This document shows, piece after piece, positions 1 through 64,000 of a stretch of 64,000 nt of DNA. The DNA lies in the NCBI GenBank assembly GCA_021781535.1, contig JAJXWO010000004.1:1-64000 (forward strand), read 5' to 3'. The number at the start of each line of letters is the position of its first letter. Within the stretch, counting starts at the first letter, position 1. Under the pieces are notes generated by a model that saw only the letters and a program-made list of their open reading frames with translations, searched no databases and had not been told where the DNA came from. A program made the position numbers and the translations under genes. The DNA is from Deltaproteobacteria bacterium. GTDB taxonomy: Bacteria; Desulfobacterota; Desulfuromonadia; Geobacterales; Pseudopelobacteraceae.

Positions 1-1102
1 GAAAATTGCCGATTCCGGCACCGGTACGATTGCGACAAGCGGCGGACGGACATACACCCTGACGGGCGCCAATACCGGCACCGTCGCCACGCTGCTGCCG
101 GGCGGCTACACCGGCATCGGCACCCTGGCCGATTCGGGTGCAGGCGTCTTCCGCTTTGCTGCAGGCGGAGCCGTGACCGGCACCATCTCTGCGACAAACG
201 GCACGCTGGATTATTCGGCTGGGATTACAGGGCCGGTGGCGGTTGATCTGACCGCACAGACCGGCACCGGCATCGGCGGCACCTGGAACGGCATCACCAC
301 GGTGACAGGAAGCGGTGCTGCGGACACCATGGGCGGCACCAATGCGACCTACAACCTCACCGCTGCCAATGCGGGCAATAACGGCGGGGTCTCCTGGAGT
401 TCGTTTGAGAAAATTGCCGATTCCGGCACCGGTACGATTGCGACAAGCGGCGGACGGACATACACCCTGACGGGCGCCAATACCGGCACCGTCGCCACGC
501 TGCTGCCGGGCGGCTACACCGGCATCGGCACCCTGACCGATTCGGGTGCAGGCCTCTTCCGCTTTGCGGCGGGCGGAGCCGTGACCGGAACCATTTCTGC
601 GGCAAACGGCACGCTCGATTATTCCGCCGGGATCACCGGACCGGTGGCGGTTGATCTGACCGCACAGACCGGCACCGGCATCGGCGGCACCTGGAACGGC
701 ATCACCACGGTGTCAGGAAGCGGTTCTGCGGATACCATGGGCGGCACCAATGCGACCTACAGCCTGACGGCGGCCAATGCCGGCAGCAGCAACGGGGTCT
801 CCTGGACCTCGTTTGAAAACCTGCATGATACTGCAGCGGGTACCTTCAGGCTTGGCGCAACCGGAGCCGTGGCCGGCGACATTGTTGCGGCAAACGGCAC
901 GCTGGATTATTCGGCCGGGATTACGGGGCCGGTGACTGTTGATCTGACCGCACAGACCGGCACCGGCATCGGCGGCACCTGGCACGGGATCACCACGGTG
1001 ACAGGCAGCGGCGGCAGCTCCGACTCCCTCACCGGAAGCAACCAGACGTACAACCTGACCGGCGTCGACGCGGGGAATAACGGCAGCGTGCGTTGGACTT
1101 CG
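1..1102 (+). repeat. Tandem in-frame coding repeats (408, 408 and 291 bp)
   Basis: Bases 1-408 and 409-816 are near-identical copies with a 408-bp (136-residue) period. The recurring FE motif falls at 404 and 812. A third, shorter copy of 291 bp follows and the next FE motif is at 1103; this copy lacks the part that encodes TYTLTGANTGTVATLL. Nucleotide identity between the first two copies is high over most of their length, so they are recent duplications. The array probably continues left of the window. Confidence 0.9.
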
Positions 1103-2434
1103 TTCGAAAATATCGCCGGCACTGGAAGCAATTCATACAGCGGGGCCGTCGGGTCTACTCTCTCCGGCGCGATCAGCAACACCGCCGATGCCGTAACTTT
1201 GCAGTGGGTTATACAGATAGGGGTTGTGCAGAGCTATTTAGGTCCGGTAAAGCTTGCAGCTGCGACAACCCTAACCTCAACCGGTTCCGGCGCCATTACC
1301 TTTGCCCATACTGTGGATAGTGATACCACTCCCCGTGACCTGACGGTTGGCACCTCCGGCGTAACGACATTCGATGGAGCCGTCGGAGCTACACCACTGA
1401 ACAGTCTCACCGTAAAACCCGGAGGCACGACCTATATCAACGGAGGTTCGGTCTCTACGAGCGGCGCAGCCGGGCAAACGTACAACAATGCTGTTGTCCT
1501 TGGCGGAGGCACCATACTAAACGCCGGTCCCGGCGCAATTACCGAGGGGGATAGTGGCTCGCTGACCACAACTGGACTTCTGACTACGCGGTCAGGCAGC
1601 GGTCAAGACCTCGTCGGCAACGGAGCCAACTCGGTTGCCGCTTTCAATGCCACCAACACCAGCAGTGGCGATATCACCCTGACAAACAGATCGCCACTGT
1701 TGACCATTACCGGCATTAAGCAGAGCGGCGGCGGATTGAGCATCACAAACAGCGGAGCGATTACCAGCTCCGGTCCCCTGACGGTTAGCGGAGCGACCAC
1801 TATCACCGCTGCAAGCCAGTCGGTTACCCTGACCGATGCCGCTAATGATTTCAGCGGTCCCGTCACCGTAGCAGCCGCAGCAACCGATATAAACGACCGG
1901 AACGATCTGACCGTCGTTCTCAATACGACCGGCCCGACAACCCTGACAGCCGGTGCGGATATGACTCTGTCCGGGACCAGTACAGATTCGGTCTCGGCAA
2001 CAGCCGTTGACAATGTTACTTTATCCAACCCGGCTGCATCGATATTGCATATAACCGGCGCAACCATTGATGGGGCCATGGACAATTCCACTCCGCTTGA
2101 CCTGACGACAACGAGCCGCCAGACCCCCATTAACGTCAGTCTGACCGGAAGTATCCCGTTCCTCACGTACGCAGGTGATATCAAAACGAACATCCAGAGT
2201 TTAGGCACGTATAACGGCGCCGTTATTATGGGTACTGAACTGGATCATTACAAAGCGACGATAGATGTGAAAGCAGCGACAACAGCTTTGATTGTCGCCA
2301 CTGAAAGGATGGGAGTTTTGGGAATGCTGGTGCGTTTCGATGAATACTTTACCGCCACGCCAATGGAGTCGATCATCGATGATACGGGGGCGTTTAATCC
2401 GCCTGAGGCGGAACCGACGTTAATTGACCGCTAA
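1..2434 (+). CDS. Large repetitive secreted adhesin, 5'-truncated by window edge
   Basis: The reading frame is open from base 2, so the start lies upstream of the window. At least 810 residues are visible, rich in Gly, Thr, Ser, Ala and Asn with almost no Lys and no Cys. The N-terminal third consists of near-identical modules beginning FEK/FEN and containing the strings LDYSAGITGPV and TGTGIGGTW. The rest is irregular beta-rich sequence typical of filamentous-haemagglutinin-like beta-helices. No beta-barrel is visible at the C terminus, which ends in a short acidic, Pro-containing tail. That fits a two-partner-secretion or type I substrate better than an autotransporter, but the exporter is not in the window. 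The family call is by composition; a specific ligand cannot be inferred. Confidence 0.7.
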   Translation, partial: KIADSGTGTIATSGGRTYTLTGANTGTVATLLPGGYTGIGTLADSGAGVFRFAAGGAVTGTISATNGTLDYSAGITGPVAVDLTAQTGTGIGGTWNGITTVTGSGAADTMGGTNATYNLTAANAGNNGGVSWSSFEKIADSGTGTIATSGGRTYTLTGANTGTVATLLPGGYTGIGTLTDSGAGLFRFAAGGAVTGTISAANGTLDYSAGITGPVAVDLTAQTGTGIGGTWNGITTVSGSGSADTMGGTNATYSLTAANAGSSNGVSWTSFENLHDTAAGTFRLGATGAVAGDIVAANGTLDYSAGITGPVTVDLTAQTGTGIGGTWHGITTVTGSGGSSDSLTGSNQTYNLTGVDAGNNGSVRWTSFENIAGTGSNSYSGAVGSTLSGAISNTADAVTLQWVIQIGVVQSYLGPVKLAAATTLTSTGSGAITFAHTVDSDTTPRDLTVGTSGVTTFDGAVGATPLNSLTVKPGGTTYINGGSVSTSGAAGQTYNNAVVLGGGTILNAGPGAITEGDSGSLTTTGLLTTRSGSGQDLVGNGANSVAAFNATNTSSGDITLTNRSPLLTITGIKQSGGGLSITNSGAITSSGPLTVSGATTITAASQSVTLTDAANDFSGPVTVAAAATDINDRNDLTVVLNTTGPTTLTAGADMTLSGTSTDSVSATAVDNVTLSNPAASILHITGATIDGAMDNSTPLDLTTTSRQTPINVSLTGSIPFLTYAGDIKTNIQSLGTYNGAVIMGTELDHYKATIDVKAATTALIVATERMGVLGMLVRFDEYFTATPMESIIDDTGAFNPPEAEPTLIDR

Positions 2435-2440
2435 TTGAAA

Positions 2441-2464
2441 CAGCGCGCCGGAACCGGTGCGCTG
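2441..2464. terminator. GC-rich hairpin between convergent genes
   Basis: An inverted repeat CAGCGC...GCGCTG with an inner CCGG/CCGG pair lies just after the adhesin stop and before the convergent ispF stop. No clear T-run follows on either strand, so it is a weak intrinsic terminator candidate only. Confidence 0.45.
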
Positions 2465-2475
2465 TCGTGAATGGA

Positions 2476-2952
2476 TTACCCTTTTGCCACCATAAGTACC
2501 ACCGCATGGGCGGAGATGCCTTCACCCGACCCGGTGAAGCCAAGTCCTTCCTCGGTGGTCGCCTTAACATTTACCTGCCCGGCAGAGGCATGCACCACCC
2601 GGGCAATATTTTCCCGCATGGCCTGAATGTGGGGAGCCATCTTGGGCATCTGGGCGATTATGGTGGCGTCCAGATTACCCAGTTTATACCCGCGTTCATC
2701 GGCGAGGCGCACGACATGGGCCAGCAGCTTCAGGCTGTCGGCCCCTTTGTAGGCGGGATCGCTATCGGGAAAGTGCCTGCCGATATCCCCTTCTCCGATC
2801 GCCCCGAGAATACCGTCGGCAATGGCATGCAGCAGCACGTCGGCGTCGGAATGCCCGAGCAGCCCTTTTTCCCACGGGATGTCCACCCCTCCCATGATCA
2901 GCTTTCTTCCCTCAACCAGACGGTGGACGTCGTAGCCGTGCCCTATGCGCAT
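2476..2952 (-). CDS. ispF: 2-C-methyl-D-erythritol 2,4-cyclodiphosphate synthase
   Basis: IspF makes 2-C-methyl-D-erythritol 2,4-cyclodiphosphate with release of CMP in the non-mevalonate isoprenoid pathway. The 158-residue protein has the usual family length. The zinc ligands are visible as D8 and H10 (GYDVHR) and H42, and the family strings [12 protein letters not shown] and [10 protein letters not shown] are intact. It starts 12 bases after the gpsA stop, so it is probably co-transcribed with it. The usual partner ispD is not adjacent here. Confidence 0.97.
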
Positions 2953-2964
2953 AATCAGTTCCTT

Positions 2965-4002
2965 TTACCCTTCCGCTTTCAGATCCCGCGCCATCAGCTC
3001 TATTACCGCTTCGCGGGCCGGCTTGTCCTCGTGGAGAATCTGGTAGGTGTTCTCCACGATCGGCATATCCACGCCCAGACGGAGGGCCAACTGATAGACC
3101 GATTCGGCACTCTTTACCCCTTCAGCCACCATGCGCATTTCGGCGAGAATATCTGCCAGCTTCATCCCCTGGCCCAGCTTGAACCCGACCGTACGGTTGC
3201 GGGAAAGGTCTCCGGTGCAGGTCAGCACCAGATCGCCCATGCCGGCCAAACCGGCAAAGGTGGCGGCCTGTGCCCCCATCGCCTGCCCGAGGCGGTTCAT
3301 CTCGGCCAGACCGCGGGTAATCAGGGCCGCCCGGGCATTGTGTCCGAACCCGAGGCCATCGCAGATCCCGGCGGCAATGGCGATGACATTTTTAACCGCC
3401 CCCCCCAGTTCAACACCAATGACATCACTGTTGGTGTAAACCCGGAGACAGGGGCAGCTGAAGGCCGCCTGAATGCGTTGGGCGGCAGTGAGGTCGCGGG
3501 ATGCAGCCACGATAAGCGAGGGGAGTTCCTGAGCGACTTCACGGGCAAAGGTCGGGCCGGAGAGCGCCACATACCGGGCCAGAGCCGCATCACCGAGCAG
3601 TTCTCCGCACGTCTGGGACACCGTCTGCAGTGTTTCGAGCTCGATCCCTTTGGAAGCATTGGCAATAATCGCCTGCGGTGAGATGTGCGGGGCGAGCTGT
3701 TTCAATACGCCACGCATTACCTGTACCGGCGTTACCAGCAGTACTATGCTCCGCCCGGTCACCGCTTCTTCCAGGTTTCCGCTGCAGGCGAGAGCAGGCG
3801 GCAGGGCGATGCCGGGAAGATACGCCGAGTTGGTGTGGCGGGAATTAATCTCCGTCACCAGTTCCGGTTCATAGGCCCACAGCACCGTGTCGTTACCGTT
3901 GGCCGCCAGACGTCCCGCCAAGGCGGTCCCCCAGCTGCCGCCGCCGATAACGGCAACCCGCTCACTACCAGTCGCCGTATCAGTCGTCAAATTCATCGTC
4001 AT
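2965..4002 (-). CDS. gpsA: Glycerol-3-phosphate dehydrogenase [NAD(P)+]
   Basis: GpsA reduces dihydroxyacetone phosphate to sn-glycerol 3-phosphate, the backbone for phospholipids. The N-terminal dinucleotide motif VIGGGSWGTALA and the catalytic-domain strings LSGPTFAREVA and GGAVKNVIAIAAG are intact. An open frame extends further upstream, but I place the start at 4002: a strong GGAGGAAGGG ribosome site lies 4 bases before that ATG. This gives 345 residues, normal for the family, and a 23-base overlap with the end of the upstream helical-repeat gene, which implies translational coupling. Confidence 0.96.
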   Translation of the reverse strand: MTMNLTTDTATGSERVAVIGGGSWGTALAGRLAANGNDTVLWAYEPELVTEINSRHTNSAYLPGIALPPALACSGNLEEAVTGRSIVLLVTPVQVMRGVLKQLAPHISPQAIIANASKGIELETLQTVSQTCGELLGDAALARYVALSGPTFAREVAQELPSLIVAASRDLTAAQRIQAAFSCPCLRVYTNSDVIGVELGGAVKNVIAIAAGICDGLGFGHNARAALITRGLAEMNRLGQAMGAQAATFAGLAGMGDLVLTCTGDLSRNRTVGFKLGQGMKLADILAEMRMVAEGVKSAESVYQLALRLGVDMPIVENTYQILHEDKPAREAVIELMARDLKAEG

Positions 4003-5569
4003 CAAACCCTTCCTCCAGGCGCGGATCATACCCCTCAGCCAGTGTTTGCCGGGCTGCATCCACGCTGTCCAGCAGCAGGCGACGGATGAACGGGTGGCGG
4101 CAATCGGGCAAAAAACCGCCGACGAGACTCAGCGCGGTCGCCAGCGTTCGTTGCACCGAGCTTTCATCAGCTTCAATCTGTTGCAGATAATCAGCGGTCA
4201 GCAGCAGTCGCTTGATGATCTCGGCACGCCGCGGCACAATCAGTTCTTCACAGCAGCGAGAAATCTCTCCCTCCAGAGCCTCCGGAGACATGGTATCCGT
4301 CCCGCCATCGGTTTCCAGGGTTTTAAAACGGTCAGCCGCGTCGTAGAGCGCTGCTTCGGTAAGCACCCATCCCTCAAGGCCCGGCTGGTCGAGCAGTTCG
4401 TTGCTGGTGGCAACATAGCCCGGAATCTTTTCCACGATATCTTCCAGATGTTTGAGCTTGAACCGCGGAATGTACGCTTCCGGCTTGAGTGCATCAGGAC
4501 GGAAGAGGCGCATGTCCACATAGAAGTCGGGGGGGAGGTAAAAGCCTCCCTCGCGGCTGAGGTAGAGGGCATCGCGGAGCGAAGCCAGGGCATAATCGTC
4601 TTCAACCGGAGTCAGCATCTCACCGCCGGCCACATCTTTCAAAATATGGCCGTACTCCTTTTCATCTTTCATGCGATAGCTGATGGCGTTCAATATGCCA
4701 TCAGTCTCACCGGTCAGGATCAGCATGGCGGCAAACGCCGTATCATCAAGCCGCCATGAAAACCAGAGCGTGCGGGAACCATAGAAATCGACCGGACCGG
4801 CATAGACTTCATGAAAGGGGAGCGGCTGCTGGAAGGAATGCGGCAACGCGGCAACATCACGGATTCCGGTGAATGCAAGCCGGCGGATACTGCGCTGGGC
4901 CAAGGCCGCCAATTCCCCCTCAAAGCGCGCTTCGGCTCGCATGAGAACGTCAAGGGCATAGCCGCTCCTCGTGCGCCCGAGGGCACATATCGCTCCGCGC
5001 ACGATCTCGTCTTTTTCGAAGGAGAGCAAAATCTCCAGGAGGGCCACCGCTTCTGCGGAGGCATTTTCGGCAAGCCGCTGCATCATCCGCTCGCGAAACT
5101 CATCAGCCATGTCAAGAAAACTGTCAACGAACCGTACCAGACCGCGCTCGCCATCGCAGAGGCAGTCGTCTGCGAAGCCTTCCAGTGTCGGGGAGCCATA
5201 GCCGGTCATGGCCGCAAAGGGGGGGGCCGTCACATCGATACCGCTGTCGTGGAGTACATCCAGCAGCGCCAGCTTGCCGTCTTCCTCCAGGTCCTTGCGC
5301 TGCAGGGTAATCTGGATCAGCTGATCCATCCAGGCCGAGGCGTCAAAAAAGTCGAGCATACAGGTATAGCGGTAGAGTGCGGTACCGTTCTGTTCACGCC
5401 AGAGTTTGCGCACGAGCGGTGAAAGCGCGCGTTTGCCCGACTTCTGCAGTCTCCGGCCAATGCGCTCCATCTGTTCGCCGGTCAGGTCATCCCGCTTGAG
5501 AAAGTCCAGCAGCCGGTTGATGCGGCGCCGTTCACGCAGGGTTTTGTCAAGTTTCATCACCATCGTCAT
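3980..5569 (-). CDS. Conserved helical-repeat (HEAT-like) protein of unknown function
   Basis: This is a 529-residue soluble acidic protein without a signal peptide or membrane segment. The N-terminal half is strongly helical with Leu/Ala-spaced repeats (about residues 10-230; for example LLEILLSFEKDE and AICALGRTRSGYALDVL), reminiscent of HEAT repeats. The middle has a beta-like stretch around FYGSRTLWFSWRLDD, and the C terminus is very acidic (EEGFDDDEFDD). I do not recognise a catalytic motif. The gene overlaps gpsA by 23 bases, so its product is made together with GpsA and IspF. A scaffold role is possible but unsupported. Confidence 0.6.
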   Translation of the reverse strand: MTMVMKLDKTLRERRRINRLLDFLKRDDLTGEQMERIGRRLQKSGKRALSPLVRKLWREQNGTALYRYTCMLDFFDASAWMDQLIQITLQRKDLEEDGKLALLDVLHDSGIDVTAPPFAAMTGYGSPTLEGFADDCLCDGERGLVRFVDSFLDMADEFRERMMQRLAENASAEAVALLEILLSFEKDEIVRGAICALGRTRSGYALDVLMRAEARFEGELAALAQRSIRRLAFTGIRDVAALPHSFQQPLPFHEVYAGPVDFYGSRTLWFSWRLDDTAFAAMLILTGETDGILNAISYRMKDEKEYGHILKDVAGGEMLTPVEDDYALASLRDALYLSREGGFYLPPDFYVDMRLFRPDALKPEAYIPRFKLKHLEDIVEKIPGYVATSNELLDQPGLEGWVLTEAALYDAADRFKTLETDGGTDTMSPEALEGEISRCCEELIVPRRAEIIKRLLLTADYLQQIEADESSVQRTLATALSLVGGFLPDCRHPFIRRLLLDSVDAARQTLAEGYDPRLEEGFDDDEFDD

Positions 5570-5688
5570 GTTGTTTTATTGCCTCAAAAGCTTCTTGAAT
5601 TAGGGGCTCAGTTTATCACACGAACCGGATGAAGGCAATGGCAGGAACAGGCGAATATGCCGAACCGTTCCTGACAAATGAACAAAAA

Positions 5689-8244
5689 CTATTCCGCCTG
5701 CTCGCCTGTTGGAGCGCGGCGCCGGATGAGCAGAACCATCACTGCCGGCAACGTCACCAGCGCAAACAGGGCCGTAAACCCTACCCCGAAATTGGTGGCC
5801 CAGCCGATCGAGGCCAGTGCGGGATAATCGGCTAACGCCAGGGAACCGAAACCGGCAATGGTGGTAAGCGCCGAGAGCAGGACTGCCCGCCCGGTCTGGA
5901 TGAAGCGGGATTCTCTGTCATAAGGATCCCGGGTTTCCACGCGGTGACGGACGTGCATGCCATAATCGCTTCCCATCCCGATAATCGTCACCAGCACCAT
6001 GGCATTCATGAAATTGAGCCCCATCCCGGAGAGCGCCATGGTCCCCAACATTGCCAGCGAGCCGGCAATGACCGGGAACATGGAGTAAAAGATCCCGTCG
6101 GGCGACTTAAAATGGGCCAAGAGCAGAAACAGCACCAAAAGACCGCCGATCAGGAAACTCCAGAGAAAACTCTGCTTAACTGAAGCGGCCAATTGTTCGC
6201 TCACCAGATCCACACTGGTAACCCGTGCAGTAGGGTCGATGCCGGCCAGTTCATGCAGAAAGGCGCTCTGGTTAAAACCGGTATTTTTGTAATACAGATA
6301 CAGCAGCGCGTGGTAACCGGACGCATCCTTGACCAGGTGCCGGTCCGCCACTCCCCGCAGCGGCGAGGCCTTCAGCCGGGCGAGAGCTTCCTCCTCGGGC
6401 ACCGGTTTCATGGCGCTGCCGGCAGAGAGCGCAGCTATGAACGGCTGAAACGGCTGTGGTTCAAACCCCTGCCGATCGAGCGCGGTGGTCAGGCCTGCTG
6501 CGGTCAAACCGTCCCGTTTTCTGGCGGATATGGCGTGGATGATCTCATCCTGCCGGACCCGGTTATTCACTATTTGCCCCAGCGATGACCAACTGCTGAT
6601 GCTGCCCGTGCTCATCAACTTTTGCGCCAGGCCGTCAACCCGTGCCGCGCGGTGCAGCACTTCTCCCAGTTTCTTCCCTTCCACCGCCACCAGCAGCTGT
6701 TTCGGCGCCAGGCTCAGGTGACGCTCAATCTTCTCCTGGGCCAGAAACGCCTCGGAGTGCCGTGGCTGCAGGTTTTTAAGATTGCCGTCGAAAAAGGTTT
6801 GAGTGGACGCTGCCGCCATGAAGATAATCGTCACAACGGAGACCGTCACGATGGCACGGGGAAATCGCGCGGCCAGACGCCAGACGCGGCGCAGGCCAAG
6901 CTCCGGTATCGGCCGGTATGTGGCGGGAAAGCGGCGTTCCATGTAGACCAGCAACGGAGGAAGAAAAAAAAGGGTCGTATAGAGCGAAAAAACCACCCCC
7001 AGCCCGACCAGCAGGCCCAGTTCAGAAAGGGCCCGTACGTCAGAAATCATCAGGGCAAAAAACGGTACCGCCGTTGTGGTGGCTGCGGTAAAGAGCCTGT
7101 GGCCGGTGTCGACAACCGACAGGTGCAGCGCCTCGTCAGCCCCTGTGCCGGCCGCTCGTTCACTGTGAAAACGGTCGTAGAGATGGATCGAGTAGTCGGT
7201 CCCGAGGCCGATGATCAGCGCCATAAAGGCAAAGGAAATGATGTGGATCGAGGGGAGCAGCAGCCCGGCGACTCCGAGCGCCAGCGCCACGCCGGCAGCA
7301 ATGATCAGCGGCAGCAGCAGCGTGGGAAGGATGCGGCGGTAGACCACATAAAAGATCGCCAGAACTACCGCCAGCGAAGAGAGGATGCAGGCGAGGATAT
7401 TGGACTTCATCACCGCTTCATCCAGCACCGCGCTGATATGGGCGCCGGCGCAGGAAATGGCGACCGTTGACCCCTGGCGCGCCGTGTTGATGCTCGCCAC
7501 CAGGGCGCGGGCAAAGGCCATGTCCTGCACCGGCCGGGCCGGTTCGGCGATCATGATCAGCACCTTGCCGTCCCGCGAAATGAAGTAGGGTGAGGCCGGA
7601 TCCAGATCGAGCGCCTGGCTTGCAGCTTTCAGCCGCGGAAGAATCAGGTCACGCAGGTAGAGCGGGTCAGCACTGGCCAACCCGGTCATGGCACCGCCGA
7701 ACTGACCGGCCAAGTCAGCCTGGAGGCGGCGCAGGGAGGCATCCATTGAGCCGGGGGTAAAATGCTGCAGTAAAGCGGGAACATCTTCAGGACCGATAAA
7801 GAGCTGCGGGCGGGCCACGGCATAGGCGATGAAATCAGTAAAAGCGGCAGCCTCATTCTCGTCGAAAACCCTCCAGGTAATGCGCCGGAAGGCCGGCTTC
7901 CCGTCAACCTGCGCCGTACGGAGGCGTTCGGCAAAACGCGCCGCCTCGCGGGGAAGTTCTTCCTTCTTCCCCTCCAACAAAAAATAGGCTTCGTTGGCGC
8001 TGCCGCTCCACTGCAACGAGTCGAGCAGAAGCCGTAACGCCGGTTGACGTGCCGGGAAGAGCTGAAAGATATCGGAGTCAAAGCGGGTGGTTGAGATCAC
8101 CGCTGCCGAGAGCAGCAGCGCGATAAAAAAGGCGCCTACTACGGCCCGGGGTTTGGTGGTGGTCGTCCGATAAATCCATTCCAGGTGGCGGCGGGTGAGA
8201 GAATTTACCAGGGAGGTCAGTCTGGAAAAAATTTTCAAGAACAT
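5689..8244 (-). CDS. MMPL/RND-family exporter
   Basis: An 851-residue inner-membrane transporter with duplicated architecture. One hydrophobic segment near residues 35-55 is followed by a periplasmic loop of about 200 residues, then a cluster of membrane helices carrying GLGTDYSIHLYDRF. A second periplasmic loop is followed by a second cluster carrying GMGSDYGMHV. These Asp-bearing motifs are the proton-relay helices of the MMPL branch. Members export lipids such as hopanoids (HpnN) or aryl-polyene intermediates. It starts 6 bases after the stop of the lipoprotein gene and is the last gene of the long lipid operon, so it most likely moves that operon's product across the inner membrane. Confidence 0.88.
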   Translation of the reverse strand: MFLKIFSRLTSLVNSLTRRHLEWIYRTTTTKPRAVVGAFFIALLLSAAVISTTRFDSDIFQLFPARQPALRLLLDSLQWSGSANEAYFLLEGKKEELPREAARFAERLRTAQVDGKPAFRRITWRVFDENEAAAFTDFIAYAVARPQLFIGPEDVPALLQHFTPGSMDASLRRLQADLAGQFGGAMTGLASADPLYLRDLILPRLKAASQALDLDPASPYFISRDGKVLIMIAEPARPVQDMAFARALVASINTARQGSTVAISCAGAHISAVLDEAVMKSNILACILSSLAVVLAIFYVVYRRILPTLLLPLIIAAGVALALGVAGLLLPSIHIISFAFMALIIGLGTDYSIHLYDRFHSERAAGTGADEALHLSVVDTGHRLFTAATTTAVPFFALMISDVRALSELGLLVGLGVVFSLYTTLFFLPPLLVYMERRFPATYRPIPELGLRRVWRLAARFPRAIVTVSVVTIIFMAAASTQTFFDGNLKNLQPRHSEAFLAQEKIERHLSLAPKQLLVAVEGKKLGEVLHRAARVDGLAQKLMSTGSISSWSSLGQIVNNRVRQDEIIHAISARKRDGLTAAGLTTALDRQGFEPQPFQPFIAALSAGSAMKPVPEEEALARLKASPLRGVADRHLVKDASGYHALLYLYYKNTGFNQSAFLHELAGIDPTARVTSVDLVSEQLAASVKQSFLWSFLIGGLLVLFLLLAHFKSPDGIFYSMFPVIAGSLAMLGTMALSGMGLNFMNAMVLVTIIGMGSDYGMHVRHRVETRDPYDRESRFIQTGRAVLLSALTTIAGFGSLALADYPALASIGWATNFGVGFTALFALVTLPAVMVLLIRRRAPTGEQAE

Positions 8245-8250
8245 CAGGGT

Positions 8251-8949
8251 CTATAATCCCTTGAGGGCAGAAAGCGGCATAACCGTATACCCGTCAAGAT
8301 GCGGCACGAAAACGGCGTCATCAAGAGGCGTGTTGACCTCCGGTCCATCAAGCGTTATCCGGATCCGGTCGTCACGATCATTGCGCAGATCGAGCTGCGC
8401 TGCAACCGGAACTCCGTTGACAACGGCATATTTGCTGTAACGGACAAGATCGCCGCGAACGGATTCCTTGGCTGTGATCAAGCCGTTTTCGTATGTTACC
8501 TTTTCTGAACATCCGAGCGTACCTGTGCGTTCTACCGTTCCGTTCAGCGGCTGTCCGCCGTCGCCCGGGTCGGCATCCATAACCCAGCGCATCAAGCGCC
8601 ATCCCTGCAAGCCCCCCTTCTCGGGCAGTTCATCAAAACGTCCCACATACGCCGTTGATCGTGAGGGATAGATCAGGGTAATGCGGTCTCCAAGGGCAAA
8701 TGCTTCCATCATTGTCGTGCCGAATGGTGAGAGCACCACCAGATGGAGCTCATCAGGGCGGCGAAAGAGCAGGTAGCCGCTTCCCCCCATACTTCCGCTC
8801 TGCGCGGCATGAATCGAGAGGGATACGGCGGACGAGAGCGTGTTCACGACAGCCCCCGGGCGGTAGTCGATGGGCGGAGCAGGAACAGTGGCGCAGGCGG
8901 TGAGCAGCAGCAACGGCAGCAGATGTTTTACTAATCGATACAACGGCAT
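8251..8949 (-). CDS. Outer-membrane lipoprotein, LolB-like
   Basis: A 232-residue protein with a lipoprotein signal peptide: a hydrophobic run after a short basic N terminus, ending in the lipobox LLTAC. The rest is beta-rich (SGYLLFRRPDELHLVVLSPFG) like the LolA/LolB fold. An ATG 18 bases upstream is possible, but I prefer 8949 because GAGGAAAG precedes it by 8 bases. It sits between a LolA-like gene and an MMPL exporter, so a periplasm-to-outer-membrane hand-off of lipid is the natural inference. The fold is assigned by resemblance. Confidence 0.75.
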   Translation of the reverse strand: MPLYRLVKHLLPLLLLTACATVPAPPIDYRPGAVVNTLSSAVSLSIHAAQSGSMGGSGYLLFRRPDELHLVVLSPFGTTMMEAFALGDRITLIYPSRSTAYVGRFDELPEKGGLQGWRLMRWVMDADPGDGGQPLNGTVERTGTLGCSEKVTYENGLITAKESVRGDLVRYSKYAVVNGVPVAAQLDLRNDRDDRIRITLDGPEVNTPLDDAVFVPHLDGYTVMPLSALKGL

Positions 8950-8973
8950 ACTATTTTCTTTCCTCATAATTAC

Positions 8974-9606
8974 CTATTCCAGCCGGAAATCCTTCTCTGT
9001 CAGGCCGACATTGCGACGTACTTTTTTCAGGGTCATGGTGGCCCGGTCGCCGTTTCGTTCATTAATAATGATTTTTCTGATGGTGCCATTTCCCATAAAA
9101 ACAATGGATATATCCTTTACCTGCCCTTTACCCTGCGGGGTGACCGTCAGGGTGTAGACGGAATTGGTCAGGTCGGCCTGCACTGCTACTCCGTCCGGCA
9201 AAGACGTGACCGGCGCTGCCAGTTTGGAAAACCACTGCTTCAGGCCCTGCTCCGGCGGAAGCGCAATTCTGGTGGGAGTCCTGTCTTTGCCTGAAACCTG
9301 TTCGATGATAGTGTCCCGCAGCAGCATGCGCCCGCTGAAGGGCGGGTTTATCTCCATAAAAAACAGATCGGGCTTTTTAAAGCGAAGTGAGCCGCTCATC
9401 ACCATGGTCCGCTTCATCAGGGAGAGCCGTTTTTCCTGGGTGATGTCGGCGGTAAAATCAGCAATGCCGGCAAAACCGTGACGTAACGCCTCCAGTCCTT
9501 CGACAGGAGAAATTGTCCGGGCCAAGCAGGGAGAGGCGGTCAGCAGGAGCACCGCCAGCAACAGAAAAAACACCGTGTGTAACGGTCGTGCCTGATTCAT
9601 ACGCAT
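8974..9606 (-). CDS. LolA-like periplasmic lipid/lipoprotein carrier
   Basis: A 210-residue secreted protein with a clear signal peptide (hydrophobic residues about 11-28, ending near CLARTIS). The mature part has the LolA pattern: GIADFTADITQEKRL, then GSLRFKKPDLFFMEINPP and a C-terminal KKVRRNVGL. The start ATG shares one base with the dehydratase stop (TGATG), indicating coupling. LolA paralogues are typical of aryl-polyene-like clusters, where they are thought to carry the lipid product rather than general lipoproteins. The chromosomal housekeeping lolA would be elsewhere. Confidence 0.82.
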   Translation of the reverse strand: MRMNQARPLHTVFFLLLAVLLLTASPCLARTISPVEGLEALRHGFAGIADFTADITQEKRLSLMKRTMVMSGSLRFKKPDLFFMEINPPFSGRMLLRDTIIEQVSGKDRTPTRIALPPEQGLKQWFSKLAAPVTSLPDGVAVQADLTNSVYTLTVTPQGKGQVKDISIVFMGNGTIRKIIINERNGDRATMTLKKVRRNVGLTEKDFRLE

Positions 9607-9989
9607 CACAGATTTCCCACCCCGAGGGTCAGTTGCACGGAGAGGAGCAGGTCCGCACCGCTGAAAACAGTCCCTTCTATCATGTGCAAACGCCCGAATG
9701 ATTTTATCACCCTGGCAGAGACGGTCAGCACCACCCCGACAGCCGGCGAGCCGGAAAATTCGGCATGATCGATTGAGGCCATAAAACCTCCCTCACCTTC
9801 CTCCTGCGCAACAACAATACCAGCCAGCTGGGCAACTGACTCAATCATGAGGATCTGGGAGAAACCGCAGGCAGCACCCACCCCTCTCCGGGCAATTCCC
9901 CGTACTCCCTGTTCCAGCTCGACAACCCGGTCAAGGAGCAGAAAGGGGTAGCGGTGGGGCAGATAGTGAGCCGGGTCGGGATTAAACAG
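9606..9989 (-). CDS. FabZ-type 3-hydroxyacyl-ACP dehydratase, probable CTG start
   Basis: A hotdog-fold dehydratase that would remove water from a 3-hydroxyacyl-ACP. The FabZ signature YLPHRYPFLLLDRV carries the catalytic His, and the opposing helix SQILMIESVAQLAG carries the Glu. The usual loop with GHFPG between them is missing, so the active-site region is shorter than in housekeeping FabZ. No ATG, GTG or TTG precedes the signature in frame. CTG at 9989 is preceded by GGGAGG at a 5-base gap and is the best start, giving 127 residues; the next possible start (GTG) would cut off the catalytic His. It overlaps the upstream ketosynthase gene by 8 bases. Confidence 0.8.
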   Translation of the reverse strand: MFNPDPAHYLPHRYPFLLLDRVVELEQGVRGIARRGVGAACGFSQILMIESVAQLAGIVVAQEEGEGGFMASIDHAEFSGSPAVGVVLTVSARVIKSFGRLHMIEGTVFSGADLLLSVQLTLGVGNL

Positions 9990-11025
9990 GGGCGCCTCCC
10001 TTAAAGCGGATGGCGTAGTACGGGCCGTCAGGTGAGGCAGCCACGTGCAGACCGGCCTGCTCCGATTGCAGCGAGGCGAGCAGTACCGCCATGGCGGTGC
10101 CCCCCATGGCCAGCGAACGGCCGACGGTCTGCCCGATGTCGGTCACGGAACGGGAGGAAACCCGCTCCAGCAGGGCCGGCATATCAGCTGCCGTTCCGGA
10201 GAGCGAAACGTGTGAACAGGAATCTGCAGGTCCGGCAAGCCGGTCGAGGCCGTCACTTTCATGTCCGGCCGCAAGCATGCCGATGGTCGTGATGGCTTCG
10301 ACAGCCGCTTTTACCGCAGCGCCACGCCGGGCGGCATGGGCCGCTCTCTCCAGGACAATGATGCCGCACCCTTCTCCGAAAGGCGCGGAAGCGGGCGTCA
10401 TCTGCCCCATGACATCAAAACCCTTGATTATGAGTGGGATGAGCTCATCCGCTCCTCCGGCCAGCATAATATCGGCACGCCCCTCTTCGATAAAACGGCA
10501 TGCCATCATGAACGCGGACTCTGCCGAGCAGAAGCGCTGGACCAGCGTAACGTTGGGCCCCTTGAAGCCATGCTCGATGGAAGCATTGCTGGCAGGGGAA
10601 TTGGGGACGGTGTTGGGAAATATCATCGGGATCAATCCCTCGACACCGCCCGTAAAGTACCCGGTCAGGAATTCCGCGGAATTTGATACTCCGCAAAAGC
10701 CGCTGCCGAGCGCAATCCCGACCCGTTCCGGAGGAAGCTGTTTCAGGTCGATGCCGGCATCTTTCAAGGCCAGGCCGGCCACCGCAACCGCAAACTGGCT
10801 GCAGCGGTCCATCTTGCGTGCCTTCATGGGCGGCATGAAGTCGGACGCCTTGAATCCGTCCACTTTTCCCCAGCGCAAGCCGTCCCTGCCGAGCACATCG
10901 CCGGGAATGGGCGCAAGTGCGCCGCATCCCGTACGCAGAAGATCCTGAATGGCGGCGATCCCTATTCCGGCAGCGGTGACGGCGGAGTAACCGGTAACGA
11001 CGATTCCTGAAATCGGACTATTCAT
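9982..11025 (-). CDS. Ketosynthase-like protein, chain-length-factor type
   Basis: A 347-residue thiolase-fold protein clearly related to FabF but degenerate. C166 (RFCSAESAF) stands at the nucleophile position. The HGTGT histidine motif is absent and the second histidine motif reads GRSLAMGG instead of GHxxGAxG. Without both histidines it should not condense malonyl units alone. It is translationally coupled (ATGA overlap) to the intact ketosynthase upstream, matching the KS/CLF heterodimers of aryl-polyene and type II polyketide systems. I infer that it is the partner subunit shaping chain length. Confidence 0.83.
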   Translation of the reverse strand: MNSPISGIVVTGYSAVTAAGIGIAAIQDLLRTGCGALAPIPGDVLGRDGLRWGKVDGFKASDFMPPMKARKMDRCSQFAVAVAGLALKDAGIDLKQLPPERVGIALGSGFCGVSNSAEFLTGYFTGGVEGLIPMIFPNTVPNSPASNASIEHGFKGPNVTLVQRFCSAESAFMMACRFIEEGRADIMLAGGADELIPLIIKGFDVMGQMTPASAPFGEGCGIIVLERAAHAARRGAAVKAAVEAITTIGMLAAGHESDGLDRLAGPADSCSHVSLSGTAADMPALLERVSSRSVTDIGQTVGRSLAMGGTAMAVLLASLQSEQAGLHVAASPDGPYYAIRFKGGAPV

Positions 11026-12227
11026 AGTGACAGCACCAGAGAAGTGATATTTCCGCCAAAAGCAAAGGAGTTGGACATGGCAATGGTACTATCGGTCGGC
11101 ACGCTGCCGGCATGGCAATACTCCAGGTCGCACTCCGGGTCCGGGCCGCGGTAATTGAGCGTCTGGGGAATTATTTTCTTATTGAGTGCGATAATGGTTG
11201 CAACGGTTTCGATAGCTCCTGCCGCCCCCAGACAGTGTCCGGTCATTCCTTTGGTAGAAATGAGAGGGACCCGGGGAGCACGCTCACCAAAGACCAGTTT
11301 CATCGCATTCGACTCGACCACATCATTGAGCGGAGTTCCGGTGCCGTGAGCGTTAACCCAGCCGACCTGCGACGCGTCAACAGCGGCCCGCTCAAGAGCC
11401 TGGAGCATGACACCCGCCGCAGCCGTACCACCCGGTTCAGGTGCCGTCATGTGGTATGCTTCGCCCGCCAGGGCATAGCCGAGTACAGCGCCGTACATCC
11501 GGGCGCCGCGAGCCCGGGCATCTTCCTCACGCTCCAGCACAACAAAGGCCGCTCCCTCACCAAGGGAAATGCCCTGGCGACCAAGACTGAAAGGAGCACA
11601 GGGCTGGGGGTCGACCACCCGCAGTGAATTGAATCCTGCAAAGGTCAACATCGAAAGCGTATCTGCGCCGCCTGCCACCATGAGCTTCTGACGACCGCAG
11701 GCCACCAGGTCGGCCGCCCACCCGATGGCGGTTGCGGAAGAGGAACAGGCGGTCGTCACCGTCCCCTGATAGCCGCACAGATTATAGGTCCGGGCGATAT
11801 CCGTCGAGGTCTGGTCCGGCAGAATGCCGCGGAGCAGCGAGGGGCGCTCCTCCCTTCCCTCGAGAAGGGCTTTCAACCAGATTTCCCCCTGGAACATGCC
11901 GGCGGCGCCCCCCCCCATGGAGACCCCCATGTCATACGGGGAATAGCGGTCGGCGCCACCACTGTCCCGGAGCGCCTGGCCGGCGGCAATGACGCCAAAC
12001 TGATCGGAACGGGACAGTTTGCGGGCTGAACGTGAATCGAAATAGTCGTGCGGATCATACCCTGTGATCTGCGCCCCTATTTTGGCCGGAAAGGGGGAGA
12101 CATCAAACAGGTCCACCGGCTGAATGCCGCTTCTTCCTGCGCAGAGCGCATCGGTAAATTCCGTTACGCTTTTTCCGACGCTGCAGAATACTCCCAAACC
12201 GGTAATAACGACACGGTGCCTGGTCAT
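11022..12227 (-). CDS. Beta-ketoacyl-ACP synthase, FabF-type, catalytically complete
   Basis: A 401-residue condensing enzyme with the full Cys-His-His set: C161 in TTACSSSATA, H294 in NAHGTGTPLND and H331 in TKGMTGHCLGAAG, with K326 just before. It would extend an acyl-ACP by two carbons using malonyl-ACP. Its stop and start overlap the chain-length-factor gene and the reductase gene by 4 bases each (ATGA), so the three products are made in step. Linkage to the operon's own ACP and acyltransferase suggests a dedicated pathway rather than primary fatty-acid synthesis. Confidence 0.92.
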   Translation of the reverse strand: MTRHRVVITGLGVFCSVGKSVTEFTDALCAGRSGIQPVDLFDVSPFPAKIGAQITGYDPHDYFDSRSARKLSRSDQFGVIAAGQALRDSGGADRYSPYDMGVSMGGGAAGMFQGEIWLKALLEGREERPSLLRGILPDQTSTDIARTYNLCGYQGTVTTACSSSATAIGWAADLVACGRQKLMVAGGADTLSMLTFAGFNSLRVVDPQPCAPFSLGRQGISLGEGAAFVVLEREEDARARGARMYGAVLGYALAGEAYHMTAPEPGGTAAAGVMLQALERAAVDASQVGWVNAHGTGTPLNDVVESNAMKLVFGERAPRVPLISTKGMTGHCLGAAGAIETVATIIALNKKIIPQTLNYRGPDPECDLEYCHAGSVPTDSTIAMSNSFAFGGNITSLVLSL

Positions 12228-12964
12228 ACGGTACCACCATCAACAATGATCGATTGGCCGGTTATATACGAAGCCCGTTCCGACGCAAGGAACAGGACTG
12301 CGGCAGCAACCTCTTCAGGCGCACCGATCCTCCCGAGGGATGACCTGCGGACAATCTGTTCCACCACATCCTGCTTCAAGGAAGCGGTCATCTCCGTTGC
12401 AATAATCCCGGCCGCAACCGCGTTGACACGTATCCCCATCGGTCCGGCCTCTCGCGCCAGCGATTTTGTAAAACTGATCGCGGCCCCCTTGGAAGCTGCA
12501 TAGTTGCTCTGCCCCTGGGTGCCGATCACCCCGGAGATTGAAGAGATGTTGACAATACTGCCGCTGCGCCGCCCCATCATCTTGCGCAGACCCCACTTGC
12601 AGCAGTGGAAAAGCGGGTTGATATTTGAGCGGATGACCGCGTCCCAATCATCCTCCGACATCATGGCCAGATAGCAGTCCCTGATAATACCGGCATTGTT
12701 CACCAGTACATCAATATGTCCGGACGCAGCAGCAGCTGCGTCGATCAGTCGGGTCGCTCCCTCTGAGGTTGACACGTCGGCCTTGAGCGGTGTAATCGAC
12801 CCCGCCAGGCCCTCGGCCTCTTCGGTCAAAGCCCGGGCAGCTTCGTCGTTACTCAGATAGGCGGCAAAAACCGTGGCGCCTTCACGGGCAAAAGCCAGGG
12901 AGATGGCCCGGCCGATACCCCTGGTCCCGCCGGTAACAACAACAATTGAATCTTTGAACTCCAT
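12224..12964 (-). CDS. 3-oxoacyl-ACP reductase (FabG-type SDR)
   Basis: A short-chain dehydrogenase of 246 residues with the NADP-binding motif TGGTRGIG, the NNAG motif, and the catalytic Ser, YAASK Tyr and Lys. The C-terminal strings SYITGQSIIVDGG are as in FabG. It reduces the 3-keto group made by the neighbouring ketosynthase. GTG at 12970 is an alternative start; ATG at 12964 is preferred. A strong sigma-70-like promoter lies directly upstream, so this is the first gene of an internal transcription unit. Confidence 0.9.
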   Translation of the reverse strand: MEFKDSIVVVTGGTRGIGRAISLAFAREGATVFAAYLSNDEAARALTEEAEGLAGSITPLKADVSTSEGATRLIDAAAAASGHIDVLVNNAGIIRDCYLAMMSEDDWDAVIRSNINPLFHCCKWGLRKMMGRRSGSIVNISSISGVIGTQGQSNYAASKGAAISFTKSLAREAGPMGIRVNAVAAGIIATEMTASLKQDVVEQIVRRSSLGRIGAPEEVAAAVLFLASERASYITGQSIIVDGGTV

Positions 12965-12994
12965 AACCACCCCAATGAACTAATTTACTGCATC

Positions 12995-13023
12995 AGTATA
13001 CCGGTCGCACCGAAAAATGTCCA
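12995..13023 (-). promoter_or_regulatory. Sigma-70-type promoter upstream of fabG-like gene
   Basis: Read on the minus strand: TGGACA, exactly 17 bases, TATACT. It lies in the only sizeable gap (111 bases) inside the right part of the operon and would give a leader of about 25 bases before the reductase. It lets the fabG-to-exporter half be transcribed independently of the upstream radical SAM genes. Confidence 0.7.
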
Positions 13024-13075
13024 GCGTGCGGCAACTGCCGGGTCAGCAGGCGTCTGCATCGCCGGTCCGAAGAGA

Positions 13076-14458
13076 TCAGCTGAGCGGTCGGTGGTGACTT
13101 CGCCCGAGACCCTTGATCATCTTCCAGAGCGGTCCCTTGACCTTGAACATGCGGATTGCGTCCAGCATGGCGGAACTGGCGTTGATCTCCAGACCGGGCG
13201 CAATCCAGTTCCTGCGCTTCATCGCTTCGGAGGTGATCAGGTCGGCAAAACCATCCCGTATCAGCGGAGAAATATAGAAAACGGGTTCCAGGAGCGAGGT
13301 GGATTCCTGTATGAGCCCCTCGTCAATAGCGGTGCGATACAGAGCGGTATGCGGGTAGATGCGGATACCGGTCATGGCGATGACTGCCGTCGGCTTCACC
13401 TCATCCATCAGGTCGAACGTTTCCAAAATGGTGGCGCGAGTCTCACCGGGACCGCCGAAGAGCATATAGTGGGCAAAATCAAGGCCCAGTTCGGTGCAGA
13501 GGTGTGAAGCCTTGCGCAAGTCCTCGACGCTAAAGGATTTGCGCATGTTTTTAAGCATCAGCGGTGACCCGGAATCGCTGCCGAACTCCACGGCATCGCA
13601 CCCTGCCGCCAGCATGTCATCCATCAGCTCCGCTGTTATGAAGTCCGGGTTGATAAAGGCCGACCAGTTTACCGGCAGCTTCGCCATCGTCATTGCACGG
13701 CACAGTTGTGAGGCAAAATCAGGCGGATAATTGAAGATGTCGTCAACAAAGTACAGATAGGAAACGCCAAAATCGTCCACCAGCGCCCGGATCTCGGCAA
13801 TGATCTCCGCAATCGGGCGCAGACGCATGCTTCGCCCCTCCAGCAGAGGGTAGGTGCAGTAAATGCAACCGAACGGGCAGCCGCGCTTGGTCTGGACATT
13901 GGCCATCCCCCCTTCACGGTAATACCGGGCCACGTCAAAAAGGGTACGATCGGGAGTGCCAAAGCTCTCCACCGGGAGCGGCGGAATAAAACCGGGCCTG
14001 CCGGACACGACAACCCCCGGCAGCAGTGAGGGATCCCCGCCCGTCTCAAGACAGTCCAGCAGCCGGGGGAGTACGTGCTCTCCCTCACCGGCGACGCCGT
14101 AATCGGCGCCGACCGCGGCGAGGACCTCCACCGGCATCAACGAAAAACCGGAGCCGCCGATAATGGCCACGGCCCGGCCGTGTACCAGGGTCACGATATC
14201 CCGCACCCCGTCAAGGTAGCTGCGCGTGCCCGGCCAGGTGACGTTGTCCAGGTTGCGCAGGGAAATGACAACGGCATCGGGTTGCTGTTCGGCAAGGGCG
14301 GCGGAAATAGCCTGGGGAGGATCGGATTCGAAACAGAGGTCAAGTACGGTCATACCATGCCCGGCAGCAGCCAGCGGCCCGGCCAGGCAGGCCAGCCCGA
14401 TCGGGAAAACCGGATAGGGGTCGCGCTCACGATTGGCAGAAATCAGCAGCAGCTTCAT
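13076..14458 (-). CDS. B12-binding radical SAM protein (number 1 of 5)
   Basis: A 460-residue protein. An N-terminal Rossmann-like cobalamin-binding domain (about 1-140: MKLLLISANR, then IIGGSGFSLMP and GEGEHVLP) is followed by a radical SAM barrel with the 4Fe-4S cluster motif C194-x3-C198-x2-C201 (RGCPFGCIYC). The DxHxxG cobalamin axial-ligand motif is not present. The ATG at 14458 overlaps the thioesterase stop (ATGA), so the longer upstream frame is rejected. Such enzymes do C-methylation, ring formation or other radical chemistry at unactivated carbons. Here the substrate is presumably an acyl chain, but the reaction is unknown. Confidence 0.85.
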   Translation of the reverse strand: MKLLLISANRERDPYPVFPIGLACLAGPLAAAGHGMTVLDLCFESDPPQAISAALAEQQPDAVVISLRNLDNVTWPGTRSYLDGVRDIVTLVHGRAVAIIGGSGFSLMPVEVLAAVGADYGVAGEGEHVLPRLLDCLETGGDPSLLPGVVVSGRPGFIPPLPVESFGTPDRTLFDVARYYREGGMANVQTKRGCPFGCIYCTYPLLEGRSMRLRPIAEIIAEIRALVDDFGVSYLYFVDDIFNYPPDFASQLCRAMTMAKLPVNWSAFINPDFITAELMDDMLAAGCDAVEFGSDSGSPLMLKNMRKSFSVEDLRKASHLCTELGLDFAHYMLFGGPGETRATILETFDLMDEVKPTAVIAMTGIRIYPHTALYRTAIDEGLIQESTSLLEPVFYISPLIRDGFADLITSEAMKRRNWIAPGLEINASSAMLDAIRMFKVKGPLWKMIKGLGRSHHRPLS

Positions 14459-14877
14459 GGCACCTCCAGCCACGCCAACAGACGGCTGACCCGTTCGGCA
14501 ATCACCGGCGGTAACTGGAACTGGAGCACGCCATCCAGGTCTGTCAATGCGTGGGTAGTCACGCCCGTGGCACATTTTGTGCCGTCCGGGCCGATAATGG
14601 TCGTGTGGAATTCCAGCGTGGCGGTGTGGGTACGCCGCATGGTGGTTTGAATCGTCAGCACCTCGTTAAAACGGGCCGGACGCAGATACTTCAACTCGAG
14701 GGCGACAACGGGCCCCAAGAAACCATCGGCAACCAACTGGATGGCATCCAGACCAAACTGCCCTGCCAGGGCATTGCGGCCGATCTCCATCCAGGAGACA
14801 TAATGGCCGTGCCACGCCACCCGGTAGGCATCGATTTCGTTGAAACGGACGGTTATGCTGGTTTCGTGATTTTTCAT
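14455..14877 (-). CDS. Hotdog-fold acyl thioesterase (4HBT/YbgC type)
   Basis: A 140-residue single-domain hotdog protein. The 4-hydroxybenzoyl-CoA thioesterase signature is recognisable as RFNEIDAYRVAWHGHYVSW with D16 and H23, followed by LKYLRPARFNEVLTI. It would release an acyl group from ACP or CoA. It overlaps the genes on both sides by 4 bases. A second, more canonical YbgC lies near 52.7 kb, so this copy is likely specialised for the lipid cluster. A binding role without catalysis is also possible. Confidence 0.84.
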   Translation of the reverse strand: MKNHETSITVRFNEIDAYRVAWHGHYVSWMEIGRNALAGQFGLDAIQLVADGFLGPVVALELKYLRPARFNEVLTIQTTMRRTHTATLEFHTTIIGPDGTKCATGVTTHALTDLDGVLQFQLPPVIAERVSRLLAWLEVP

Positions 14878-15710
14878 GTCTCGCTATCAATCCAGCGGTT
14901 GAATTTGGCGAGCGCCGAGCCGACTCCCACCTCGTGAAACCGGGTCACTTCCCGGGAACGAAGCGCGCGGTAGGTTGTTTCCCAATACACCGGCCGGCAG
15001 AGTTCCTCCACCAGAAACGCCGGGATAGACGCGGCTGTCAGCGGCGTCTGACCGATGTGTTCTACCAGCGGGATCCGTGGTTCGGCAAAGCGGTACTCCG
15101 ACACAATCCGTTGCAGCTCTCCGGTGATCGCTTCTATCAGCGGCGTGTGGAGCGGGGCGTCACAGGGGAAAATGCTTACCGAGAAAGCGCCGGAAGCCGT
15201 GGCCTCAACCAGTGCAGCAGCCACTTTTTCTCGTTCGCCGGCCAGCAGGAAATGGCGCGAAGTGTTGTAGTTGGCGATATAAATGTCGTGGTTGGCCGCT
15301 ATCACCGCCAGCGGCCCAAGTGGCAGTCCAATGACACATCCGAGCGCATACGCCCTCCGCAGGCCCATACGTGCCATGGACACGCCGATACGGCACGTCA
15401 ACGCGAGAGCGGTCTCACTGTCGATCGAGCCGGATGCCGCCAGGGCAGGGTAGATCCCCATGCTGTGCTCGGCAATCAGGTCCGGTCCGCCCCCCTGGCT
15501 CAGCAGCCGGCTGGTGCGATACAGGCTGGTACAGGCGCCGTATAACTGGAGCCGCACACTCGCGTTGAGGTCTGAAGAGGACGTGCCGAATTCAACGGGA
15601 TTGAAGCCGGTCGTTTCCTGGCAGAGCAGGGAGATTTTCTGAAATTCAGGATCACTGCAGTGCGTATCGGTAAAGGCTATCGGCTGGCCGGGATACATCC
15701 AGCAGATCAT
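14874..15710 (-). CDS. FabD-like acyl/malonyl transferase
   Basis: A 278-residue acyltransferase of the malonyl-CoA:ACP transacylase fold. The nucleophile elbow reads AEHSMGIY with S83 in place of the usual GHSLGE. The catalytic His is H188 (CDAPLHTPLI), and NYNTSRHFLLAGER matches the FabD NFNSPGQVVIAG strand. The first Gly and the final Glu of the elbow are changed, and the malonate-binding Arg region is not obvious, so the acyl preference may differ from malonyl. Embedded in the operon with 4-base overlaps, it probably loads the dedicated ACP. Confidence 0.8.
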   Translation of the reverse strand: MICWMYPGQPIAFTDTHCSDPEFQKISLLCQETTGFNPVEFGTSSSDLNASVRLQLYGACTSLYRTSRLLSQGGGPDLIAEHSMGIYPALAASGSIDSETALALTCRIGVSMARMGLRRAYALGCVIGLPLGPLAVIAANHDIYIANYNTSRHFLLAGEREKVAAALVEATASGAFSVSIFPCDAPLHTPLIEAITGELQRIVSEYRFAEPRIPLVEHIGQTPLTAASIPAFLVEELCRPVYWETTYRALRSREVTRFHEVGVGSALAKFNRWIDSET

Positions 15711-16993
15711 GCTTCGCTCCTCTTCCGCCGGATGGCGGCACGGAAGCCGAGATTCATCGGCCCAAAAACCTGTACCGAGCGGTGCAGTTTAAAAAGCCGG
15801 CGATACATGGAAGGGAATGAATAAAATGAACGGTTAAGCCAGTCGTACCCTTCCTGAAGCTGCTGAATTGTCATCCCCTTCGGCTGGAAGTTGATATGCT
15901 CCATGTCATAGTCGCTCCAGCTGCTGGGTATAATCCGCCCTTCCGCTTCCAGGCGGCGGCGGACAGCGGTGCCGGGGTAGGGGGTCAACAGCGGGAAAAT
16001 GGCCGCTTCGAGACGCGCATCCTCGCAGAAGCGGAGCAGTTTCGGGAAGATTTCGGGGGTCTCGCCGTCATAGCCGAGTACAAATGAGCCGAGAATGCCG
16101 ATGCCGTTGTCACGGAAAGCCTGGGCGTTTGCCATGAATGACTGGGCCCGGTTGGTGACCTTGCCCATGGCGGCCAGGGATTCCTGGTTGAGCGATTCGA
16201 AACCGACGAACATCCCGAGACAGCCGGACTCACCGGCGGCACGCATCAGTTCGGGGTCAGCGGCAAAATCGATCGGCGCATGGGAGAGCCACTTGAGCCC
16301 CATCCCCTTCATCCCCTGGAAGAGCGGCAGTGAATAGGTACGGTCCGCCACGATATTGTCATCGACGAAAAAAACAAAGGCGTTGTTTTTTTTCAAACCC
16401 TGCAACTCTGCCAGCACCTGCTCAACCGGGCGCTTCCGATATTTGCGCCCGTAAAAGGCGGTTACCGAACAGAATTCACAATCAAAGGGACAGCCGCGTG
16501 TGGTCTGGATGGTATTGGTAAGCAGATATTTCTTGCCGGTGAATATCTCGCGACGGGCAAACGGAATATCGGCCATGCTCATCATCGCATCCGGCTTGTA
16601 GGTACGCTGGAGGCTCCCACGGGAAAAATCAGCCAGAAGGTGGGGCCAGACAACGTCTCCTTCCCCCACCACCACCGCGTCAACGTTGGTAAGTGCCTCA
16701 TCCGGCAGATTGCTGGCGTGAAACCCCCCCATGACCACGGTCTTGCCGCGGCTTTTGAAACCGGCGGCGATCTCGTAGGCGCGTGGCGCCTGGGGGGTCA
16801 TGGCGGTCAGACCAATAAGGTCGGCATCGGTGTCGTAGTCGATCCGTTCAAAATTGTCATCGCACAATTCTACATCCCATTCCGGCGGGGTGACGGCGGC
16901 AATCGAAGCCAGGGAGAGAGAAGGAAACTTGAAGGCTAATTCCCCCCACAACCTCCCTTTGGGCCACCCGGGCGAGATGAGGAGCACTTTCAT
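15707..16993 (-). CDS. B12-binding radical SAM protein (number 2 of 5)
   Basis: A 428-residue protein. The cobalamin-binding-like domain spans about residues 1-125 (MKVLLISPGW, VVMGGFHASNLP, GEGDVVWP). The radical SAM cluster motif is C168-x3-C172-x2-C175 (RGCPFDCEFC), and LLTPYPGT lies in the C-terminal part. No DxHxxG axial-ligand motif is seen. It is the closest relative in the window of the protein at 23283-24707 (shared FPSLSL/LPSLSL, ATPPQW-like and TAMTxQAxRAYEIA strings), so the two are paralogues. Coupled by 4-base overlaps to the ACP and acyltransferase genes, which suggests an ACP-bound substrate. Confidence 0.86.
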   Translation of the reverse strand: MKVLLISPGWPKGRLWGELAFKFPSLSLASIAAVTPPEWDVELCDDNFERIDYDTDADLIGLTAMTPQAPRAYEIAAGFKSRGKTVVMGGFHASNLPDEALTNVDAVVVGEGDVVWPHLLADFSRGSLQRTYKPDAMMSMADIPFARREIFTGKKYLLTNTIQTTRGCPFDCEFCSVTAFYGRKYRKRPVEQVLAELQGLKKNNAFVFFVDDNIVADRTYSLPLFQGMKGMGLKWLSHAPIDFAADPELMRAAGESGCLGMFVGFESLNQESLAAMGKVTNRAQSFMANAQAFRDNGIGILGSFVLGYDGETPEIFPKLLRFCEDARLEAAIFPLLTPYPGTAVRRRLEAEGRIIPSSWSDYDMEHINFQPKGMTIQQLQEGYDWLNRSFYSFPSMYRRLFKLHRSVQVFGPMNLGFRAAIRRKRSEA

Positions 16994-17247
16994 TTACGGT
17001 GTTCCCCGATATATCCGGCCATGCTGCGTACCGAGGCAAAAACCGTTGAACCGGTGGCTGCGTCGGGGACGACCACCCCGAATTCCTTCTCCATGGCCAC
17101 TACCAGCTGGAGGGCATCGATGGAGTCAAGCCCCAGACCTTCGCCGAACAACGGGGCATCCGTCTCAATTTCATCGGGCGACATCCCCTCGATACGCAGG
17201 CTGTCAATGATCATCTGCTTAACCTTTTCAATTAACTCTTCACTCAT
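16990..17247 (-). CDS. Acyl carrier protein
   Basis: An acidic 85-residue four-helix carrier. The phosphopantetheine attachment site is S42 in LGLDSIDALQL (housekeeping ACPs have DSL). The length is normal for the family. It is translationally coupled to the downstream B12 radical SAM gene by an ATGA overlap. As the only ACP in the operon it should tether the growing chain for the ketosynthase, reductase and dehydratase encoded nearby. Loading needs a phosphopantetheinyl transferase, which is not in this window. Confidence 0.93.
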   Translation of the reverse strand: MSEELIEKVKQMIIDSLRIEGMSPDEIETDAPLFGEGLGLDSIDALQLVVAMEKEFGVVVPDAATGSTVFASVRSMAGYIGEHRK

Positions 17248-17303
17248 GCACTATCCTCTCTGCTGTTCAGAATTTTGAATTATGTACAACGGTAGTTACC
17301 TGT

Positions 17304-18212
17304 TCATGCGCCTTTTGTTTTGTCCGATTCGGAACCTTTGCCAAAAAAGTCATAAAAATTGTACCACTGGTCCGGATACGCACGTATGTATCTCTCAAAA
17401 ACAGCCACCAGCTTCTCCATGCCGGTGCGTATGGCGGTGCCGTGCTCCCCGCGGCCACCGCTGAAGCGGATCGGTTCTTCAAGAATGGTGGCATAGAGTC
17501 CATTTTTCTCCATCAGGACAAAAACCGGAATTACCGGCGCCCCGCTGGCCAGCGCCAGATAGGCGGCCCCCACCGGGATGTTGGCCGGACGGCCGAAGAA
17601 ATTCATCCGGATGGTATGGGATGAACCGTCCCTATCGCCGAGAATCGCCAGCACCTCGTTACGCCTCAGTGCATTGACCGCCTCGACAATGGCCAGCGGC
17701 GAGGCATCATTCCGGTCGACATAAATGAACCTGATGCCGCGTTCCCGCCTGACCGTTTCACGCAGTTCATTTACCTTTTCATCCGGCTCGCGAAAGGTCA
17801 GCATGTTGACCGTATATCCCATATCGGCCAGGCCCAGACCGCCCAGTTCCCAGTTGCCGAGATGGGGCGAGACGAGGATCGCGCCGTTACCGGCAGCCAA
17901 CGCCTGATCCAGCGTTTCGCTGCTGCTGCGCCGCCCGATCATCGCCTGGAGTTTTTCCCCCCTGAGCCGCATCAGCAGCATCACATCGCACCAGTTGTGG
18001 GCAAACATGCGAACGGTTGAAAATACCAGTCGTTCCACGTTATTTCTACCGGTGACAACCCGCAGGTTGGCACGCAGGTCCCGGCGCATATCAGCCAGCA
18101 GCAGATAAAACAGGCCGCCCCAGAAAAAAGTGAACGGCGGGAACAGCCACCGCGGCACCAGGATCGTGAATAGTTTGATAAAGAACAGGTTGAGGTTGTT
18201 GTAAAAGGTCAC
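17304..18212 (-). CDS. Lysophospholipid acyltransferase (LpxL/HtrB type)
   Basis: A 302-residue membrane-associated acyltransferase with a hydrophobic N terminus (about residues 10-40). The catalytic HX4E motif is H117...E122 in SPHLGNWELGG. A second conserved block is ILGDRDGSS, then FFGRPANIPVGAAYLA, as in lipid A late acyltransferases. It would move an acyl chain from ACP to a lipid acceptor on the inner leaflet. In aryl-polyene clusters a homologous enzyme attaches the polyene to a glycolipid, so the analogous anchoring role is inferred here. Confidence 0.88.
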   Translation of the reverse strand: MTFYNNLNLFFIKLFTILVPRWLFPPFTFFWGGLFYLLLADMRRDLRANLRVVTGRNNVERLVFSTVRMFAHNWCDVMLLMRLRGEKLQAMIGRRSSSETLDQALAAGNGAILVSPHLGNWELGGLGLADMGYTVNMLTFREPDEKVNELRETVRRERGIRFIYVDRNDASPLAIVEAVNALRRNEVLAILGDRDGSSHTIRMNFFGRPANIPVGAAYLALASGAPVIPVFVLMEKNGLYATILEEPIRFSGGRGEHGTAIRTGMEKLVAVFERYIRAYPDQWYNFYDFFGKGSESDKTKGA

Positions 18213-18271
18213 TGTTATAACTCATACCGGTGCGATAGTCGTGCGTGGGAAGACTCTCCGTTTATCATGGG

Positions 18272-19627
18272 TTAAAAGAAAAGTTCCCATGCGCACAGCG
18301 CCAGTTTTCTGAAGGTTATATTTCCCCTGCCGGCAGCCTGCTTGAACCCCTCGGTTGCCTCCCGCGAACGACGGTAAAACTTAACAAAGGCCTTGATCAG
18401 CAAAAATTGCAGATAATGGCGATTTATCAGGGGATGGCGGAAAACGATGTGCAAGCCATCGTAGAATTTCCAGCGTCGGCAAAAGATGCGATCCTTGATG
18501 TCCTCATAGAGTTTCGTCCCGGGATACGGAGTCAGGATGGAAAACTGGGCAATGTTGGTATTGAGCCTGACCGCCAGGTCAATCGTTTTTTCCACTTCAG
18601 CGGCGGTCTCGTTCAGGTTGCCGATGATGTAACTCCCATAGGATTCAACCCCGTTTTGCCGCAAGATTTCGACAGCCAGAGTGACATCAGACGCCTTGGT
18701 GTTCTTGCCGAGGGAGTTCAGTGTTTCCTCGTTGCCACTTTCAATGCCGAGATAGACCGTTGTGGAACCCGCCGCCGCCATCTTGGCCACCATGTCCGGA
18801 TTTTTCACAATCGTATCGACCCGTGACAGGTTCCACCATTTCAGGTCATAGCCACGGGCGATGATCCCGTCGGCAATCTGTCCGACCCGCGGCGGCGCAA
18901 GGGTAAAGTTGTCATCCATGAAGCAAACCGCCCGAAAACCATAGCGGTTATAGACCTCATCAATCTCGGCCAGCACCGATTCGGCACTCCGGAAGCGCCA
19001 TCCTCTGCCGAAAAAGCTCGATGAAGAGCAGAAATGACAGGCACCGGGGCAGCCGCGACTGGTAACAACGGGAGTTATGGGACGATCGGCCATGCTGGCC
19101 CGGTACTGATGGAGGTCCACGAGATGCCGGGCGGGAAACGGCAGCGTTTCAACATCGATCGGATCGGCGGCAGGAGTTTCAATCAGGTGGCGGCCATCCT
19201 TGATGATCAACCCCTTGACCGCGGCAATGCTCTCCCGGTTCTGGATGGCGGTTAGAAGACCCGGGAAAATGAATTCCCCCTCTCCCCTGACGATATAGTC
19301 TACATATCCGGAAGCAAAAATATCCTCCGCCATGAATTGCGGATGGGGCCCCCCCATAACCACCGGCCGGCCGGTAGCAGATACCCTGCGGGCAATGGCA
19401 AGCGCCTTGTTTGCCCTGGTCGTATCAGCCGAAATCCCCACAACATCGGCGCGCCGGATATCGGCGTCATCCAGTCGTCCGTCATCAGCAGCCAGGTCGC
19501 GTACAACCACACTGTGCCCTGCCAGTTCAAGGGTGGCGGCGACATAGAGGAGACCGATTGGAGGAAGACTCAGACCAAAGGTGTTAAATACGCTGGAAGA
19601 TCGAGGGTTTACCAGCAGTACGTTCAT
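18272..19627 (-). CDS. B12-binding radical SAM protein (number 3 of 5)
   Basis: A 451-residue protein. The N-terminal cobalamin-binding-like domain carries MNVLLVNPRSSSVF, VVMGGPHPQFMAEDI and VRGEGEFIFP. The cluster motif is C193-x3-C197-x2-C200 (RGCPGACHFC), and LTPYPGT occurs near residue 380. The position usually holding the cobalamin-ligand His (VRDLAADDG) has none. A basic, aromatic C-terminal tail of about 60 residues could contact membrane. Its ATG overlaps the stop of the SPASM-like gene upstream by one base. Function beyond radical chemistry on a lipid-like substrate cannot be stated. Confidence 0.85.
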   Translation of the reverse strand: MNVLLVNPRSSSVFNTFGLSLPPIGLLYVAATLELAGHSVVVRDLAADDGRLDDADIRRADVVGISADTTRANKALAIARRVSATGRPVVMGGPHPQFMAEDIFASGYVDYIVRGEGEFIFPGLLTAIQNRESIAAVKGLIIKDGRHLIETPAADPIDVETLPFPARHLVDLHQYRASMADRPITPVVTSRGCPGACHFCSSSSFFGRGWRFRSAESVLAEIDEVYNRYGFRAVCFMDDNFTLAPPRVGQIADGIIARGYDLKWWNLSRVDTIVKNPDMVAKMAAAGSTTVYLGIESGNEETLNSLGKNTKASDVTLAVEILRQNGVESYGSYIIGNLNETAAEVEKTIDLAVRLNTNIAQFSILTPYPGTKLYEDIKDRIFCRRWKFYDGLHIVFRHPLINRHYLQFLLIKAFVKFYRRSREATEGFKQAAGRGNITFRKLALCAWELFF

Positions 19628-21003
19628 CAGTTGCTACCCCTTTTTTTCGTCTTTGGCGGAAGAGTTTTGAACTCATGTTCCCAGATCGGATCGGCGATCT
19701 CACCATAGGCGCGGGAGTAGTCATCCATGCTGTCGGCCAGGCCGGTGAAAATTTCATCCGCTCCCTCATGGGTCGGATACGCGCCCTCCGAGGCAAACAG
19801 CTCCCGTCCGGCAGCAGGTTGATCGATCAGCATGCAGGGGCGCAGCAGATTGTCATGTTCACCCTGCTTCTCGCGGATTTTAGTGAAAAACGGTGATGCC
19901 AGCGCCTCATGAATGGTTGTGCGGCGGATATTGTCAACGGCAAAATGGCAGAAGACGCACGGCTCAATATCGCCGTTGGCGTTGATATGAAAATACTTGC
20001 GCCCGCCGGCCAGACAGCCGGAGATCATTGGTCCGTCGTTCCAGAAATCGATGAACAGCATCGGCTTGGTGGCACGGTAGTCGATAACGGTTCGACGCAG
20101 GCCATCGCGCTGTTCGGGGGTCGGCATCAGCTCGGGCTCAGGCTTACGCCCAACCGGAACATAGGAAAAGAGCCACATCGCAAAGACCCCCTTCTTCAGG
20201 AGCATGTCGATATAGTCGCCATTGGTGATGATGTCGGAGTTTTTGCGCGAGTGGGTGAATGACCCGCAGAAGGAGAGTCCCCCCTCCCGCATCAGGTCCA
20301 TGGCATGCATGACTTTTTTGAAATGTCCCGCACCGCGACGTTCGTCGGTTTCCTGTTCGTATCCTTCAAGCGAAAATGACGGCATGACATTGCCGACCTC
20401 GGTCAGCTTCTCAACCATCTTTTCATCGATCAAGCCGCCGTGGGTAAAGACCAGGAAGGCCATGTCGCTGTGCTTTTTGAATATCTCGAAAATACCTTCC
20501 ATATAAAACGGCTCACCGCCGGATATTACCGCAAAATAGACACCCATCTCCTTCATCTGGAGCAAAATGGAGTCGACTTCGTCCAGAGTCAGCTCCAGCG
20601 ACTTGTCGTAGTCACCGGCATAACAGCCATAGCAGTTCAGGTTGCAACGCATGGTAGGACTGATGACCACGGTTGAAGGTGGATAGTAACCGTGCGTGTC
20701 GCTCCACTCCTTACGTTTGTTGGTGCCGTTCAGCAAGTGATTGACGAGCAGGTTGCTGATCCATTTGTCACGCTGATTGGGATGCAGATCGCGCAGAATC
20801 CGGCGGGGGAACTCGATACTCGGATGCTTATCCCGCACCAGGCCGCGAATCCAGCGGATGCGCTCCTTGTAGTAGTCCTTCTTGGGGATCATCTCCATCA
20901 CGTGGGTCATACGGATCAGGTTCTCATCCGACGAATTTATCGCCAGTTCCAGAAGATAGGAAAGGGCCTTTTCTTTGGTATAATTTTTCAGGGTGTTTAT
21001 CAT
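19627..21003 (-). CDS. Radical SAM protein with SPASM-like C terminus
   Basis: A 458-residue protein without a B12 domain. About 110 N-terminal helical residues precede the cluster motif C120-x3-C124-x2-C127 (MRCNLNCYGC). A typical SAM-binding GGEPFY motif follows, and the C terminus is Cys-rich (GCLAGGRKYFHI, then EPCVFCHF and RPC), as expected for auxiliary Fe-S clusters. Such enzymes modify peptides, hopanoid-like lipids or sugars. The start has no competing upstream ATG. It is 14 bases from the glycosyltransferase stop and coupled to the next B12 radical SAM gene. Confidence 0.85.
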   Translation of the reverse strand: MINTLKNYTKEKALSYLLELAINSSDENLIRMTHVMEMIPKKDYYKERIRWIRGLVRDKHPSIEFPRRILRDLHPNQRDKWISNLLVNHLLNGTNKRKEWSDTHGYYPPSTVVISPTMRCNLNCYGCYAGDYDKSLELTLDEVDSILLQMKEMGVYFAVISGGEPFYMEGIFEIFKKHSDMAFLVFTHGGLIDEKMVEKLTEVGNVMPSFSLEGYEQETDERRGAGHFKKVMHAMDLMREGGLSFCGSFTHSRKNSDIITNGDYIDMLLKKGVFAMWLFSYVPVGRKPEPELMPTPEQRDGLRRTVIDYRATKPMLFIDFWNDGPMISGCLAGGRKYFHINANGDIEPCVFCHFAVDNIRRTTIHEALASPFFTKIREKQGEHDNLLRPCMLIDQPAAGRELFASEGAYPTHEGADEIFTGLADSMDDYSRAYGEIADPIWEHEFKTLPPKTKKRGSN

Positions 21004-21017
21004 ATGAATGCGCCTCG

Positions 21018-21680
21018 TTACATGTTACGTAAAAATGTCATGCTGATGTTTACCGTATCCATGAATGGCCGGTAGTGGCTGGTTGCGCGTCCATCGGCAA
21101 CCCGTGCGGCAACCGGGAGGGAACCGACCGTGAAGCCGCTCTTCCAGGCTTTCAGCAAGATTTCCATCTCCAGTGCGTATCCGTTTGATGTTAATGAAAG
21201 TTTTTTCAATACGTCACCTGAATAGCACCTGAAACCGGACTGACTGTCGGTGATTTCAAAACCGGTACGTTTCCAGATACACCAGACGCCGATCCGGTTC
21301 CAGATTTTGCGGAGGCCGGCCATCTGTTCAAACTGTGATCGACGGGACGCAATAAGAATACCCCACCTGCCGCTTTGTGCAATCGAGAGCAGCCGCGGGA
21401 TTGCAGAGACGTCATGTTGGCCATCGGCATCGATGGTGACCACCGCGTCAAAACCGGACTCACGTGCCCAGGCAAACCCTGTTTTCAGCGCGGCGCCCTT
21501 ACCGAGGTTTCGCGGGTGGCGGAGCAGCGTCACCGGCAATCCGGCCAGCAGCCGGGACGTACCATCCGTCGAGCCATCATCTACCAGCACGATCGGCACG
21601 CCATGTTCCAGGCACTCCCGCACGACCTGCAGAATGGTCTTTTCAGCATTATATGCAGGAATCAGGATACATGCTGCCAC
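21018..21680 (-). CDS. Family 2 glycosyltransferase (polyprenyl-phosphate sugar synthase type)
   Basis: A 220-residue GT-A glycosyltransferase. It has the opening strand CILIPAYNAEKT, the nucleotide-binding VDDGSTDGT, the NLGKGAALKTG string of the DPM1-like subgroup, and the metal-binding DADGQHD. The start is a GTG inside the end of the deacetylase gene (19-base overlap). With no C-terminal membrane helices it is likely a soluble enzyme acting at the membrane face. With the deacetylase next door it suggests that the lipid product or its acceptor carries a sugar. Confidence 0.86.
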   Translation of the reverse strand: MAACILIPAYNAEKTILQVVRECLEHGVPIVLVDDGSTDGTSRLLAGLPVTLLRHPRNLGKGAALKTGFAWARESGFDAVVTIDADGQHDVSAIPRLLSIAQSGRWGILIASRRSQFEQMAGLRKIWNRIGVWCIWKRTGFEITDSQSGFRCYSGDVLKKLSLTSNGYALEMEILLKAWKSGFTVGSLPVAARVADGRATSHYRPFMDTVNISMTFLRNM

Positions 21681-22540
21681 GTGTTCATTAACTCCTTGAT
21701 GGTGACAAATTGATACCGTTGGAACAGCCCGCTCAAGCGGGGAGCCGCATCTGTTCGAGTCCCATAGGATACGAACCGTTTCAGAGAGGGGAGGCCAAGC
21801 CGGGGGCCGGCAGGGTCCACCTCGCGGGGATGAAGATACAAAACAGCCGGTTGGTGGGACCGGTTCAGCTCATCGATAGTCGCACAGATGGTCCTGAAAG
21901 GAAAAAATCTGAACCCCCAGCCGCCACCGGTCGGCAGGTTGCCGCCCCACAATCGCGTCACCATCGGCGGGATTTCCCACAGGCCCGCTCCTTCACCTTC
22001 AAGACGGTAGGGAATACGGCTGCCGCGGGAATTACCCACGAACGGGAGCGGATTAAGACTTGAATCGTAGCGATACCCTTCTTCCCGCAGGATGGCAAAG
22101 GGCCACCCAGCCTGTTCCGCCAAAGACCATTGCGGCGCCCGGTATCCAATTGGGCGGTGCCCGGTCTGTTCCACCAGAATCCGTGCGGTGAGCTGCAGCT
22201 CCTCCCGGAACTGTTGCGGTGTCAACTCCGACACCAGACGGTGCGAATACCCGTGTGAAGCTATTTCATGCCCTGCCGAACAGATCATCGGCGCCAAATC
22301 CGGATTGTTTTCCGCCACGGAACCGAGCATGAAAAAGGTGCCCTTCTGACCATGCTCGGAAAGCAGCGCCAGAATTTTCTCCACGTTTGTCCGCACCCGC
22401 CATGATCCGCGAGGAGGAACAGCCACAGCCCTTCCCGGCTCGCAGACATGGTACCAGTCCTCCACGTCAACTGTTAAAACATTGTGCGCCGTAACGTCGC
22501 TCCGAGACCTGAAGATAAAGAAATAAACATTACATAACAA
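21662..22540 (-). CDS. Polysaccharide deacetylase (carbohydrate esterase 4)
   Basis: A NodB-fold deacetylase. The metal-binding DVED motif is in LTVDVEDWYH and the two zinc histidines are in ASHGYSHRL. The later strings GYRAPQWSL and YLHPREVD complete the family pattern. It belongs to the group often found beside exopolysaccharide and PEP-CTERM loci. The start is uncertain: TTG at 22540, 6 bases beyond the methyltransferase stop, gives 292 residues, and no ATG or GTG in frame precedes the catalytic core. It probably removes an acetyl group from a sugar handled by the adjacent glycosyltransferase. Confidence 0.85.
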   Translation of the reverse strand: MLCNVYFFIFRSRSDVTAHNVLTVDVEDWYHVCEPGRAVAVPPRGSWRVRTNVEKILALLSEHGQKGTFFMLGSVAENNPDLAPMICSAGHEIASHGYSHRLVSELTPQQFREELQLTARILVEQTGHRPIGYRAPQWSLAEQAGWPFAILREEGYRYDSSLNPLPFVGNSRGSRIPYRLEGEGAGLWEIPPMVTRLWGGNLPTGGGWGFRFFPFRTICATIDELNRSHQPAVLYLHPREVDPAGPRLGLPSLKRFVSYGTRTDAAPRLSGLFQRYQFVTIKELMNTWQHVS

Positions 22541-22546
22541 ATGATA

Positions 22547-23293
22547 TCAAGTCAATACACCTATCCCCTCTGAAGTACCGGTCCGTTTGCGGCACACCAG
22601 AACAATTTCATCGACACCGGCCGTATCGACCAGTCTATCGATGAATTTCAAACGCTTTTGAATGAGCATCCCCAGCGGCATCAGAACCTTATTATAGCAC
22701 CACATCGCTTTCCGCCGGTGATGTTTGAGCCACCAGACGCCAAAATCCAGCAGCCGCGGGTTCGCCGGTTGCATGCCGTAAATGGCACTTTTTTCGAGGA
22801 CCAGGCCATGGGAGGCAATCAACGCCAGCAAATCAGCAGGATCATACCTGCGCACATGGCCCACGAATTCGTCAAATTTTGTCCAGCATTTTGTATGCAG
22901 CGGAACGGAAAAGACAAAGCAGCCGCCCTCCTTGAGCACGCGGCTTACCTCACCAAAAACCCGCCGGTCATCTTCGGCATGTTCGATGACATCAAACGCG
23001 CAAACGAGTTCGAATTTCCCGGCGCTGAACGGTAGGGCACCGATTTCACCGGTGACCGCAATGCCGCCGCACTCCTCCAGGCGTTCGATCACCGGTGGGC
23101 TGATGTCTACGAAACTGGTACCGCATATTGGTAAACGCGGGCGCAGGCCAGGACCTATTTCCAGGCGTGCCGGGGCAAGCGGCAGCAAGCCGGAAATCAG
23201 CGGCCAGGTATTGAAACGATCGGGCCGTTCCAGGTGGGACTCCGACCAGAGAACATCATAGAAATCGCGGTTGATGGCGGTGCTACAGCGCAT
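22547..23293 (-). CDS. SAM-dependent methyltransferase (class I, ubiE/type 11 fold)
   Basis: A 248-residue methyltransferase-like protein. Motif I is RLEIGPGLRPRLP, followed by ALPFSAGKFELVCAFDVIEHAEDD and VLKEGGCFVFSVP. An ATG at 23377 is in frame, but 23293 is chosen because AGGAG lies 7 bases upstream. This gives an 11-base overlap with the preceding radical SAM gene. The C-terminal basic helix (WWLKHHRRKAMWCYNKVL) may dock to membrane. The substrate is unknown; a hydroxyl or carboxyl of the cluster's lipid is plausible. Confidence 0.82.
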   Translation of the reverse strand: MRCSTAINRDFYDVLWSESHLERPDRFNTWPLISGLLPLAPARLEIGPGLRPRLPICGTSFVDISPPVIERLEECGGIAVTGEIGALPFSAGKFELVCAFDVIEHAEDDRRVFGEVSRVLKEGGCFVFSVPLHTKCWTKFDEFVGHVRRYDPADLLALIASHGLVLEKSAIYGMQPANPRLLDFGVWWLKHHRRKAMWCYNKVLMPLGMLIQKRLKFIDRLVDTAGVDEIVLVCRKRTGTSEGIGVLT

Positions 23294-24707
23294 GGTACTG
23301 CTCCTGGCGACATTTTGTAACGTCGGCTTCATGTATTGACTCTGGAAATGGTTGCTGGAAAGAACATGTATCCGCACCTCCTGCCGTAAGGCGGTCGTTG
23401 GGCCCCTTGCGGAGAATGTTGTATGCCAGGCTTGTGAGGCGGCGGCCAGGATTTCTCCAGACCCGCGACAGGACGGCAGGCCAGCTATACGCTTCCTTGC
23501 GCGCCTCCAGCCACCCCCGGTAGAGCTGTTCGGGCGACATCAGCTTCGGCCGGAAAACGACCTCCGAATGGTTGTAACGGTTCCACTCCCTGTGCAGAAG
23601 GCGCCGTTCCTGGTCATACTGTTGAAAAAGCCTTGTTCCCGGATACGGGGTCAGCAGGTTGAATGTGGGGACACTTGCAGCACACCCCTCAACGAAGCGA
23701 AGCGTTTTTTCGAAGATGCTTTGGTCATGGTCGTCAAAGCCGAAAATAAACGACGTTTCGAGGATAATGCCGGCATCACTTACCCGCTTCATTAGTTCGG
23801 CCTGAGATGTCTGTCCCGCCGATTTGGCAAGCAGTGCATACGGCCCCGTCACCGACTCGATTCCGACGAAGAGGCCGATGCAACCGGAACGGGCGACAAG
23901 CTTGAGCAGCTCCCGGTCTTCGGCAAAACGCAGGCTTGTTTGTGATCCCCAGCGTATCCCCAACTCGGCCATCCCTTCAAGAACCGGCCGCGCCATCGCT
24001 GGATCCCCCAGCAGATTGTCGTCGAGGAAGATTACCAGCTTGCGGGGGAAAGAGCGGATCTCCGCAAGGATGTCGGCCGGGTCGCGGTAGCGGAAACGAT
24101 TGCCGAAATAGTGCGTTACGGTGCAAAAAGCGCAGTCGTAGGGGCAGCCGCGGCTGGCCTGGATGGTCTGGGTCGTCAGGTACCGCTTGCCGGCCAGGAT
24201 TTCTCGGCGCGGCCAGGGAACTTCGAGTGTATCGTCCTGCGGTATCGGAGCGCGGTATACCTTTTCGAGCCTGCCGCCGACAAAATCATCGAGGAGCATG
24301 GCCATGACCGGTTCAGCCTCGCCTATGACCACTGCATCCGCATGGGCACAGGCTTCTTCGGGCATAACCGTCGGGTGCATTCCCCCCATGATGACCGGGA
24401 CCCCTTCTCCCCTGAATTGATCGGCTATTTCGTAGGCACGGGTCGCCTGGTGTGTCATGGCGGTAATTCCGACGAGGTCGAACTGTCCGCCGTACGGAAT
24501 AGCGTCCTGGCTTTCATCCACGAGGGTCACCTCCCACTGCGGCGGAGTCGCTGCGGCAACCTGCTGGAGAGAGAGTGAAGGGAGCTGGAAATACTTTGCC
24601 CAGCCGAGCTTGTGCGTTGCAGGGTAAATGAGAAGGAGTCTCGGACGAGCCTGGTGGGGGAGGCGGCGGTGCGAAAACCTTGCTTGTTTTGATGATTCTT
24701 CTGGCAT
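23283..24707 (-). CDS. B12-binding radical SAM protein (number 4 of 5)
   Basis: About 474 residues from the preferred ATG at 24707; an in-frame start at 24794 would add 29 residues. The cobalamin-binding-like domain carries RLLLIYPATHKLGW, VIMGGMHPTVMPEEA and IGEAEPVM. The cluster motif is C188-x3-C192-x2-C195 (RGCPYDCAFC), then LLTPYPGT. It is a paralogue of the protein at 15707-16993. It is the first gene of the long minus-strand train, and no DxHxxG motif is seen. Unlike its paralogue it has a basic N-terminal extension of about 20 residues and a C-terminal tail of about 45 residues rich in polar residues. Confidence 0.85.
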   Translation of the reverse strand: MPEESSKQARFSHRRLPHQARPRLLLIYPATHKLGWAKYFQLPSLSLQQVAAATPPQWEVTLVDESQDAIPYGGQFDLVGITAMTHQATRAYEIADQFRGEGVPVIMGGMHPTVMPEEACAHADAVVIGEAEPVMAMLLDDFVGGRLEKVYRAPIPQDDTLEVPWPRREILAGKRYLTTQTIQASRGCPYDCAFCTVTHYFGNRFRYRDPADILAEIRSFPRKLVIFLDDNLLGDPAMARPVLEGMAELGIRWGSQTSLRFAEDRELLKLVARSGCIGLFVGIESVTGPYALLAKSAGQTSQAELMKRVSDAGIILETSFIFGFDDHDQSIFEKTLRFVEGCAASVPTFNLLTPYPGTRLFQQYDQERRLLHREWNRYNHSEVVFRPKLMSPEQLYRGWLEARKEAYSWPAVLSRVWRNPGRRLTSLAYNILRKGPNDRLTAGGADTCSFQQPFPESIHEADVTKCRQEQYHAL

Positions 24708-24943
24708 TCCGATTCCCTTTGCCTTTGTATCTGCATGGCGAGCGATAACAGAGTCGAATAGCCGTGCCATAAACGGCTGACTAACATATATCAACTACCG
24801 TGCCAGATAAGAATTGAGACAAGGAGAATGCAAGGGTCTGATTGTACGGGGAAAACAGGTCTATTGGGATCCACATCAAGAGGACAACCATCAACTGAAT
24901 CCGCCATGCGCAACATATCCGCCAAATATGACGGGCGGAATAG

Positions 24944-25921
24944 TTAGATCGCGTGCCGCCGCAGAAACAGATTGTTCCATTTTGATTTGAGGGCTGTTAC
25001 AACATCTTTGATAATGTAATTTCTATCCGTCAACGATTTAAGATAAAAAGGCACCACGCAGCCGCAGCGATCACAATCGGCCTTGGGGCCGAGCATGCAT
25101 GGTTCTTTCGCAATTCCGTCCGGTCCAAGAGCAAATGATTTTTCAGCAAAAGGGCATCTGTCGGTGACTGACCGTGACCTGTCAGATTTCATCAGCCTGA
25201 GTGCAGGCTCGGAATTGACGATAAAAGCGCCGTATTCTTTCTTATTTTCAAGCAGAAGTTCGATAATCCGATCCTTTTCATCCCAGCCAAGCCACAGGGA
25301 GTCGTCAAGCCCCCTGACAGGCGTGAAAAAGCTGAATACCATGCTTCTGACTTTTGGATTTCTGCCCCACTCCTCCAGCGATGCGGAAATCTCGGAATAG
25401 TTATCCCTGGTAATGCAGTAGGCGATGGTGATCTTCAGTCCTTCGGTTGCAGCAATGTTCCGCTTGATCGTATCGTACAGCCCCGGAAGGTTGCGCATTT
25501 TGTCATGATTCTCCCGACTTCCGTCAACAGAAATGTACCAGCTCACCTCTTTCCAGTCGGGGAGGGGCAGCGAGCCATTGGTTGTTACCGTGTTATATTT
25601 GAAGTAGCTTCTTCCCAACTCTACGAGCGGCAGGCGCAGAAGCGGTTCTCCCCCGACCCATGAACACTGGAATGCTCGAATGCCTGCTCCTTTCAGACTC
25701 TCGAATTTATTTCTCCATTGCTCAAGCGACCATTCGGAGGAGTGGTCCTGTTCAAAGAAATAACAATGATCGCAGCGCAGATTACACCGATTGGTGACAT
25801 CGACCGATCCAAAGCTGTTTTTGGGAATACCGAAGAGGAAAAAGCCGAACCGGGCAAGGTTATATGAGGAAAAAAACTGTTTTGTGGCTCTCGAAACGAC
25901 AGTAGCCTGCTGGTTATCCAT
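24944..25921 (-). CDS. Radical SAM protein with Cys-rich C terminus (second SPASM-like)
   Basis: A 325-residue protein. The cluster motif is C46-x3-C50-x2-C53 (NRCNLRCDHCYFF), followed by the SAM-binding SWVGGEPLLRLP. The C terminus has EPCMLGPKADCDRCGC, suggesting extra Fe-S clusters. It is separated from the B12 radical SAM gene downstream by about 236 bases, so membership in the same transcript is uncertain. Its base composition is more AT-rich than the main operon. It is not obviously closer to peptide-modifying enzymes than to lipid-modifying ones. Confidence 0.8.
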   Translation of the reverse strand: MDNQQATVVSRATKQFFSSYNLARFGFFLFGIPKNSFGSVDVTNRCNLRCDHCYFFEQDHSSEWSLEQWRNKFESLKGAGIRAFQCSWVGGEPLLRLPLVELGRSYFKYNTVTTNGSLPLPDWKEVSWYISVDGSRENHDKMRNLPGLYDTIKRNIAATEGLKITIAYCITRDNYSEISASLEEWGRNPKVRSMVFSFFTPVRGLDDSLWLGWDEKDRIIELLLENKKEYGAFIVNSEPALRLMKSDRSRSVTDRCPFAEKSFALGPDGIAKEPCMLGPKADCDRCGCVVPFYLKSLTDRNYIIKDVVTALKSKWNNLFLRRHAI

Positions 25922-25993
25922 AAGAGCATCGCCTGTATACTGAATTTATTCTTATGTGGTGCAGATTCGGGGTTTTCTTCGATAGCAGTCACA

Positions 25994-26022
25994 TAAAAAA
26001 GCCCATGCGTTTGATCATGGGC
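25994..26022 (-). terminator. Intrinsic terminator after the DUF4410 gene
   Basis: On the minus strand GCCCATG, an 8-base loop and CATGGGC are followed by six T. It lies 29 bases past the stop of the DUF4410 gene, so that gene is probably a transcript of its own, separate from the radical SAM gene further left. Confidence 0.8.
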
Positions 26023-26050
26023 GATAATAAAACCACAAACAACTCATGGA

Positions 26051-26647
26051 TTACTTATATAACTTCTCGATAAAATCGGTTGATAGTGTCGCTATTCTTC
26101 CAACAAAAGCCGGAAATTTACCTTCATATCCTCCCAGGTCCTGTGAACCAAAAAATCCGCCGGATTCCTGATCCTTAAACGATGCGAGCTCTTTGCCAGT
26201 TTTTGCATCGATAAATTTGCCGGTCATGATTACATTTACTTTGCCGGAACCAAAACCGATAAACATCGTAAGAGCCCTGCTGCCGGCATTAAATTCGTTG
26301 ACACTGGCAGTATAAATAAGTTCCCTCCCTTTGGGTTTTACATTTATTTTGATATCCTTGAACAAACCTCTTTTTTTAAGCTCAGCGGCCACTGTTGATG
26401 TAAATATCGTGTTCAGCATCGGTTTCATGGATTCTATCTTTGCTTTTTCTTCGTCATCTACTCTGGAGTATTCAGCATGGTCCATGTCAAGGTTGTTTAT
26501 GATTATCGTGTCATAGGCCGAGAAACCCCGAGTCATTGCTACGCTCTCTTCCTCCAGAACATCCGGTTTTGACAACGCTCCATCGCCTGCAAATGCGTAC
26601 ACCGACAAACTCATGACAAGAAACAGACTTCCGATAAGTATCTTCAT
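26051..26647 (-). CDS. Exported DUF4410-family protein
   Basis: A 198-residue protein with a signal peptide (hydrophobic residues 4-20, cleavage probably after FAGDGA or nearby). The mature part resembles DUF4410 periplasmic proteins: FSAYDTIIINNLDMD, AAELKKRGLFKDI, and a Gly-rich strand TMFIGFGSGKVNVIMTGKFIDAKTGKELASF. The function of this family is unknown; members are often encoded near envelope or lipid genes. It is monocistronic, with its own terminator, and divergent from the B12 radical SAM/PagL pair. Confidence 0.7.
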   Translation of the reverse strand: MKILIGSLFLVMSLSVYAFAGDGALSKPDVLEEESVAMTRGFSAYDTIIINNLDMDHAEYSRVDDEEKAKIESMKPMLNTIFTSTVAAELKKRGLFKDIKINVKPKGRELIYTASVNEFNAGSRALTMFIGFGSGKVNVIMTGKFIDAKTGKELASFKDQESGGFFGSQDLGGYEGKFPAFVGRIATLSTDFIEKLYK

Positions 26648-26847
26648 ATACCCTCCTTGAATGTAATTATATTTATATGTGATGTTACCGTATTATTTGT
26701 CAAACGTTATCTTTCAGCTATATGACTGTGAGCTAATTCTGCACCGTTGAAACCTGATATACATGCCTGCTTTTTCAACAACAGTATGCTATACATCCTA
26801 TGGAGACGTATGAGACCGGAAAATACCTTTTATCGCGGAGATTACGA

Positions 26848-28269
26848 GTGAAAGTCATCCTCCTGCATCCCTACGGCAGCAACTGGCTCGGAGGGATGAA
26901 AGACATCAGCACGATATTCAACCTGATGCCGCCGCTCGGTATGATGAGCATTGCCGCTGTACTTGAACGGGCGGGCATCGATGTTGAAATAATCGACTGT
27001 TATGCCACACCACTGCCGCTTGCCGAACTGGTCGATGACATCATCCGGCGCGGGGCCGACTGCCTGGGAATATCCACGACAACCTCCTCATTCAATGAGG
27101 GGTATCGCATCGCTGCCTCGGTAAAGGGAAAAGCGCCGCATATATTCACCCTTTTTGGCGGAGCCCACGCCTGTACTATCGGCGCACCGCTTCTGGACAC
27201 ATTCCCGGCCATTGACTGCCTGGTGATCGGCGAAGGTGAAAATACCATGCTGGAACTGGCTCAAGCCGGTTTCAAAGGAATCAGCCAGATTCCCGGCGTG
27301 GCCTATCGCGGCGCCGACGGCAAAGGGACTCTTTCAACTCATCGTGAGCTGATCAAAAATCTGGATGAGCTCCCCTTTCCCGCCTACCACAAGCTGCCCC
27401 ACTATCCCCGGCGTTATAACCTGCCGCTCTTCAGTTACCCGACGGCTCCCAATACCAGCATTATCTCCAGCCGCGGGTGCCCGTACTCATGTTCGTACTG
27501 CGACCGGTCCGTATTCAGCCGCGGCTTCAGATTCAATTCCCCGGAATATATTGTCGAGCATATGGAACTGCTTAACAAGCAGTATGGCGTCCGCCATGTG
27601 TCTTTTTACGATGACCTGTTTACCTTTGACCGCAAAAGGGTGGCAGAGTTCTGCGAAATCAAGGAACGCAAGGGGTTGAAGGTTACCTACAATTGCATTG
27701 CCCGTCTTGAGCACGTGGACCTGGAGCTGCTGGCGCTCCTCAAACGCTCCGGATGCTGGCAGGTCAATTTCGGTATCGAGTCCGGTGATCCGGAAATAGT
27801 AAAACAACATCGGAAATTTTTAGGGTTGGACGAAGTGGGACGGAAGCTGCTCATGGTAAAGGAGGCCGGCATGCGGGTCAAGGGGCTCTTTATGGTCGGC
27901 CTGCCGGGCGAGAACGAGGCAGCTATCCGCCGCACGATCGATTATGCCCTGTCACTTCCGCTGGACGAGATCAATGTCACAAAATTCACCCCATTTCCCG
28001 GTGCACCGATCTATACTACGATCAGAGAGCGGGGAGAGTTCGAGGAGAACTGGGATCTGATGAATTGCCTGAACTTTGTTTTCGTGCCACACGGAATGAC
28101 CAAAAAGCAACTGGAAGATCTCTATGACGAGTTCATCCGGCGCTTCTACCACCGTCACCGCATTCAATGGGGCTATACTCAAATGCTGTGGAAATCTCCC
28201 CACAGTATCATGGCGTTTATGCGTCATCTGCCCGAAATACTGGCATTTGAGAGGAAACAGAAGTGGTAA
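26848..28269 (+). CDS. B12-binding radical SAM protein (number 5 of 5)
   Basis: A 473-residue protein from GTG at 26848, chosen over the ATG at 26800 because GGAG lies 7 bases upstream. The cobalamin-binding-like domain has MKVILLHPYGSNW, TLFGGAHACTIGAPLL and IGEGENTML. The cluster motif is C211-x3-C215-x2-C218 (RGCPYSCSYC), and later KFTPFPGAPIY. No His appears at the cobalamin-ligand position (IIDCYATPLP). It points opposite to the main cluster and is followed 33 bases later by a PagL-like gene, so the two probably act together on an envelope lipid. Confidence 0.85.
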   Translation: MKVILLHPYGSNWLGGMKDISTIFNLMPPLGMMSIAAVLERAGIDVEIIDCYATPLPLAELVDDIIRRGADCLGISTTTSSFNEGYRIAASVKGKAPHIFTLFGGAHACTIGAPLLDTFPAIDCLVIGEGENTMLELAQAGFKGISQIPGVAYRGADGKGTLSTHRELIKNLDELPFPAYHKLPHYPRRYNLPLFSYPTAPNTSIISSRGCPYSCSYCDRSVFSRGFRFNSPEYIVEHMELLNKQYGVRHVSFYDDLFTFDRKRVAEFCEIKERKGLKVTYNCIARLEHVDLELLALLKRSGCWQVNFGIESGDPEIVKQHRKFLGLDEVGRKLLMVKEAGMRVKGLFMVGLPGENEAAIRRTIDYALSLPLDEINVTKFTPFPGAPIYTTIRERGEFEENWDLMNCLNFVFVPHGMTKKQLEDLYDEFIRRFYHRHRIQWGYTQMLWKSPHSIMAFMRHLPEILAFERKQKW

Positions 28270-28302
28270 AAGGTGTGCTTCAATTGCACAGGGGTCATTC
28301 CA

Positions 28303-28893
28303 ATGAACCATAGAACACACGCCCTCTGCGTGGCAGTGCTGATCATTCTTTCTCTGCCGCACGCGGCGTCAGCAGACAACACGGCTTCTACCGCGGCAGG
28401 TGAATACGGCGTCCTCACCGGTTACGGCATCTCGCATATCGGCTTCGGCGCAACCCGCCATCAGGTGCAAACGTGGGACTTGATCCTGCGGGCCGGTTTT
28501 TTTCTCTCGGATGAGGTCGGCAAAGGGAGCTGGTATCAAGGCAGGCATGAGGTCTTACTTGAGCTTCCCTACCACATGGCGGTAGATCATGGCGGCCGCT
28601 CCATGGTAGGAGGATATGTGCTCGGCCACTGGAGATTCACCAGCCTGGATACTTTTGTCCCCTACGTGTTCGCCGGAGGCGGCCCGTTGTATGTAGACCT
28701 GGGACTGCCAACGATGGGCACGAAACTGTGCTTCAGCTACCAAGGGGGAACCGGGCTGCAGTATTTCATAGACAAGAAAACCGCACTGAATTTTGAGTAC
28801 CGCTATCATCACATCTCAAACGCCGGCACAGCCGAGCCTAATGAGCCGATCAATTCCAGCAAGGTATTGGTGGGAGTGTCATTTTACCACTAA
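28303..28893 (+). CDS. pagL: PagL-like outer-membrane lipid A 3-O-deacylase
   Basis: A 196-residue protein with a signal peptide (hydrophobic residues about 8-23 ending ASA) and a small beta-barrel pattern. The C-terminal signature RYHHISNAGTAEPN holds the catalytic His (H170) and Ser (S172) of the PagL triad. At the position of the P. aeruginosa Glu the residue is Asn, which is common among distant homologues but leaves activity unproven. The last residues SFYH fit a barrel-closing strand. It is encoded just after a B12 radical SAM gene, suggesting remodelling of outer-membrane lipid. Confidence 0.8.
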   Translation: MNHRTHALCVAVLIILSLPHAASADNTASTAAGEYGVLTGYGISHIGFGATRHQVQTWDLILRAGFFLSDEVGKGSWYQGRHEVLLELPYHMAVDHGGRSMVGGYVLGHWRFTSLDTFVPYVFAGGGPLYVDLGLPTMGTKLCFSYQGGTGLQYFIDKKTALNFEYRYHHISNAGTAEPNEPINSSKVLVGVSFYH

Positions 28894-28910
28894 AGCGACG
28901 TGTCGCTATA

Positions 28911-28947
28911 AAAAACCGGGACGCGCCTGATTGGCCGCGTCCCGGTT
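28911..28947 (-). terminator. Strong intrinsic terminator of gyrA (bidirectional stem)
   Basis: A 10-bp perfect GC-rich stem (CCGGGACGCG / CGCGTCCCGG, extended by AA/TT). On the minus strand it is followed by a run of T, as needed after gyrA. On the plus strand the stem may also stop transcription from the PagL gene, though the T-run there is poor. Confidence 0.9.
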
Positions 28948-28984
28948 CTGATTTATTCTGTTCGCTGACTGAAGTTTTTTTTTG

Positions 28985-31549
28985 CTACACCTCTTCTTCA
29001 GTCCCTTCCATACCTTCTTCCATTCCTTCTTCATCCTCATCCTTTTCAGCCAGACGGGCGACAGCCACAACCTTTTCATTACCTTCGGTATTCATCAGGG
29101 TGACACCCTGGGTATTCCGCCCGATAACCGAAAAACCGGAAACCGGCACCCGCAGGATCTTGCCCTGATCGGTAATTACCATCAGATCGTGGTCGTCCGC
29201 AACCTGCATGACGTTGACCACGCAGCCGTTCCGCTCAGTGGTTTTTATCGTGATGATTCCCTTGCCGCCCCGCGACTGGTCGCGGTATTCGTCCAGATCG
29301 GTACGTTTGCCGAAGCCGTTTTCGCAGACGGTGAAGATGGTCGAGCCGACGGCCGTATTATCCACGATCTCCATGCCGATCACCCGGTCATCCTTGGCAA
29401 GGTTCATACCGCGCACCCCGCGGGTGACACGTCCCATGGAGCGCACATCCTCTTCGTTGAAGCGAATGGCTTTGCCGCCCCGCGAAGCAAGGAAGATGTC
29501 CTTGCTGCCATCGGTCAGCGCCACGGAGATCAGCTTGTCGCCATCATCCAGATTAACGGCGATAATGCCGCCGCTCCGGACATTGGAGTAGTCGACCAGA
29601 GGAGTCTTCTTGACGACACCATTCTGGGTGGCCATGAAGAGGTACGTGTTCTCGCTGAACTCCTTGACCGGCAGGATCGTGGTAATCTTTTCTCCGGCCG
29701 CAACGTTGACCAGGTTAACGACCGCCTTTCCTTTGGTGGTGCGGCTTCCTTCCGGAATCTCGTAGACCTTGAGCCAGTACATCCGCCCGGCATCGGTGAA
29801 GCAGAGCAGGTAATCCTTGGTCGAGGCGATGAAGAGCTGCTCGACGAAATCCTCCTCTTTGGTCTTCATGCCGGTCTTGCCTTTGCCGCCGCGACGCTGC
29901 GAACGATAGAGGTCAACGGCACTGCGCTTGATATAGCCGGTATGCGAAATAGTGACAACCATTTCTTCATCTTCGATGGTGTCCTCAAGCGAAATATCGG
30001 CACTCTTGTCGGCGATTTCCGAGCGGCGTTTGTCGCCAAACCGTTCCCGGATCTCGGTCAATTCAGCGACGATTATCTTGAGAATTTCGGTATCGGACGC
30101 CAGGATCTCCCGAAGACGGGCGATCAGCTTCATGATTTCTTCGTATTCGGAGATGATCTTGTCGCGCTCGAGGCCGGTCAGGCGTTGCAGGCGCATCTCA
30201 AGAATGGCCTGAGCCTGGATTTCGGACAGTTGCACCGAACTTTCAAAACCAACGGGGCGGGGCAGATTGAGCCGCGCCAGGAATTCGGGATCGGCGAACT
30301 TACCTTCCATCAGGCCCAATTTAGCTTCGGGAGGAGTTTTGGACTCACGGATCATCTCGATCACGGCATCCAGCCAGTCCAGGGCAATCTTGAGACCTTC
30401 CAGAATATGAGCCCGGGCCAGCGCCTTCTTCAGCTCGAAGTTGGTGCGGCGGGTTACGACTTCGCTGCGATGTTCGATAAAGCAGTCCATCATCTCGCGC
30501 AGGGTCAACACGCGGGGACGGTTATGGACAATTGCCAGCATGATGATACCGAACGACACCTGCAGCTGGGACTGCTTGTAGAGCTGGTTAAGCAGCACCT
30601 CGGCGTTTTCGTCCCGTTTGACCTCGATGACGATCCGCATCCCCTGGCGGTCGGACTCGTCGCGGATCTCGGTAATCCCTTCGACCTTCTTCTCCTTGAC
30701 CAGCTCGGCGATTTTTTCGATCAGGCGGGCCTTATTGACCTGGTAGGGGAGCTCGGTAACGATGATCGCCTGGCGCTCTGAACGTTTTGAGGCTTCGACA
30801 TGGGCCTTGGCTCGGATCTGGATAATGCCGCGGCCGGTACGGTACGCATCCCTGATACCCTGGCGACCGTAGATAGTGGCACCGGTCGGAAAGTCCGGCC
30901 CCGGGACCATTGCCAGCAACTCTTCAAAATCTATCTCCGGATTCTGGATCACGGCGATGATGCCGTCAATCACTTCACCCAGATTGTGGGGTGGAATGTT
31001 GGTGGCCATGCCGACCGCAATGCCGGTCGAGCCGTTTACCAGCAGATTCGGGAACTTGGCCGGGAGCACCGTCGGCTCCAGCATCTCCTCATTGTAGTTC
31101 GGGACCATGATGACGGTTTCTTTGTCCAGATCGGCCAGCAGTTCATGGGAAAGCTGGCGCAGGCGGATCTCGGTATAACGCATTGCAGCCGGGCGGTCAC
31201 CATCCACTGAACCAAAGTTACCCTGGCCGTCCACCAGCATGTAGCGGAGCGAAAAATCCTGGGCCATACGCACGATGGTGTCGTACGCGGCCGTGTCGCC
31301 ATGCGGGTGATATTTACCGATAACATCACCGACCACACGGGCCGATTTTTTGTACGGCTTGTTATAGTCGTTGCTCATGTCGTACATGGCGTAGAGGCAG
31401 CGCCGGTGAACCGGCTTGAGCCCATCGCGCACGTCCGGAAGGGCGCGGCCGATAATGACCGACATGGCGTAATCCATGTAGGAACGCTTCATTTCATCTT
31501 CAATATTAACCGCTACCTTGTTCGTTGCGATTTCCGCTGGGATCTGCAT
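28985..31549 (-). CDS. gyrA: DNA gyrase subunit A
   Basis: An 854-residue breakage-reunion subunit of DNA gyrase. The catalytic Tyr is Y125 (AAMRYTE). The quinolone-determining region reads [10 protein letters not shown], with Thr where E. coli has Ser83, a natural variant in many Gram-negatives. The GyrA box QRRGGKG is present, confirming gyrase rather than topoisomerase IV. The C-terminal beta-pinwheel repeats are complete and end in an acidic tail. Unlike the common dnaA-dnaN-recF-gyrB-gyrA arrangement it is about 8 kb from gyrB. Confidence 0.98.
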
Positions 31550-31770
31550 TAGTACCTCGTATCAGCAATTAACGCGTTATTTCTGCATCAAATTCAGGGG
31601 AAAATTTCGGAATTTCAGAAAGAATATCCTGCAAAACAGCAGTGGATACTACCATAAATTCTCCGACAAGAGAACCCTATTTATACCATCTATTTTATCT
31701 GCATCATGGCCCGACACGCGTCAGCCTGCGAACGGTCCACCGGAACAATTTGTGCCGGCCCGCGGCTTGG

Positions 31771-32286
31771 TCAGCTTTTATCTCTCAAACTTTTCAAAAT
31801 CTGCGCACAAACAGCGTCTTGCGTCAGCCCGGCAGAGCGGATAGTGATATCCGCGTACTTTGTGTACAGAGTGAAGCGTTCGTGAAATAAGTCCGCCAGG
31901 TCCTGATCGGGTCTTTTTGCAATACCTCGCGTGCGGAAGTCGTGAATCCTCGCTTCAAGTGTCGGCAGGTCCACATCCAGAAAAATGACAATGCCGTCCG
32001 CGCTGAGATGCGCCATGCCACTGTCGCTGTACACAGCGCTGCCGCCAGTGGCAATAACGCAATTCGTGGCAGAACTTCCCTCCAGAACGTCTTCCTCTAT
32101 TTCCCGCAATGCAGCATATCCTTCAGAATCGACTATATCCTGCAGAGTCCGTTTTTGTGAGGTCTGGATAAGCACGTCCGTATCCACGAAGCCACGTAAT
32201 GTCTGTTTCGCCAGAATAACACCGACGGTGCTTTTGCCTGCGCCCGGCATGCCGATCAGAATTATATTTGAACGTTTTCGGTTCAT
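31771..32286 (-). CDS. aroK: Shikimate kinase
   Basis: Phosphorylates shikimate in the route to aromatic amino acids. The Walker A motif is IGMPGAGKST. The shikimate-binding Asp is in FVDTDVLI, the Arg in LREIEEDVL, the Gly loop in IATGGSAV, the lid KRPDQDL, and ERFTLYTKYAD near the end. ATG at 32286 gives 171 residues, normal for the family; a longer frame to 32316 is possible. It is solitary, without aroB or aroC, and some motifs are loose, so it may be a second, divergent shikimate kinase. Confidence 0.86.
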   Translation of the reverse strand: MNRKRSNIILIGMPGAGKSTVGVILAKQTLRGFVDTDVLIQTSQKRTLQDIVDSEGYAALREIEEDVLEGSSATNCVIATGGSAVYSDSGMAHLSADGIVIFLDVDLPTLEARIHDFRTRGIAKRPDQDLADLFHERFTLYTKYADITIRSAGLTQDAVCAQILKSLRDKS

Positions 32287-32645
32287 GTATTCTCGAAAGC
32301 TGATGACGTGCTTCACGGCACGCCATTCTATGTAATGAGGATAGTGTAAATTTACGCAACTTCAGTCGCCGGTCTCGTCCGTAATACGACCTCCCAAGCG
32401 CAACAGCGTATATGCCGTTGATCTGCGTCGAGTTTACCACATTTTCAACATAAGTGGTGCCCAACGTGGGCTGTCTCCAGCAGCACATTCTGGCTTTCCC
32501 ATGTGGACAGGCTGTGCAAACCATTCTACCCGACCATAATGATCAAGTTTTTGATACACTGACTATGTAAAAGTGGTAAAATAGCTCTGGAAGTTGAATA
32601 GTAGCGCGTTAAAAGCTTTTTGACTGCAGGGGAAAGGAGAGTGCT
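32287..32645. other. Intergenic gap between aroK and ferritin-like gene
   Basis: No convincing gene. The last 90 bases hold a possible promoter for the ferritin-like gene: TTGATA at 32551 and an extended -10 TGGTAAAAT ending at 32582, but the spacing is 20 bases, so it is weak. A GGGGAAAGGAG ribosome site precedes the ATG at 32646. Confidence 0.4.
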
Positions 32646-33134
32646 ATGAACGTCCTCGAATGTACCATAAAGATGAAGAAAGAGACGCAGGCTCATTACG
32701 AACGCCTCTCGGAAGCTGTCGCACATGAAGAGATGAAACGCCTGTTTTCACTATTTGCGTCTGCAGAAGGTGAACATGTGGAAAAATTGATGGCGTTGAA
32801 AAAAAGCATAAAAATATCTGGCGCGCAGGACCTCAAAGGGCTGAAAGAAAATATGTGCGTATTTAGTCCGCAGAGCGACCTGGATCATCTGGCAAAAACC
32901 ATGAAAGACGATCCGGATGTTTGCCGCTTTGCTGAGCAGGAAGAAAAGGAAACAATCGAATTCCTGGATCAGTTGAACAGGCAGGCGGAGAGCGATCAGT
33001 TGAGGAATATCTGCCGGTTGCTGGCTGACAAGGAACGCGATCATTTAAAAATGTTGGAAGAGATTTATTTATTTGTTGAAGAACCTAAAACGTATCTGGA
33101 GTGGGGCGAATTCAGCAATCTCAAAAGCCTTTAG
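32646..33134 (+). CDS. Ferritin-like diiron protein (rubrerythrin-type helical domain)
   Basis: A 162-residue all-helical protein. It shows the spaced Glu/His pattern of ferritin-like domains: Lys/Glu-rich helix 1 with KKETQAHYERL, helix 2 with SAEGEHVEKLM, helix 3 with AEQEEKETIEFL, and helix 4 with ADKERDHLKMLEEI. It lacks the C-terminal rubredoxin domain of true rubrerythrins. It may handle iron or peroxide in this anaerobe. A small hypothetical gene follows 21 bases later in the same direction. Confidence 0.8.
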   Translation: MNVLECTIKMKKETQAHYERLSEAVAHEEMKRLFSLFASAEGEHVEKLMALKKSIKISGAQDLKGLKENMCVFSPQSDLDHLAKTMKDDPDVCRFAEQEEKETIEFLDQLNRQAESDQLRNICRLLADKERDHLKMLEEIYLFVEEPKTYLEWGEFSNLKSL

Positions 33135-33155
33135 CGCAAAAAGGGGGTGAGTTTT

Positions 33156-33362
33156 GTGACTACGACTAAATTTGAACAGGTATGCTACCGGACAGAACAG
33201 AGAGACGAGCACGTCCCGCTGTTTAATATGAAAAGCGGCGAGGTGGGCTATTCGTTTGGATGTATCCAGGAAGGAGCGACCGTACAGGTAAAACTGACTA
33301 ACGGTAATTTGGACTCATGGAGCCGCGATGAGTGTGTAGAGAATTATTCTGAACCTCTTTAA
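33156..33362 (+). CDS. Small hypothetical protein
   Basis: A 68-residue protein starting at GTG 33156, with GGGGG 8 bases upstream; a GTG at 33147 is an alternative. It has short beta-like strands (GATVQVKLTNG) and two Cys (one in FGCI, one in RDECVEN). I do not recognise the family. Its close spacing after the ferritin-like gene suggests one transcript. Confidence 0.55.
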   Translation: MTTTKFEQVCYRTEQRDEHVPLFNMKSGEVGYSFGCIQEGATVQVKLTNGNLDSWSRDECVENYSEPL

Positions 33363-33408
33363 CGTGTTCCGGTTCTCTGAAGACTGGATATCACAAGTTC
33401 AGGTTTTA

Positions 33409-33579
33409 CTAACAGCAGATGCAGTGTGAACACCTGTCGGTATCGGTGTCGACCAACTCGCTTCCACAGGCTACGCAGGCGTTGACCCATTCAGGGTGCC
33501 CGGCGTTGATGGCTCGCATTTTGGCCTCAAGTCGTTTTACTTCGGCTTCCATCTCGTCGTTGTATTGAGATTCAAACAT
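33409..33579 (-). CDS. Small Cys-rich zinc-ribbon-like protein
   Basis: A 56-residue protein. An N-terminal helix rich in Glu and Lys (EMEAEVKRLEAKM) is followed by CVACGSELVDTDTDRCSHCICC, that is CxxC and CxxCxC separated by about 12 residues, suitable for one zinc. ATG at 33579 with GAGAAG upstream is preferred over longer frames, which run into the quinone oxidoreductase gene. Function unknown; it resembles small zinc ribbons that act as regulatory or assembly factors. Confidence 0.6.
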   Translation of the reverse strand: MFESQYNDEMEAEVKRLEAKMRAINAGHPEWVNACVACGSELVDTDTDRCSHCICC

Positions 33580-33613
33580 GACATTTCTCTTCTCAGTGCC
33601 CGGTTTGGACAGC

Positions 33614-34588
33614 TTAATGTGGAAGTAATATACTGGAGCCGGTGTTTTTGCGTGCCTCAAGATCGCAATGAGCGTGCGCGGCATCTTTGAGCGGATAACG
33701 GCGACTGATAGCTATCTTGACCGCCCCGGACTGTACAACATCAAATAGTTCCTGCGCCATGTACTCCAGGTCTGAGCGCTTCGCCGCGTAGGTGGTCAGG
33801 GACGGGCGGGTAACATAGAGCGATCCATGCTGTGCGAGAAGCCCAAGGTTTACCGGCGGCACCGGACCTGACGCGTTGCCGAAACTTACCAGCAATCCAA
33901 GTGGACTCAGACATTTCAACGAAGACTCAAACGTATCTTTGCCGACTGAGTCGTAGACAACAGGTACTCCTTCTCCATTGGTTATCTCCCGAACCCGCTC
34001 AACAATATTTTCAGTACGGTAATTGATACAGAAGTTGGCGCCATTCCGGAGTGCCAACTCACACTTTTCAGCCGACCCGGCGGTGCCGATAACCGTGGCG
34101 CCAAGTGACTTTAGCCATTGGCATGCTATCGATCCCACGCCTCCGGCCGCGGCATGGAAAACAACCATGTCACCGTGCTGAACGTGGTAAGTTCTGCGGA
34201 TAAGATACTGTACGGTCAATCCTTTAAGCATCATTGCTGCACCCTGCTCAAATGTTACGTCATCAGGGAGGAGACACAACCGGTCGGCAGCTATGTTACG
34301 TACTTCGCAGTAAGAGCCGGCACTTCCTGCATACGCTACCCGGTCTCCCGGTTTAACCAGTGTTACCCCATCACCGACCGCCTCGACTATTCCGGCTCCT
34401 TCATTTCCGGCAACTGCCGGCAGCGGCACCGTGTACAGACCGGTTCGTTGATAGATATCGACAAAATTAACTCCAACCGCCTCATGACGAACACGCGCTT
34501 CACCAGGCCCCGGGCCGGCTATATCGATTTCTTCCCACCGAAGTACTTCAGGACTTCCAAACTCGTGGAATCGTATTGCCATATTCAT
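33614..34588 (-). CDS. NADPH:quinone oxidoreductase, zinc-independent MDR family
   Basis: A 324-residue medium-chain dehydrogenase/reductase of the Qor group. The N-terminal GroES-like domain has VNFVDIYQRTGLY and AGNEGAGIVEAVG, and the Rossmann motif is HAAAGGVGS. Structural-zinc cysteines are absent, as in quinone reductases. AGGAGG lies 5 bases before the ATG. It reduces quinones or other electrophilic carbonyl compounds with NADPH. It forms a small accessory group with a hydrolase and an SDR oriented the other way. Confidence 0.9.
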   Translation of the reverse strand: MNMAIRFHEFGSPEVLRWEEIDIAGPGPGEARVRHEAVGVNFVDIYQRTGLYTVPLPAVAGNEGAGIVEAVGDGVTLVKPGDRVAYAGSAGSYCEVRNIAADRLCLLPDDVTFEQGAAMMLKGLTVQYLIRRTYHVQHGDMVVFHAAAGGVGSIACQWLKSLGATVIGTAGSAEKCELALRNGANFCINYRTENIVERVREITNGEGVPVVYDSVGKDTFESSLKCLSPLGLLVSFGNASGPVPPVNLGLLAQHGSLYVTRPSLTTYAAKRSDLEYMAQELFDVVQSGAVKIAISRRYPLKDAAHAHCDLEARKNTGSSILLPH

Positions 34589-34908
34589 AGCGTCCTCCTG
34601 GCATGTTCATCCTTGTTGAAAACAATCAGGGATACTTCTAATCTCACCTGCTCTTTTAATCCTTTGCTGTCAAACGGTAGCTAAATAGTACCAAAGATTG
34701 AAATACGGTCAAGTCGGCTTCTGTATTGAAGCACTCCATCAAAGCAATCGATTTCATCTAATTTGTTGACCCCCGCTATTGCCATATCGATTATGCGTGA
34801 TAACATTTTTAAAAATCGCCACAGGTGACATTGTCATGAGTGGCAGCACCCTCAAGGAATCAGTTAACATGTTGCAATGACATCGTAAACACCGGAAAGA
34901 GAAATAAA
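34589..34908. other. Divergent intergenic region with possible promoter
   Basis: This 320-base gap between divergent genes is AT-rich and holds no gene. A candidate plus-strand promoter is TTGACC at 34766-34771, 17 bases, then GATTAT at 34789-34794, which would give a leader of about 110 bases for the hydrolase gene. The match at -10 is only moderate. Confidence 0.35.
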
Positions 34909-35535
34909 ATGACCAATACAAATTATACGAAAGAACAAACGGCCCTGCTCCTGGTGGATCCCTATAATGATTTCCTGTCCAATGGAGGTAAACTCTGGCC
35001 ATTGGTTGAAGAAGTTGCCACGGAGGTCGGCCTCCTGGACAACCTGCGAAACGTCATCTCCAAGACCCGCACGGCCGGTATCCGTATCATCTTCGTTCCC
35101 CATCGTCGCTGGGAACCGGGAGACTATGAAAGCTGGGCTCATCCAAGTCCGGACCAGATTGCCGTTGGCAAGAGGCAGGTTTTTGCAAAGGGTGCATGGG
35201 GCGGCGAATGGCATCCGGACTTCGTGCCCCATCCAGGCGACATCGTCATTAAGGAACACTGGGCTCAAAATGGTTTTGCGAATACCGATCTTGACTTTCA
35301 GCTCAAACAGCACGGGATCGACAAGGTAATTCTGGTTGGCATGCTGGCCAACACTTGTATTGAGGCCACCGGCCGTTATGCTATGGAGCTCGGCTACCAT
35401 GTAACGCTGCTGAAGGATGCAACTGCAGCCTTTTCTATGGATCGGATGCATGCAGCGCACGCACTGAATGGCCCGAATTTTGCCCATGCAATTCTGACAA
35501 CGGCAGAACTCATTGCCGTGCTGCCACAGGCGTGA
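34909..35535 (+). CDS. Isochorismatase-like cysteine hydrolase
   Basis: A 208-residue cysteine hydrolase with the full triad: Asp in LLVDPYNDF, Lys in DIVIKEHWAQNGF, and Cys in GMLANTCIEATGR. ATG at 34909 follows GGAAAGAG at a suitable distance; a longer frame has no ribosome site. Such enzymes cleave isochorismate, nicotinamide or small amides; the substrate here is unknown. It is followed 101 bases later by an SDR gene on the same strand. Confidence 0.88.
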   Translation: MTNTNYTKEQTALLLVDPYNDFLSNGGKLWPLVEEVATEVGLLDNLRNVISKTRTAGIRIIFVPHRRWEPGDYESWAHPSPDQIAVGKRQVFAKGAWGGEWHPDFVPHPGDIVIKEHWAQNGFANTDLDFQLKQHGIDKVILVGMLANTCIEATGRYAMELGYHVTLLKDATAAFSMDRMHAAHALNGPNFAHAILTTAELIAVLPQA

Positions 35536-35636
35536 GCCTTTCGCGCGGTAACATCGTAAAAAGAGAGAAATATCCTCGGTGTTATACAGCCATCAAATTC
35601 GGCGTTTGCTCAAACATCATCCAAAGGAGAATGACT

Positions 35637-36353
35637 ATGAATCTCGAAAACAAAACTATTTTTGTAAGCGGTGCTAATCGGGGTATCGGCAAATCAATCG
35701 TAGAAGCATTACTCAAAAAACCAGTCAAGAGAATCTACGCTGCAGCGCGTAATAATAAAGAGTTACCTGAATTCGGCGATGCTCGCGTAGTGCCGGTAAA
35801 ACTTGACATTACAGACAGCACACAAATCCGAAATGCCGTCGAACATGCGAAAGATGTTGATGTGCTGATAAACAATGCCGGTGTGGCGTCTTTTGCTGCT
35901 GTTATTGCGGGCGAGTTCGACCTGCTGAAGCATGATATGAACGTGAACTATTTTGGAACGCTCAATATGATCCGCGCCTTCATACCTGTGCTTGAGAATA
36001 ATGGTAATGGCGCGATTGCTAACGTCATCTCAGTAGTTGGTCTCGCCAGCATGGCCAGCATTGGCGGCTATAGCGCTTCGAAAGCGGCACTTTATTCAGC
36101 TACTCAGGCTATGCGTTCAGAATTAAAGACCAAAGGCATTTCGGTTCACGGCATTTTTCCAGGCCCGATTGACACCGACATGTCCCGGGGCATTGACATG
36201 CCTAAAACCAGCGCGCTGGTAGCGGCGGAAAACATCGTCGATGGGATCGCTGCCGGCTTGGAAGATATTTTTCCCGACCCCATGTCATCACAGTTAAGCG
36301 AATTATGGGCAAAAGATCCTAAAGGTCTCGAACGTCAGTTCGCGACTATGTAA
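35637..36353 (+). CDS. Short-chain dehydrogenase/reductase
   Basis: A 238-residue SDR with the cofactor motif SGANRGIG, the NNAG motif, and the catalytic GGYSASKAAL. The start ATG at 35637 has AGGAG 7 bases upstream; an ATG 6 bases earlier is too close to that site. The substrate is unknown. It belongs to the classical SDR group close to carbonyl reductases and is not clearly a FabG. Likely co-transcribed with the upstream hydrolase. Confidence 0.87.
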   Translation: MNLENKTIFVSGANRGIGKSIVEALLKKPVKRIYAAARNNKELPEFGDARVVPVKLDITDSTQIRNAVEHAKDVDVLINNAGVASFAAVIAGEFDLLKHDMNVNYFGTLNMIRAFIPVLENNGNGAIANVISVVGLASMASIGGYSASKAALYSATQAMRSELKTKGISVHGIFPGPIDTDMSRGIDMPKTSALVAAENIVDGIAAGLEDIFPDPMSSQLSELWAKDPKGLERQFATM

Positions 36354-36496
36354 GCACTCGCCCAATGAACTCGGTATCCTGTTAATAGCGGGCACTCACG
36401 TCTCAGGACGCCGCCGAAATTTGTAAATTTCAAAATTGCCTTTCCAAAGCTCGGCAGCAACGGTTCGTCACTCTGTTTTTTAGTTTTATACGTAAA

Positions 36497-36524
36497 GAGG
36501 GGCCAACCAATATGGTTGCCCCTC
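36497..36524. terminator. Bidirectional terminator between SDR and rpoA paralogue
   Basis: The stem GAGGGG/CCCCTC is continued by CAACCA/TGGTTG around a 3-base loop. A T-rich stretch (CATTTTTA) follows on the plus strand and TTT on the minus strand, so it can end both convergent units. Confidence 0.75.
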
Positions 36525-36597
36525 TCATTTTTACTAATCAAAATCCAAGGTTATGTATTAATTTGAGAATAGAACCGGGTAAAAATGTGTCGCGACG

Positions 36598-37623
36598 CTA
36601 TTCTTCATCCTCGGTTGACTCGTCATCTAACTGATCCATTAGCTCAGGGTCCGGGAAATTCGGGATTTTCATCCCAAAGCATAGTCCCATGCCGCCGAGA
36701 AGATCTTTCATCTCGGTTAATGAATTCCGGCCGAAGTTCTTTGTTTTCAGCATCTCGGATTCAGATTTTATGACCAACTCGCCAATAACCGTAATCCCCG
36801 CGTTTTTAAGAGCGTTGCCTGACCGGACCGACAGTTCGAAGTCCGTGACTTTGCGATACAGGTATTCATTTAAGTCGGCAGCAGCTTCTTGAAGATCTTC
36901 ACCTACTGGCGGCACGTATTCCTCATCAAAGTTTACGAATATAGTCAGCTGTTCCTTCAGAATCTTAGCTGCATACGCAACAGCATCTTCAGGTGTGACA
37001 CTGCCGTCAGTCCAGACCTCAAGGGTTAAGTTGTCATAATTGGTCAATTGTCCGGCACGTGATGTGCTGACTGAAAAATTGACTTTTTTGATCGGTGTAT
37101 AAATTGAATCGATCACGATAGCATCAACTGGATCGTTTTCACTTCGATTACGCTCAGCAGGTACATACCCGCGACCAATTTTTAGGGTCATCTCGATATC
37201 AAGATTAGCATCAGCCCCACAGGTAGCGATGTATTTGTCAGGATTCATTACGTCAACATTATGCCCGGTAATAATATTGCCTGCAGTGACAACTCCGGCA
37301 CCTTTGCACTTAATGTGAACAGTGGCCTGTTCAGTAGAATGCAATTTAAACCGGACCGCTTTCAGGTTTAAGATTATTTCAGTGACATCCTCGGTGACAC
37401 CTTGAATAGCCGAGAACTCATGCAGTACCCCTTTGATTCGCACAGAGGTAATTGCGGCCCCCCGAATAGACGAGAGCAGAACACGTCTGAGCGAGTTCCC
37501 GAGTATAGTTCCAAAACCATTTTCAAACGGTTCAGCGTAAAACTTGCCATACGTTGCGGTAAGCGTATCTTTGTCAGCTTGCAGCTGAGAGGGCTTAATA
37601 TGATCATGCCAATTGTTATACAT
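36598..37623 (-). CDS. rpoA: RNA polymerase alpha subunit, orphan divergent copy
   Basis: A full-length 341-residue alpha subunit. The N-terminal assembly domain is intact ([45 protein letters not shown]). The C-terminal DNA-binding domain is present with the Arg equivalent to E. coli R265 ([10 protein letters not shown]) and [12 protein letters not shown]. Cys269 is Ala and Lys298, a DNA-backbone contact, is Asn. The gene is not among ribosomal protein genes, where rpoA normally sits (after rplQ or rpsD), so I infer a second copy. It is preceded 45 bases upstream by a zinc-ribbon gene in the same direction. Confidence 0.93.
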
Positions 37624-37668
37624 TCGGAATCCCCAATAATAGTAATGTTAATTGTCGGTATGTAAGTA

Positions 37669-38124
37669 TCAAGGTTCCAGAACCACAGTGGCAGAGGAAC
37701 AGTCGTAATCATCGAGTCGGTAAATACTTTTCCAGATCAATCCGCAACGAATACAAGAACAGTGTTGAACAATCTCACCTTTTACAACTGACAAATGACC
37801 ACGATTGAGATCTTTAGTCTGGCACTTAGGGCATCGTTCGCCATCCTGGCGCACAAAGGTTTCTCTTGTCACGTATTCCGGAGTTCCAGTCCCAGCGGAT
37901 TTCACGGCAACTGCGCCCATTACAGCGCCTTCTATAGCAGCAGCGGCTTCAGAAGCTGTAGCGTCTTGAATGAGGACTTGTGGGGGTGTTGCGTCTCGAT
38001 ATTGGAGTTCCACTTTATACCCTGCTGATAATCGCTCGAAGCGGATGCCAAAAGTGGTATTTTTCAATAATCCCATATTTAATTCGGTACATCGTGCACG
38101 TAATGATTTTTCTGTTACTTTCAA
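37669..38124 (-). CDS. Zinc-ribbon protein of unknown function, upstream of rpoA paralogue
   Basis: A 151-residue protein. The N-terminal 80 residues are mixed alpha/beta with an Ala-rich helix (ASEAAAAIEGAVMGAVAV). The C-terminal third has CPKCQTKDL, then about 15 residues, then CSCIRCGLIWKSIY, a CxxC...CxxCGxxW layout like zinc ribbons of transcription factors (TFIIS type). It is likely co-transcribed with the divergent alpha-subunit gene 45 bases downstream. I do not recognise the full-length family. Confidence 0.65.
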   Translation of the reverse strand: MKVTEKSLRARCTELNMGLLKNTTFGIRFERLSAGYKVELQYRDATPPQVLIQDATASEAAAAIEGAVMGAVAVKSAGTGTPEYVTRETFVRQDGERCPKCQTKDLNRGHLSVVKGEIVQHCSCIRCGLIWKSIYRLDDYDCSSATVVLEP

Positions 38125-38274
38125 TCGTTCTCTCCCGAATTTGGATGGATCATCAATGTAACAAAATTATTCCATATCCAACTTTTTCACTCCATGCGGT
38201 CTCCAGTCCGGCGGAATTAGGTGTTACCCTGCTCTTTCTTTCCCAGATAACAGGCTTCCGAGTTTTACTGACAT

Positions 38275-38460
38275 TCAACTGAAGCGGTCGTTGATAGCAT
38301 CCATTGCTTGAATTGCAAAGAGTTTCTTTCGCTCATCCTCAAAAAGTGGCAGTTGAGCCGCCTGACACTTGAGGTTACTTAAGCTGATGCCTAAGAGTTG
38401 AACAGGCTGTTCACGTTCAACCGTAGTGAGGATGCCGCGCGATACGGTTGGAGCACTATT
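38275..38460 (-). pseudogene. dinB: Remnant of dinB (DNA polymerase IV), C-terminal end only
   Basis: Minus-strand translation before a TGA at 38275 reads VEREQPVQLLGISLSNL, then QLPLFEDERKKLF and AIQAMDAINDRFS. This matches the extreme C terminus of Pol IV (little-finger domain end and the clamp-binding QLPLF motif). Upstream of about 38460 the frame no longer resembles Pol IV and meets an in-frame stop near 38478. No polymerase domain is in the window. It is a truncated relic left by rearrangement. The rest of the 38125-38532 gap shows nothing else. Confidence 0.75.
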
Positions 38461-38532
38461 GATAACGGGGACGCCTCAAAGCAGGCATACAAATAGTAAT
38501 CGAATACCATTGGCAATATGAAAATGATCTTA

Positions 38533-39228
38533 TTAGCGCCGATCTCCTGTAAAATTCAGCAACATGAGAAAGAGATTGATAAAGTCCAGATACAGCGTCA
38601 GAGCGCCAAGGATCGCCGGTTTTCTGCCCTCGGTTCCTTGGGCTGCCATCGCTTTAATCTTCCAGGTGTCATAAGCAGTCAGACCGGTGAAGACAAGCAC
38701 TCCAATGCCGGAGATGACCCATGAAACGGCACTGCTGCCAACGAAGATATTGACAACAGAGGCAATCACCACACCAATCAGACCCATAAACAGGAAACTA
38801 CCCCATGAGGTCAGGTCACGTTTGGTCATAAAACCATAGATGCTCATGGCTCCGAACATACCTGCCGTGGTAACGAAGGTGGAGGTAATCGAAGTGGCGG
38901 TGTAAACCAGAGCCACACTGGACAGGGTGATGCCGTTAAGCGCCGAATAGGCAATGAATATTAGCGTTGCCGTCGTCGCACTAAACTTGTTGATTGCGCC
39001 GACCAGGGTGAATACCAAAACCAGTTCACCGATCATCAGGCCATAGAAAACCACCTTGTTCCCTAACACGGCACTGAGAAGAACTGGTGAGGAGAGCGTG
39101 ATGAGCGACATGAAAGCTGTGAGTGCCAGCCCTGCTCCCATCCAGGCATAAACCTGACGGACAAGGGTATTCTGCCTCACGACTAGCTGGGTTGCGGTTC
39201 GAGGATACGGGGTATTAATTTCATGCAT
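38533..39228 (-). CDS. BAX inhibitor-1/YccA family membrane protein
   Basis: A 231-residue integral membrane protein with about seven hydrophobic segments. Family strings are VYAWMGAGLALTAFMS, ALNGITLSSV, and the C-terminal GLTAYDTWKIKAMA with LTLYLDFINLFLMLL. Bacterial members are calcium-leak or protease-interacting membrane proteins; the precise role is unclear. AAGGAG precedes the ATG. It is separated by its own gap from gyrB and has no operon partner. Confidence 0.9.
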   Translation of the reverse strand: MHEINTPYPRTATQLVVRQNTLVRQVYAWMGAGLALTAFMSLITLSSPVLLSAVLGNKVVFYGLMIGELVLVFTLVGAINKFSATTATLIFIAYSALNGITLSSVALVYTATSITSTFVTTAGMFGAMSIYGFMTKRDLTSWGSFLFMGLIGVVIASVVNIFVGSSAVSWVISGIGVLVFTGLTAYDTWKIKAMAAQGTEGRKPAILGALTLYLDFINLFLMLLNFTGDRR

Positions 39229-39587
39229 AATAAAGCTCCTTTATGGTAATTCTTTTGCTGTTTCGGTCAATACAGCTCGTAAAAACGAGATCGACTGCTG
39301 ATAAATTATTTACTCTCTCTTGTACCTGCCACGTTTGCAATCAGTATATCATTTTTTTAAGCCAGTGCGTGACTGTTTCAGGTTTTGGACGTTCATTTAT
39401 CCAACTGCACGACCAGATGCGCCTTGCCGTGATTTTTCAGCTAAAGGACTTTTGCCATACAATTTTAAACGGTAAGGTTCAGTGCATTAAATAAAAGAGG
39501 GTTTGCCATTAATAATGGCAAACCCCCTCTTTTATTTTTCAAACGTCGCTTGTAACTTTTGCTGGATAACAGCACTATATGGGGCAA
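39229..39587. other. Intergenic gap between gyrB and the BAX1-family gene
   Basis: No gene is seen in this 359-base AT-rich gap apart from the gyrB terminator near 39.5 kb. The part nearest 39240-39330 should carry the minus-strand promoter of the membrane protein gene, but I see no clear -35/-10 pair. Confidence 0.4.
39493..39533 (-). terminator. Intrinsic terminator of the dnaA-gyrB operon
   Basis: A long stem (TTTGCCATTA / TAATGGCAAA, extended by GGG/CCC and AAAAGA/TCTTTT) with a short loop. On the minus strand it ends in TCTTTTATTT, located 55 bases past the gyrB stop. The complementary T-run on the other strand also makes it usable in the plus direction. Confidence 0.88.
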
Positions 39588-43095
<3,508 letters not shown>

Positions 43096-43104
43096 CAGCC
43101 GTTT

Positions 43105-44226
43105 TTAGAGTCTCATCGGCATAATGACCGCTAAAAAGCTGTCAGAATTTTCTGGCACAATGATCGAAGGGGAAAGCTCATCCTTGAATTTCATCTCAAC
43201 TCGTTCGGTTTCTGCCACGGCAAGAACATCAAGGAGGTAGCGGGCATTAAACCTGACCGAAAATGGTTCTCCGTCATAGGCTACATCCAGCTCTTCCATC
43301 GCATCCCCCAGCTCGGGGTTGCTGGAAGAAATTCTAATTCCCCCGGATGATATCTCAAGCATAATCCCTTTGAATTTTTCACTGGAAAGAATCGCCATAC
43401 GCCGCACAGAATGACTGAAGTCTTCTTTGCTGACGGTCACTACCTGGGTGTTAGCGGTAGGTATGACGCGGTTATAATCGGGAAATTCACCATCAACGAG
43501 ACGCATGACCATGTATGAATCGCCCCGTTTGATGACGGCGCTATTATCCATAAAACCAAACATCAGAGTTCCGCCTTCTTCATCGGTGATCTTCTTCATC
43601 TCGTAGACGCCTTTTTTCGGCAGGATAACTCCTTTCAGGAGTTCCGGGCCGGCGGAGCCTTTGAGATTGCCTGAAGCTATTGAGAGTCGATGACCGTCTG
43701 TTGATACCATTTTAAGACCGTTGCTGCCGTCTGAATGGACTTCCACTTTAATAAAAATACCATTGAGATTATATTTTGTTTCATCCGTACAAATGGCATA
43801 CGATGTTCTTTCAATCATTCCTCGTAGCAGAGATGTTTCAATTTCAAAGAGGTTTTCTTCTTTTACATCAGGAAAATAAGGAAATTCATCCGGTGAGAGC
43901 CCCACAATGTTAAATTGAACTTTACCGCATTTTATTTCTACCCAGTCATTATCTTTCGTTGAAAATAAAATGGGTTGATTCGGAAGTTCCTTTACAATTT
44001 CGTATAATTTTTTTGCTGAAACCGTGATTTTTCCAGGGGTGATAACTTCGGCAGAGTAGCTGCTTTTCATTCCCACTTCCAGGTCGGTTGCAGTAACAAG
44101 AAGAGATGTTTCGGTAGCTTCAAGAAGAACGTTAGATAAAATAGGCATTGAAGTTCTTTTTTCAACAATACCCTGAATTTTTTGCAGCGACTTCAGGAAT
44201 TGTTCTTTTTCAATTTTGAATTCCAT
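43105..44226 (-). CDS. dnaN: DNA polymerase III sliding clamp (beta subunit)
   Basis: A 373-residue beta clamp of normal length with its three repeated domains. It begins MEFKIEKEQFLKSL and ends FLAVIMPMRL, the typical clamp terminus. A perfect AAAGGAGG ribosome site lies 6 bases before the ATG. It ties replicative and repair polymerases to DNA. The 219-base gap upstream, to the end of dnaA, contains several DnaA-box-like sites. Confidence 0.98.
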   Translation of the reverse strand: MEFKIEKEQFLKSLQKIQGIVEKRTSMPILSNVLLEATETSLLVTATDLEVGMKSSYSAEVITPGKITVSAKKLYEIVKELPNQPILFSTKDNDWVEIKCGKVQFNIVGLSPDEFPYFPDVKEENLFEIETSLLRGMIERTSYAICTDETKYNLNGIFIKVEVHSDGSNGLKMVSTDGHRLSIASGNLKGSAGPELLKGVILPKKGVYEMKKITDEEGGTLMFGFMDNSAVIKRGDSYMVMRLVDGEFPDYNRVIPTANTQVVTVSKEDFSHSVRRMAILSSEKFKGIMLEISSGGIRISSSNPELGDAMEELDVAYDGEPFSVRFNARYLLDVLAVAETERVEMKFKDELSPSIIVPENSDSFLAVIMPMRL

Positions 44227-44445
44227 GCACGCCTCCTTTATTACAAATAAGATGTATGTTTATATTATATTAAAAAGCTTGTAGTACGTTGTTGGTGTTG
44301 TGGAAACTAGGTATAACCCGGTAACATACTTGATTATAACGGATAATCTTATTCAGTGCCTGTGTATACTGTTCAGAATAAATAGTACTTTTACACACCG
44401 GCACATATTACCAACAGTTATTCACAATGAATCAACAGGTTTTCC
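44227..44445. other. Candidate oriC, dnaA-dnaN intergenic region
   Basis: Four DnaA-box-like 9-mers lie within 130 bases: TGTGGAAAC (44299-44307), TGTGTATAC (44361-44369), TTTTACACA (44389-44397) and a perfect TTATTCACA (44418-44426). An AT-only-rich stretch, a possible unwinding element, lies at about 44240-44278. Position beside dnaA and the change of gene orientation nearby support an origin. The boxes other than the last carry one or more mismatches. Confidence 0.6.
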
Positions 44446-45795
44446 TTACTTGAGGAGAATACGTTTTATTTCATCCATAATTCTGGATAGTTTTGGATCA
44501 TTTTCCAGTGTTTTGTCAATTTTTTTATAGGAATGAATGATTGTTGAATGATCTTTGCCACCAAACTTCAGTCCTATATCGGGATAGGACGCTTTTGTCA
44601 GATCTCTGCAGAACCAGATGGCAATCTGCCGGGCATGCACAATATTCTTCAGCCTTTTTTCCGACTTCAGGTCATTCATTTTTACATCAAAATATTCAGC
44701 AACTGTTTTTTGGATCAATTCAACGGTAATTTCTTTGTGTCTGTCCCCGATAATATCCTTTAGATTTTCCTTTGCCATTTCCAGCGTAACGGGAATATTC
44801 TGAAGGCTGCTGAAAGCTCCGAGCCGAATGAGCATTCCTTCCAGTTCACGGATGTTTCTGGTATCGCTCGAGGCAAGAAAGTAGTAAACGTCCTCAGGAA
44901 AAAAAACTCTGGTGACTTCTGATTTTTTTTTCAGAATTGCAATTTTTGTTTCCACATCGGGTTGTTGAATATCAGCAATAAGACCCCACTCAAATCTGGA
45001 CCTTAGCCGTTCTTCCAGGTCTGAAATTTCCCGAGGAAATTTGTCTGACGTAATAACAATCTGTTTATGGGCATCATGGAGTGCATTAAATGTATGAAAA
45101 AACTCTTCCTGAGTTCCGGTTTTCCCGGAGATAAACTGGATGTCGTCCACCAGGAGCACATCAACAGTTCTGAAACGATTCCTAAATACATCCATCTTTT
45201 TTAAACGGAGATGATTCACCATTTCATACATGAATTTTTCTGCTGAACAGTAACATACATTCAACTCCGGTGAGTTTTCACGGATAGTGTGACCTATCGA
45301 GTTTAACAGGTGACTTTTGCCAAGCCCGACTCCACCGTAAATAAAAAGAGGATTATAGGTGTCAGCCGGGTTATTGGCTACTGCCATTGCGGCAGCATGA
45401 GCAAATTGATTGCCGGTTCCACTCACAAAAAGATCAAACGTATATTTTTGGTTGAGAGGAGTAAATACCTGATCAAGGGATGTGTTTTTTGATGCGGTTG
45501 GCTCAGCCTCATTTTTTTCAATAAAATCTTCTGAAATGTAGGGGTGGTGCTCTTCATCGGCTCTTACAACAAAGGTAAGAGAGACTGCTTGTCCGGATGT
45601 GGCAGTGAGTGCTCCGGTCAAAACCTTGAGATAATGTTCTTCCAGCCACTCTTTTATAAACGAGTTGGGAACAGACAAAAAAACGGCCGAGCCGTCATGG
45701 TGGCTGTAATGAACAGGTTTTATCCAGGTGTCAAAATCAGCTTCCGACATAACTTTTTCTATATTTTCAGTTGCTTGTTGCCACGCATCTAACAT
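44446..45795 (-). CDS. dnaA: Chromosomal replication initiator protein DnaA
   Basis: A 449-residue initiator. It has domain I (MLDAWQQATENIEKVM), a short linker, and the AAA+ core with Walker A YGGVGLGKSHLL and Walker B VLLVDDIQF. The DNA-binding domain IV signature is FGGKDHSTIIHSYKKI. ATG at 45795 is the first Met matching other DnaA starts; longer frames to 45861 lack a ribosome site. It is transcribed away from rpmH, with a promoter about 215 bases upstream, and DnaA boxes in its leader suggest autoregulation. Confidence 0.97.
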   Translation of the reverse strand: MLDAWQQATENIEKVMSEADFDTWIKPVHYSHHDGSAVFLSVPNSFIKEWLEEHYLKVLTGALTATSGQAVSLTFVVRADEEHHPYISEDFIEKNEAEPTASKNTSLDQVFTPLNQKYTFDLFVSGTGNQFAHAAAMAVANNPADTYNPLFIYGGVGLGKSHLLNSIGHTIRENSPELNVCYCSAEKFMYEMVNHLRLKKMDVFRNRFRTVDVLLVDDIQFISGKTGTQEEFFHTFNALHDAHKQIVITSDKFPREISDLEERLRSRFEWGLIADIQQPDVETKIAILKKKSEVTRVFFPEDVYYFLASSDTRNIRELEGMLIRLGAFSSLQNIPVTLEMAKENLKDIIGDRHKEITVELIQKTVAEYFDVKMNDLKSEKRLKNIVHARQIAIWFCRDLTKASYPDIGLKFGGKDHSTIIHSYKKIDKTLENDPKLSRIMDEIKRILLK

Positions 45796-45826
45796 CGGGA
45801 AAATCACAATCACTCGTAGTATTTGG

Positions 45827-45937
45827 TTATCAACATCAAAGAAGGCATGTAACGTGTGCAAGAGTAAGAGTATTATGTATACTGTATGATATATATCTGA
45901 AAAGTTTTCAACACTATTGTTAACAGCTGTGGAAAAC
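45827..45937. promoter_or_regulatory. DnaA-box-like cluster in the dnaA leader
   Basis: Sites TTATCAACA (45827-45835), TTTTCAACA (45906-45914) and TGTGGAAAA (45929-45937) each differ from TTATNCACA by one or two bases. They lie between the predicted dnaA promoter and the coding region, in a strongly AT-rich tract. They may serve autoregulation of dnaA or form the second half of a split origin. Confidence 0.5.
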
Positions 45938-46007
45938 TTTTTAAATAAACAAAATCAATATGTTTAGTCATAATTCGGATAGTTATTGGACATGATGAAG
46001 GAGTTGG

Positions 46008-46036
46008 AAGATAGCAGAGACGACCCTCTTTTTCAA
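46008..46036 (-). promoter_or_regulatory. Predicted dnaA promoter
   Basis: On the minus strand TTGAAA, exactly 17 bases, then TATCTT preceded by TGC (an extended -10). Transcription would start near 46001, giving a leader of about 205 bases that spans the DnaA-box-like sites. Confidence 0.65.
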
Positions 46037-46081
46037 GGCAAATCAATGGGTGTAGTTGCACGAGTGGATATAATATAAACC

Positions 46082-46110
46082 TTGACACATCTCAGGAGTT
46101 GTGTTTAATA
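46082..46110 (+). promoter_or_regulatory. Predicted rpmH promoter
   Basis: A perfect -35 TTGACA at 46082, 17 bases, then TTAATA (or TTTAAT with 16). It lies about 40 bases upstream of the rpmH start codon and probably drives the rpmH-rnpA-yidD-yidC transcript. It diverges from the dnaA promoter. Confidence 0.75.
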
Positions 46111-46150
46111 ACTCATTTCCTGAAAAATAATTTTGTAGAGGTAAATCAAC

Positions 46151-46300
46151 ATGAAAAGAACATATCAGCCAAGTAATACTTCACGCAAGCGTACCCATGG
46201 TTTTCTGGTAAGAATGGCCACAAAGAACGGCCGGCTCGTCATTAAGCGCAGACGAGCAAAAGGGCGTAAAAGCCTGTCTGTAAGAATCGCAACTAAATAA
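46151..46300 (+). CDS. rpmH: 50S ribosomal protein L34
   Basis: A 49-residue, very basic ribosomal protein with the invariant start MKRTYQPS and the strings [11 protein letters not shown] and [16 protein letters not shown] ribosome site lies 9 bases before the ATG. It is the usual first gene of the rpmH-rnpA-yidD-yidC group beside dnaA. Too short for common ORF cutoffs but unmistakable. Confidence 0.98.
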
Positions 46301-46313
46301 TATAAATTTTTGC

Positions 46314-46694
46314 GTGAGTATCGACACTGGAGCCACATTTCCAAAAACAGCACGTTTGCGGAAGCGAGCAGAATTTCTTCAGCTCGCTTCCGCACAGCAT
46401 AAAACAACAGTGCGTGGGTTTCTTGTTGTGTGGCGTGTGAATGACCTTCAAACAGCTCGGTTGGGTATTACTGCCAGCAAGAAAATCGGATGCGCAGTTA
46501 TTCGTAACCGGGTTAAGCGATATCTCCGGGAATTTTTCAGGCATAACCGCATTGGGATGACGGCTGTGGATGTAAATATTATCCCCCGTCGAGAATCGGC
46601 ACAGATGACGTATCCCGATATTGAGCGGGAACTCAGCAAAGCTTTCCGATATATAGGCATATCCTCATGCTCAAGAGCTCCTTGCTCCTTGTAA
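46314..46694 (+). CDS. rnpA: Ribonuclease P protein component
   Basis: A 126-residue basic protein partner of RNase P RNA for tRNA 5' maturation. The RNR motif reads [14 protein letters not shown] and [11 protein letters not shown] stands near the N terminus. The start is a GTG 14 bases past rpmH. The C terminus overlaps yidD by 28 bases, as in many bacteria. Confidence 0.95.
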
Positions 46695-46879
46695 TCAGGT
46701 TTTATCAGAAGATAATTTCTCCGCTTCTTCCTCAGACCTGTCGTTTCTACCCCTCCTGTTCTGAGTATTCCCGTGAGTCCTTAATTCGGCATGGTGTCGC
46801 CAGGGGTATGTTGCTTACCTTTATCAGAATATGTAAGTGTCATCCGTTTCATCCGGGCGGCCACGATCCGGTACCCTAA
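46667..46879 (+). CDS. yidD: Membrane protein insertion efficiency factor YidD
   Basis: A 70-residue protein with the family signature [10 protein letters not shown] and the C-terminal [15 protein letters not shown]. It has an N-terminal amphipathic helix ([12 protein letters not shown]). It assists YidC-dependent membrane insertion and lies directly before yidC, 29 bases upstream. Confidence 0.96.
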
Positions 46880-46908
46880 CACAATAAATATAGTATTTAG
46901 GAGCCTCG

Positions 46909-48516
46909 ATGGAAAAGCGCGCTTTTATAGCGGTAGGTCTCTCAATCGCAGTTTTTTATTTGTTCTCCATGCTGTTCGGCCCAGAGAAACACAAGGTCGA
47001 ACCTTCTGCTCCTCAGACCGTCTCTTCCGTGGCAGAAAACCCGGCTGTGAATGCTCAACAGCCGTCTGTGCCGCAAAATCCTGCGCAGGCTGCAGGGCAA
47101 TCGCCTGTTGAAAGTGCTCCTTTAAAAGATGTCACTGTAGAAACGGATCTCTATACGGCGGTGTTTTCTTCTCGCGGAGCAAGTCTCAAGAGCCTGACCC
47201 TTAAAAACTACCGCGAAGAAAATACCCCTGACGCAAAAAAAGTTACCCTGGAAAATGACGCGGATCCTAAACTTTTGTCGTTTTCAACGACAGCAACAGG
47301 TTTCAATCTTCCCGCCAATACGGTGTTCACAACGGATGTTGACGGCCTCAAGATTGATAAAACCGGACCTCGCCAACTAACCTTTAACTATATTTCCGGC
47401 CAAGGGTTTACCGTTCGTAAAACGTATACTTTCACTTCGGGAAAATATGGCATCAATCTCGATACTCAAATTTTCAACAACTCTGCTACTCCTTTGGTAG
47501 GTTCTATTCAGCATGTCATGACCTACCCGGAAGCACCGAAAGTTAAAAATAATCGTTTTGATACTGCCGGTTCATATCTTTTTTCAGATAACAGCCTTCA
47601 ATTTAATAAAATCAAAGACGTTTCCGCTGCCTCAAAACGATTTGACAAAACAATTCTCTGGTCAGGTTTTGCAGACAAGTTTTTTCTGAGTGCGATTCTT
47701 TCTGAAAATAATAATATTGCATCGGTTGAGTTAAAGAAGAATACTGACGGCTATTTAGAATCTATTGTTTCATCGCCACAGTTTACGGTTAATCCTGGCC
47801 AGTCGGTTAAAGTTGATTACCGTCTGTTTATCGGTCCAAAAGATATTGATATTCTGAAAGCGCAGGGGAATTCACTGGTACAGTCTCTTAATTTGGGCTG
47901 GTTTACTGTTATTGCCAAGCCGTTGCTGTATTCTCTGAAGTTCTTTTATCGATATGTCGGTAACTACGGCATCGCAATCATAATCCTGACAGTTATACTG
48001 AAGGCGCTGTTTTTCCCGTTAACCAACAAGAGCTACAAGTCAATGAAAGCGATGCAGAAAATTCAGCCCGAAATGACGAAACTTCGGGAAAAATATAAAG
48101 ATGACAAAGATGCCATGAACAAGGCGGTGATGGAGCTGTATCGTGAACACAAGGTAAACCCTATGGGTGGTTGCCTGCCTATGGTCGTTCAGATACCGGT
48201 GTTCTTTGCTCTTTACAAATCACTGATGTTTTCCATAGAACTCCGCCATGCTCCTTTCTTCTTTTGGGTTACGGATCTTGCCGATAAAGACCCCTATTAC
48301 GTTATGCCGGTTATTATGGGCATCACGATGTTTCTTCAACAGAAAATGACCCCATCAAATATGGATCCGATGCAGCAGAAGATGATGCTGGCCCTGCCGG
48401 TTGTTTTTACATTCATGTTTCTCAGTTTTCCCTCCGGGCTCGTTTTGTACTGGTTGGTAAATAATGTGTTAACGATCGGTCAGCAACTGTATATCAACAA
48501 ATTGGTTAAAGATTAG
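46909..48516 (+). CDS. yidC: Membrane protein insertase YidC/OxaA
   Basis: A 535-residue insertase. One N-terminal membrane anchor (residues about 5-22) is followed by a Pro/Gln/Ala-rich linker, a large periplasmic beta domain to about residue 335, then the conserved five-helix core ([58 protein letters not shown]). The short C terminus has no basic tail. The jag/khpB gene that often follows is absent; mnmE is next. Confidence 0.98.
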
Positions 48517-48539
48517 TCTGCGGGCCGGAGTAATATTTT

Positions 48540-49907
48540 ATGTATATCCGTGATACGATAGCGGCGGTCAGCACCCCTCCTGGTAATGGCGGTATTGGAA
48601 TAATCCGGGTGAGCGGGGATCTGGCCGCAGCAGTCGGAAATACTCTTTTTAAACCTGTTTCTGACGGTGGCCTTGTGAGCCACCGTTTTTCTTTTGGCAC
48701 TATCTGTGATGCGTCAACCGGAGATATTGTTGATGAAGCAATGGCAGTGTATATGCGCGCTCCACGTTCGTATACACGAGAAGATGTTCTCGAAATCCAT
48801 TGTCATGGTGGTTGGCTGGTTGTCGAAAGGGTATTGGCGCTTGTTCTTTCATGCGGCGTTCGGTTGGCTGACCCCGGTGAGTTTACACGGCGTGCGTTTC
48901 TTAATGGTCGTATTGATTTAGTACAGGCTGAAGCGGTCATGGATATTATTGCGTCAAAGAGCGAATCTGCTTTGCAGCTTGCGCAGAGACAGCGTGAGGG
49001 AGTCCTCTCAAAGCGTATCGTTGACATTCGGACCTGTTTACTCCGTGCGCTTGCATTGGTTGAGGCATATATTGATTTTCCTGATGACGATCTTGGAGAA
49101 ACGGATAGTGCCTCCATACTTGCCTCTGTTGGCGAGGCCCGGAGCATCATAGCCGACCTTTTGTTTACATTTGAAGAGGGGCGGGTCATGCGCGACGGTA
49201 TATCAGTCCTGATTGTAGGCAAGCCCAATGCAGGCAAATCTAGTCTGCTTAATTGCCTGTTGAACGAAAACCGAGCGATTGTAACCCATATACCTGGTAC
49301 AACCCGCGACATTATTGAGGAAACGGTAAGTTTTGATGGGTTGTCTGTTCGGTTGCTTGATACGGCTGGTATTCGTCATACGGATGACTTTGTAGAACAG
49401 GAAGGCATTTCGAGAGCATTAGCCAAGATACCTCAGGCGGACCTGATTCTTGCTGTTTTCGATGCTTCCAATGAATTCAGCCGTGAAGATCAGATGATCC
49501 TTGATGCGCTCGGTGACCATAAGGCGATTGCGGTACTTAACAAAACAGATCTTCATCAGCGTTTTGTCTTGCCTTGTGAAGGGCGCTTTGTTGCTCTGGT
49601 TCGCATCGCGGCACTTTCAGGTGATGGAATAAATGTACTCAAACAAACGGTCTGCAAGCAGTTTCTTCACACTTCGGCAGCCGACTCTCGTGAATTTGTA
49701 GCGCTTTCACGGGCTCGTCACCGTGATGCGCTTGTTTCAGCGGAACAGAATCTGCAGCAATTTGCCGGTGGACTGCCGGATAGCAATCTTGAACTGCTGG
49801 CTTTGGATCTTCGCGATGCACTCCAGGTGGTGGGATCGGTCACCGGCCAGACCGCCACAGATGAGGTTCTTGACCTCATATTCTCTTCGTTCTGTATCGG
49901 GAAATGA
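48540..49907 (+). CDS. mnmE: tRNA modification GTPase MnmE
   Basis: A 455-residue GTPase. It has the N-terminal tetrahydrofolate-binding domain ([19 protein letters not shown]), a G domain with [16 protein letters not shown] and NKTD motifs, and the invariant C-terminal FCIGK with catalytic Cys. With MnmG it makes the 5-carboxymethylaminomethyl group on wobble uridines. The partner mnmG follows after a parS site. Confidence 0.98.
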
Positions 49908-49912
49908 CCTCA

Positions 49913-49928
49913 TGTTTCACGTGAAACA
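49913..49928. promoter_or_regulatory. parS centromere site 1
   Basis: A perfect 16-bp palindrome TGTTTCACGTGAAACA in the mnmE-mnmG gap. It is identical to the consensus bound by ParB in chromosome segregation, about 4 kb from dnaA. Confidence 0.93.
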
Positions 49929-49956
49929 TGAACGCGGGTAGTGGGCCGCTTTTACT

Positions 49957-51843
49957 ATGATGACCTATGATCAGATATACGACGTAATAGTTGTCGGTGC
50001 TGGGCATGCCGGGTGTGAAGCCGCTCTTGCAGCTGCTCGCATGGGCTGCCGGACTATGCTGTTGACAATCAATCTGGACGCAATTGCACTTATGTCCTGC
50101 AATCCTTCGATTGGAGGATTGGCCAAGGGGCATCTCGTTAAGGAAATTGATGCTCTCGGTGGGGAGATGGCAAAGAACATCGACGCAACCGGCATCCAGT
50201 TTCGAATTCTGAACACAAAAAAAGGGCCTGCAGTTCGTGCTTCGCGAGCCCAGGCAGACAAGCAGCTTTACCGGCTCCACATGAAGCGGGTACTCGAACA
50301 GCAGCAGGATCTCGACCTTAAGCAGGGAGAAGTTACGTCTCTGTATCTTCAGGACGAAGAGCTCCGCGGCGTTGAGTTGCGGTCCGGCATCCGGTACCTG
50401 TCAAAAACGGTTATTATAACTACGGGTACATTCATGCGCGGCCTTATCCACATCGGACTGAACCATTATCCCGGCGGCCGTGCCGGCGATCAACCATCAG
50501 TCGGGCTTTCGGACCAAATGCGGTTACTCGGATTTCGCGTCGGCAGACTTAAGACCGGCACTCCGGCACGACTGGATGCCCGTTCCATTGATTTTTCAAA
50601 ACTGGAAACCCAGTACGGTGATGACCCTCCTCTGCCATTTTCGCTTTCCACGAGCAGGATTGTCATGCCTCAAATTCCCTGCCATATCGCGTATACAAAT
50701 CAGCGTTCACATGACATTATCCGCTCCGGCCTGGATCGGTCGCCGTTATATTCCGGCATCATTGAGGGTGTTGGACCTCGCTACTGTCCATCAATAGAAG
50801 ACAAGGTCGTGCGCTTTCCTGACAAGGACCGCCACCAGACATTTATTGAGCCGGAAGGACTTGATACAATAGAGGTTTATCCGAGTGGCATGTCAACGTC
50901 ATTACCGATAGACATCCAAATAGCCTTTTACCGATCGATCGTTGGTCTTGAACGCGTTGAAATAATGCGTCCGGCATATGCAATTGAATATGATTATGTT
51001 GATCCGATTCAGCTGCATAGCTCCCTTGAAACGAAAACGATTGCAAATTTGTATCATGCCGGCCAGATTAATGGCACTTCCGGTTATGAGGAGGCTGCCG
51101 GCCAGGGGCTTATTGCCGGCATCAATGCCGCCCTCCGGGTGAAGGGGCGTGACCCGCTTGTGCTAACGAGAAGCCAGGCCTATATTGGTGTCATGATTGA
51201 TGATCTGGTGACGCTTGGTACACAAGAGCCGTATCGTATGTTCACATCACGGGCTGAATATCGGCTGTTATTGCGCGAGGACAATGCTGATTTGCGCCTG
51301 CGGGACATCGGATATCAGCTTGGCCTGGTGCCAGAAACGGAATACGCACGGTTTAGTGAAAAACGGGATATGATTGCCAGGGAGTTGGAGCGTATTGCGG
51401 ATACCCGCTTGATACATTCTGCCGAACAGGTTGAAGTGCTGTCCCGTCGCGGGCTTGCGGATATCCAGAAGGGCACGACACTGGAGCATCTGCTCAAGCG
51501 GTCCGATATCAATTATACCGATCTGGCTGAGCTGGACACTGTTTCACGTGAAACATCTGCAGAAATACGTGAACAGGTTGAAATACAGACAAAATATAGG
51601 GGCTATATTGATCGCCAGTTGGAGCAGGTAGAGCAATCGAAAAAGTTAGAATCAACATGTATTCCTGAAAACCTGGATTATGCGTCAATCAAAAGCCTGA
51701 CAACAGAAGTTCGTGAAAAGCTCGTTAAGAACAGGCCTGACACTCTTGGCCAGGCATCGCGAATACCCGGCATTACACCGGCAGCCATTTCAATATTGTC
51801 GATTGCCTTGAAGTCTGCTTCCTGGAAAGGACTTGCAGAATAA
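49957..51843 (+). CDS. mnmG: tRNA uridine-5-carboxymethylaminomethyl modification enzyme MnmG
   Basis: A 628-residue FAD enzyme, partner of MnmE. The dinucleotide motif is VVGAGHAGCEAALAAARMG, and SCNPSIGGLAKGHLVKEIDALGG and GTFMRGLIHIG are typical. The C-terminal helical MnmE-binding domain is complete. A second parS palindrome lies inside the coding region at codons for DTVSRET. Its stop overlaps the rsmG start by one base (TAATG). Confidence 0.98.
   Translation: MMTYDQIYDVIVVGAGHAGCEAALAAARMGCRTMLLTINLDAIALMSCNPSIGGLAKGHLVKEIDALGGEMAKNIDATGIQFRILNTKKGPAVRASRAQADKQLYRLHMKRVLEQQQDLDLKQGEVTSLYLQDEELRGVELRSGIRYLSKTVIITTGTFMRGLIHIGLNHYPGGRAGDQPSVGLSDQMRLLGFRVGRLKTGTPARLDARSIDFSKLETQYGDDPPLPFSLSTSRIVMPQIPCHIAYTNQRSHDIIRSGLDRSPLYSGIIEGVGPRYCPSIEDKVVRFPDKDRHQTFIEPEGLDTIEVYPSGMSTSLPIDIQIAFYRSIVGLERVEIMRPAYAIEYDYVDPIQLHSSLETKTIANLYHAGQINGTSGYEEAAGQGLIAGINAALRVKGRDPLVLTRSQAYIGVMIDDLVTLGTQEPYRMFTSRAEYRLLLREDNADLRLRDIGYQLGLVPETEYARFSEKRDMIARELERIADTRLIHSAEQVEVLSRRGLADIQKGTTLEHLLKRSDINYTDLAELDTVSRETSAEIREQVEIQTKYRGYIDRQLEQVEQSKKLESTCIPENLDYASIKSLTTEVREKLVKNRPDTLGQASRIPGITPAAISILSIALKSASWKGLAE
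51540..51555. promoter_or_regulatory. parS centromere site 2, inside mnmG
   Basis: A second perfect TGTTTCACGTGAAACA, 1,627 bases from the first and embedded in frame in mnmG. Two exact 16-mers so close together near the origin are not expected by chance. Confidence 0.92.
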
Positions 51844-52505
51844 TGGGCTCGGTAATACGTGATATACTGGGGCTAGAGACGTCGTCAATACCGCTGGCAC
51901 TTTCGAACCACGAGGTTGAGTTGTTTGAAAGCTATGCTGCAGAGCTTAAAAAATGGAATAAAAAGGTTAATCTGACCGCGATAACAAAAGACAATGAGAT
52001 TGCAATCAAGCATTTTGTTGACTCACTCAGTCTTGTTCCATATATATCCGGTTGTGATCATCTGCTTGATATCGGGTCGGGTGCCGGCCTTCCAATAATT
52101 CCATTGAAAATAATCCGGCCTGAGATACCGATGGTGTCTGTCGATGCTGTTGCAAAAAAGATTCATTTTCAACGACATATTATTCGTCTCCTTGAATTGC
52201 AAAACATTGAAGCGATTCATGCGCGAATTGAAGATCTCCATGCGACCCATCGTCACATGTTCAGCGTTATTACATCGCGAGCGTTTACCCGGCTTGACCG
52301 GTTCGTGTCCTTGGCGGCGCCGCTGCTTTCCGAGAGTGGTGTGTTGATCGCCATGAAAGGGGGCCACGCCGAGGGAGAAATTGCTGCCAGTGATGAGGCC
52401 TTTACGGCCGATGGCTTTGTCGTCACATCGGTACAGCGTTACACATTGCCGCAAAACATGGGCGAGCGGGTTTTGACATTTTTAAAACGGAGCAAAGCTG
52501 CATAG
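51843..52505 (+). CDS. rsmG: 16S rRNA (guanine-527-N7) methyltransferase
   Basis: A 220-residue class I methyltransferase (GidB). Motif strings are WNKKVNLTAIT, HFVDSLSLVP, LLDIGSGAGLPIIPLKI and FSVITSRAFTRLD. It is translationally coupled to mnmG, as is usual. The parA-parB pair that commonly follows rsmG near origins is not present here. Confidence 0.97.
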   Translation: MGSVIRDILGLETSSIPLALSNHEVELFESYAAELKKWNKKVNLTAITKDNEIAIKHFVDSLSLVPYISGCDHLLDIGSGAGLPIIPLKIIRPEIPMVSVDAVAKKIHFQRHIIRLLELQNIEAIHARIEDLHATHRHMFSVITSRAFTRLDRFVSLAAPLLSESGVLIAMKGGHAEGEIAASDEAFTADGFVVTSVQRYTLPQNMGERVLTFLKRSKAA

Positions 52506-52511
52506 AATAAG

Positions 52512-52549
52512 GGCTCAGAAGGTGGTGCTTCAAAAATTGCTTCTGAGCC
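52512..52549 (+). terminator. Long inverted repeat after rsmG
   Basis: A perfect 10-bp stem GGCTCAGAAG / CTTCTGAGCC with an 18-base loop, 6 bases past the rsmG stop. No T-run follows, so it is an imperfect intrinsic terminator or an RNA-stabilising hairpin. The 190 bases to the next gene show nothing else. Confidence 0.5.
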
Positions 52550-52740
52550 GCAAACGTGTTACCTGAAATAGTTCGGCATGGATAAATCGTAATTTAGCGT
52601 CCTGTGCGTTTTTTGGGCTTTTACGGCCAAAGATTATGTTTTTGACTTGAATTTACCGAGAATAAGTTGCAGATGAATAGAATCTGCTCTAGAGTGAACC
52701 ATTCAAGGTGTCAATACGTGTCAAGAGGGTATAACGGCAA

Positions 52741-53142
52741 ATGAACGTCAGAATATATTACGAGGACACTGATGCCGGTGGCGTTGTATATCATACCAAT
52801 TACATTAAATATATGGAACGCGCGCGAACGGAATATTTTCGCGATCACGGTTTTCTTGTGGCGGAGCTTGCCCGCGCTGGTTTTGTGTTCCCGGTTGTAA
52901 AACTGGATATTGATTTTAAGTCCCCAGCTCTTCATGATGATCTTCTTTCAGTTATGACAACTCCAGTGCGTGTTGGCGGATCATCCGTTACGCTCTGTCA
53001 AAAAATAGTACGGGTAAGCGACGATAAACTGCTGGTTCAGGGAATGGTTACTCTTGCTTGTATAAGCCCGACCTTCAAAGCACGGCGAATACCGCTGGAA
53101 ATTCGCACCATGCTCGAAACAGAACTTGATACCGCCGAATGA
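52741..53142 (+). CDS. ybgC: Acyl-CoA thioesterase YbgC
   Basis: A 133-residue hotdog thioesterase with the canonical signature YYEDTDAGGVVYHTNYIKYMERAR, including the catalytic Asp and the His. YbgC proteins usually lie in tol-pal operons and act on short or acyl-ACP thioesters; here it precedes mqnC by 19 bases. It is the housekeeping-like counterpart of the thioesterase at 14455-14877. Confidence 0.92.
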   Translation: MNVRIYYEDTDAGGVVYHTNYIKYMERARTEYFRDHGFLVAELARAGFVFPVVKLDIDFKSPALHDDLLSVMTTPVRVGGSSVTLCQKIVRVSDDKLLVQGMVTLACISPTFKARRIPLEIRTMLETELDTAE

Positions 53143-53161
53143 AAATAATCAGGATTGAGTT

Positions 53162-54214
53162 ATGAAAAAAACAGATGCTGAGAGAATTGATCGTACAGCG
53201 GCTCTTGCTTTTTTTGTGAGAGAGGATCTCCTGGCTCTCGGGAAGAACGCCGACCAAATCAGGCGGAAACTTCATCCTGACAATATTGTTACGTTTGTAG
53301 TTGATCGTAATATAAACTATACTAATATATGTGACTCGAAATGTTCATTTTGTGCTTTTTACCGAACGAAAGATGCTGAAGATGCGTACATTTTAACCCG
53401 TGAGCAGATTTACGAAAAGATAGCCGAACTTGTGGCTCAGGGAGGAACCCAGCTGCTGATGCAGGGCGGGCTTAACCCGGACCTGAAAATTGGTTATTTT
53501 GAAGAACTCTTCAGAGAAATAAAGAAGCGCTTTCCGGCAGTACAGAACCACTCCCTCTCTCCGGCGGAAGTGACATGTATTGCAGCCAATTCGTCACTGA
53601 CACTCGATGAAACGCTGGTACGTCTCAAGAATGCCGGTCTCGACTCGATTCCGGGAGGCGGGGCGGAGATCCTGGTTGATGAGGTGCGCACCAAAATATC
53701 TCCCAAAAAAATCGGCTGGAGGCAGTGGGGCGAGGTAATGCTTAAGGCGGCCCGCCTTGGCATGCCGACAACGGCCACGATGATGTTTGGGAGCAGTGAA
53801 ACAGCGGAAGATATTGTTGAACATCTGTTCCGGATACGCGAAATTCAGGACCAGGGAGGCTCTTTTACGGCTTTTATTCCCTGGACCTACCAACCCGGTA
53901 ATACGGAGCTGGGTGGGATTACAGCCACCGGTGTCGATTATTTGAAGGTACTTGCGCTATCGCGGATCGTATTGGATAATATCCCCAACATTCAGGCCAG
54001 TTGGGTCACTCAAGGCGCAAAAATGGCCTCGGTGGCCCTCTTTTTCGGAGCTAACGATCTGGGCGGCACAATGCTGGAAGAAAATGTTGTTGCTGCGGCG
54101 GGCTGCAGTTTCTGCATGTCACAAGAAGAAATGATCACTCTGATACACGGCGCCGGATTTCGGGCGGCGCAGCGTACCACGACATATTCAATTATTAGGG
54201 AGTTTCCGGTTTGA
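53162..54214 (+). CDS. mqnC: Cyclic dehypoxanthinyl futalosine synthase
   Basis: A 350-residue radical SAM enzyme of the futalosine route to menaquinone. The cluster motif is C57-x3-C61-x2-C64 (CDSKCSFCAFYR). GGLNPDLKI is shared with MqnE, but the C-terminal GANDLGGTMLEENVVAAAG is of MqnC type. It converts dehypoxanthine futalosine to the cyclic form. Menaquinone is the expected respiratory quinone of this anaerobe. Its stop overlaps the TTG start of rnd. Confidence 0.93.
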   Translation: MKKTDAERIDRTAALAFFVREDLLALGKNADQIRRKLHPDNIVTFVVDRNINYTNICDSKCSFCAFYRTKDAEDAYILTREQIYEKIAELVAQGGTQLLMQGGLNPDLKIGYFEELFREIKKRFPAVQNHSLSPAEVTCIAANSSLTLDETLVRLKNAGLDSIPGGGAEILVDEVRTKISPKKIGWRQWGEVMLKAARLGMPTTATMMFGSSETAEDIVEHLFRIREIQDQGGSFTAFIPWTYQPGNTELGGITATGVDYLKVLALSRIVLDNIPNIQASWVTQGAKMASVALFFGANDLGGTMLEENVVAAAGCSFCMSQEEMITLIHGAGFRAAQRTTTYSIIREFPV

Positions 54215-55359
54215 GTTCTTTCCATAGGCAGGCTGGAACCTGCGAAATAATTACCACCACGGCGCGCTTAGACGAAATTGCTGCTATACTCTCGCAGCAG
54301 ACAGAAATTGCTGTTGATCTGGAGATGGATTCTCTCCATCACTATCGTGAAAAGGTCTGTCTTGTCCAGGTATCAACCCGTCACCAGAGCTGGTTGATAG
54401 ACCCGCTTGCGCTGCCAACCCTTTCTCCGCTGGCAGCTCCGCTTGCGAATCCGGATATTGTCGTTGTTATGCATGGGGCTGATTATGACATCCGTTCATT
54501 GCATAGAGACTTTGGCATCGAGGTTTCGAATCTGTTTGATACCATGATTGCCGCACGATTTCTGAATATTGCGGAGTTTGGTCTGGCGGCACTTCTTAAG
54601 ATGCGTTTCGGAATTGAATTGGATAAAAAATATCAGAAGGCTGATTGGAGCAAACGCCCCTTAAGCCGTGAGATGTGTGCGTATGCGGTTGCGGACACAT
54701 CGGATCTGCTCCCCTTATATGATCAATTCCGGGTAGAGTTGGAACAAAAGGGCCGTTTCACATGGCTTGAAGAAGAGTGCCGGCTGATCTGTCAGGCGCG
54801 GGTAACTGAAAAAGGTGGTCCGTTATTTCTTTATTGCAAAGGTGCCAGCAAGTTGAGAGGGCATAGTCTGGCAATTCTGGAAGAATTGCTGCAGCTTCGG
54901 GATCGTCAGTCAGAACTCCTGGATCGGCCACCATTCAAAGTCTTGTCAGCTGATACCCTGATTGAAATAGCGGAGAGCAAACCTCGTTCGCTCCATGAGC
55001 TGTCACTTGTCAAGGGTATGACATCGGGTCAGCTTCAGCGGCATGGCGCTGGAATATTGGCTGCAGTTGAACATGGATTGACAACTCCTGAAAGCAGACT
55101 CCCCAGTTTCCCGCGCAACGGGAAAAAAGAGGTACAGGAACGGGTCAAGGAACGCTTGAAAAATCTTAAAACATGGCGGGAAAAATACAGTCTCGATCTG
55201 GGGCTTGATCCCGGTGTTATGGCCCCCAACTGGTTGTTGGAAGCGGTTGCCGATACTCAGAATGGGGTAAAGGAAGAGCTCGACGGCATACCCGGCATGA
55301 GGGAGTGGCAAAAGGGGCTCTTCAGTAAAGAGCTGATGCGCATACTTGCAATGGCCTAA
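54211..55359 (+). CDS. rnd: Ribonuclease D
   Basis: A 382-residue 3'-5' exoribonuclease. DEDD exonuclease motifs are VDLEMDSLHHY, MHGADYDIRSL and CAYAVADTSDLLPLY, followed by a C-terminal HRDC domain (about residues 210-290). The start TTG at 54211 shares bases with the mqnC stop (TTGA). The role is 3' processing of stable RNAs. It is followed after 4 bases by the gsp genes. Confidence 0.94.
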   Translation: MSSFHRQAGTCEIITTTARLDEIAAILSQQTEIAVDLEMDSLHHYREKVCLVQVSTRHQSWLIDPLALPTLSPLAAPLANPDIVVVMHGADYDIRSLHRDFGIEVSNLFDTMIAARFLNIAEFGLAALLKMRFGIELDKKYQKADWSKRPLSREMCAYAVADTSDLLPLYDQFRVELEQKGRFTWLEEECRLICQARVTEKGGPLFLYCKGASKLRGHSLAILEELLQLRDRQSELLDRPPFKVLSADTLIEIAESKPRSLHELSLVKGMTSGQLQRHGAGILAAVEHGLTTPESRLPSFPRNGKKEVQERVKERLKNLKTWREKYSLDLGLDPGVMAPNWLLEAVADTQNGVKEELDGIPGMREWQKGLFSKELMRILAMA

Positions 55360-55363
55360 GCTG

Positions 55364-55918
55364 ATGAGACGCGCTCCTGACATTGGTTCGGATGCACCAC
55401 GACTGTATCGGAAAAACCGTATTCAGGCAGGTTTTACACTGATCGAGATTATGGTGGTATTGGCCATTATCAGTATGGTGATGCTGCTTGTCATCCCGCG
55501 CCTCCCCTCGTCAGACCAGGAAAACCTGAAGATATCCGCCCAGACGCTGACCTCGACCCTTCGTTACATTCAAGAGAGGGCGGCCACTTCTCAAACCGGA
55601 TATTATCTTACTCTGGAACCGGGAACGGATTCAGTAAAGATTTATGAGATCGGTGCGGATGGGAGCGGTAAGGAGCCCTCAGACCCTTTTTTGCAGAAAC
55701 AACCGGTTAAAGAGGGGATAATAGTCGCAGACGTGAGTATACCGCGGTTGGGTAAAGTCAGTGATGGTCAGGTGCGACTCGATGTTGGTCCCGCGGGCGT
55801 GCGAGACTTTGTCGTCATTCATCTGCGTTCTGCTGCGGGAAAGTTCTGGACTGTTATGGCTTTTCCATCGGGTGGCAAGGTTAAGGAGTACGAAGGAAAT
55901 TTAGAGGCTCCTCCATGA
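55364..55918 (+). CDS. gspH: Type II secretion minor pseudopilin GspH
   Basis: A 184-residue pseudopilin. The prepilin cleavage site and helix QAG|FTLIEIMVVLAII begin near residue 24 after a long basic leader; the GspH-type C-terminal domain is beta-rich. ATG at 55364 is preferred over 55346, which lies inside rnd. It assembles at the pseudopilus tip. First gene of a compact gspH-N block with 4-base overlaps. Confidence 0.88.
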   Translation: MRRAPDIGSDAPRLYRKNRIQAGFTLIEIMVVLAIISMVMLLVIPRLPSSDQENLKISAQTLTSTLRYIQERAATSQTGYYLTLEPGTDSVKIYEIGADGSGKEPSDPFLQKQPVKEGIIVADVSIPRLGKVSDGQVRLDVGPAGVRDFVVIHLRSAAGKFWTVMAFPSGGKVKEYEGNLEAPP

Positions 55919-56247
55919 GAGGATTTACGCTTCTTGAAGTAATGGTGTCCCTGGCGATCATGGCGAGCGTTATTCTGACCCTGCTGGGATCAGTTAATTA
56001 CCACCTCGGAATCATTGCCAATGAACGCGATAGAACCACTCTGACGCTGCTGGCCCGCTATCGGATAGACGAATTGGCACAGACCCCTGCCAAAGGTGAA
56101 GGAACGTTTGCTCCTGAACATCCTGAACTGAGTTGGAAAGCGGATATACAGCCTTCAGATCTGCCCGGCCTGCAGAAACTTGTTGTCACGGTGCGGCGTG
56201 GCAGTGATGGCAAGGAGGAATCGCTTGTCAGCTTTTTCGCGAAATAG
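55915..56247 (+). CDS. gspI: Type II secretion minor pseudopilin GspI
   Basis: A 110-residue pseudopilin with a very short leader: the protein begins MRG|FTLLEVMVSLAIM, so the prepilin peptidase site is at residue 3. GspI normally nucleates the tip with GspJ and GspK. Its ATG overlaps the gspH stop (ATGA). Confidence 0.88.
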   Translation: MRGFTLLEVMVSLAIMASVILTLLGSVNYHLGIIANERDRTTLTLLARYRIDELAQTPAKGEGTFAPEHPELSWKADIQPSDLPGLQKLVVTVRRGSDGKEESLVSFFAK

Positions 56248-56842
56248 CGGTTTTACACTCCTGGAAGTACTGATAGCGGTAGTTTTGCTTGGCATACTCA
56301 CCGCAGCGCTTTATGGCAGTTACTTTACCGTCATACGGGCGAGGGATCGCGCTTCAAGCGGGATGGAATCTCGGCGGGAGCTGGGAGCTACCCTTGATTT
56401 GATCCGCCGCGAAATATCGTCTGCCGAGTTTAACCGCAACGATAAGCGACTCCGGTTTGTGGTGGAAGACCGTGACAATTTTGGAGTCCAGTCATCGACC
56501 CTGGAGTTGACGACACTGGCGCCGCCTGATGGACAGGGCCGTAGCGAGTCAGGTATCGTTACCGTCAGGTACCAGATTGACGTGAAAGATAAAAAAAGCA
56601 TCCTGTCACGCCAGGAAAAGGATCTTTTTTCCGAAGAGACGACGGTTCCCGCCTATCCACAAATGGACCAAATCAGCTCCTTTCTGGTGGAGTGTTATGA
56701 CGGGTCCAAGTGGGTTAAGAGTTGGGATACCGCCATAAACAATAAGTTGCCTGCACGTGTGCGGGTGACCGTGCAGATTGAGGAGGAGGGGAAACCGGTA
56801 CCATTTGCGATGCTTTCTGTCCCGCGGGTGAGCGGCCTATGA
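56225..56842 (+). CDS. gspJ: Type II secretion minor pseudopilin GspJ (TTG start)
   Basis: A 205-residue pseudopilin with the cleavage site NSG|FTLLEVLIAVVLLG. The start is TTG at 56225, because AAGGAGG lies 6 bases upstream; the in-frame ATG at 56207 lacks such a site. It overlaps gspI by 23 bases. The C-terminal domain is longer than in GspI, as usual for GspJ. Confidence 0.87.
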   Translation: MSAFSRNSGFTLLEVLIAVVLLGILTAALYGSYFTVIRARDRASSGMESRRELGATLDLIRREISSAEFNRNDKRLRFVVEDRDNFGVQSSTLELTTLAPPDGQGRSESGIVTVRYQIDVKDKKSILSRQEKDLFSEETTVPAYPQMDQISSFLVECYDGSKWVKSWDTAINNKLPARVRVTVQIEEEGKPVPFAMLSVPRVSGL

Positions 56843-57771
56843 TGGGACGGCTGAAAAATGAATCCGGCTTTGCGCTGATTTTAACATTGGTTGTAACGGC
56901 GTTGATGGTTGCAATAGTGGTCGAGATGATCCATCAGGTGTATGTTGATACTTCAATCAGCCGCGGATTTCGTGATGGACAGCAGGCTTCACTACTCGCT
57001 GAATCAGGCGTGACGGGAGCTGCGAAACTTTTACAGATGGGGCTCTCCGGCCGTTCCTATACATCGCTGTCCGACAGCTGGGCAGCTCCTCTCAAGCTGG
57101 ATGACGATGCCGGTTCGCTGGAAATTACAATCAGCGATGAAAGTGGTAAAATTAACATTAATGGTTTGGTTCAACAGAATGGAGAATATGAACCATTCAC
57201 ACTGAGTGTGTTGAAGCGGCTCGGTACGCGACTGCAGCTGCCGGAAGAAATCTGGAGTTCAGTAGCGGATTGGATTGACACGGATGATCTTCCCCGTTCC
57301 GGTGGTGCTGAAACACCCTATTACCGCACGATGAAACCGGCGTATAACGCGCGCAACGGTGCCCTGATGACGCTGACGGAATTGTCGCTGGTCAAGGGGG
57401 TTACGCCCGAGATGGTTGGTCAGCTGCGGCCGTGGCTGACCATATTTTCAAATCAGGCCGGCTCGCCGTTAGCATTAGTCAATATAAATACAGCACCGAA
57501 AGAGGTCCTGGAGGCGCTGGACGATCGTATTGATGACCGGATGGCAGAGCGGATCATGGAAGAACGGCGTTTGCAGCCGTTCAAATCGACGGGGGAACTT
57601 GCGCGGGTACCCGGGATGGAAACGATTATCGGGAATCTGCTAGCCCATATAACCGTCAAAGGTGATATTTTTAAAATTACCGCCGTGGCCAGAGTGAAGG
57701 ATACCGCCCGGACGGTTGAGGCTGTTGCGCGCTTGTCAGGCGGCACGTTTTTGTCATGGCAGGAATACTGA
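56839..57771 (+). CDS. gspK: Type II secretion minor pseudopilin GspK
   Basis: A 310-residue pseudopilin, the largest of the tip. The N-terminal helix after the leader is ESG|FALILTLVVTALMVAIV, with the variant FALI instead of FTLIE, characteristic of GspK. The periplasmic domain has helix-hairpin-helix-like repeats (VNINTAPKEVLEAL). ATGA overlap with gspJ. Confidence 0.9.
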   Translation: MMGRLKNESGFALILTLVVTALMVAIVVEMIHQVYVDTSISRGFRDGQQASLLAESGVTGAAKLLQMGLSGRSYTSLSDSWAAPLKLDDDAGSLEITISDESGKININGLVQQNGEYEPFTLSVLKRLGTRLQLPEEIWSSVADWIDTDDLPRSGGAETPYYRTMKPAYNARNGALMTLTELSLVKGVTPEMVGQLRPWLTIFSNQAGSPLALVNINTAPKEVLEALDDRIDDRMAERIMEERRLQPFKSTGELARVPGMETIIGNLLAHITVKGDIFKITAVARVKDTARTVEAVARLSGGTFLSWQEY

Positions 57772-57810
57772 GAACAGAACACATTACAGCAGGTGAGGGT
57801 ACAGCGTACC

Positions 57811-59121
57811 ATGGACTATCTGATACTGCAGGCTGAAGAGAAGCGGCTGACCGTTGCCCATTTCGAGGTGTCGCGCCGCTCCACAGAACTGATTGGAGCC
57901 GCATCAATTGAGCTGAATGAAGAGCATCTGCTAGCCGATGCCGTGTGGAATGTCGCTCAAAAAATGAGCGGTTCCCCGCGAGTGGTGCTCTGCCTTCCAC
58001 CGTCACTGTTTGCGCACCGTACCGTATCGCTTCAGTTAAACGACCTCCGTAAGGTGCGCGAGGTTATTCCGGCACTTTTACAGGGCGACGTTGCGCTGCC
58101 GGTCGAAGAGCTTATGCTGGATGTACTTCCGGCCGGTGAACATCAGTTTCTCGCCTTATGGGCGCGCAAGAGCGACATCAGTGCGGCAATAGCACAGTTC
58201 GCGGAAGCCGGCATTGAGCCTCATGTTGTCAGTTCGCTCCCTTTTGCGCTGCCGAAACTCCCGGGAGTACCCACGGACTGTGCCGTCTGCGACGGAAGTA
58301 CGCTGGCGCTGCTGAAGGGTGGACAGCTGACCTATTTCCGGGCGTTTGATTCCGCTTTGAGCACTCAAATAATTGCGGCGACGCTGGCGGCACTGGAGCT
58401 CTCCGGTGAGGCGCTGCCACCGCGGCTCTGTCTGATTGGAGCAGGGAAAGAACTTGCCGATGCCACTACCCTGCCGTTACCGGTTGAGGTGCTGGAAGTA
58501 CCGCCGGAGCTGGGGCACCTGTTTAAAAATGATGAAACGTTTCACCAACTGGCAGAGTTTTATGCCGTGGCACACGCCAGCTATGCCGGAACATTCCCCA
58601 ATTTCCGGCAGGGTGAGCTGGCCTGGACCGCCGGAGATGCCAAGCTGCGCAAGAAGCTGATGTTGACCGGAATACTTGCCCTGGTCATCATTATGTTGCT
58701 GTTTATAAACAAAGGGATGCAGTATCGTGCCGCTGCAGCGGATATATCTTCTCTGAACAAATCTATTGCAGAGATTTACCACGGGATTTTTCCCACCCGG
58801 GCCAAAGCGGTCGATGAAATTTCAGAAATCAAAGGTGAAATCAGGAAGCTCGTCGGAATTGATACCACGAGTGGATATCTGGATGTGTTGAAAAAACTGG
58901 CCGAGGCAAAAGGAAATACCATCAATGGACTGTATGAAGCCGAGGTGGAGGGGAACGAACTGCGGATAAAAGGCGATGCCCGTTCCGCTCAGGCGGTCAA
59001 TGAATTCAAGTCTGCGCTTGCACCGCTGCTGACGACATCAGAATTAGGTGAAATCAAGAGTCGCCCGGATGGCACGTTTACGTTTAGATTAACGGGAACA
59101 CTCAAGGAGGGGGCGAAATGA
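57811..59121 (+). CDS. gspL: Type II secretion assembly protein GspL
   Basis: About 436 residues: an actin-like cytoplasmic domain (to about residue 285), one membrane helix (LTGILALVIIMLLFI), and a periplasmic ferredoxin-like domain. It links the ATPase GspE to the pseudopilus. The start is ATG 57811; GTG at 57793 is possible. Stop overlaps the gspM start (ATGA). Confidence 0.85.
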   Translation: MDYLILQAEEKRLTVAHFEVSRRSTELIGAASIELNEEHLLADAVWNVAQKMSGSPRVVLCLPPSLFAHRTVSLQLNDLRKVREVIPALLQGDVALPVEELMLDVLPAGEHQFLALWARKSDISAAIAQFAEAGIEPHVVSSLPFALPKLPGVPTDCAVCDGSTLALLKGGQLTYFRAFDSALSTQIIAATLAALELSGEALPPRLCLIGAGKELADATTLPLPVEVLEVPPELGHLFKNDETFHQLAEFYAVAHASYAGTFPNFRQGELAWTAGDAKLRKKLMLTGILALVIIMLLFINKGMQYRAAAADISSLNKSIAEIYHGIFPTRAKAVDEISEIKGEIRKLVGIDTTSGYLDVLKKLAEAKGNTINGLYEAEVEGNELRIKGDARSAQAVNEFKSALAPLLTTSELGEIKSRPDGTFTFRLTGTLKEGAK

Positions 59122-59666
59122 GACCTCTGGAAATTATTCGAGAATGGTGGCAGGATCTTGATGCCCGGACACGCCTCTGGATCGGGTATGCCTTGATTGC
59201 ACTGTTGGTTGCAGCTGTCGGGTGGTCGGCGCTCAACAGTAAAGTGAGCGCGCTTGAAAAAAAACGTGACGCCCGCGAAGCCGTGCTGAAAGAACTGATT
59301 CCGCTCAAAGTGGCATACCTTTCAGCCCGGCAGTCATCAGACCAGCTTAAAGGCCGCATGGCTTCTCTCCGCCCGGATGACTCACCGGCTAAAATAATTG
59401 AAGATACCGGGATCAAGGGGAAATCTGTTAAAATAGTACCGCTTAAAAGTGAAGAACGGAACGGTTTTATAGCGGATACGGCTGATATTCGCATTGAGGG
59501 TTTGACGCTCAACGACGCGGTTAATCTGCTCTATCGACTCGAAAAGGGGAGTCGGCCCCTGGTTATTAACAAATGCAATCTGCGGGTTCGTATTGATGAT
59601 CCATCCCGCTGCGATCTGTCACTCATTATGGCGCTGCTTAAGCCGGCACCCGGTCAGCCGAAGTGA
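59118..59666 (+). CDS. gspM: Type II secretion protein GspM
   Basis: A 182-residue bitopic protein. A short cytoplasmic N terminus (REWWQDLDARTR) is followed by a membrane helix (IGYALIALLVAAVGWSAL) and a periplasmic domain. It pairs with GspL. AAGGAGGGGG precedes the ATG. Sequence conservation in GspM is low, so the call rests partly on position after gspL. Confidence 0.83.
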   Translation: MRPLEIIREWWQDLDARTRLWIGYALIALLVAAVGWSALNSKVSALEKKRDAREAVLKELIPLKVAYLSARQSSDQLKGRMASLRPDDSPAKIIEDTGIKGKSVKIVPLKSEERNGFIADTADIRIEGLTLNDAVNLLYRLEKGSRPLVINKCNLRVRIDDPSRCDLSLIMALLKPAPGQPK

Positions 59667-60505
59667 TGAAAGTTGAGGTGCTGACACGGAGAGTCGCTCT
59701 TTTGGCTGCAGGCCTGGTCCTGTTCATATTCTTCTGTTACCTGTTTTTTCCCACGGCGAAGATTGATGCCATGATTGCAGCGGCTCTGTCACGACAGGGC
59801 CTTATGCTTTCACCTGTGGTTCACAAGACGGTGCTACCGGGGCTGTCATGGGACAACATGGTGTTGTCATCAGACCAGGGCCCGCTACTAAGCTGTGAAC
59901 GGACGCGGATCAGAGTGCTGTTGCTCCCGCTTTTAGCAGGCCGGGCGGTCATCTCCGGGGTGGCAACCATCGGAAAGGGGCATCTGGACCTTACCTATGC
60001 CCTGAATGGTGCAGATGCAGTGGACCTTGATGCAGACGGCATATCACTTGCCGACATACCCTTTTTCAAGAGTGTTCTCGGTGCACAGGTGTCCGGGGAT
60101 CTCTGGAGCAAGGGATCACTACAGCGCGGAAAGAAAGGTTTGAGCGGCGATCTGAAGCTGGAGGTGAAGCAGCTCGCATTTTCAGGGGTCAAGCTGGGTG
60201 CTTTTCCGCTTCCCGATGTTGCCAATCTTAAGACGCAGGGAATGGTGAGAGTTACTGACGGGATGGCCCGTCTGGAGAGTTTTACCCTTGAAGGAGACGG
60301 CATTTACATGCGGCTTTCCGGCGCTATTCCCTCAGGTGCCAATGCCGCGCAGACCCTGCTTGACATGCGTCTTGATATTATGCCGAAACCCGAATTTCTT
60401 GAAAAGCAGAAGGTGGTTTTTATGCTGCTGGCCAAGTTTATGACCTCGCCGGGAGTGTATTCGGTGCCGATCAGGGGAACGATGCTGAAGCCGCAAATAT
60501 TGTAA
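59666..60505 (+). CDS. gspN: Type II secretion protein GspN
   Basis: A 279-residue protein with an N-terminal membrane anchor (VALLAAGLVLFIFFCYLFFP) and a beta-rich periplasmic part. It matches the GspN group, present in many but not all type II systems. ATG 59666 overlaps the gspM stop by one base (TGATG); a GTG 3 bases earlier is an alternative. The gspC-G genes are not in this window. Confidence 0.8.
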   Translation: MKVEVLTRRVALLAAGLVLFIFFCYLFFPTAKIDAMIAAALSRQGLMLSPVVHKTVLPGLSWDNMVLSSDQGPLLSCERTRIRVLLLPLLAGRAVISGVATIGKGHLDLTYALNGADAVDLDADGISLADIPFFKSVLGAQVSGDLWSKGSLQRGKKGLSGDLKLEVKQLAFSGVKLGAFPLPDVANLKTQGMVRVTDGMARLESFTLEGDGIYMRLSGAIPSGANAAQTLLDMRLDIMPKPEFLEKQKVVFMLLAKFMTSPGVYSVPIRGTMLKPQIL

Positions 60506-60528
60506 GGTGTCTGCAATAGAGGAAGAAA

Positions 60529-61656
60529 ATGGCCGCCCGACTCGGTGAACTGTTGCTGAATGAAAAACTGATTACTCCGGAACAGCTCGATGAGGCGCTT
60601 GAAAATCAGGCCATATTCGGCATAAAACTCGGAAGCAGCCTTATTGAGTTGGGGGTCATCACGGACGCACAGTTGTGCCGTTTTCTGAGTGAGAAGCTTG
60701 GGGTTCCTGCGGTTTCTCCCCGTGTGATGTCATCAGTTCCTCCGGGGGTGCTTGCTCTGGTTCCGGCTCAATTGGCAGGTAAACACCGGGTGGTGCCGAT
60801 CAGCATTGATGGGAAAAGACTGGCGCTCGCCATGACGGATCCGACCGATTTTGAAGCGATAGATGAAGTGGCCTTTGTTACCGGATGCGTCATATACCCG
60901 CATATTGTACCTGACGTACGGATTACCTCGGCTCTTTCGAAATATTATCAGATCCGGGGGGATATTCGCTACCTGCGGATCGAAGAGGAGCTTTCAAGCA
61001 AACGTCGAACCTCTCCCGGTACCGAGGCGGGCAGTAAAACTGCTAAAATTGACTTTCCGATGATGAATGAAAGCGGGGAACTACGTACTGTTGAAATCCC
61101 GCTTGAATTCGAAGGGTTTGCCAACCTTCCGGACGATATTCATGCAACAGAATTAAATGAAGTGGAACGGTATTCGGTCGATCAACTTTCAATCGAGTTT
61201 GCCTCTGCAAAGAACCGTGATCAGATTGCCACGGTTTTTATAAAATATCTGGGACAGGAATTCAGTGGTGGTGCTCTGTTTATTATTCGGGGCACCATGG
61301 CGGTTGGCTGGCGCGGCACCGCTGCTGGAAAACGCCTTGAAGAGATCGAGAACCTGACTATTCTCCTTAGTAAGCCGTCCGTCATGAGGGAGGTACTAGA
61401 AACACGGCAATTTTCAATGGGCACGTTGATTCAGACACCTGAGAACAGGCAAATTCTTAAAACCTTGCGGACCTTGTCGACGACACCGCTTTTGGTGGTG
61501 CCGATTATCATGCTCAATAAAGTCGTGGCTGTCGTGGTTGTTTCGGGCGAAATGGAAGCACTTGGAAAGCGGTTGCCTGAGCTTCAGAGAGTGGTTTACA
61601 AGGCGTCGCTGGCGTTTGAAATGCTGATTCTAAAAAACAAGATTTTGATGACATGA
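60529..61656 (+). CDS. GspE N-terminal (MshEN) domain protein with GAF-like C terminus, no ATPase
   Basis: A 375-residue cytoplasmic protein. The N-terminal 150 residues match the MshEN/GspE-N domain (RLGELLLNEKLITPEQLDEAL; KLGSSLIELGVI; ALAMTDPTDFEAIDEVAF), known in some members to bind cyclic di-GMP. The following region has no Walker motif and resembles a GAF-like sensory domain. It directly follows gspN and may regulate secretion or motility. Coupled (ATGA) to nadD. Confidence 0.75.
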   Translation: MAARLGELLLNEKLITPEQLDEALENQAIFGIKLGSSLIELGVITDAQLCRFLSEKLGVPAVSPRVMSSVPPGVLALVPAQLAGKHRVVPISIDGKRLALAMTDPTDFEAIDEVAFVTGCVIYPHIVPDVRITSALSKYYQIRGDIRYLRIEEELSSKRRTSPGTEAGSKTAKIDFPMMNESGELRTVEIPLEFEGFANLPDDIHATELNEVERYSVDQLSIEFASAKNRDQIATVFIKYLGQEFSGGALFIIRGTMAVGWRGTAAGKRLEEIENLTILLSKPSVMREVLETRQFSMGTLIQTPENRQILKTLRTLSTTPLLVVPIIMLNKVVAVVVVSGEMEALGKRLPELQRVVYKASLAFEMLILKNKILMT

Positions 61657-62303
61657 GAATCGGCGTGTTGGGGGGAAGCTTCAATCCGGTTCACAATGCC
61701 CATCTGCGCATTGCCGGAGAGGCCCAGGCGGCATGCCTGCTCGACCGGGTTATTTTTATTCCGGCTGCTGACCCACCGCATAAACTCGTGGCAAGCGACG
61801 TTTCATTTGAGAAGCGCTCCTTGATGGTCAGTATGGCTATTGCCGGGAAGCAAAATTTTGAGATGTCAACGATCGAGGCGGAACGTGGCGGCAAGTCATA
61901 TTCCATCGACACTATCCGGACTTTCCGGGAACGGTGGCCGGATGATGAGCTGTTTTTCATCATTGGTAGTGATTCGTTTCTGGAATTAGGCACATGGCAT
62001 CGCTACACCGAAATATTCAGCTTGTGTAATCTGATCGTCGTCCAGCGCCCCGGATGTCCGGTTCTCAACCCGCTTGAATCTCTGGCTGCTGCCGTCAAGG
62101 GATCATTTGTTTTGGACAGGGAATCCTGTTGCCTGACGCATGAGTCGGGCAACAGGATCTCCTTTATCACTGGCTCGCCGCTGGATATTTCATCGACTGA
62201 AATCCGCCGGCTCGCCGCCGCTGGAAAAGATATAACTCACTATGTACCACCTGACGTGGCCGCATACATTTCGCATCAAAGGATCTACAACAAATGCCAG
62301 TAA
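61653..62303 (+). CDS. nadD: Nicotinate-nucleotide adenylyltransferase
   Basis: A 216-residue adenylyltransferase of NAD synthesis. The nucleotide-binding motif is GGSFNPVHNAHL, and the second motif is ISSTEIRRL. It forms nicotinate adenine dinucleotide from nicotinate mononucleotide and ATP. It stands before rsfS and rlmH, a common order, although proA is not its upstream neighbour here. Confidence 0.96.
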   Translation: MRIGVLGGSFNPVHNAHLRIAGEAQAACLLDRVIFIPAADPPHKLVASDVSFEKRSLMVSMAIAGKQNFEMSTIEAERGGKSYSIDTIRTFRERWPDDELFFIIGSDSFLELGTWHRYTEIFSLCNLIVVQRPGCPVLNPLESLAAAVKGSFVLDRESCCLTHESGNRISFITGSPLDISSTEIRRLAAAGKDITHYVPPDVAAYISHQRIYNKCQ

Positions 62304-62707
62304 AAAAAACCGAAGCTGTTGAAAAAACGACCCTGACCCCGGCTGAGCGGGCACTTAAATGCGCCGAGTTGGCATATGACAAAAAAGCATATGATATCTG
62401 TGTCCGTGATATCTCCCGGGTCTCGTCGATTGCCGATTATATGGTGATTATTTCCGGTTCATCGGACAAACAGAACCAGGCCATAGCTGACAATATCCGT
62501 ACCGGATTGAAAAAATACGGCAAAGTCAACGATATCGAAGGCGCTGTTGACGGCAAGTGGATCGTCATGGATTATGGTGATGTGCTGGTGCATATCTTCC
62601 ATGACCAGATCCGCCGTTATTATGATCTGGACGGTCTGTGGGGCATGGCTCCCGAACTTGAATTGCCGCCTGAAATCAAAGCAAGCCGCAAGGAAGCTGA
62701 TTTTTGA
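62294..62707 (+). CDS. rsfS: Ribosomal silencing factor RsfS
   Basis: A 137-residue protein. It has the family strings DICVRDISRVSSIADYMVIISGSSDKQNQAIAD and, later, WIVMDYGDVLVHIF. It binds L14 and blocks subunit joining in slow growth. It overlaps nadD by 10 bases and the rlmH start by 4. The N-terminal 18 residues form a Lys/Thr-rich leader. Confidence 0.95.
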   Translation: MPVKKTEAVEKTTLTPAERALKCAELAYDKKAYDICVRDISRVSSIADYMVIISGSSDKQNQAIADNIRTGLKKYGKVNDIEGAVDGKWIVMDYGDVLVHIFHDQIRRYYDLDGLWGMAPELELPPEIKASRKEADF

Positions 62708-63162
62708 AAATCAAGGTACTCTGGGTCGGAAAAAGCCGTGACCCGTGGGTAAAGGATGCGATCAACGAATATGCAGGCCGCATCCTGCGCTACTCTCCCC
62801 TGGACCTGATCGATATCCGGGACGAAAAAGGGGCCGTCGCCGAGGAAATGCGTCGCCGGGAATGCGAACGGTTGGAGAAGCAGATTCCCCCCGGCGCGAC
62901 TCTGGTTTTGCTGGATGAACGGGGCGAACAGATGGACTCTCCGGGATTGGCTGCCTTTGTCGGCAAACAGCGTGACAGCGGCACCGGCGAACTGATCTTT
63001 GCCATTGGCGGCGCCTACGGTTTCTCTGAAGAATTCCGCCGGCGTGGCATGTTGCTGTCATTGTCAAAAATGACCTTCACTCACCAGATGGTGAGGGCCT
63101 TCCTGTTGGAACAGATTTACCGGGCGTTTACTATTTTGAACAAAGAGCCGTATCATCATTGA
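62704..63162 (+). CDS. rlmH: 23S rRNA (pseudouridine-1915-N3) methyltransferase
   Basis: A 152-residue SPOUT methyltransferase. Family strings are [30 protein letters not shown] and the C-terminal [18 protein letters not shown]. The start is TTG at 62704 overlapping the rsfS stop (TTGA). It methylates a modified uridine in helix 69. Confidence 0.96.
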
Positions 63163-63179
63163 TCCGAAAGGGCGTACCC

Positions 63180-64000
63180 ATGAAAAAACCTCTGCTTCTG
63201 ATGATCCTTGACGGCTGGGGGATCAACCCCAACCCCGCCCACAATGCCGTTGCCCTGGCAAAAACTCCCAATCTGACAAAATATCTAAGCGAATACCCCC
63301 ATGCCATGATCCGCACTTCAGGTATGGCGGTCGGTCTGCCTGAGGGGCAGATGGGCAACTCCGAGGTGGGTCACCTGAATCTGGGGGCCGGCCGGGTTGT
63401 CTACCAGGAATTAACCCGTGTCACCAAATCCATCCTGGACGGTGACTTCTTTACCAATCCGACCTTGCTCGACTGCATCGCCAAAGTCAAAGCGTCCGGT
63501 GGGAGGCTGCATCTTTCCGGTTTGCTCTCTGACGGGGGGGTGCACTCCCACAACTCCCATTTGTATGCCCTGCTGGAATTGGCCAAGAGGGAACACGTAA
63601 CAGATGTCTTCGTGCACTGCCTGCTGGATGGCCGTGATACGCCGCCACAGAGCGGTGCCGACTATCTGGCGCAACTGGAGGCGGAGATGGGACGGATCGG
63701 CGTCGGAAAAATCGCCACGGTGATGGGGCGTTATTACGCCATGGACCGGGACAACCGCTGGGATCGGGTTGAGAAGGCGTATAACGCCATTGTCAGTGGC
63801 GAAGGCGAAAAATGCGCCAATGCAAAAGAGGCGATTGAGCAGAGCTATGCTGCCGGGGTACATGATGAATTTGTCGTGCCGGTTGTGGTTGCCAAAAATG
63901 CGACGCTGGATGATGGCGACGGCTTTATCTTTTTCAACTTCCGCTCCGATCGGGCCCGTGAAATAACCCGGGCTATCGCGCTTGATAATTTCGACGCTTT
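63180..64000 (+). CDS. gpmI: 2,3-bisphosphoglycerate-independent phosphoglycerate mutase, 3'-truncated by window edge
   Basis: The frame is open to the end of the window (273 codons seen of about 510). The start [17 protein letters not shown] carries the metal-binding Asp. [16 protein letters not shown] holds the catalytic Ser, and [15 protein letters not shown] and [15 protein letters not shown] are typical. It interconverts 3- and 2-phosphoglycerate using manganese. AAAGGG lies 8 bases before the ATG. 17 bases separate it from rlmH. Confidence 0.97.

What the first reader, a model, noticed from the sequence alone, without database searches (positions are those of the whole stretch)
5689..24707. 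Radical-SAM-rich, aryl-polyene-like lipid assembly operon of unknown product
Seen directly: one minus-strand train with ACP, FabD-like transferase, KS, KS-partner, FabG, FabZ, thioesterase, lysophospholipid acyltransferase, LolA-like carrier, lipoprotein and MMPL exporter, plus four B12 radical SAM proteins, one SPASM-like radical SAM, a methyltransferase, deacetylase and glycosyltransferase. Established: aryl-polyene clusters share the carrier, exporter, KS/CLF, dehydratase and acyltransferase set; pairings of fatty-acid enzymes with several radical SAM proteins have been proposed (not proven) for ladderane lipids in anammox bacteria. Inference: this operon makes a radically modified acyl lipid (methyl-branched, cyclised or cross-linked) attached to a sugar-containing acceptor and moved to the outer membrane. 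The lack of an aromatic-acid ligase and ammonia lyase argues against an aryl polyene.
Basis: partly seen in the sequence, partly recalled or inferred. Interest (0 to 1): 0.88.

Follow-up and report, generated by a model that had tools for sequence, protein, structure and literature searches.

The report
Radical-enzyme-rich outer-membrane lipid operon
Iron-reducing Geobacter-type bacteria carry a conserved gene set that probably builds an unusual fatty chain, reshapes it with several radical enzymes, attaches it to a sugar-bearing lipid and ships it to the outer membrane; it is a distinct relative of the pathways for aryl polyene pigments and of those suspected for ladderane lipids, and its product is unknown.

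Summary
Window 5689-24794 (minus strand) is one tight train: ACP, acyltransferase, active ketosynthase, dead ketosynthase partner, ketoreductase, FabZ-like hotdog protein, thioesterase, LpxL-type acyltransferase, glycosyltransferase, deacetylase, methyltransferase, LolA, lipoprotein, MMPL exporter, four B12 radical SAM proteins and a SPASM protein. It is no local oddity: the SPASM marker is in 83 of 141 genomes of the order. Core radical enzymes are SPASM, rSAM2 and a TIGR04072 member; rSAM3 and rSAM5 are optional. A further B12 enzyme outside the span (26800-28269, plus strand) co-occurs: 70 of 83 against 4 of 58. The same B12 enzymes sit in sister clusters of aryl-polyene type, many with an ammonia lyase, which this genome lacks. 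A 2009 paper noted Geobacter clusters similar to the suspected ladderane ones, so the kind is known; I found no description of this subtype in ten searches of an open-licence library. Best reading: a synthase for a radical-tailored, probably polyene, acyl chain on an outer-membrane glycolipid. Product and chemistry are not shown. As an aryl polyene or ladderane cluster it fails tested features.

The parts
5689..8244 (-). MMPL-family exporter (851 aa)
   Evidence: PF03176 131.3 bits; best NCBIfam HpnN 196.5 bits, below its cut-off 751.85
8251..8967 (-). LolB-like lipoprotein
   Evidence: PF03550 25.0 bits, cut-off 23.7; N-terminus ...LLLLTAC
8974..9609 (-). LolA-like periplasmic carrier
   Evidence: PF03548 40.9 bits
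9606..9989 (-). short FabZ-like hotdog protein without the GHFP His loop, Glu kept; probable CTG start at 9989
   Evidence: frame and start candidates; conservation; PF07977 21.3 bits, under cut-off 23
9982..11025 (-). ketosynthase partner (chain-length-factor-like): Phe at the Cys site, catalytic His sites changed
   Evidence: model mean pLDDT 87.0; FabF structures rank first, ishigamide and AntDE KS/CLF entries among the first ten
11022..12227 (-). ketosynthase with intact Cys-His-His
12224..12970 (-). FabG-type ketoreductase
   Evidence: TIGR01830 270 bits, cut-off 297.75; NF009466 238.7 bits over cut-off 222
13076..14455 (-). rSAMladd: B12-binding radical SAM, TIGR04072 (core)
   Evidence: 384.9 bits over cut-off 360; CX3CX2C
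14455..14877 (-). 4HBT thioesterase-like protein
   Evidence: PF13279 47.9 bits
14874..15710 (-). FabD/MdcH-like acyltransferase, EHSMGI motif
   Evidence: PF00698 36.9 bits; conservation; motif
15707..16993 (-). rSAM2: B12 radical SAM with DUF4070 (core)
   Evidence: 46 of 48 loci
16990..17247 (-). acyl carrier protein
   Evidence: PF00550; NF006617 71.4 bits, cut-off 70
17304..18212 (-). LpxL/PatA-type acyltransferase, HLGNWE motif
   Evidence: PF03279 111.5 bits; NF005919 121.8 bits, below cut-off 209
18272..19627 (-). rSAM3: B12 radical SAM, BchE-like (optional)
   Evidence: TIGR02026 190.1 bits, below cut-off 481.35; over 50% identity in 10 of 48 loci
19627..21003 (-). radical SAM/SPASM protein with N-terminal helical part (core; with the ACP among the best conserved)
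21018..21680 (-). GT2 glycosyltransferase, PpgS-like
   Evidence: PF00535 85.7 bits; NF058614 106.9 bits, below cut-off 370
21662..22540 (-). polysaccharide deacetylase-family protein with DUF3473
22547..23377 (-). SAM-dependent methyltransferase (optional; start uncertain, 23314 or 23377)
   Evidence: PF08241 44.9 bits; 5 of 48 loci
23283..24794 (-). rSAM5: B12 radical SAM with DUF4070 (optional)
   Evidence: over 50% identity in 17 of 48 loci
24944..25921 (-). rSAM6: radical SAM without B12 domain (optional)
   Evidence: over 50% identity in 4 of 48 loci
   Evidence: orthologue in 70 of 83 SPASM-positive and 4 of 58 SPASM-negative genomes of the order
28273..28893 (+). PagL-like protein gene next to rSAM7; membership less sure
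   Evidence: PF09411 77.8 bits; relatives near the operon in 9 of the 80 loci

Best explanation
A dedicated type II fatty-acid/polyketide-like pathway for an outer-membrane lipid. The KS with its dead partner extends an ACP-bound chain with units loaded by the FabD-like protein; FabG reduces and a hotdog protein (with housekeeping FabZ) dehydrates; no enoyl reductase was found in the operon, so a conjugated polyene is the likely chain. Core radical enzymes (two B12 proteins and the SPASM protein in the operon, one B12 protein beside it) tailor the chain or its head, most likely by C-methylation of sp2 carbons, possibly with ring or C-C bond formation. The LpxL-type enzyme moves the chain from ACP to a sugar-bearing lipid prepared by the GT2 and deacetylase; LolA, the LolB-like lipoprotein and MMPL carry it to the outer membrane. 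Shown: genes, active-site residues, conservation, co-occurrence. Inferred: each chemical step and the product.
For: Gene content; tight spacing. Among the 61 close loci of 80: upstream, n=48: FabD-like 48, 4HBT 48, deacetylase, GT2, SPASM, LpxL and ACP 47 each, rSAM2 46; downstream, n=32: FabG, KS, partner and LolA 28 each, hotdog 27, MMPL 25, LolB 22. KS Cys/His/His kept in 12 of 12; partner has Phe (11) or Tyr (1) at the Cys site and Ser at the first His site in 12 of 12. Partner model fits KS and KS/CLF folds. rSAM7 co-occurs, 70 of 83 against 4 of 58. Ten fetched sister neighbourhoods share rSAM2 (9), rSAM7 (9), GT2 (9), LpxL (9), MMPL (8), KS and partner (10); one of them scanned has an aromatic amino acid lyase of 558.7 bits. 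The TIGR04072 protein next resembles BzaD (200.1 bits) and tryptophan 2-C-methyltransferase (144.4 bits; PDB 6wte 124.5 bits), which as recalled act on sp2 carbons.
Against: No product, mutant or expression data. The radical SAM reaction type cannot be read from sequence: apart from TIGR04072 every NCBIfam score of the radical SAM proteins is below its curated cut-off. Missing enoyl reductase in the operon does not exclude use of housekeeping enzymes. The hotdog protein lacks the FabZ His loop, so its dehydratase role is uncertain. Starter and extender are unknown. In 4 of 32 loci with enough downstream DNA the KS half is not found there. The SPASM protein's best fold matches are peptide-modifying enzymes.
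Confidence: 0.6

Rival explanations
1. It is a true aryl polyene pathway whose aromatic starter is supplied by genes elsewhere in the genome (for example an acyl-CoA from aromatic metabolism), the B12 enzymes methylating the aryl head.
For: Shares most aryl polyene parts; sister clusters with the same B12 proteins have an ammonia lyase within 12 kb in 27 of 62 (a lower bound, contigs are short) and somewhere in the genome in 49 of 62; the window genome has three PF14535 matches elsewhere, one a fragment at a contig end.
Against: No PF00221 match in the window's draft genome and in only 1 of 83 SPASM-positive genomes, which also has the sister cluster; no ligase among the 20 scanned proteins; one KS pair, one ACP.
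Confidence: 0.15
2. It modifies lipid A: the LpxL-type enzyme puts the special chain on lipid A and the GT2/deacetylase add an amino sugar.
For: Lip_A_acyltrans match, deacetylase and GT2, PagL-like gene beside rSAM7.
Against: LolA/LolB/MMPL-type carriers are not part of the lipid A route (recalled: Lpt system); in NCBIfam the acyltransferase scores higher with the mannoside acyltransferase model (121.8) than with lipid A models (74.4 at best), all below cut-off.
Confidence: 0.15
3. It makes ladderane-type cyclobutane lipids, or their polyunsaturated precursor, as proposed for anammox clusters and Desulfotalea.
For: TIGR04072 ('rSAM_ladder_B12') over cut-off; Rattray 2009 lists Geobacter members among organisms with similar clusters and a G. 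sulfurreducens protein NP_951518 with Phe163/Gly328/Arg333, the commonest residues of the partners here.
Against: No phytoene-desaturase-like and no phenylacetate-CoA-ligase protein among the 20 scanned; no ladderanes were detected in Desulfotalea; PMC3098273 (passages) ties the hydrocarbon of Geobacter bemidjiensis to pfa-like and ole genes, and the window genome has a locus of that kind elsewhere. Anammox sequences could not be compared here.
Confidence: 0.04

Closest known systems
Aryl polyene (APE) clusters (Acinetobacter, Xenorhabdus; passages of PMC8358021, other parts recalled)
   Same: KS with chain-length-factor-like partner, KR, dehydratase-like hotdog protein, ACP (paper passages); thioesterase, GT2, LPLAT, LolA, lipoprotein, MMPL (recalled)
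   Different: No ammonia lyase or ligase found; one KS pair and one ACP where the paper describes a second KS and two ACPs; FabD-like acyltransferase, deacetylase, SPASM and B12 radical SAM proteins added
Ladderane-like FASII/radical-SAM clusters of Kuenenia and Desulfotalea (PMC2649909)
   Same: FASII genes with radical SAM proteins, non-canonical FabF, glycosyltransferase, deacetylase; Geobacter named there as having similar clusters
   Different: No phytoene-desaturase-like gene and no phenylacetate-CoA ligase found; LolA/LolB/MMPL genes in the operon; no direct sequence comparison with Kuenenia was possible
Sister 'clade A' clusters in the same class (ten neighbourhoods L131-L140 of 62)
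   Same: By BLAST to window proteins: KS and partner 10, rSAM2 9, rSAM7 9, GT2 9 (one on the other strand), LpxL 9, MMPL 8, ACP 8, 4HBT 7, LolA 6, PagL-like 5 of 10
   Different: Two KS genes in 8 of 10; no SPASM match in 9 of 10 and no FabD or deacetylase match in the ten; ammonia lyase in the genome of 49 of 62; TIGR04072 proteins 32-35% identical to the window's
pfa-like/ole polyunsaturated hydrocarbon clusters (PMC3098273, passages)
   Same: Secondary lipid synthesis in Geobacter
   Different: Multidomain synthases; encoded elsewhere in this genome (contig C114)

Membership tests
Aryl polyene cluster | Heterodimeric KS-CLF | tested here: inconclusive
   Adjacent KS with Cys/His/His and partner without them fit; heterodimer itself not shown
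Aryl polyene cluster | Genes for an aromatic starter: ammonia lyase and ligase (recalled) | tested here: not met
   No PF00221 match in the own draft genome; neither among 20 scanned proteins
Aryl polyene cluster | LolA, lipoprotein, MMPL, with GT2 and LPLAT (recalled) | tested here: met
Aryl polyene cluster | Dehydratase pair (Pfam ApeI- and ApeP-like) | tested here: not met
   One short FabZ-like protein without the His loop; no ApeI- or ApeP-like Pfam hit in it
Aryl polyene cluster | Yellow polyene pigment | not testable with these tools
   Needs culture
Ladderane-type cluster | FASII genes with radical SAM proteins; TIGR04072 member | tested here: met
   TIGR04072 384.9 bits, cut-off 360. 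That anammox proteins belong to TIGR04072 was not checked
Ladderane-type cluster | Phytoene-desaturase-like oxidoreductase and phenylacetate-CoA ligase in the cluster | tested here: not met
   Absent; an amino-oxidase-family gene is near the sister cluster of G258
Ladderane-type cluster | Ladderane lipids | not testable with these tools
   Needs lipid analysis
TIGR04072 family | Score over curated cut-off | tested here: met
   Met, but in a clade apart from the 454-713-bit members
pfa-like polyunsaturated fatty acid synthase | Multidomain KS/AT/ACP/KR and FabA-domain proteins | tested here: not met
   No such multidomain protein among the 20 scanned

The most novel reading that the evidence does not exclude
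The B12 radical SAM proteins rSAM2, TIGR04072 and rSAM7 together with the SPASM protein perform radical C-C bond formation on an ACP-bound polyene, giving a cyclised or cross-linked membrane lipid of a class not yet described, in culturable iron reducers; this would be a tractable relative of the unsolved ladderane pathway.
Probability: 0.15. Interest if true: 0.85.

Novelty: new variant of a known kind. Interest (0 to 1): 0.58.

Why it matters
A conserved, apparently outer-membrane-directed lipid pathway of unknown product has its marker gene in 83 of 141 sampled genomes of an order known for moving electrons across the outer membrane. It shares radical enzymes with aryl-polyene-type clusters and with the TIGR04072 family named for ladderane synthesis, so solving it in a culturable relative would say what these radical enzymes do, a question open since the anammox clusters were listed in 2009.

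Tried and rejected
Polyunsaturated hydrocarbons as product: dropped as a lead because this genome has a separate locus with pfa-like and ole-like genes and PMC3098273 (passages) links such genes to the hydrocarbon. A Cys active site in the KS partner (a Cys is present) was rejected: the ungapped alignment puts Phe at the nucleophile position, the Cys one residue on. My first view that sister (clade A) and window-type clusters exclude each other was dropped: the window's own genome has parts of a sister cluster at contig ends, so whole-protein counts miss such copies. Plasmid records: 438 matched the KS partner and 86 the TIGR04072 protein, none at 60% identity or more; a clade A KS gave 1254, again none at 60%. 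PDB entry 9s5h/9s5i, a KS pair similar to KS and partner, could not be identified. The SPASM model (mean pLDDT 77.6) matched peptide-modifying SPASM enzymes (SkfB, SuiB) best, query TM-scores 0.50-0.54, which does not fix a function. Literature: ten searches, in a library of open-licence papers; searches found nothing; the locus tags were guessed from memory. No tRNA and no Rfam match in the window. The Fisher test (p 1.5e-21) is not corrected for kinship. Trees are quick searches with SH-aLRT only, on samples of the loci, with long outgroup branches and a warning that clades A and C may be joined falsely.


Full report
OBSERVATION. The window lies on contig C15 of a 3.8 Mb draft genome in 133 contigs, completeness 94.93, contamination 8.87. 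With the starts I chose, 15 of the 18 gene junctions in this span are overlaps or gaps of 14 bases or less, as expected for one operon. The seven radical SAM proteins of the neighbourhood, including 24944-25921 and 26800-28269, each have CX3CX2C; none has a DxHxxG motif, which for the B12-type ones fits base-off cobalamin (recalled). The small FabZ-like gene is longer than the ORF list shows: the frame is open upstream, relatives share a PHRxPF stretch, and a CTG behind GGGAGG at 9989 is the likely start.

CONSERVATION. A scan of genome contigs with the TIGR04072 protein gave 80 kept loci of 138. Sixty-one are close (58% identity or more to the window protein) and 19 distant, among them Syntrophaceae bins and one Acidobacteriota bin. 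Of the 61, 48 reach at least 9.5 kb upstream and 32 at least 9.5 kb downstream; the rest were not counted on that side. A gene counted if an ORF on the same strand and expected side had it as best match at over 35% identity (over 50% for rSAM2, 3, 5 and 6, so relatives of rSAM3 at 26-28% are not counted). Upstream: FabD-like 48, 4HBT 48, deacetylase 47, GT2 47, SPASM 47, LpxL 47, ACP 47, rSAM2 46 of 48; rSAM5 17, rSAM3 10, MT 5, rSAM6 4 of 48. Downstream: FabG 28, KS 28, partner 28, LolA 28, hotdog 27, MMPL 25, LolB 22 of 32. The listed architectures show the same order in most of the complete loci. The SPASM protein is in 83 of 141 genomes of the order at E 1e-100 or better, 59 of 103 among the better ones; identity to the window in an aligned set of 26 others runs 70-98%.

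A PART OUTSIDE THE SPAN. The B12 radical SAM protein at 26800-28269(+), next to a PagL-like gene, has matches at E 1e-100 or better in 94 of 141 genomes. I took 74 as orthologues (67% identity or more over what is present; a few are fragments or carry a stop in the frame); 70 of these are among the 83 SPASM-positive genomes and 4 among the other 58. In 36 genomes both lie on one contig, within 30 kb in 33, the window's included. This is the main evidence that it belongs to the pathway; the test is not corrected for kinship. Thirteen SPASM-positive genomes have no orthologue by this measure.

SISTER CLUSTERS. TIGR04072 matches over the cut-off occur in 140 of 277 genomes of the class. The listing shows 62 genomes at 454-713 bits (clade A) and others at 411 bits and below, which include the window (384.9) and also a third clade with other neighbours (L046, L047). 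In a tree of 60 rows clade A is one side of a branch (SH-aLRT 100), and window-type and distant loci group together (95). In ten clade A neighbourhoods (L131-L140, of 62) BLAST to window proteins finds KS and partner in 10, rSAM2 9, rSAM7 9, GT2 9, LpxL 9, MMPL 8, ACP 8, 4HBT 7, LolA 6, PagL-like 5; it misses diverged genes. Scanned examples add an aromatic amino acid lyase (558.7 bits) and, below their cut-offs, an ApeP-like (20.9), a FabA-like (19.8) and an AMP-ligase fragment (27.2). A lyase lies within 12 kb of the clade A gene in 27 of 62 (a lower bound, many contigs end) and somewhere in the genome in 49 of 62; 13 have none. Among the 83 SPASM-positive genomes only G191 has one, and it also has clade A. 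In four further genomes of the order (G164, G165, G175, G177) without a clade A match in the list, a relative of rSAM7 at 49-50% identity lies 8-9 kb from the lyase. Thus the window type is related to aryl-polyene-type clusters but lacks the lyase. The window's own genome also holds parts of a sister cluster on contigs C56 and C13: on C56 a clade A TIGR04072 protein is cut at the contig end after 195 residues, 66% identical to that of G258, and the KS genes of both contigs group with those of G258. That the two contigs adjoin is not shown. The family search did not show it as a clade A member, so co-occurrence counts are lower bounds.

DISTANT LOCI. Several of the 19 distant loci (L112, L118, L121, L124, L128, L130) have two or three extra ORFs before the LpxL gene. 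The three of L112 and one of L124 were scanned: DUF2229/HGD-D proteins and a BcrAD-type ATPase, a set for low-potential electron chemistry by family knowledge. L113 and L115 show only TIGR04072 and FabG of the set.

MECHANISM. In 12 KS/partner pairs the KS keeps Cys/His/His in 12; the partner has lost the Cys and the first His in 12 and the second His in 11. The partner's model (mean pLDDT 87.0) matches FabF first and the KS/CLF entries of ishigamide and AntDE within the first ten. With a KR but no enoyl reductase among the scanned proteins, a polyene is likely (inference). The TIGR04072 protein is next most like BzaD and tryptophan 2-C-methyltransferase, rSAM2 and rSAM5 carry DUF4070, rSAM3 is BchE-like and rSAM7 HpnJ-like, these below NCBIfam cut-offs; so methylation is my first guess and ring chemistry my second. 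The LpxL-type enzyme keeps HX4E. Export by LolA/LolB/MMPL is by analogy.

KNOWN OR NEW. Rattray 2009 (outline, passages and one section read) reports that members of Geobacter and Pelobacter carbinolicus contain gene clusters similar to those of Kuenenia; its Table 2 lists a G. sulfurreducens protein with Phe163, Gly328 and Arg333, the commonest residues of the partners here (11, 6 and 10 of 12), while its Pro298 and Ala300 differ, so the link is suggestive only. PMC9902471 (passages) reports 'ladderane' cluster calls in Desulfobacterota and other phyla, of unknown function. PMC9821293 (passages) states that the enzymes making the ladder have not been identified; PMC4790861 (passages) reports tests of the anammox candidates in E. 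coli, with no phytoene desaturase activity for two of them. I found no paper on this gene set in the ten searches named under Tried and rejected, in an open-licence library only. Hence: new variant of a known kind.

Noticed in passing
L152 (G000 contig C56) and L153 (contig C13): The window's own genome holds parts of a second, related cluster at contig ends: MMPL end, DUF3261 lipoprotein, ApeI-like (below cut-off), 4HBT, KS, partner, rSAM2-like, start of a clade A TIGR04072 protein; on C13 a deacetylase-family gene, KS, partner, ACP, flavoprotein-like ORF, AMP-ligase.
   Followed up: partly
L148 (G000 contig C114), 2282-19900: pfa-like multidomain synthases (KS-KS-FabA; KS-AT-ACP-KR) beside four genes whose Pfam families fit OleA, OleB, OleC and OleD, and a phosphopantetheinyl transferase: a likely polyunsaturated hydrocarbon locus.
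   Followed up: partly
L066:666-1619: A Cas6-family protein (PF10040, 53.4 bits) sits just upstream of the operon (L034 is the same contig); ORFs of similar size (288-317 aa, not scanned) stand there in others.
   Followed up: no
L039:8420-16852 and L079:5952-8319: Five ORFs stand between FabD and 4HBT in L039 and two between rSAM2 and FabD in L079; by their opening residues they look like restriction-modification and similar genes, but they were not scanned.
   Followed up: no
L112:390-3589: DUF2229/HGD-D proteins and a BcrAD-type ATPase inside the distant version of the operon.
   Followed up: partly
G164, G165, G175, G177: An aromatic amino acid lyase and an rSAM7 relative lie 8-9 kb apart in genomes without a listed clade A match; neighbourhoods not read.
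   Followed up: no
window 173-2434: Repetitive 753-aa plus-strand ORF, adhesin-like by eye.
   Followed up: no
L092: In Geotalea toluenoxydans several genes of the operon appear in more than one ORF piece (for example SPASM and MMPL), from frameshifts or sequence errors.
   Followed up: no
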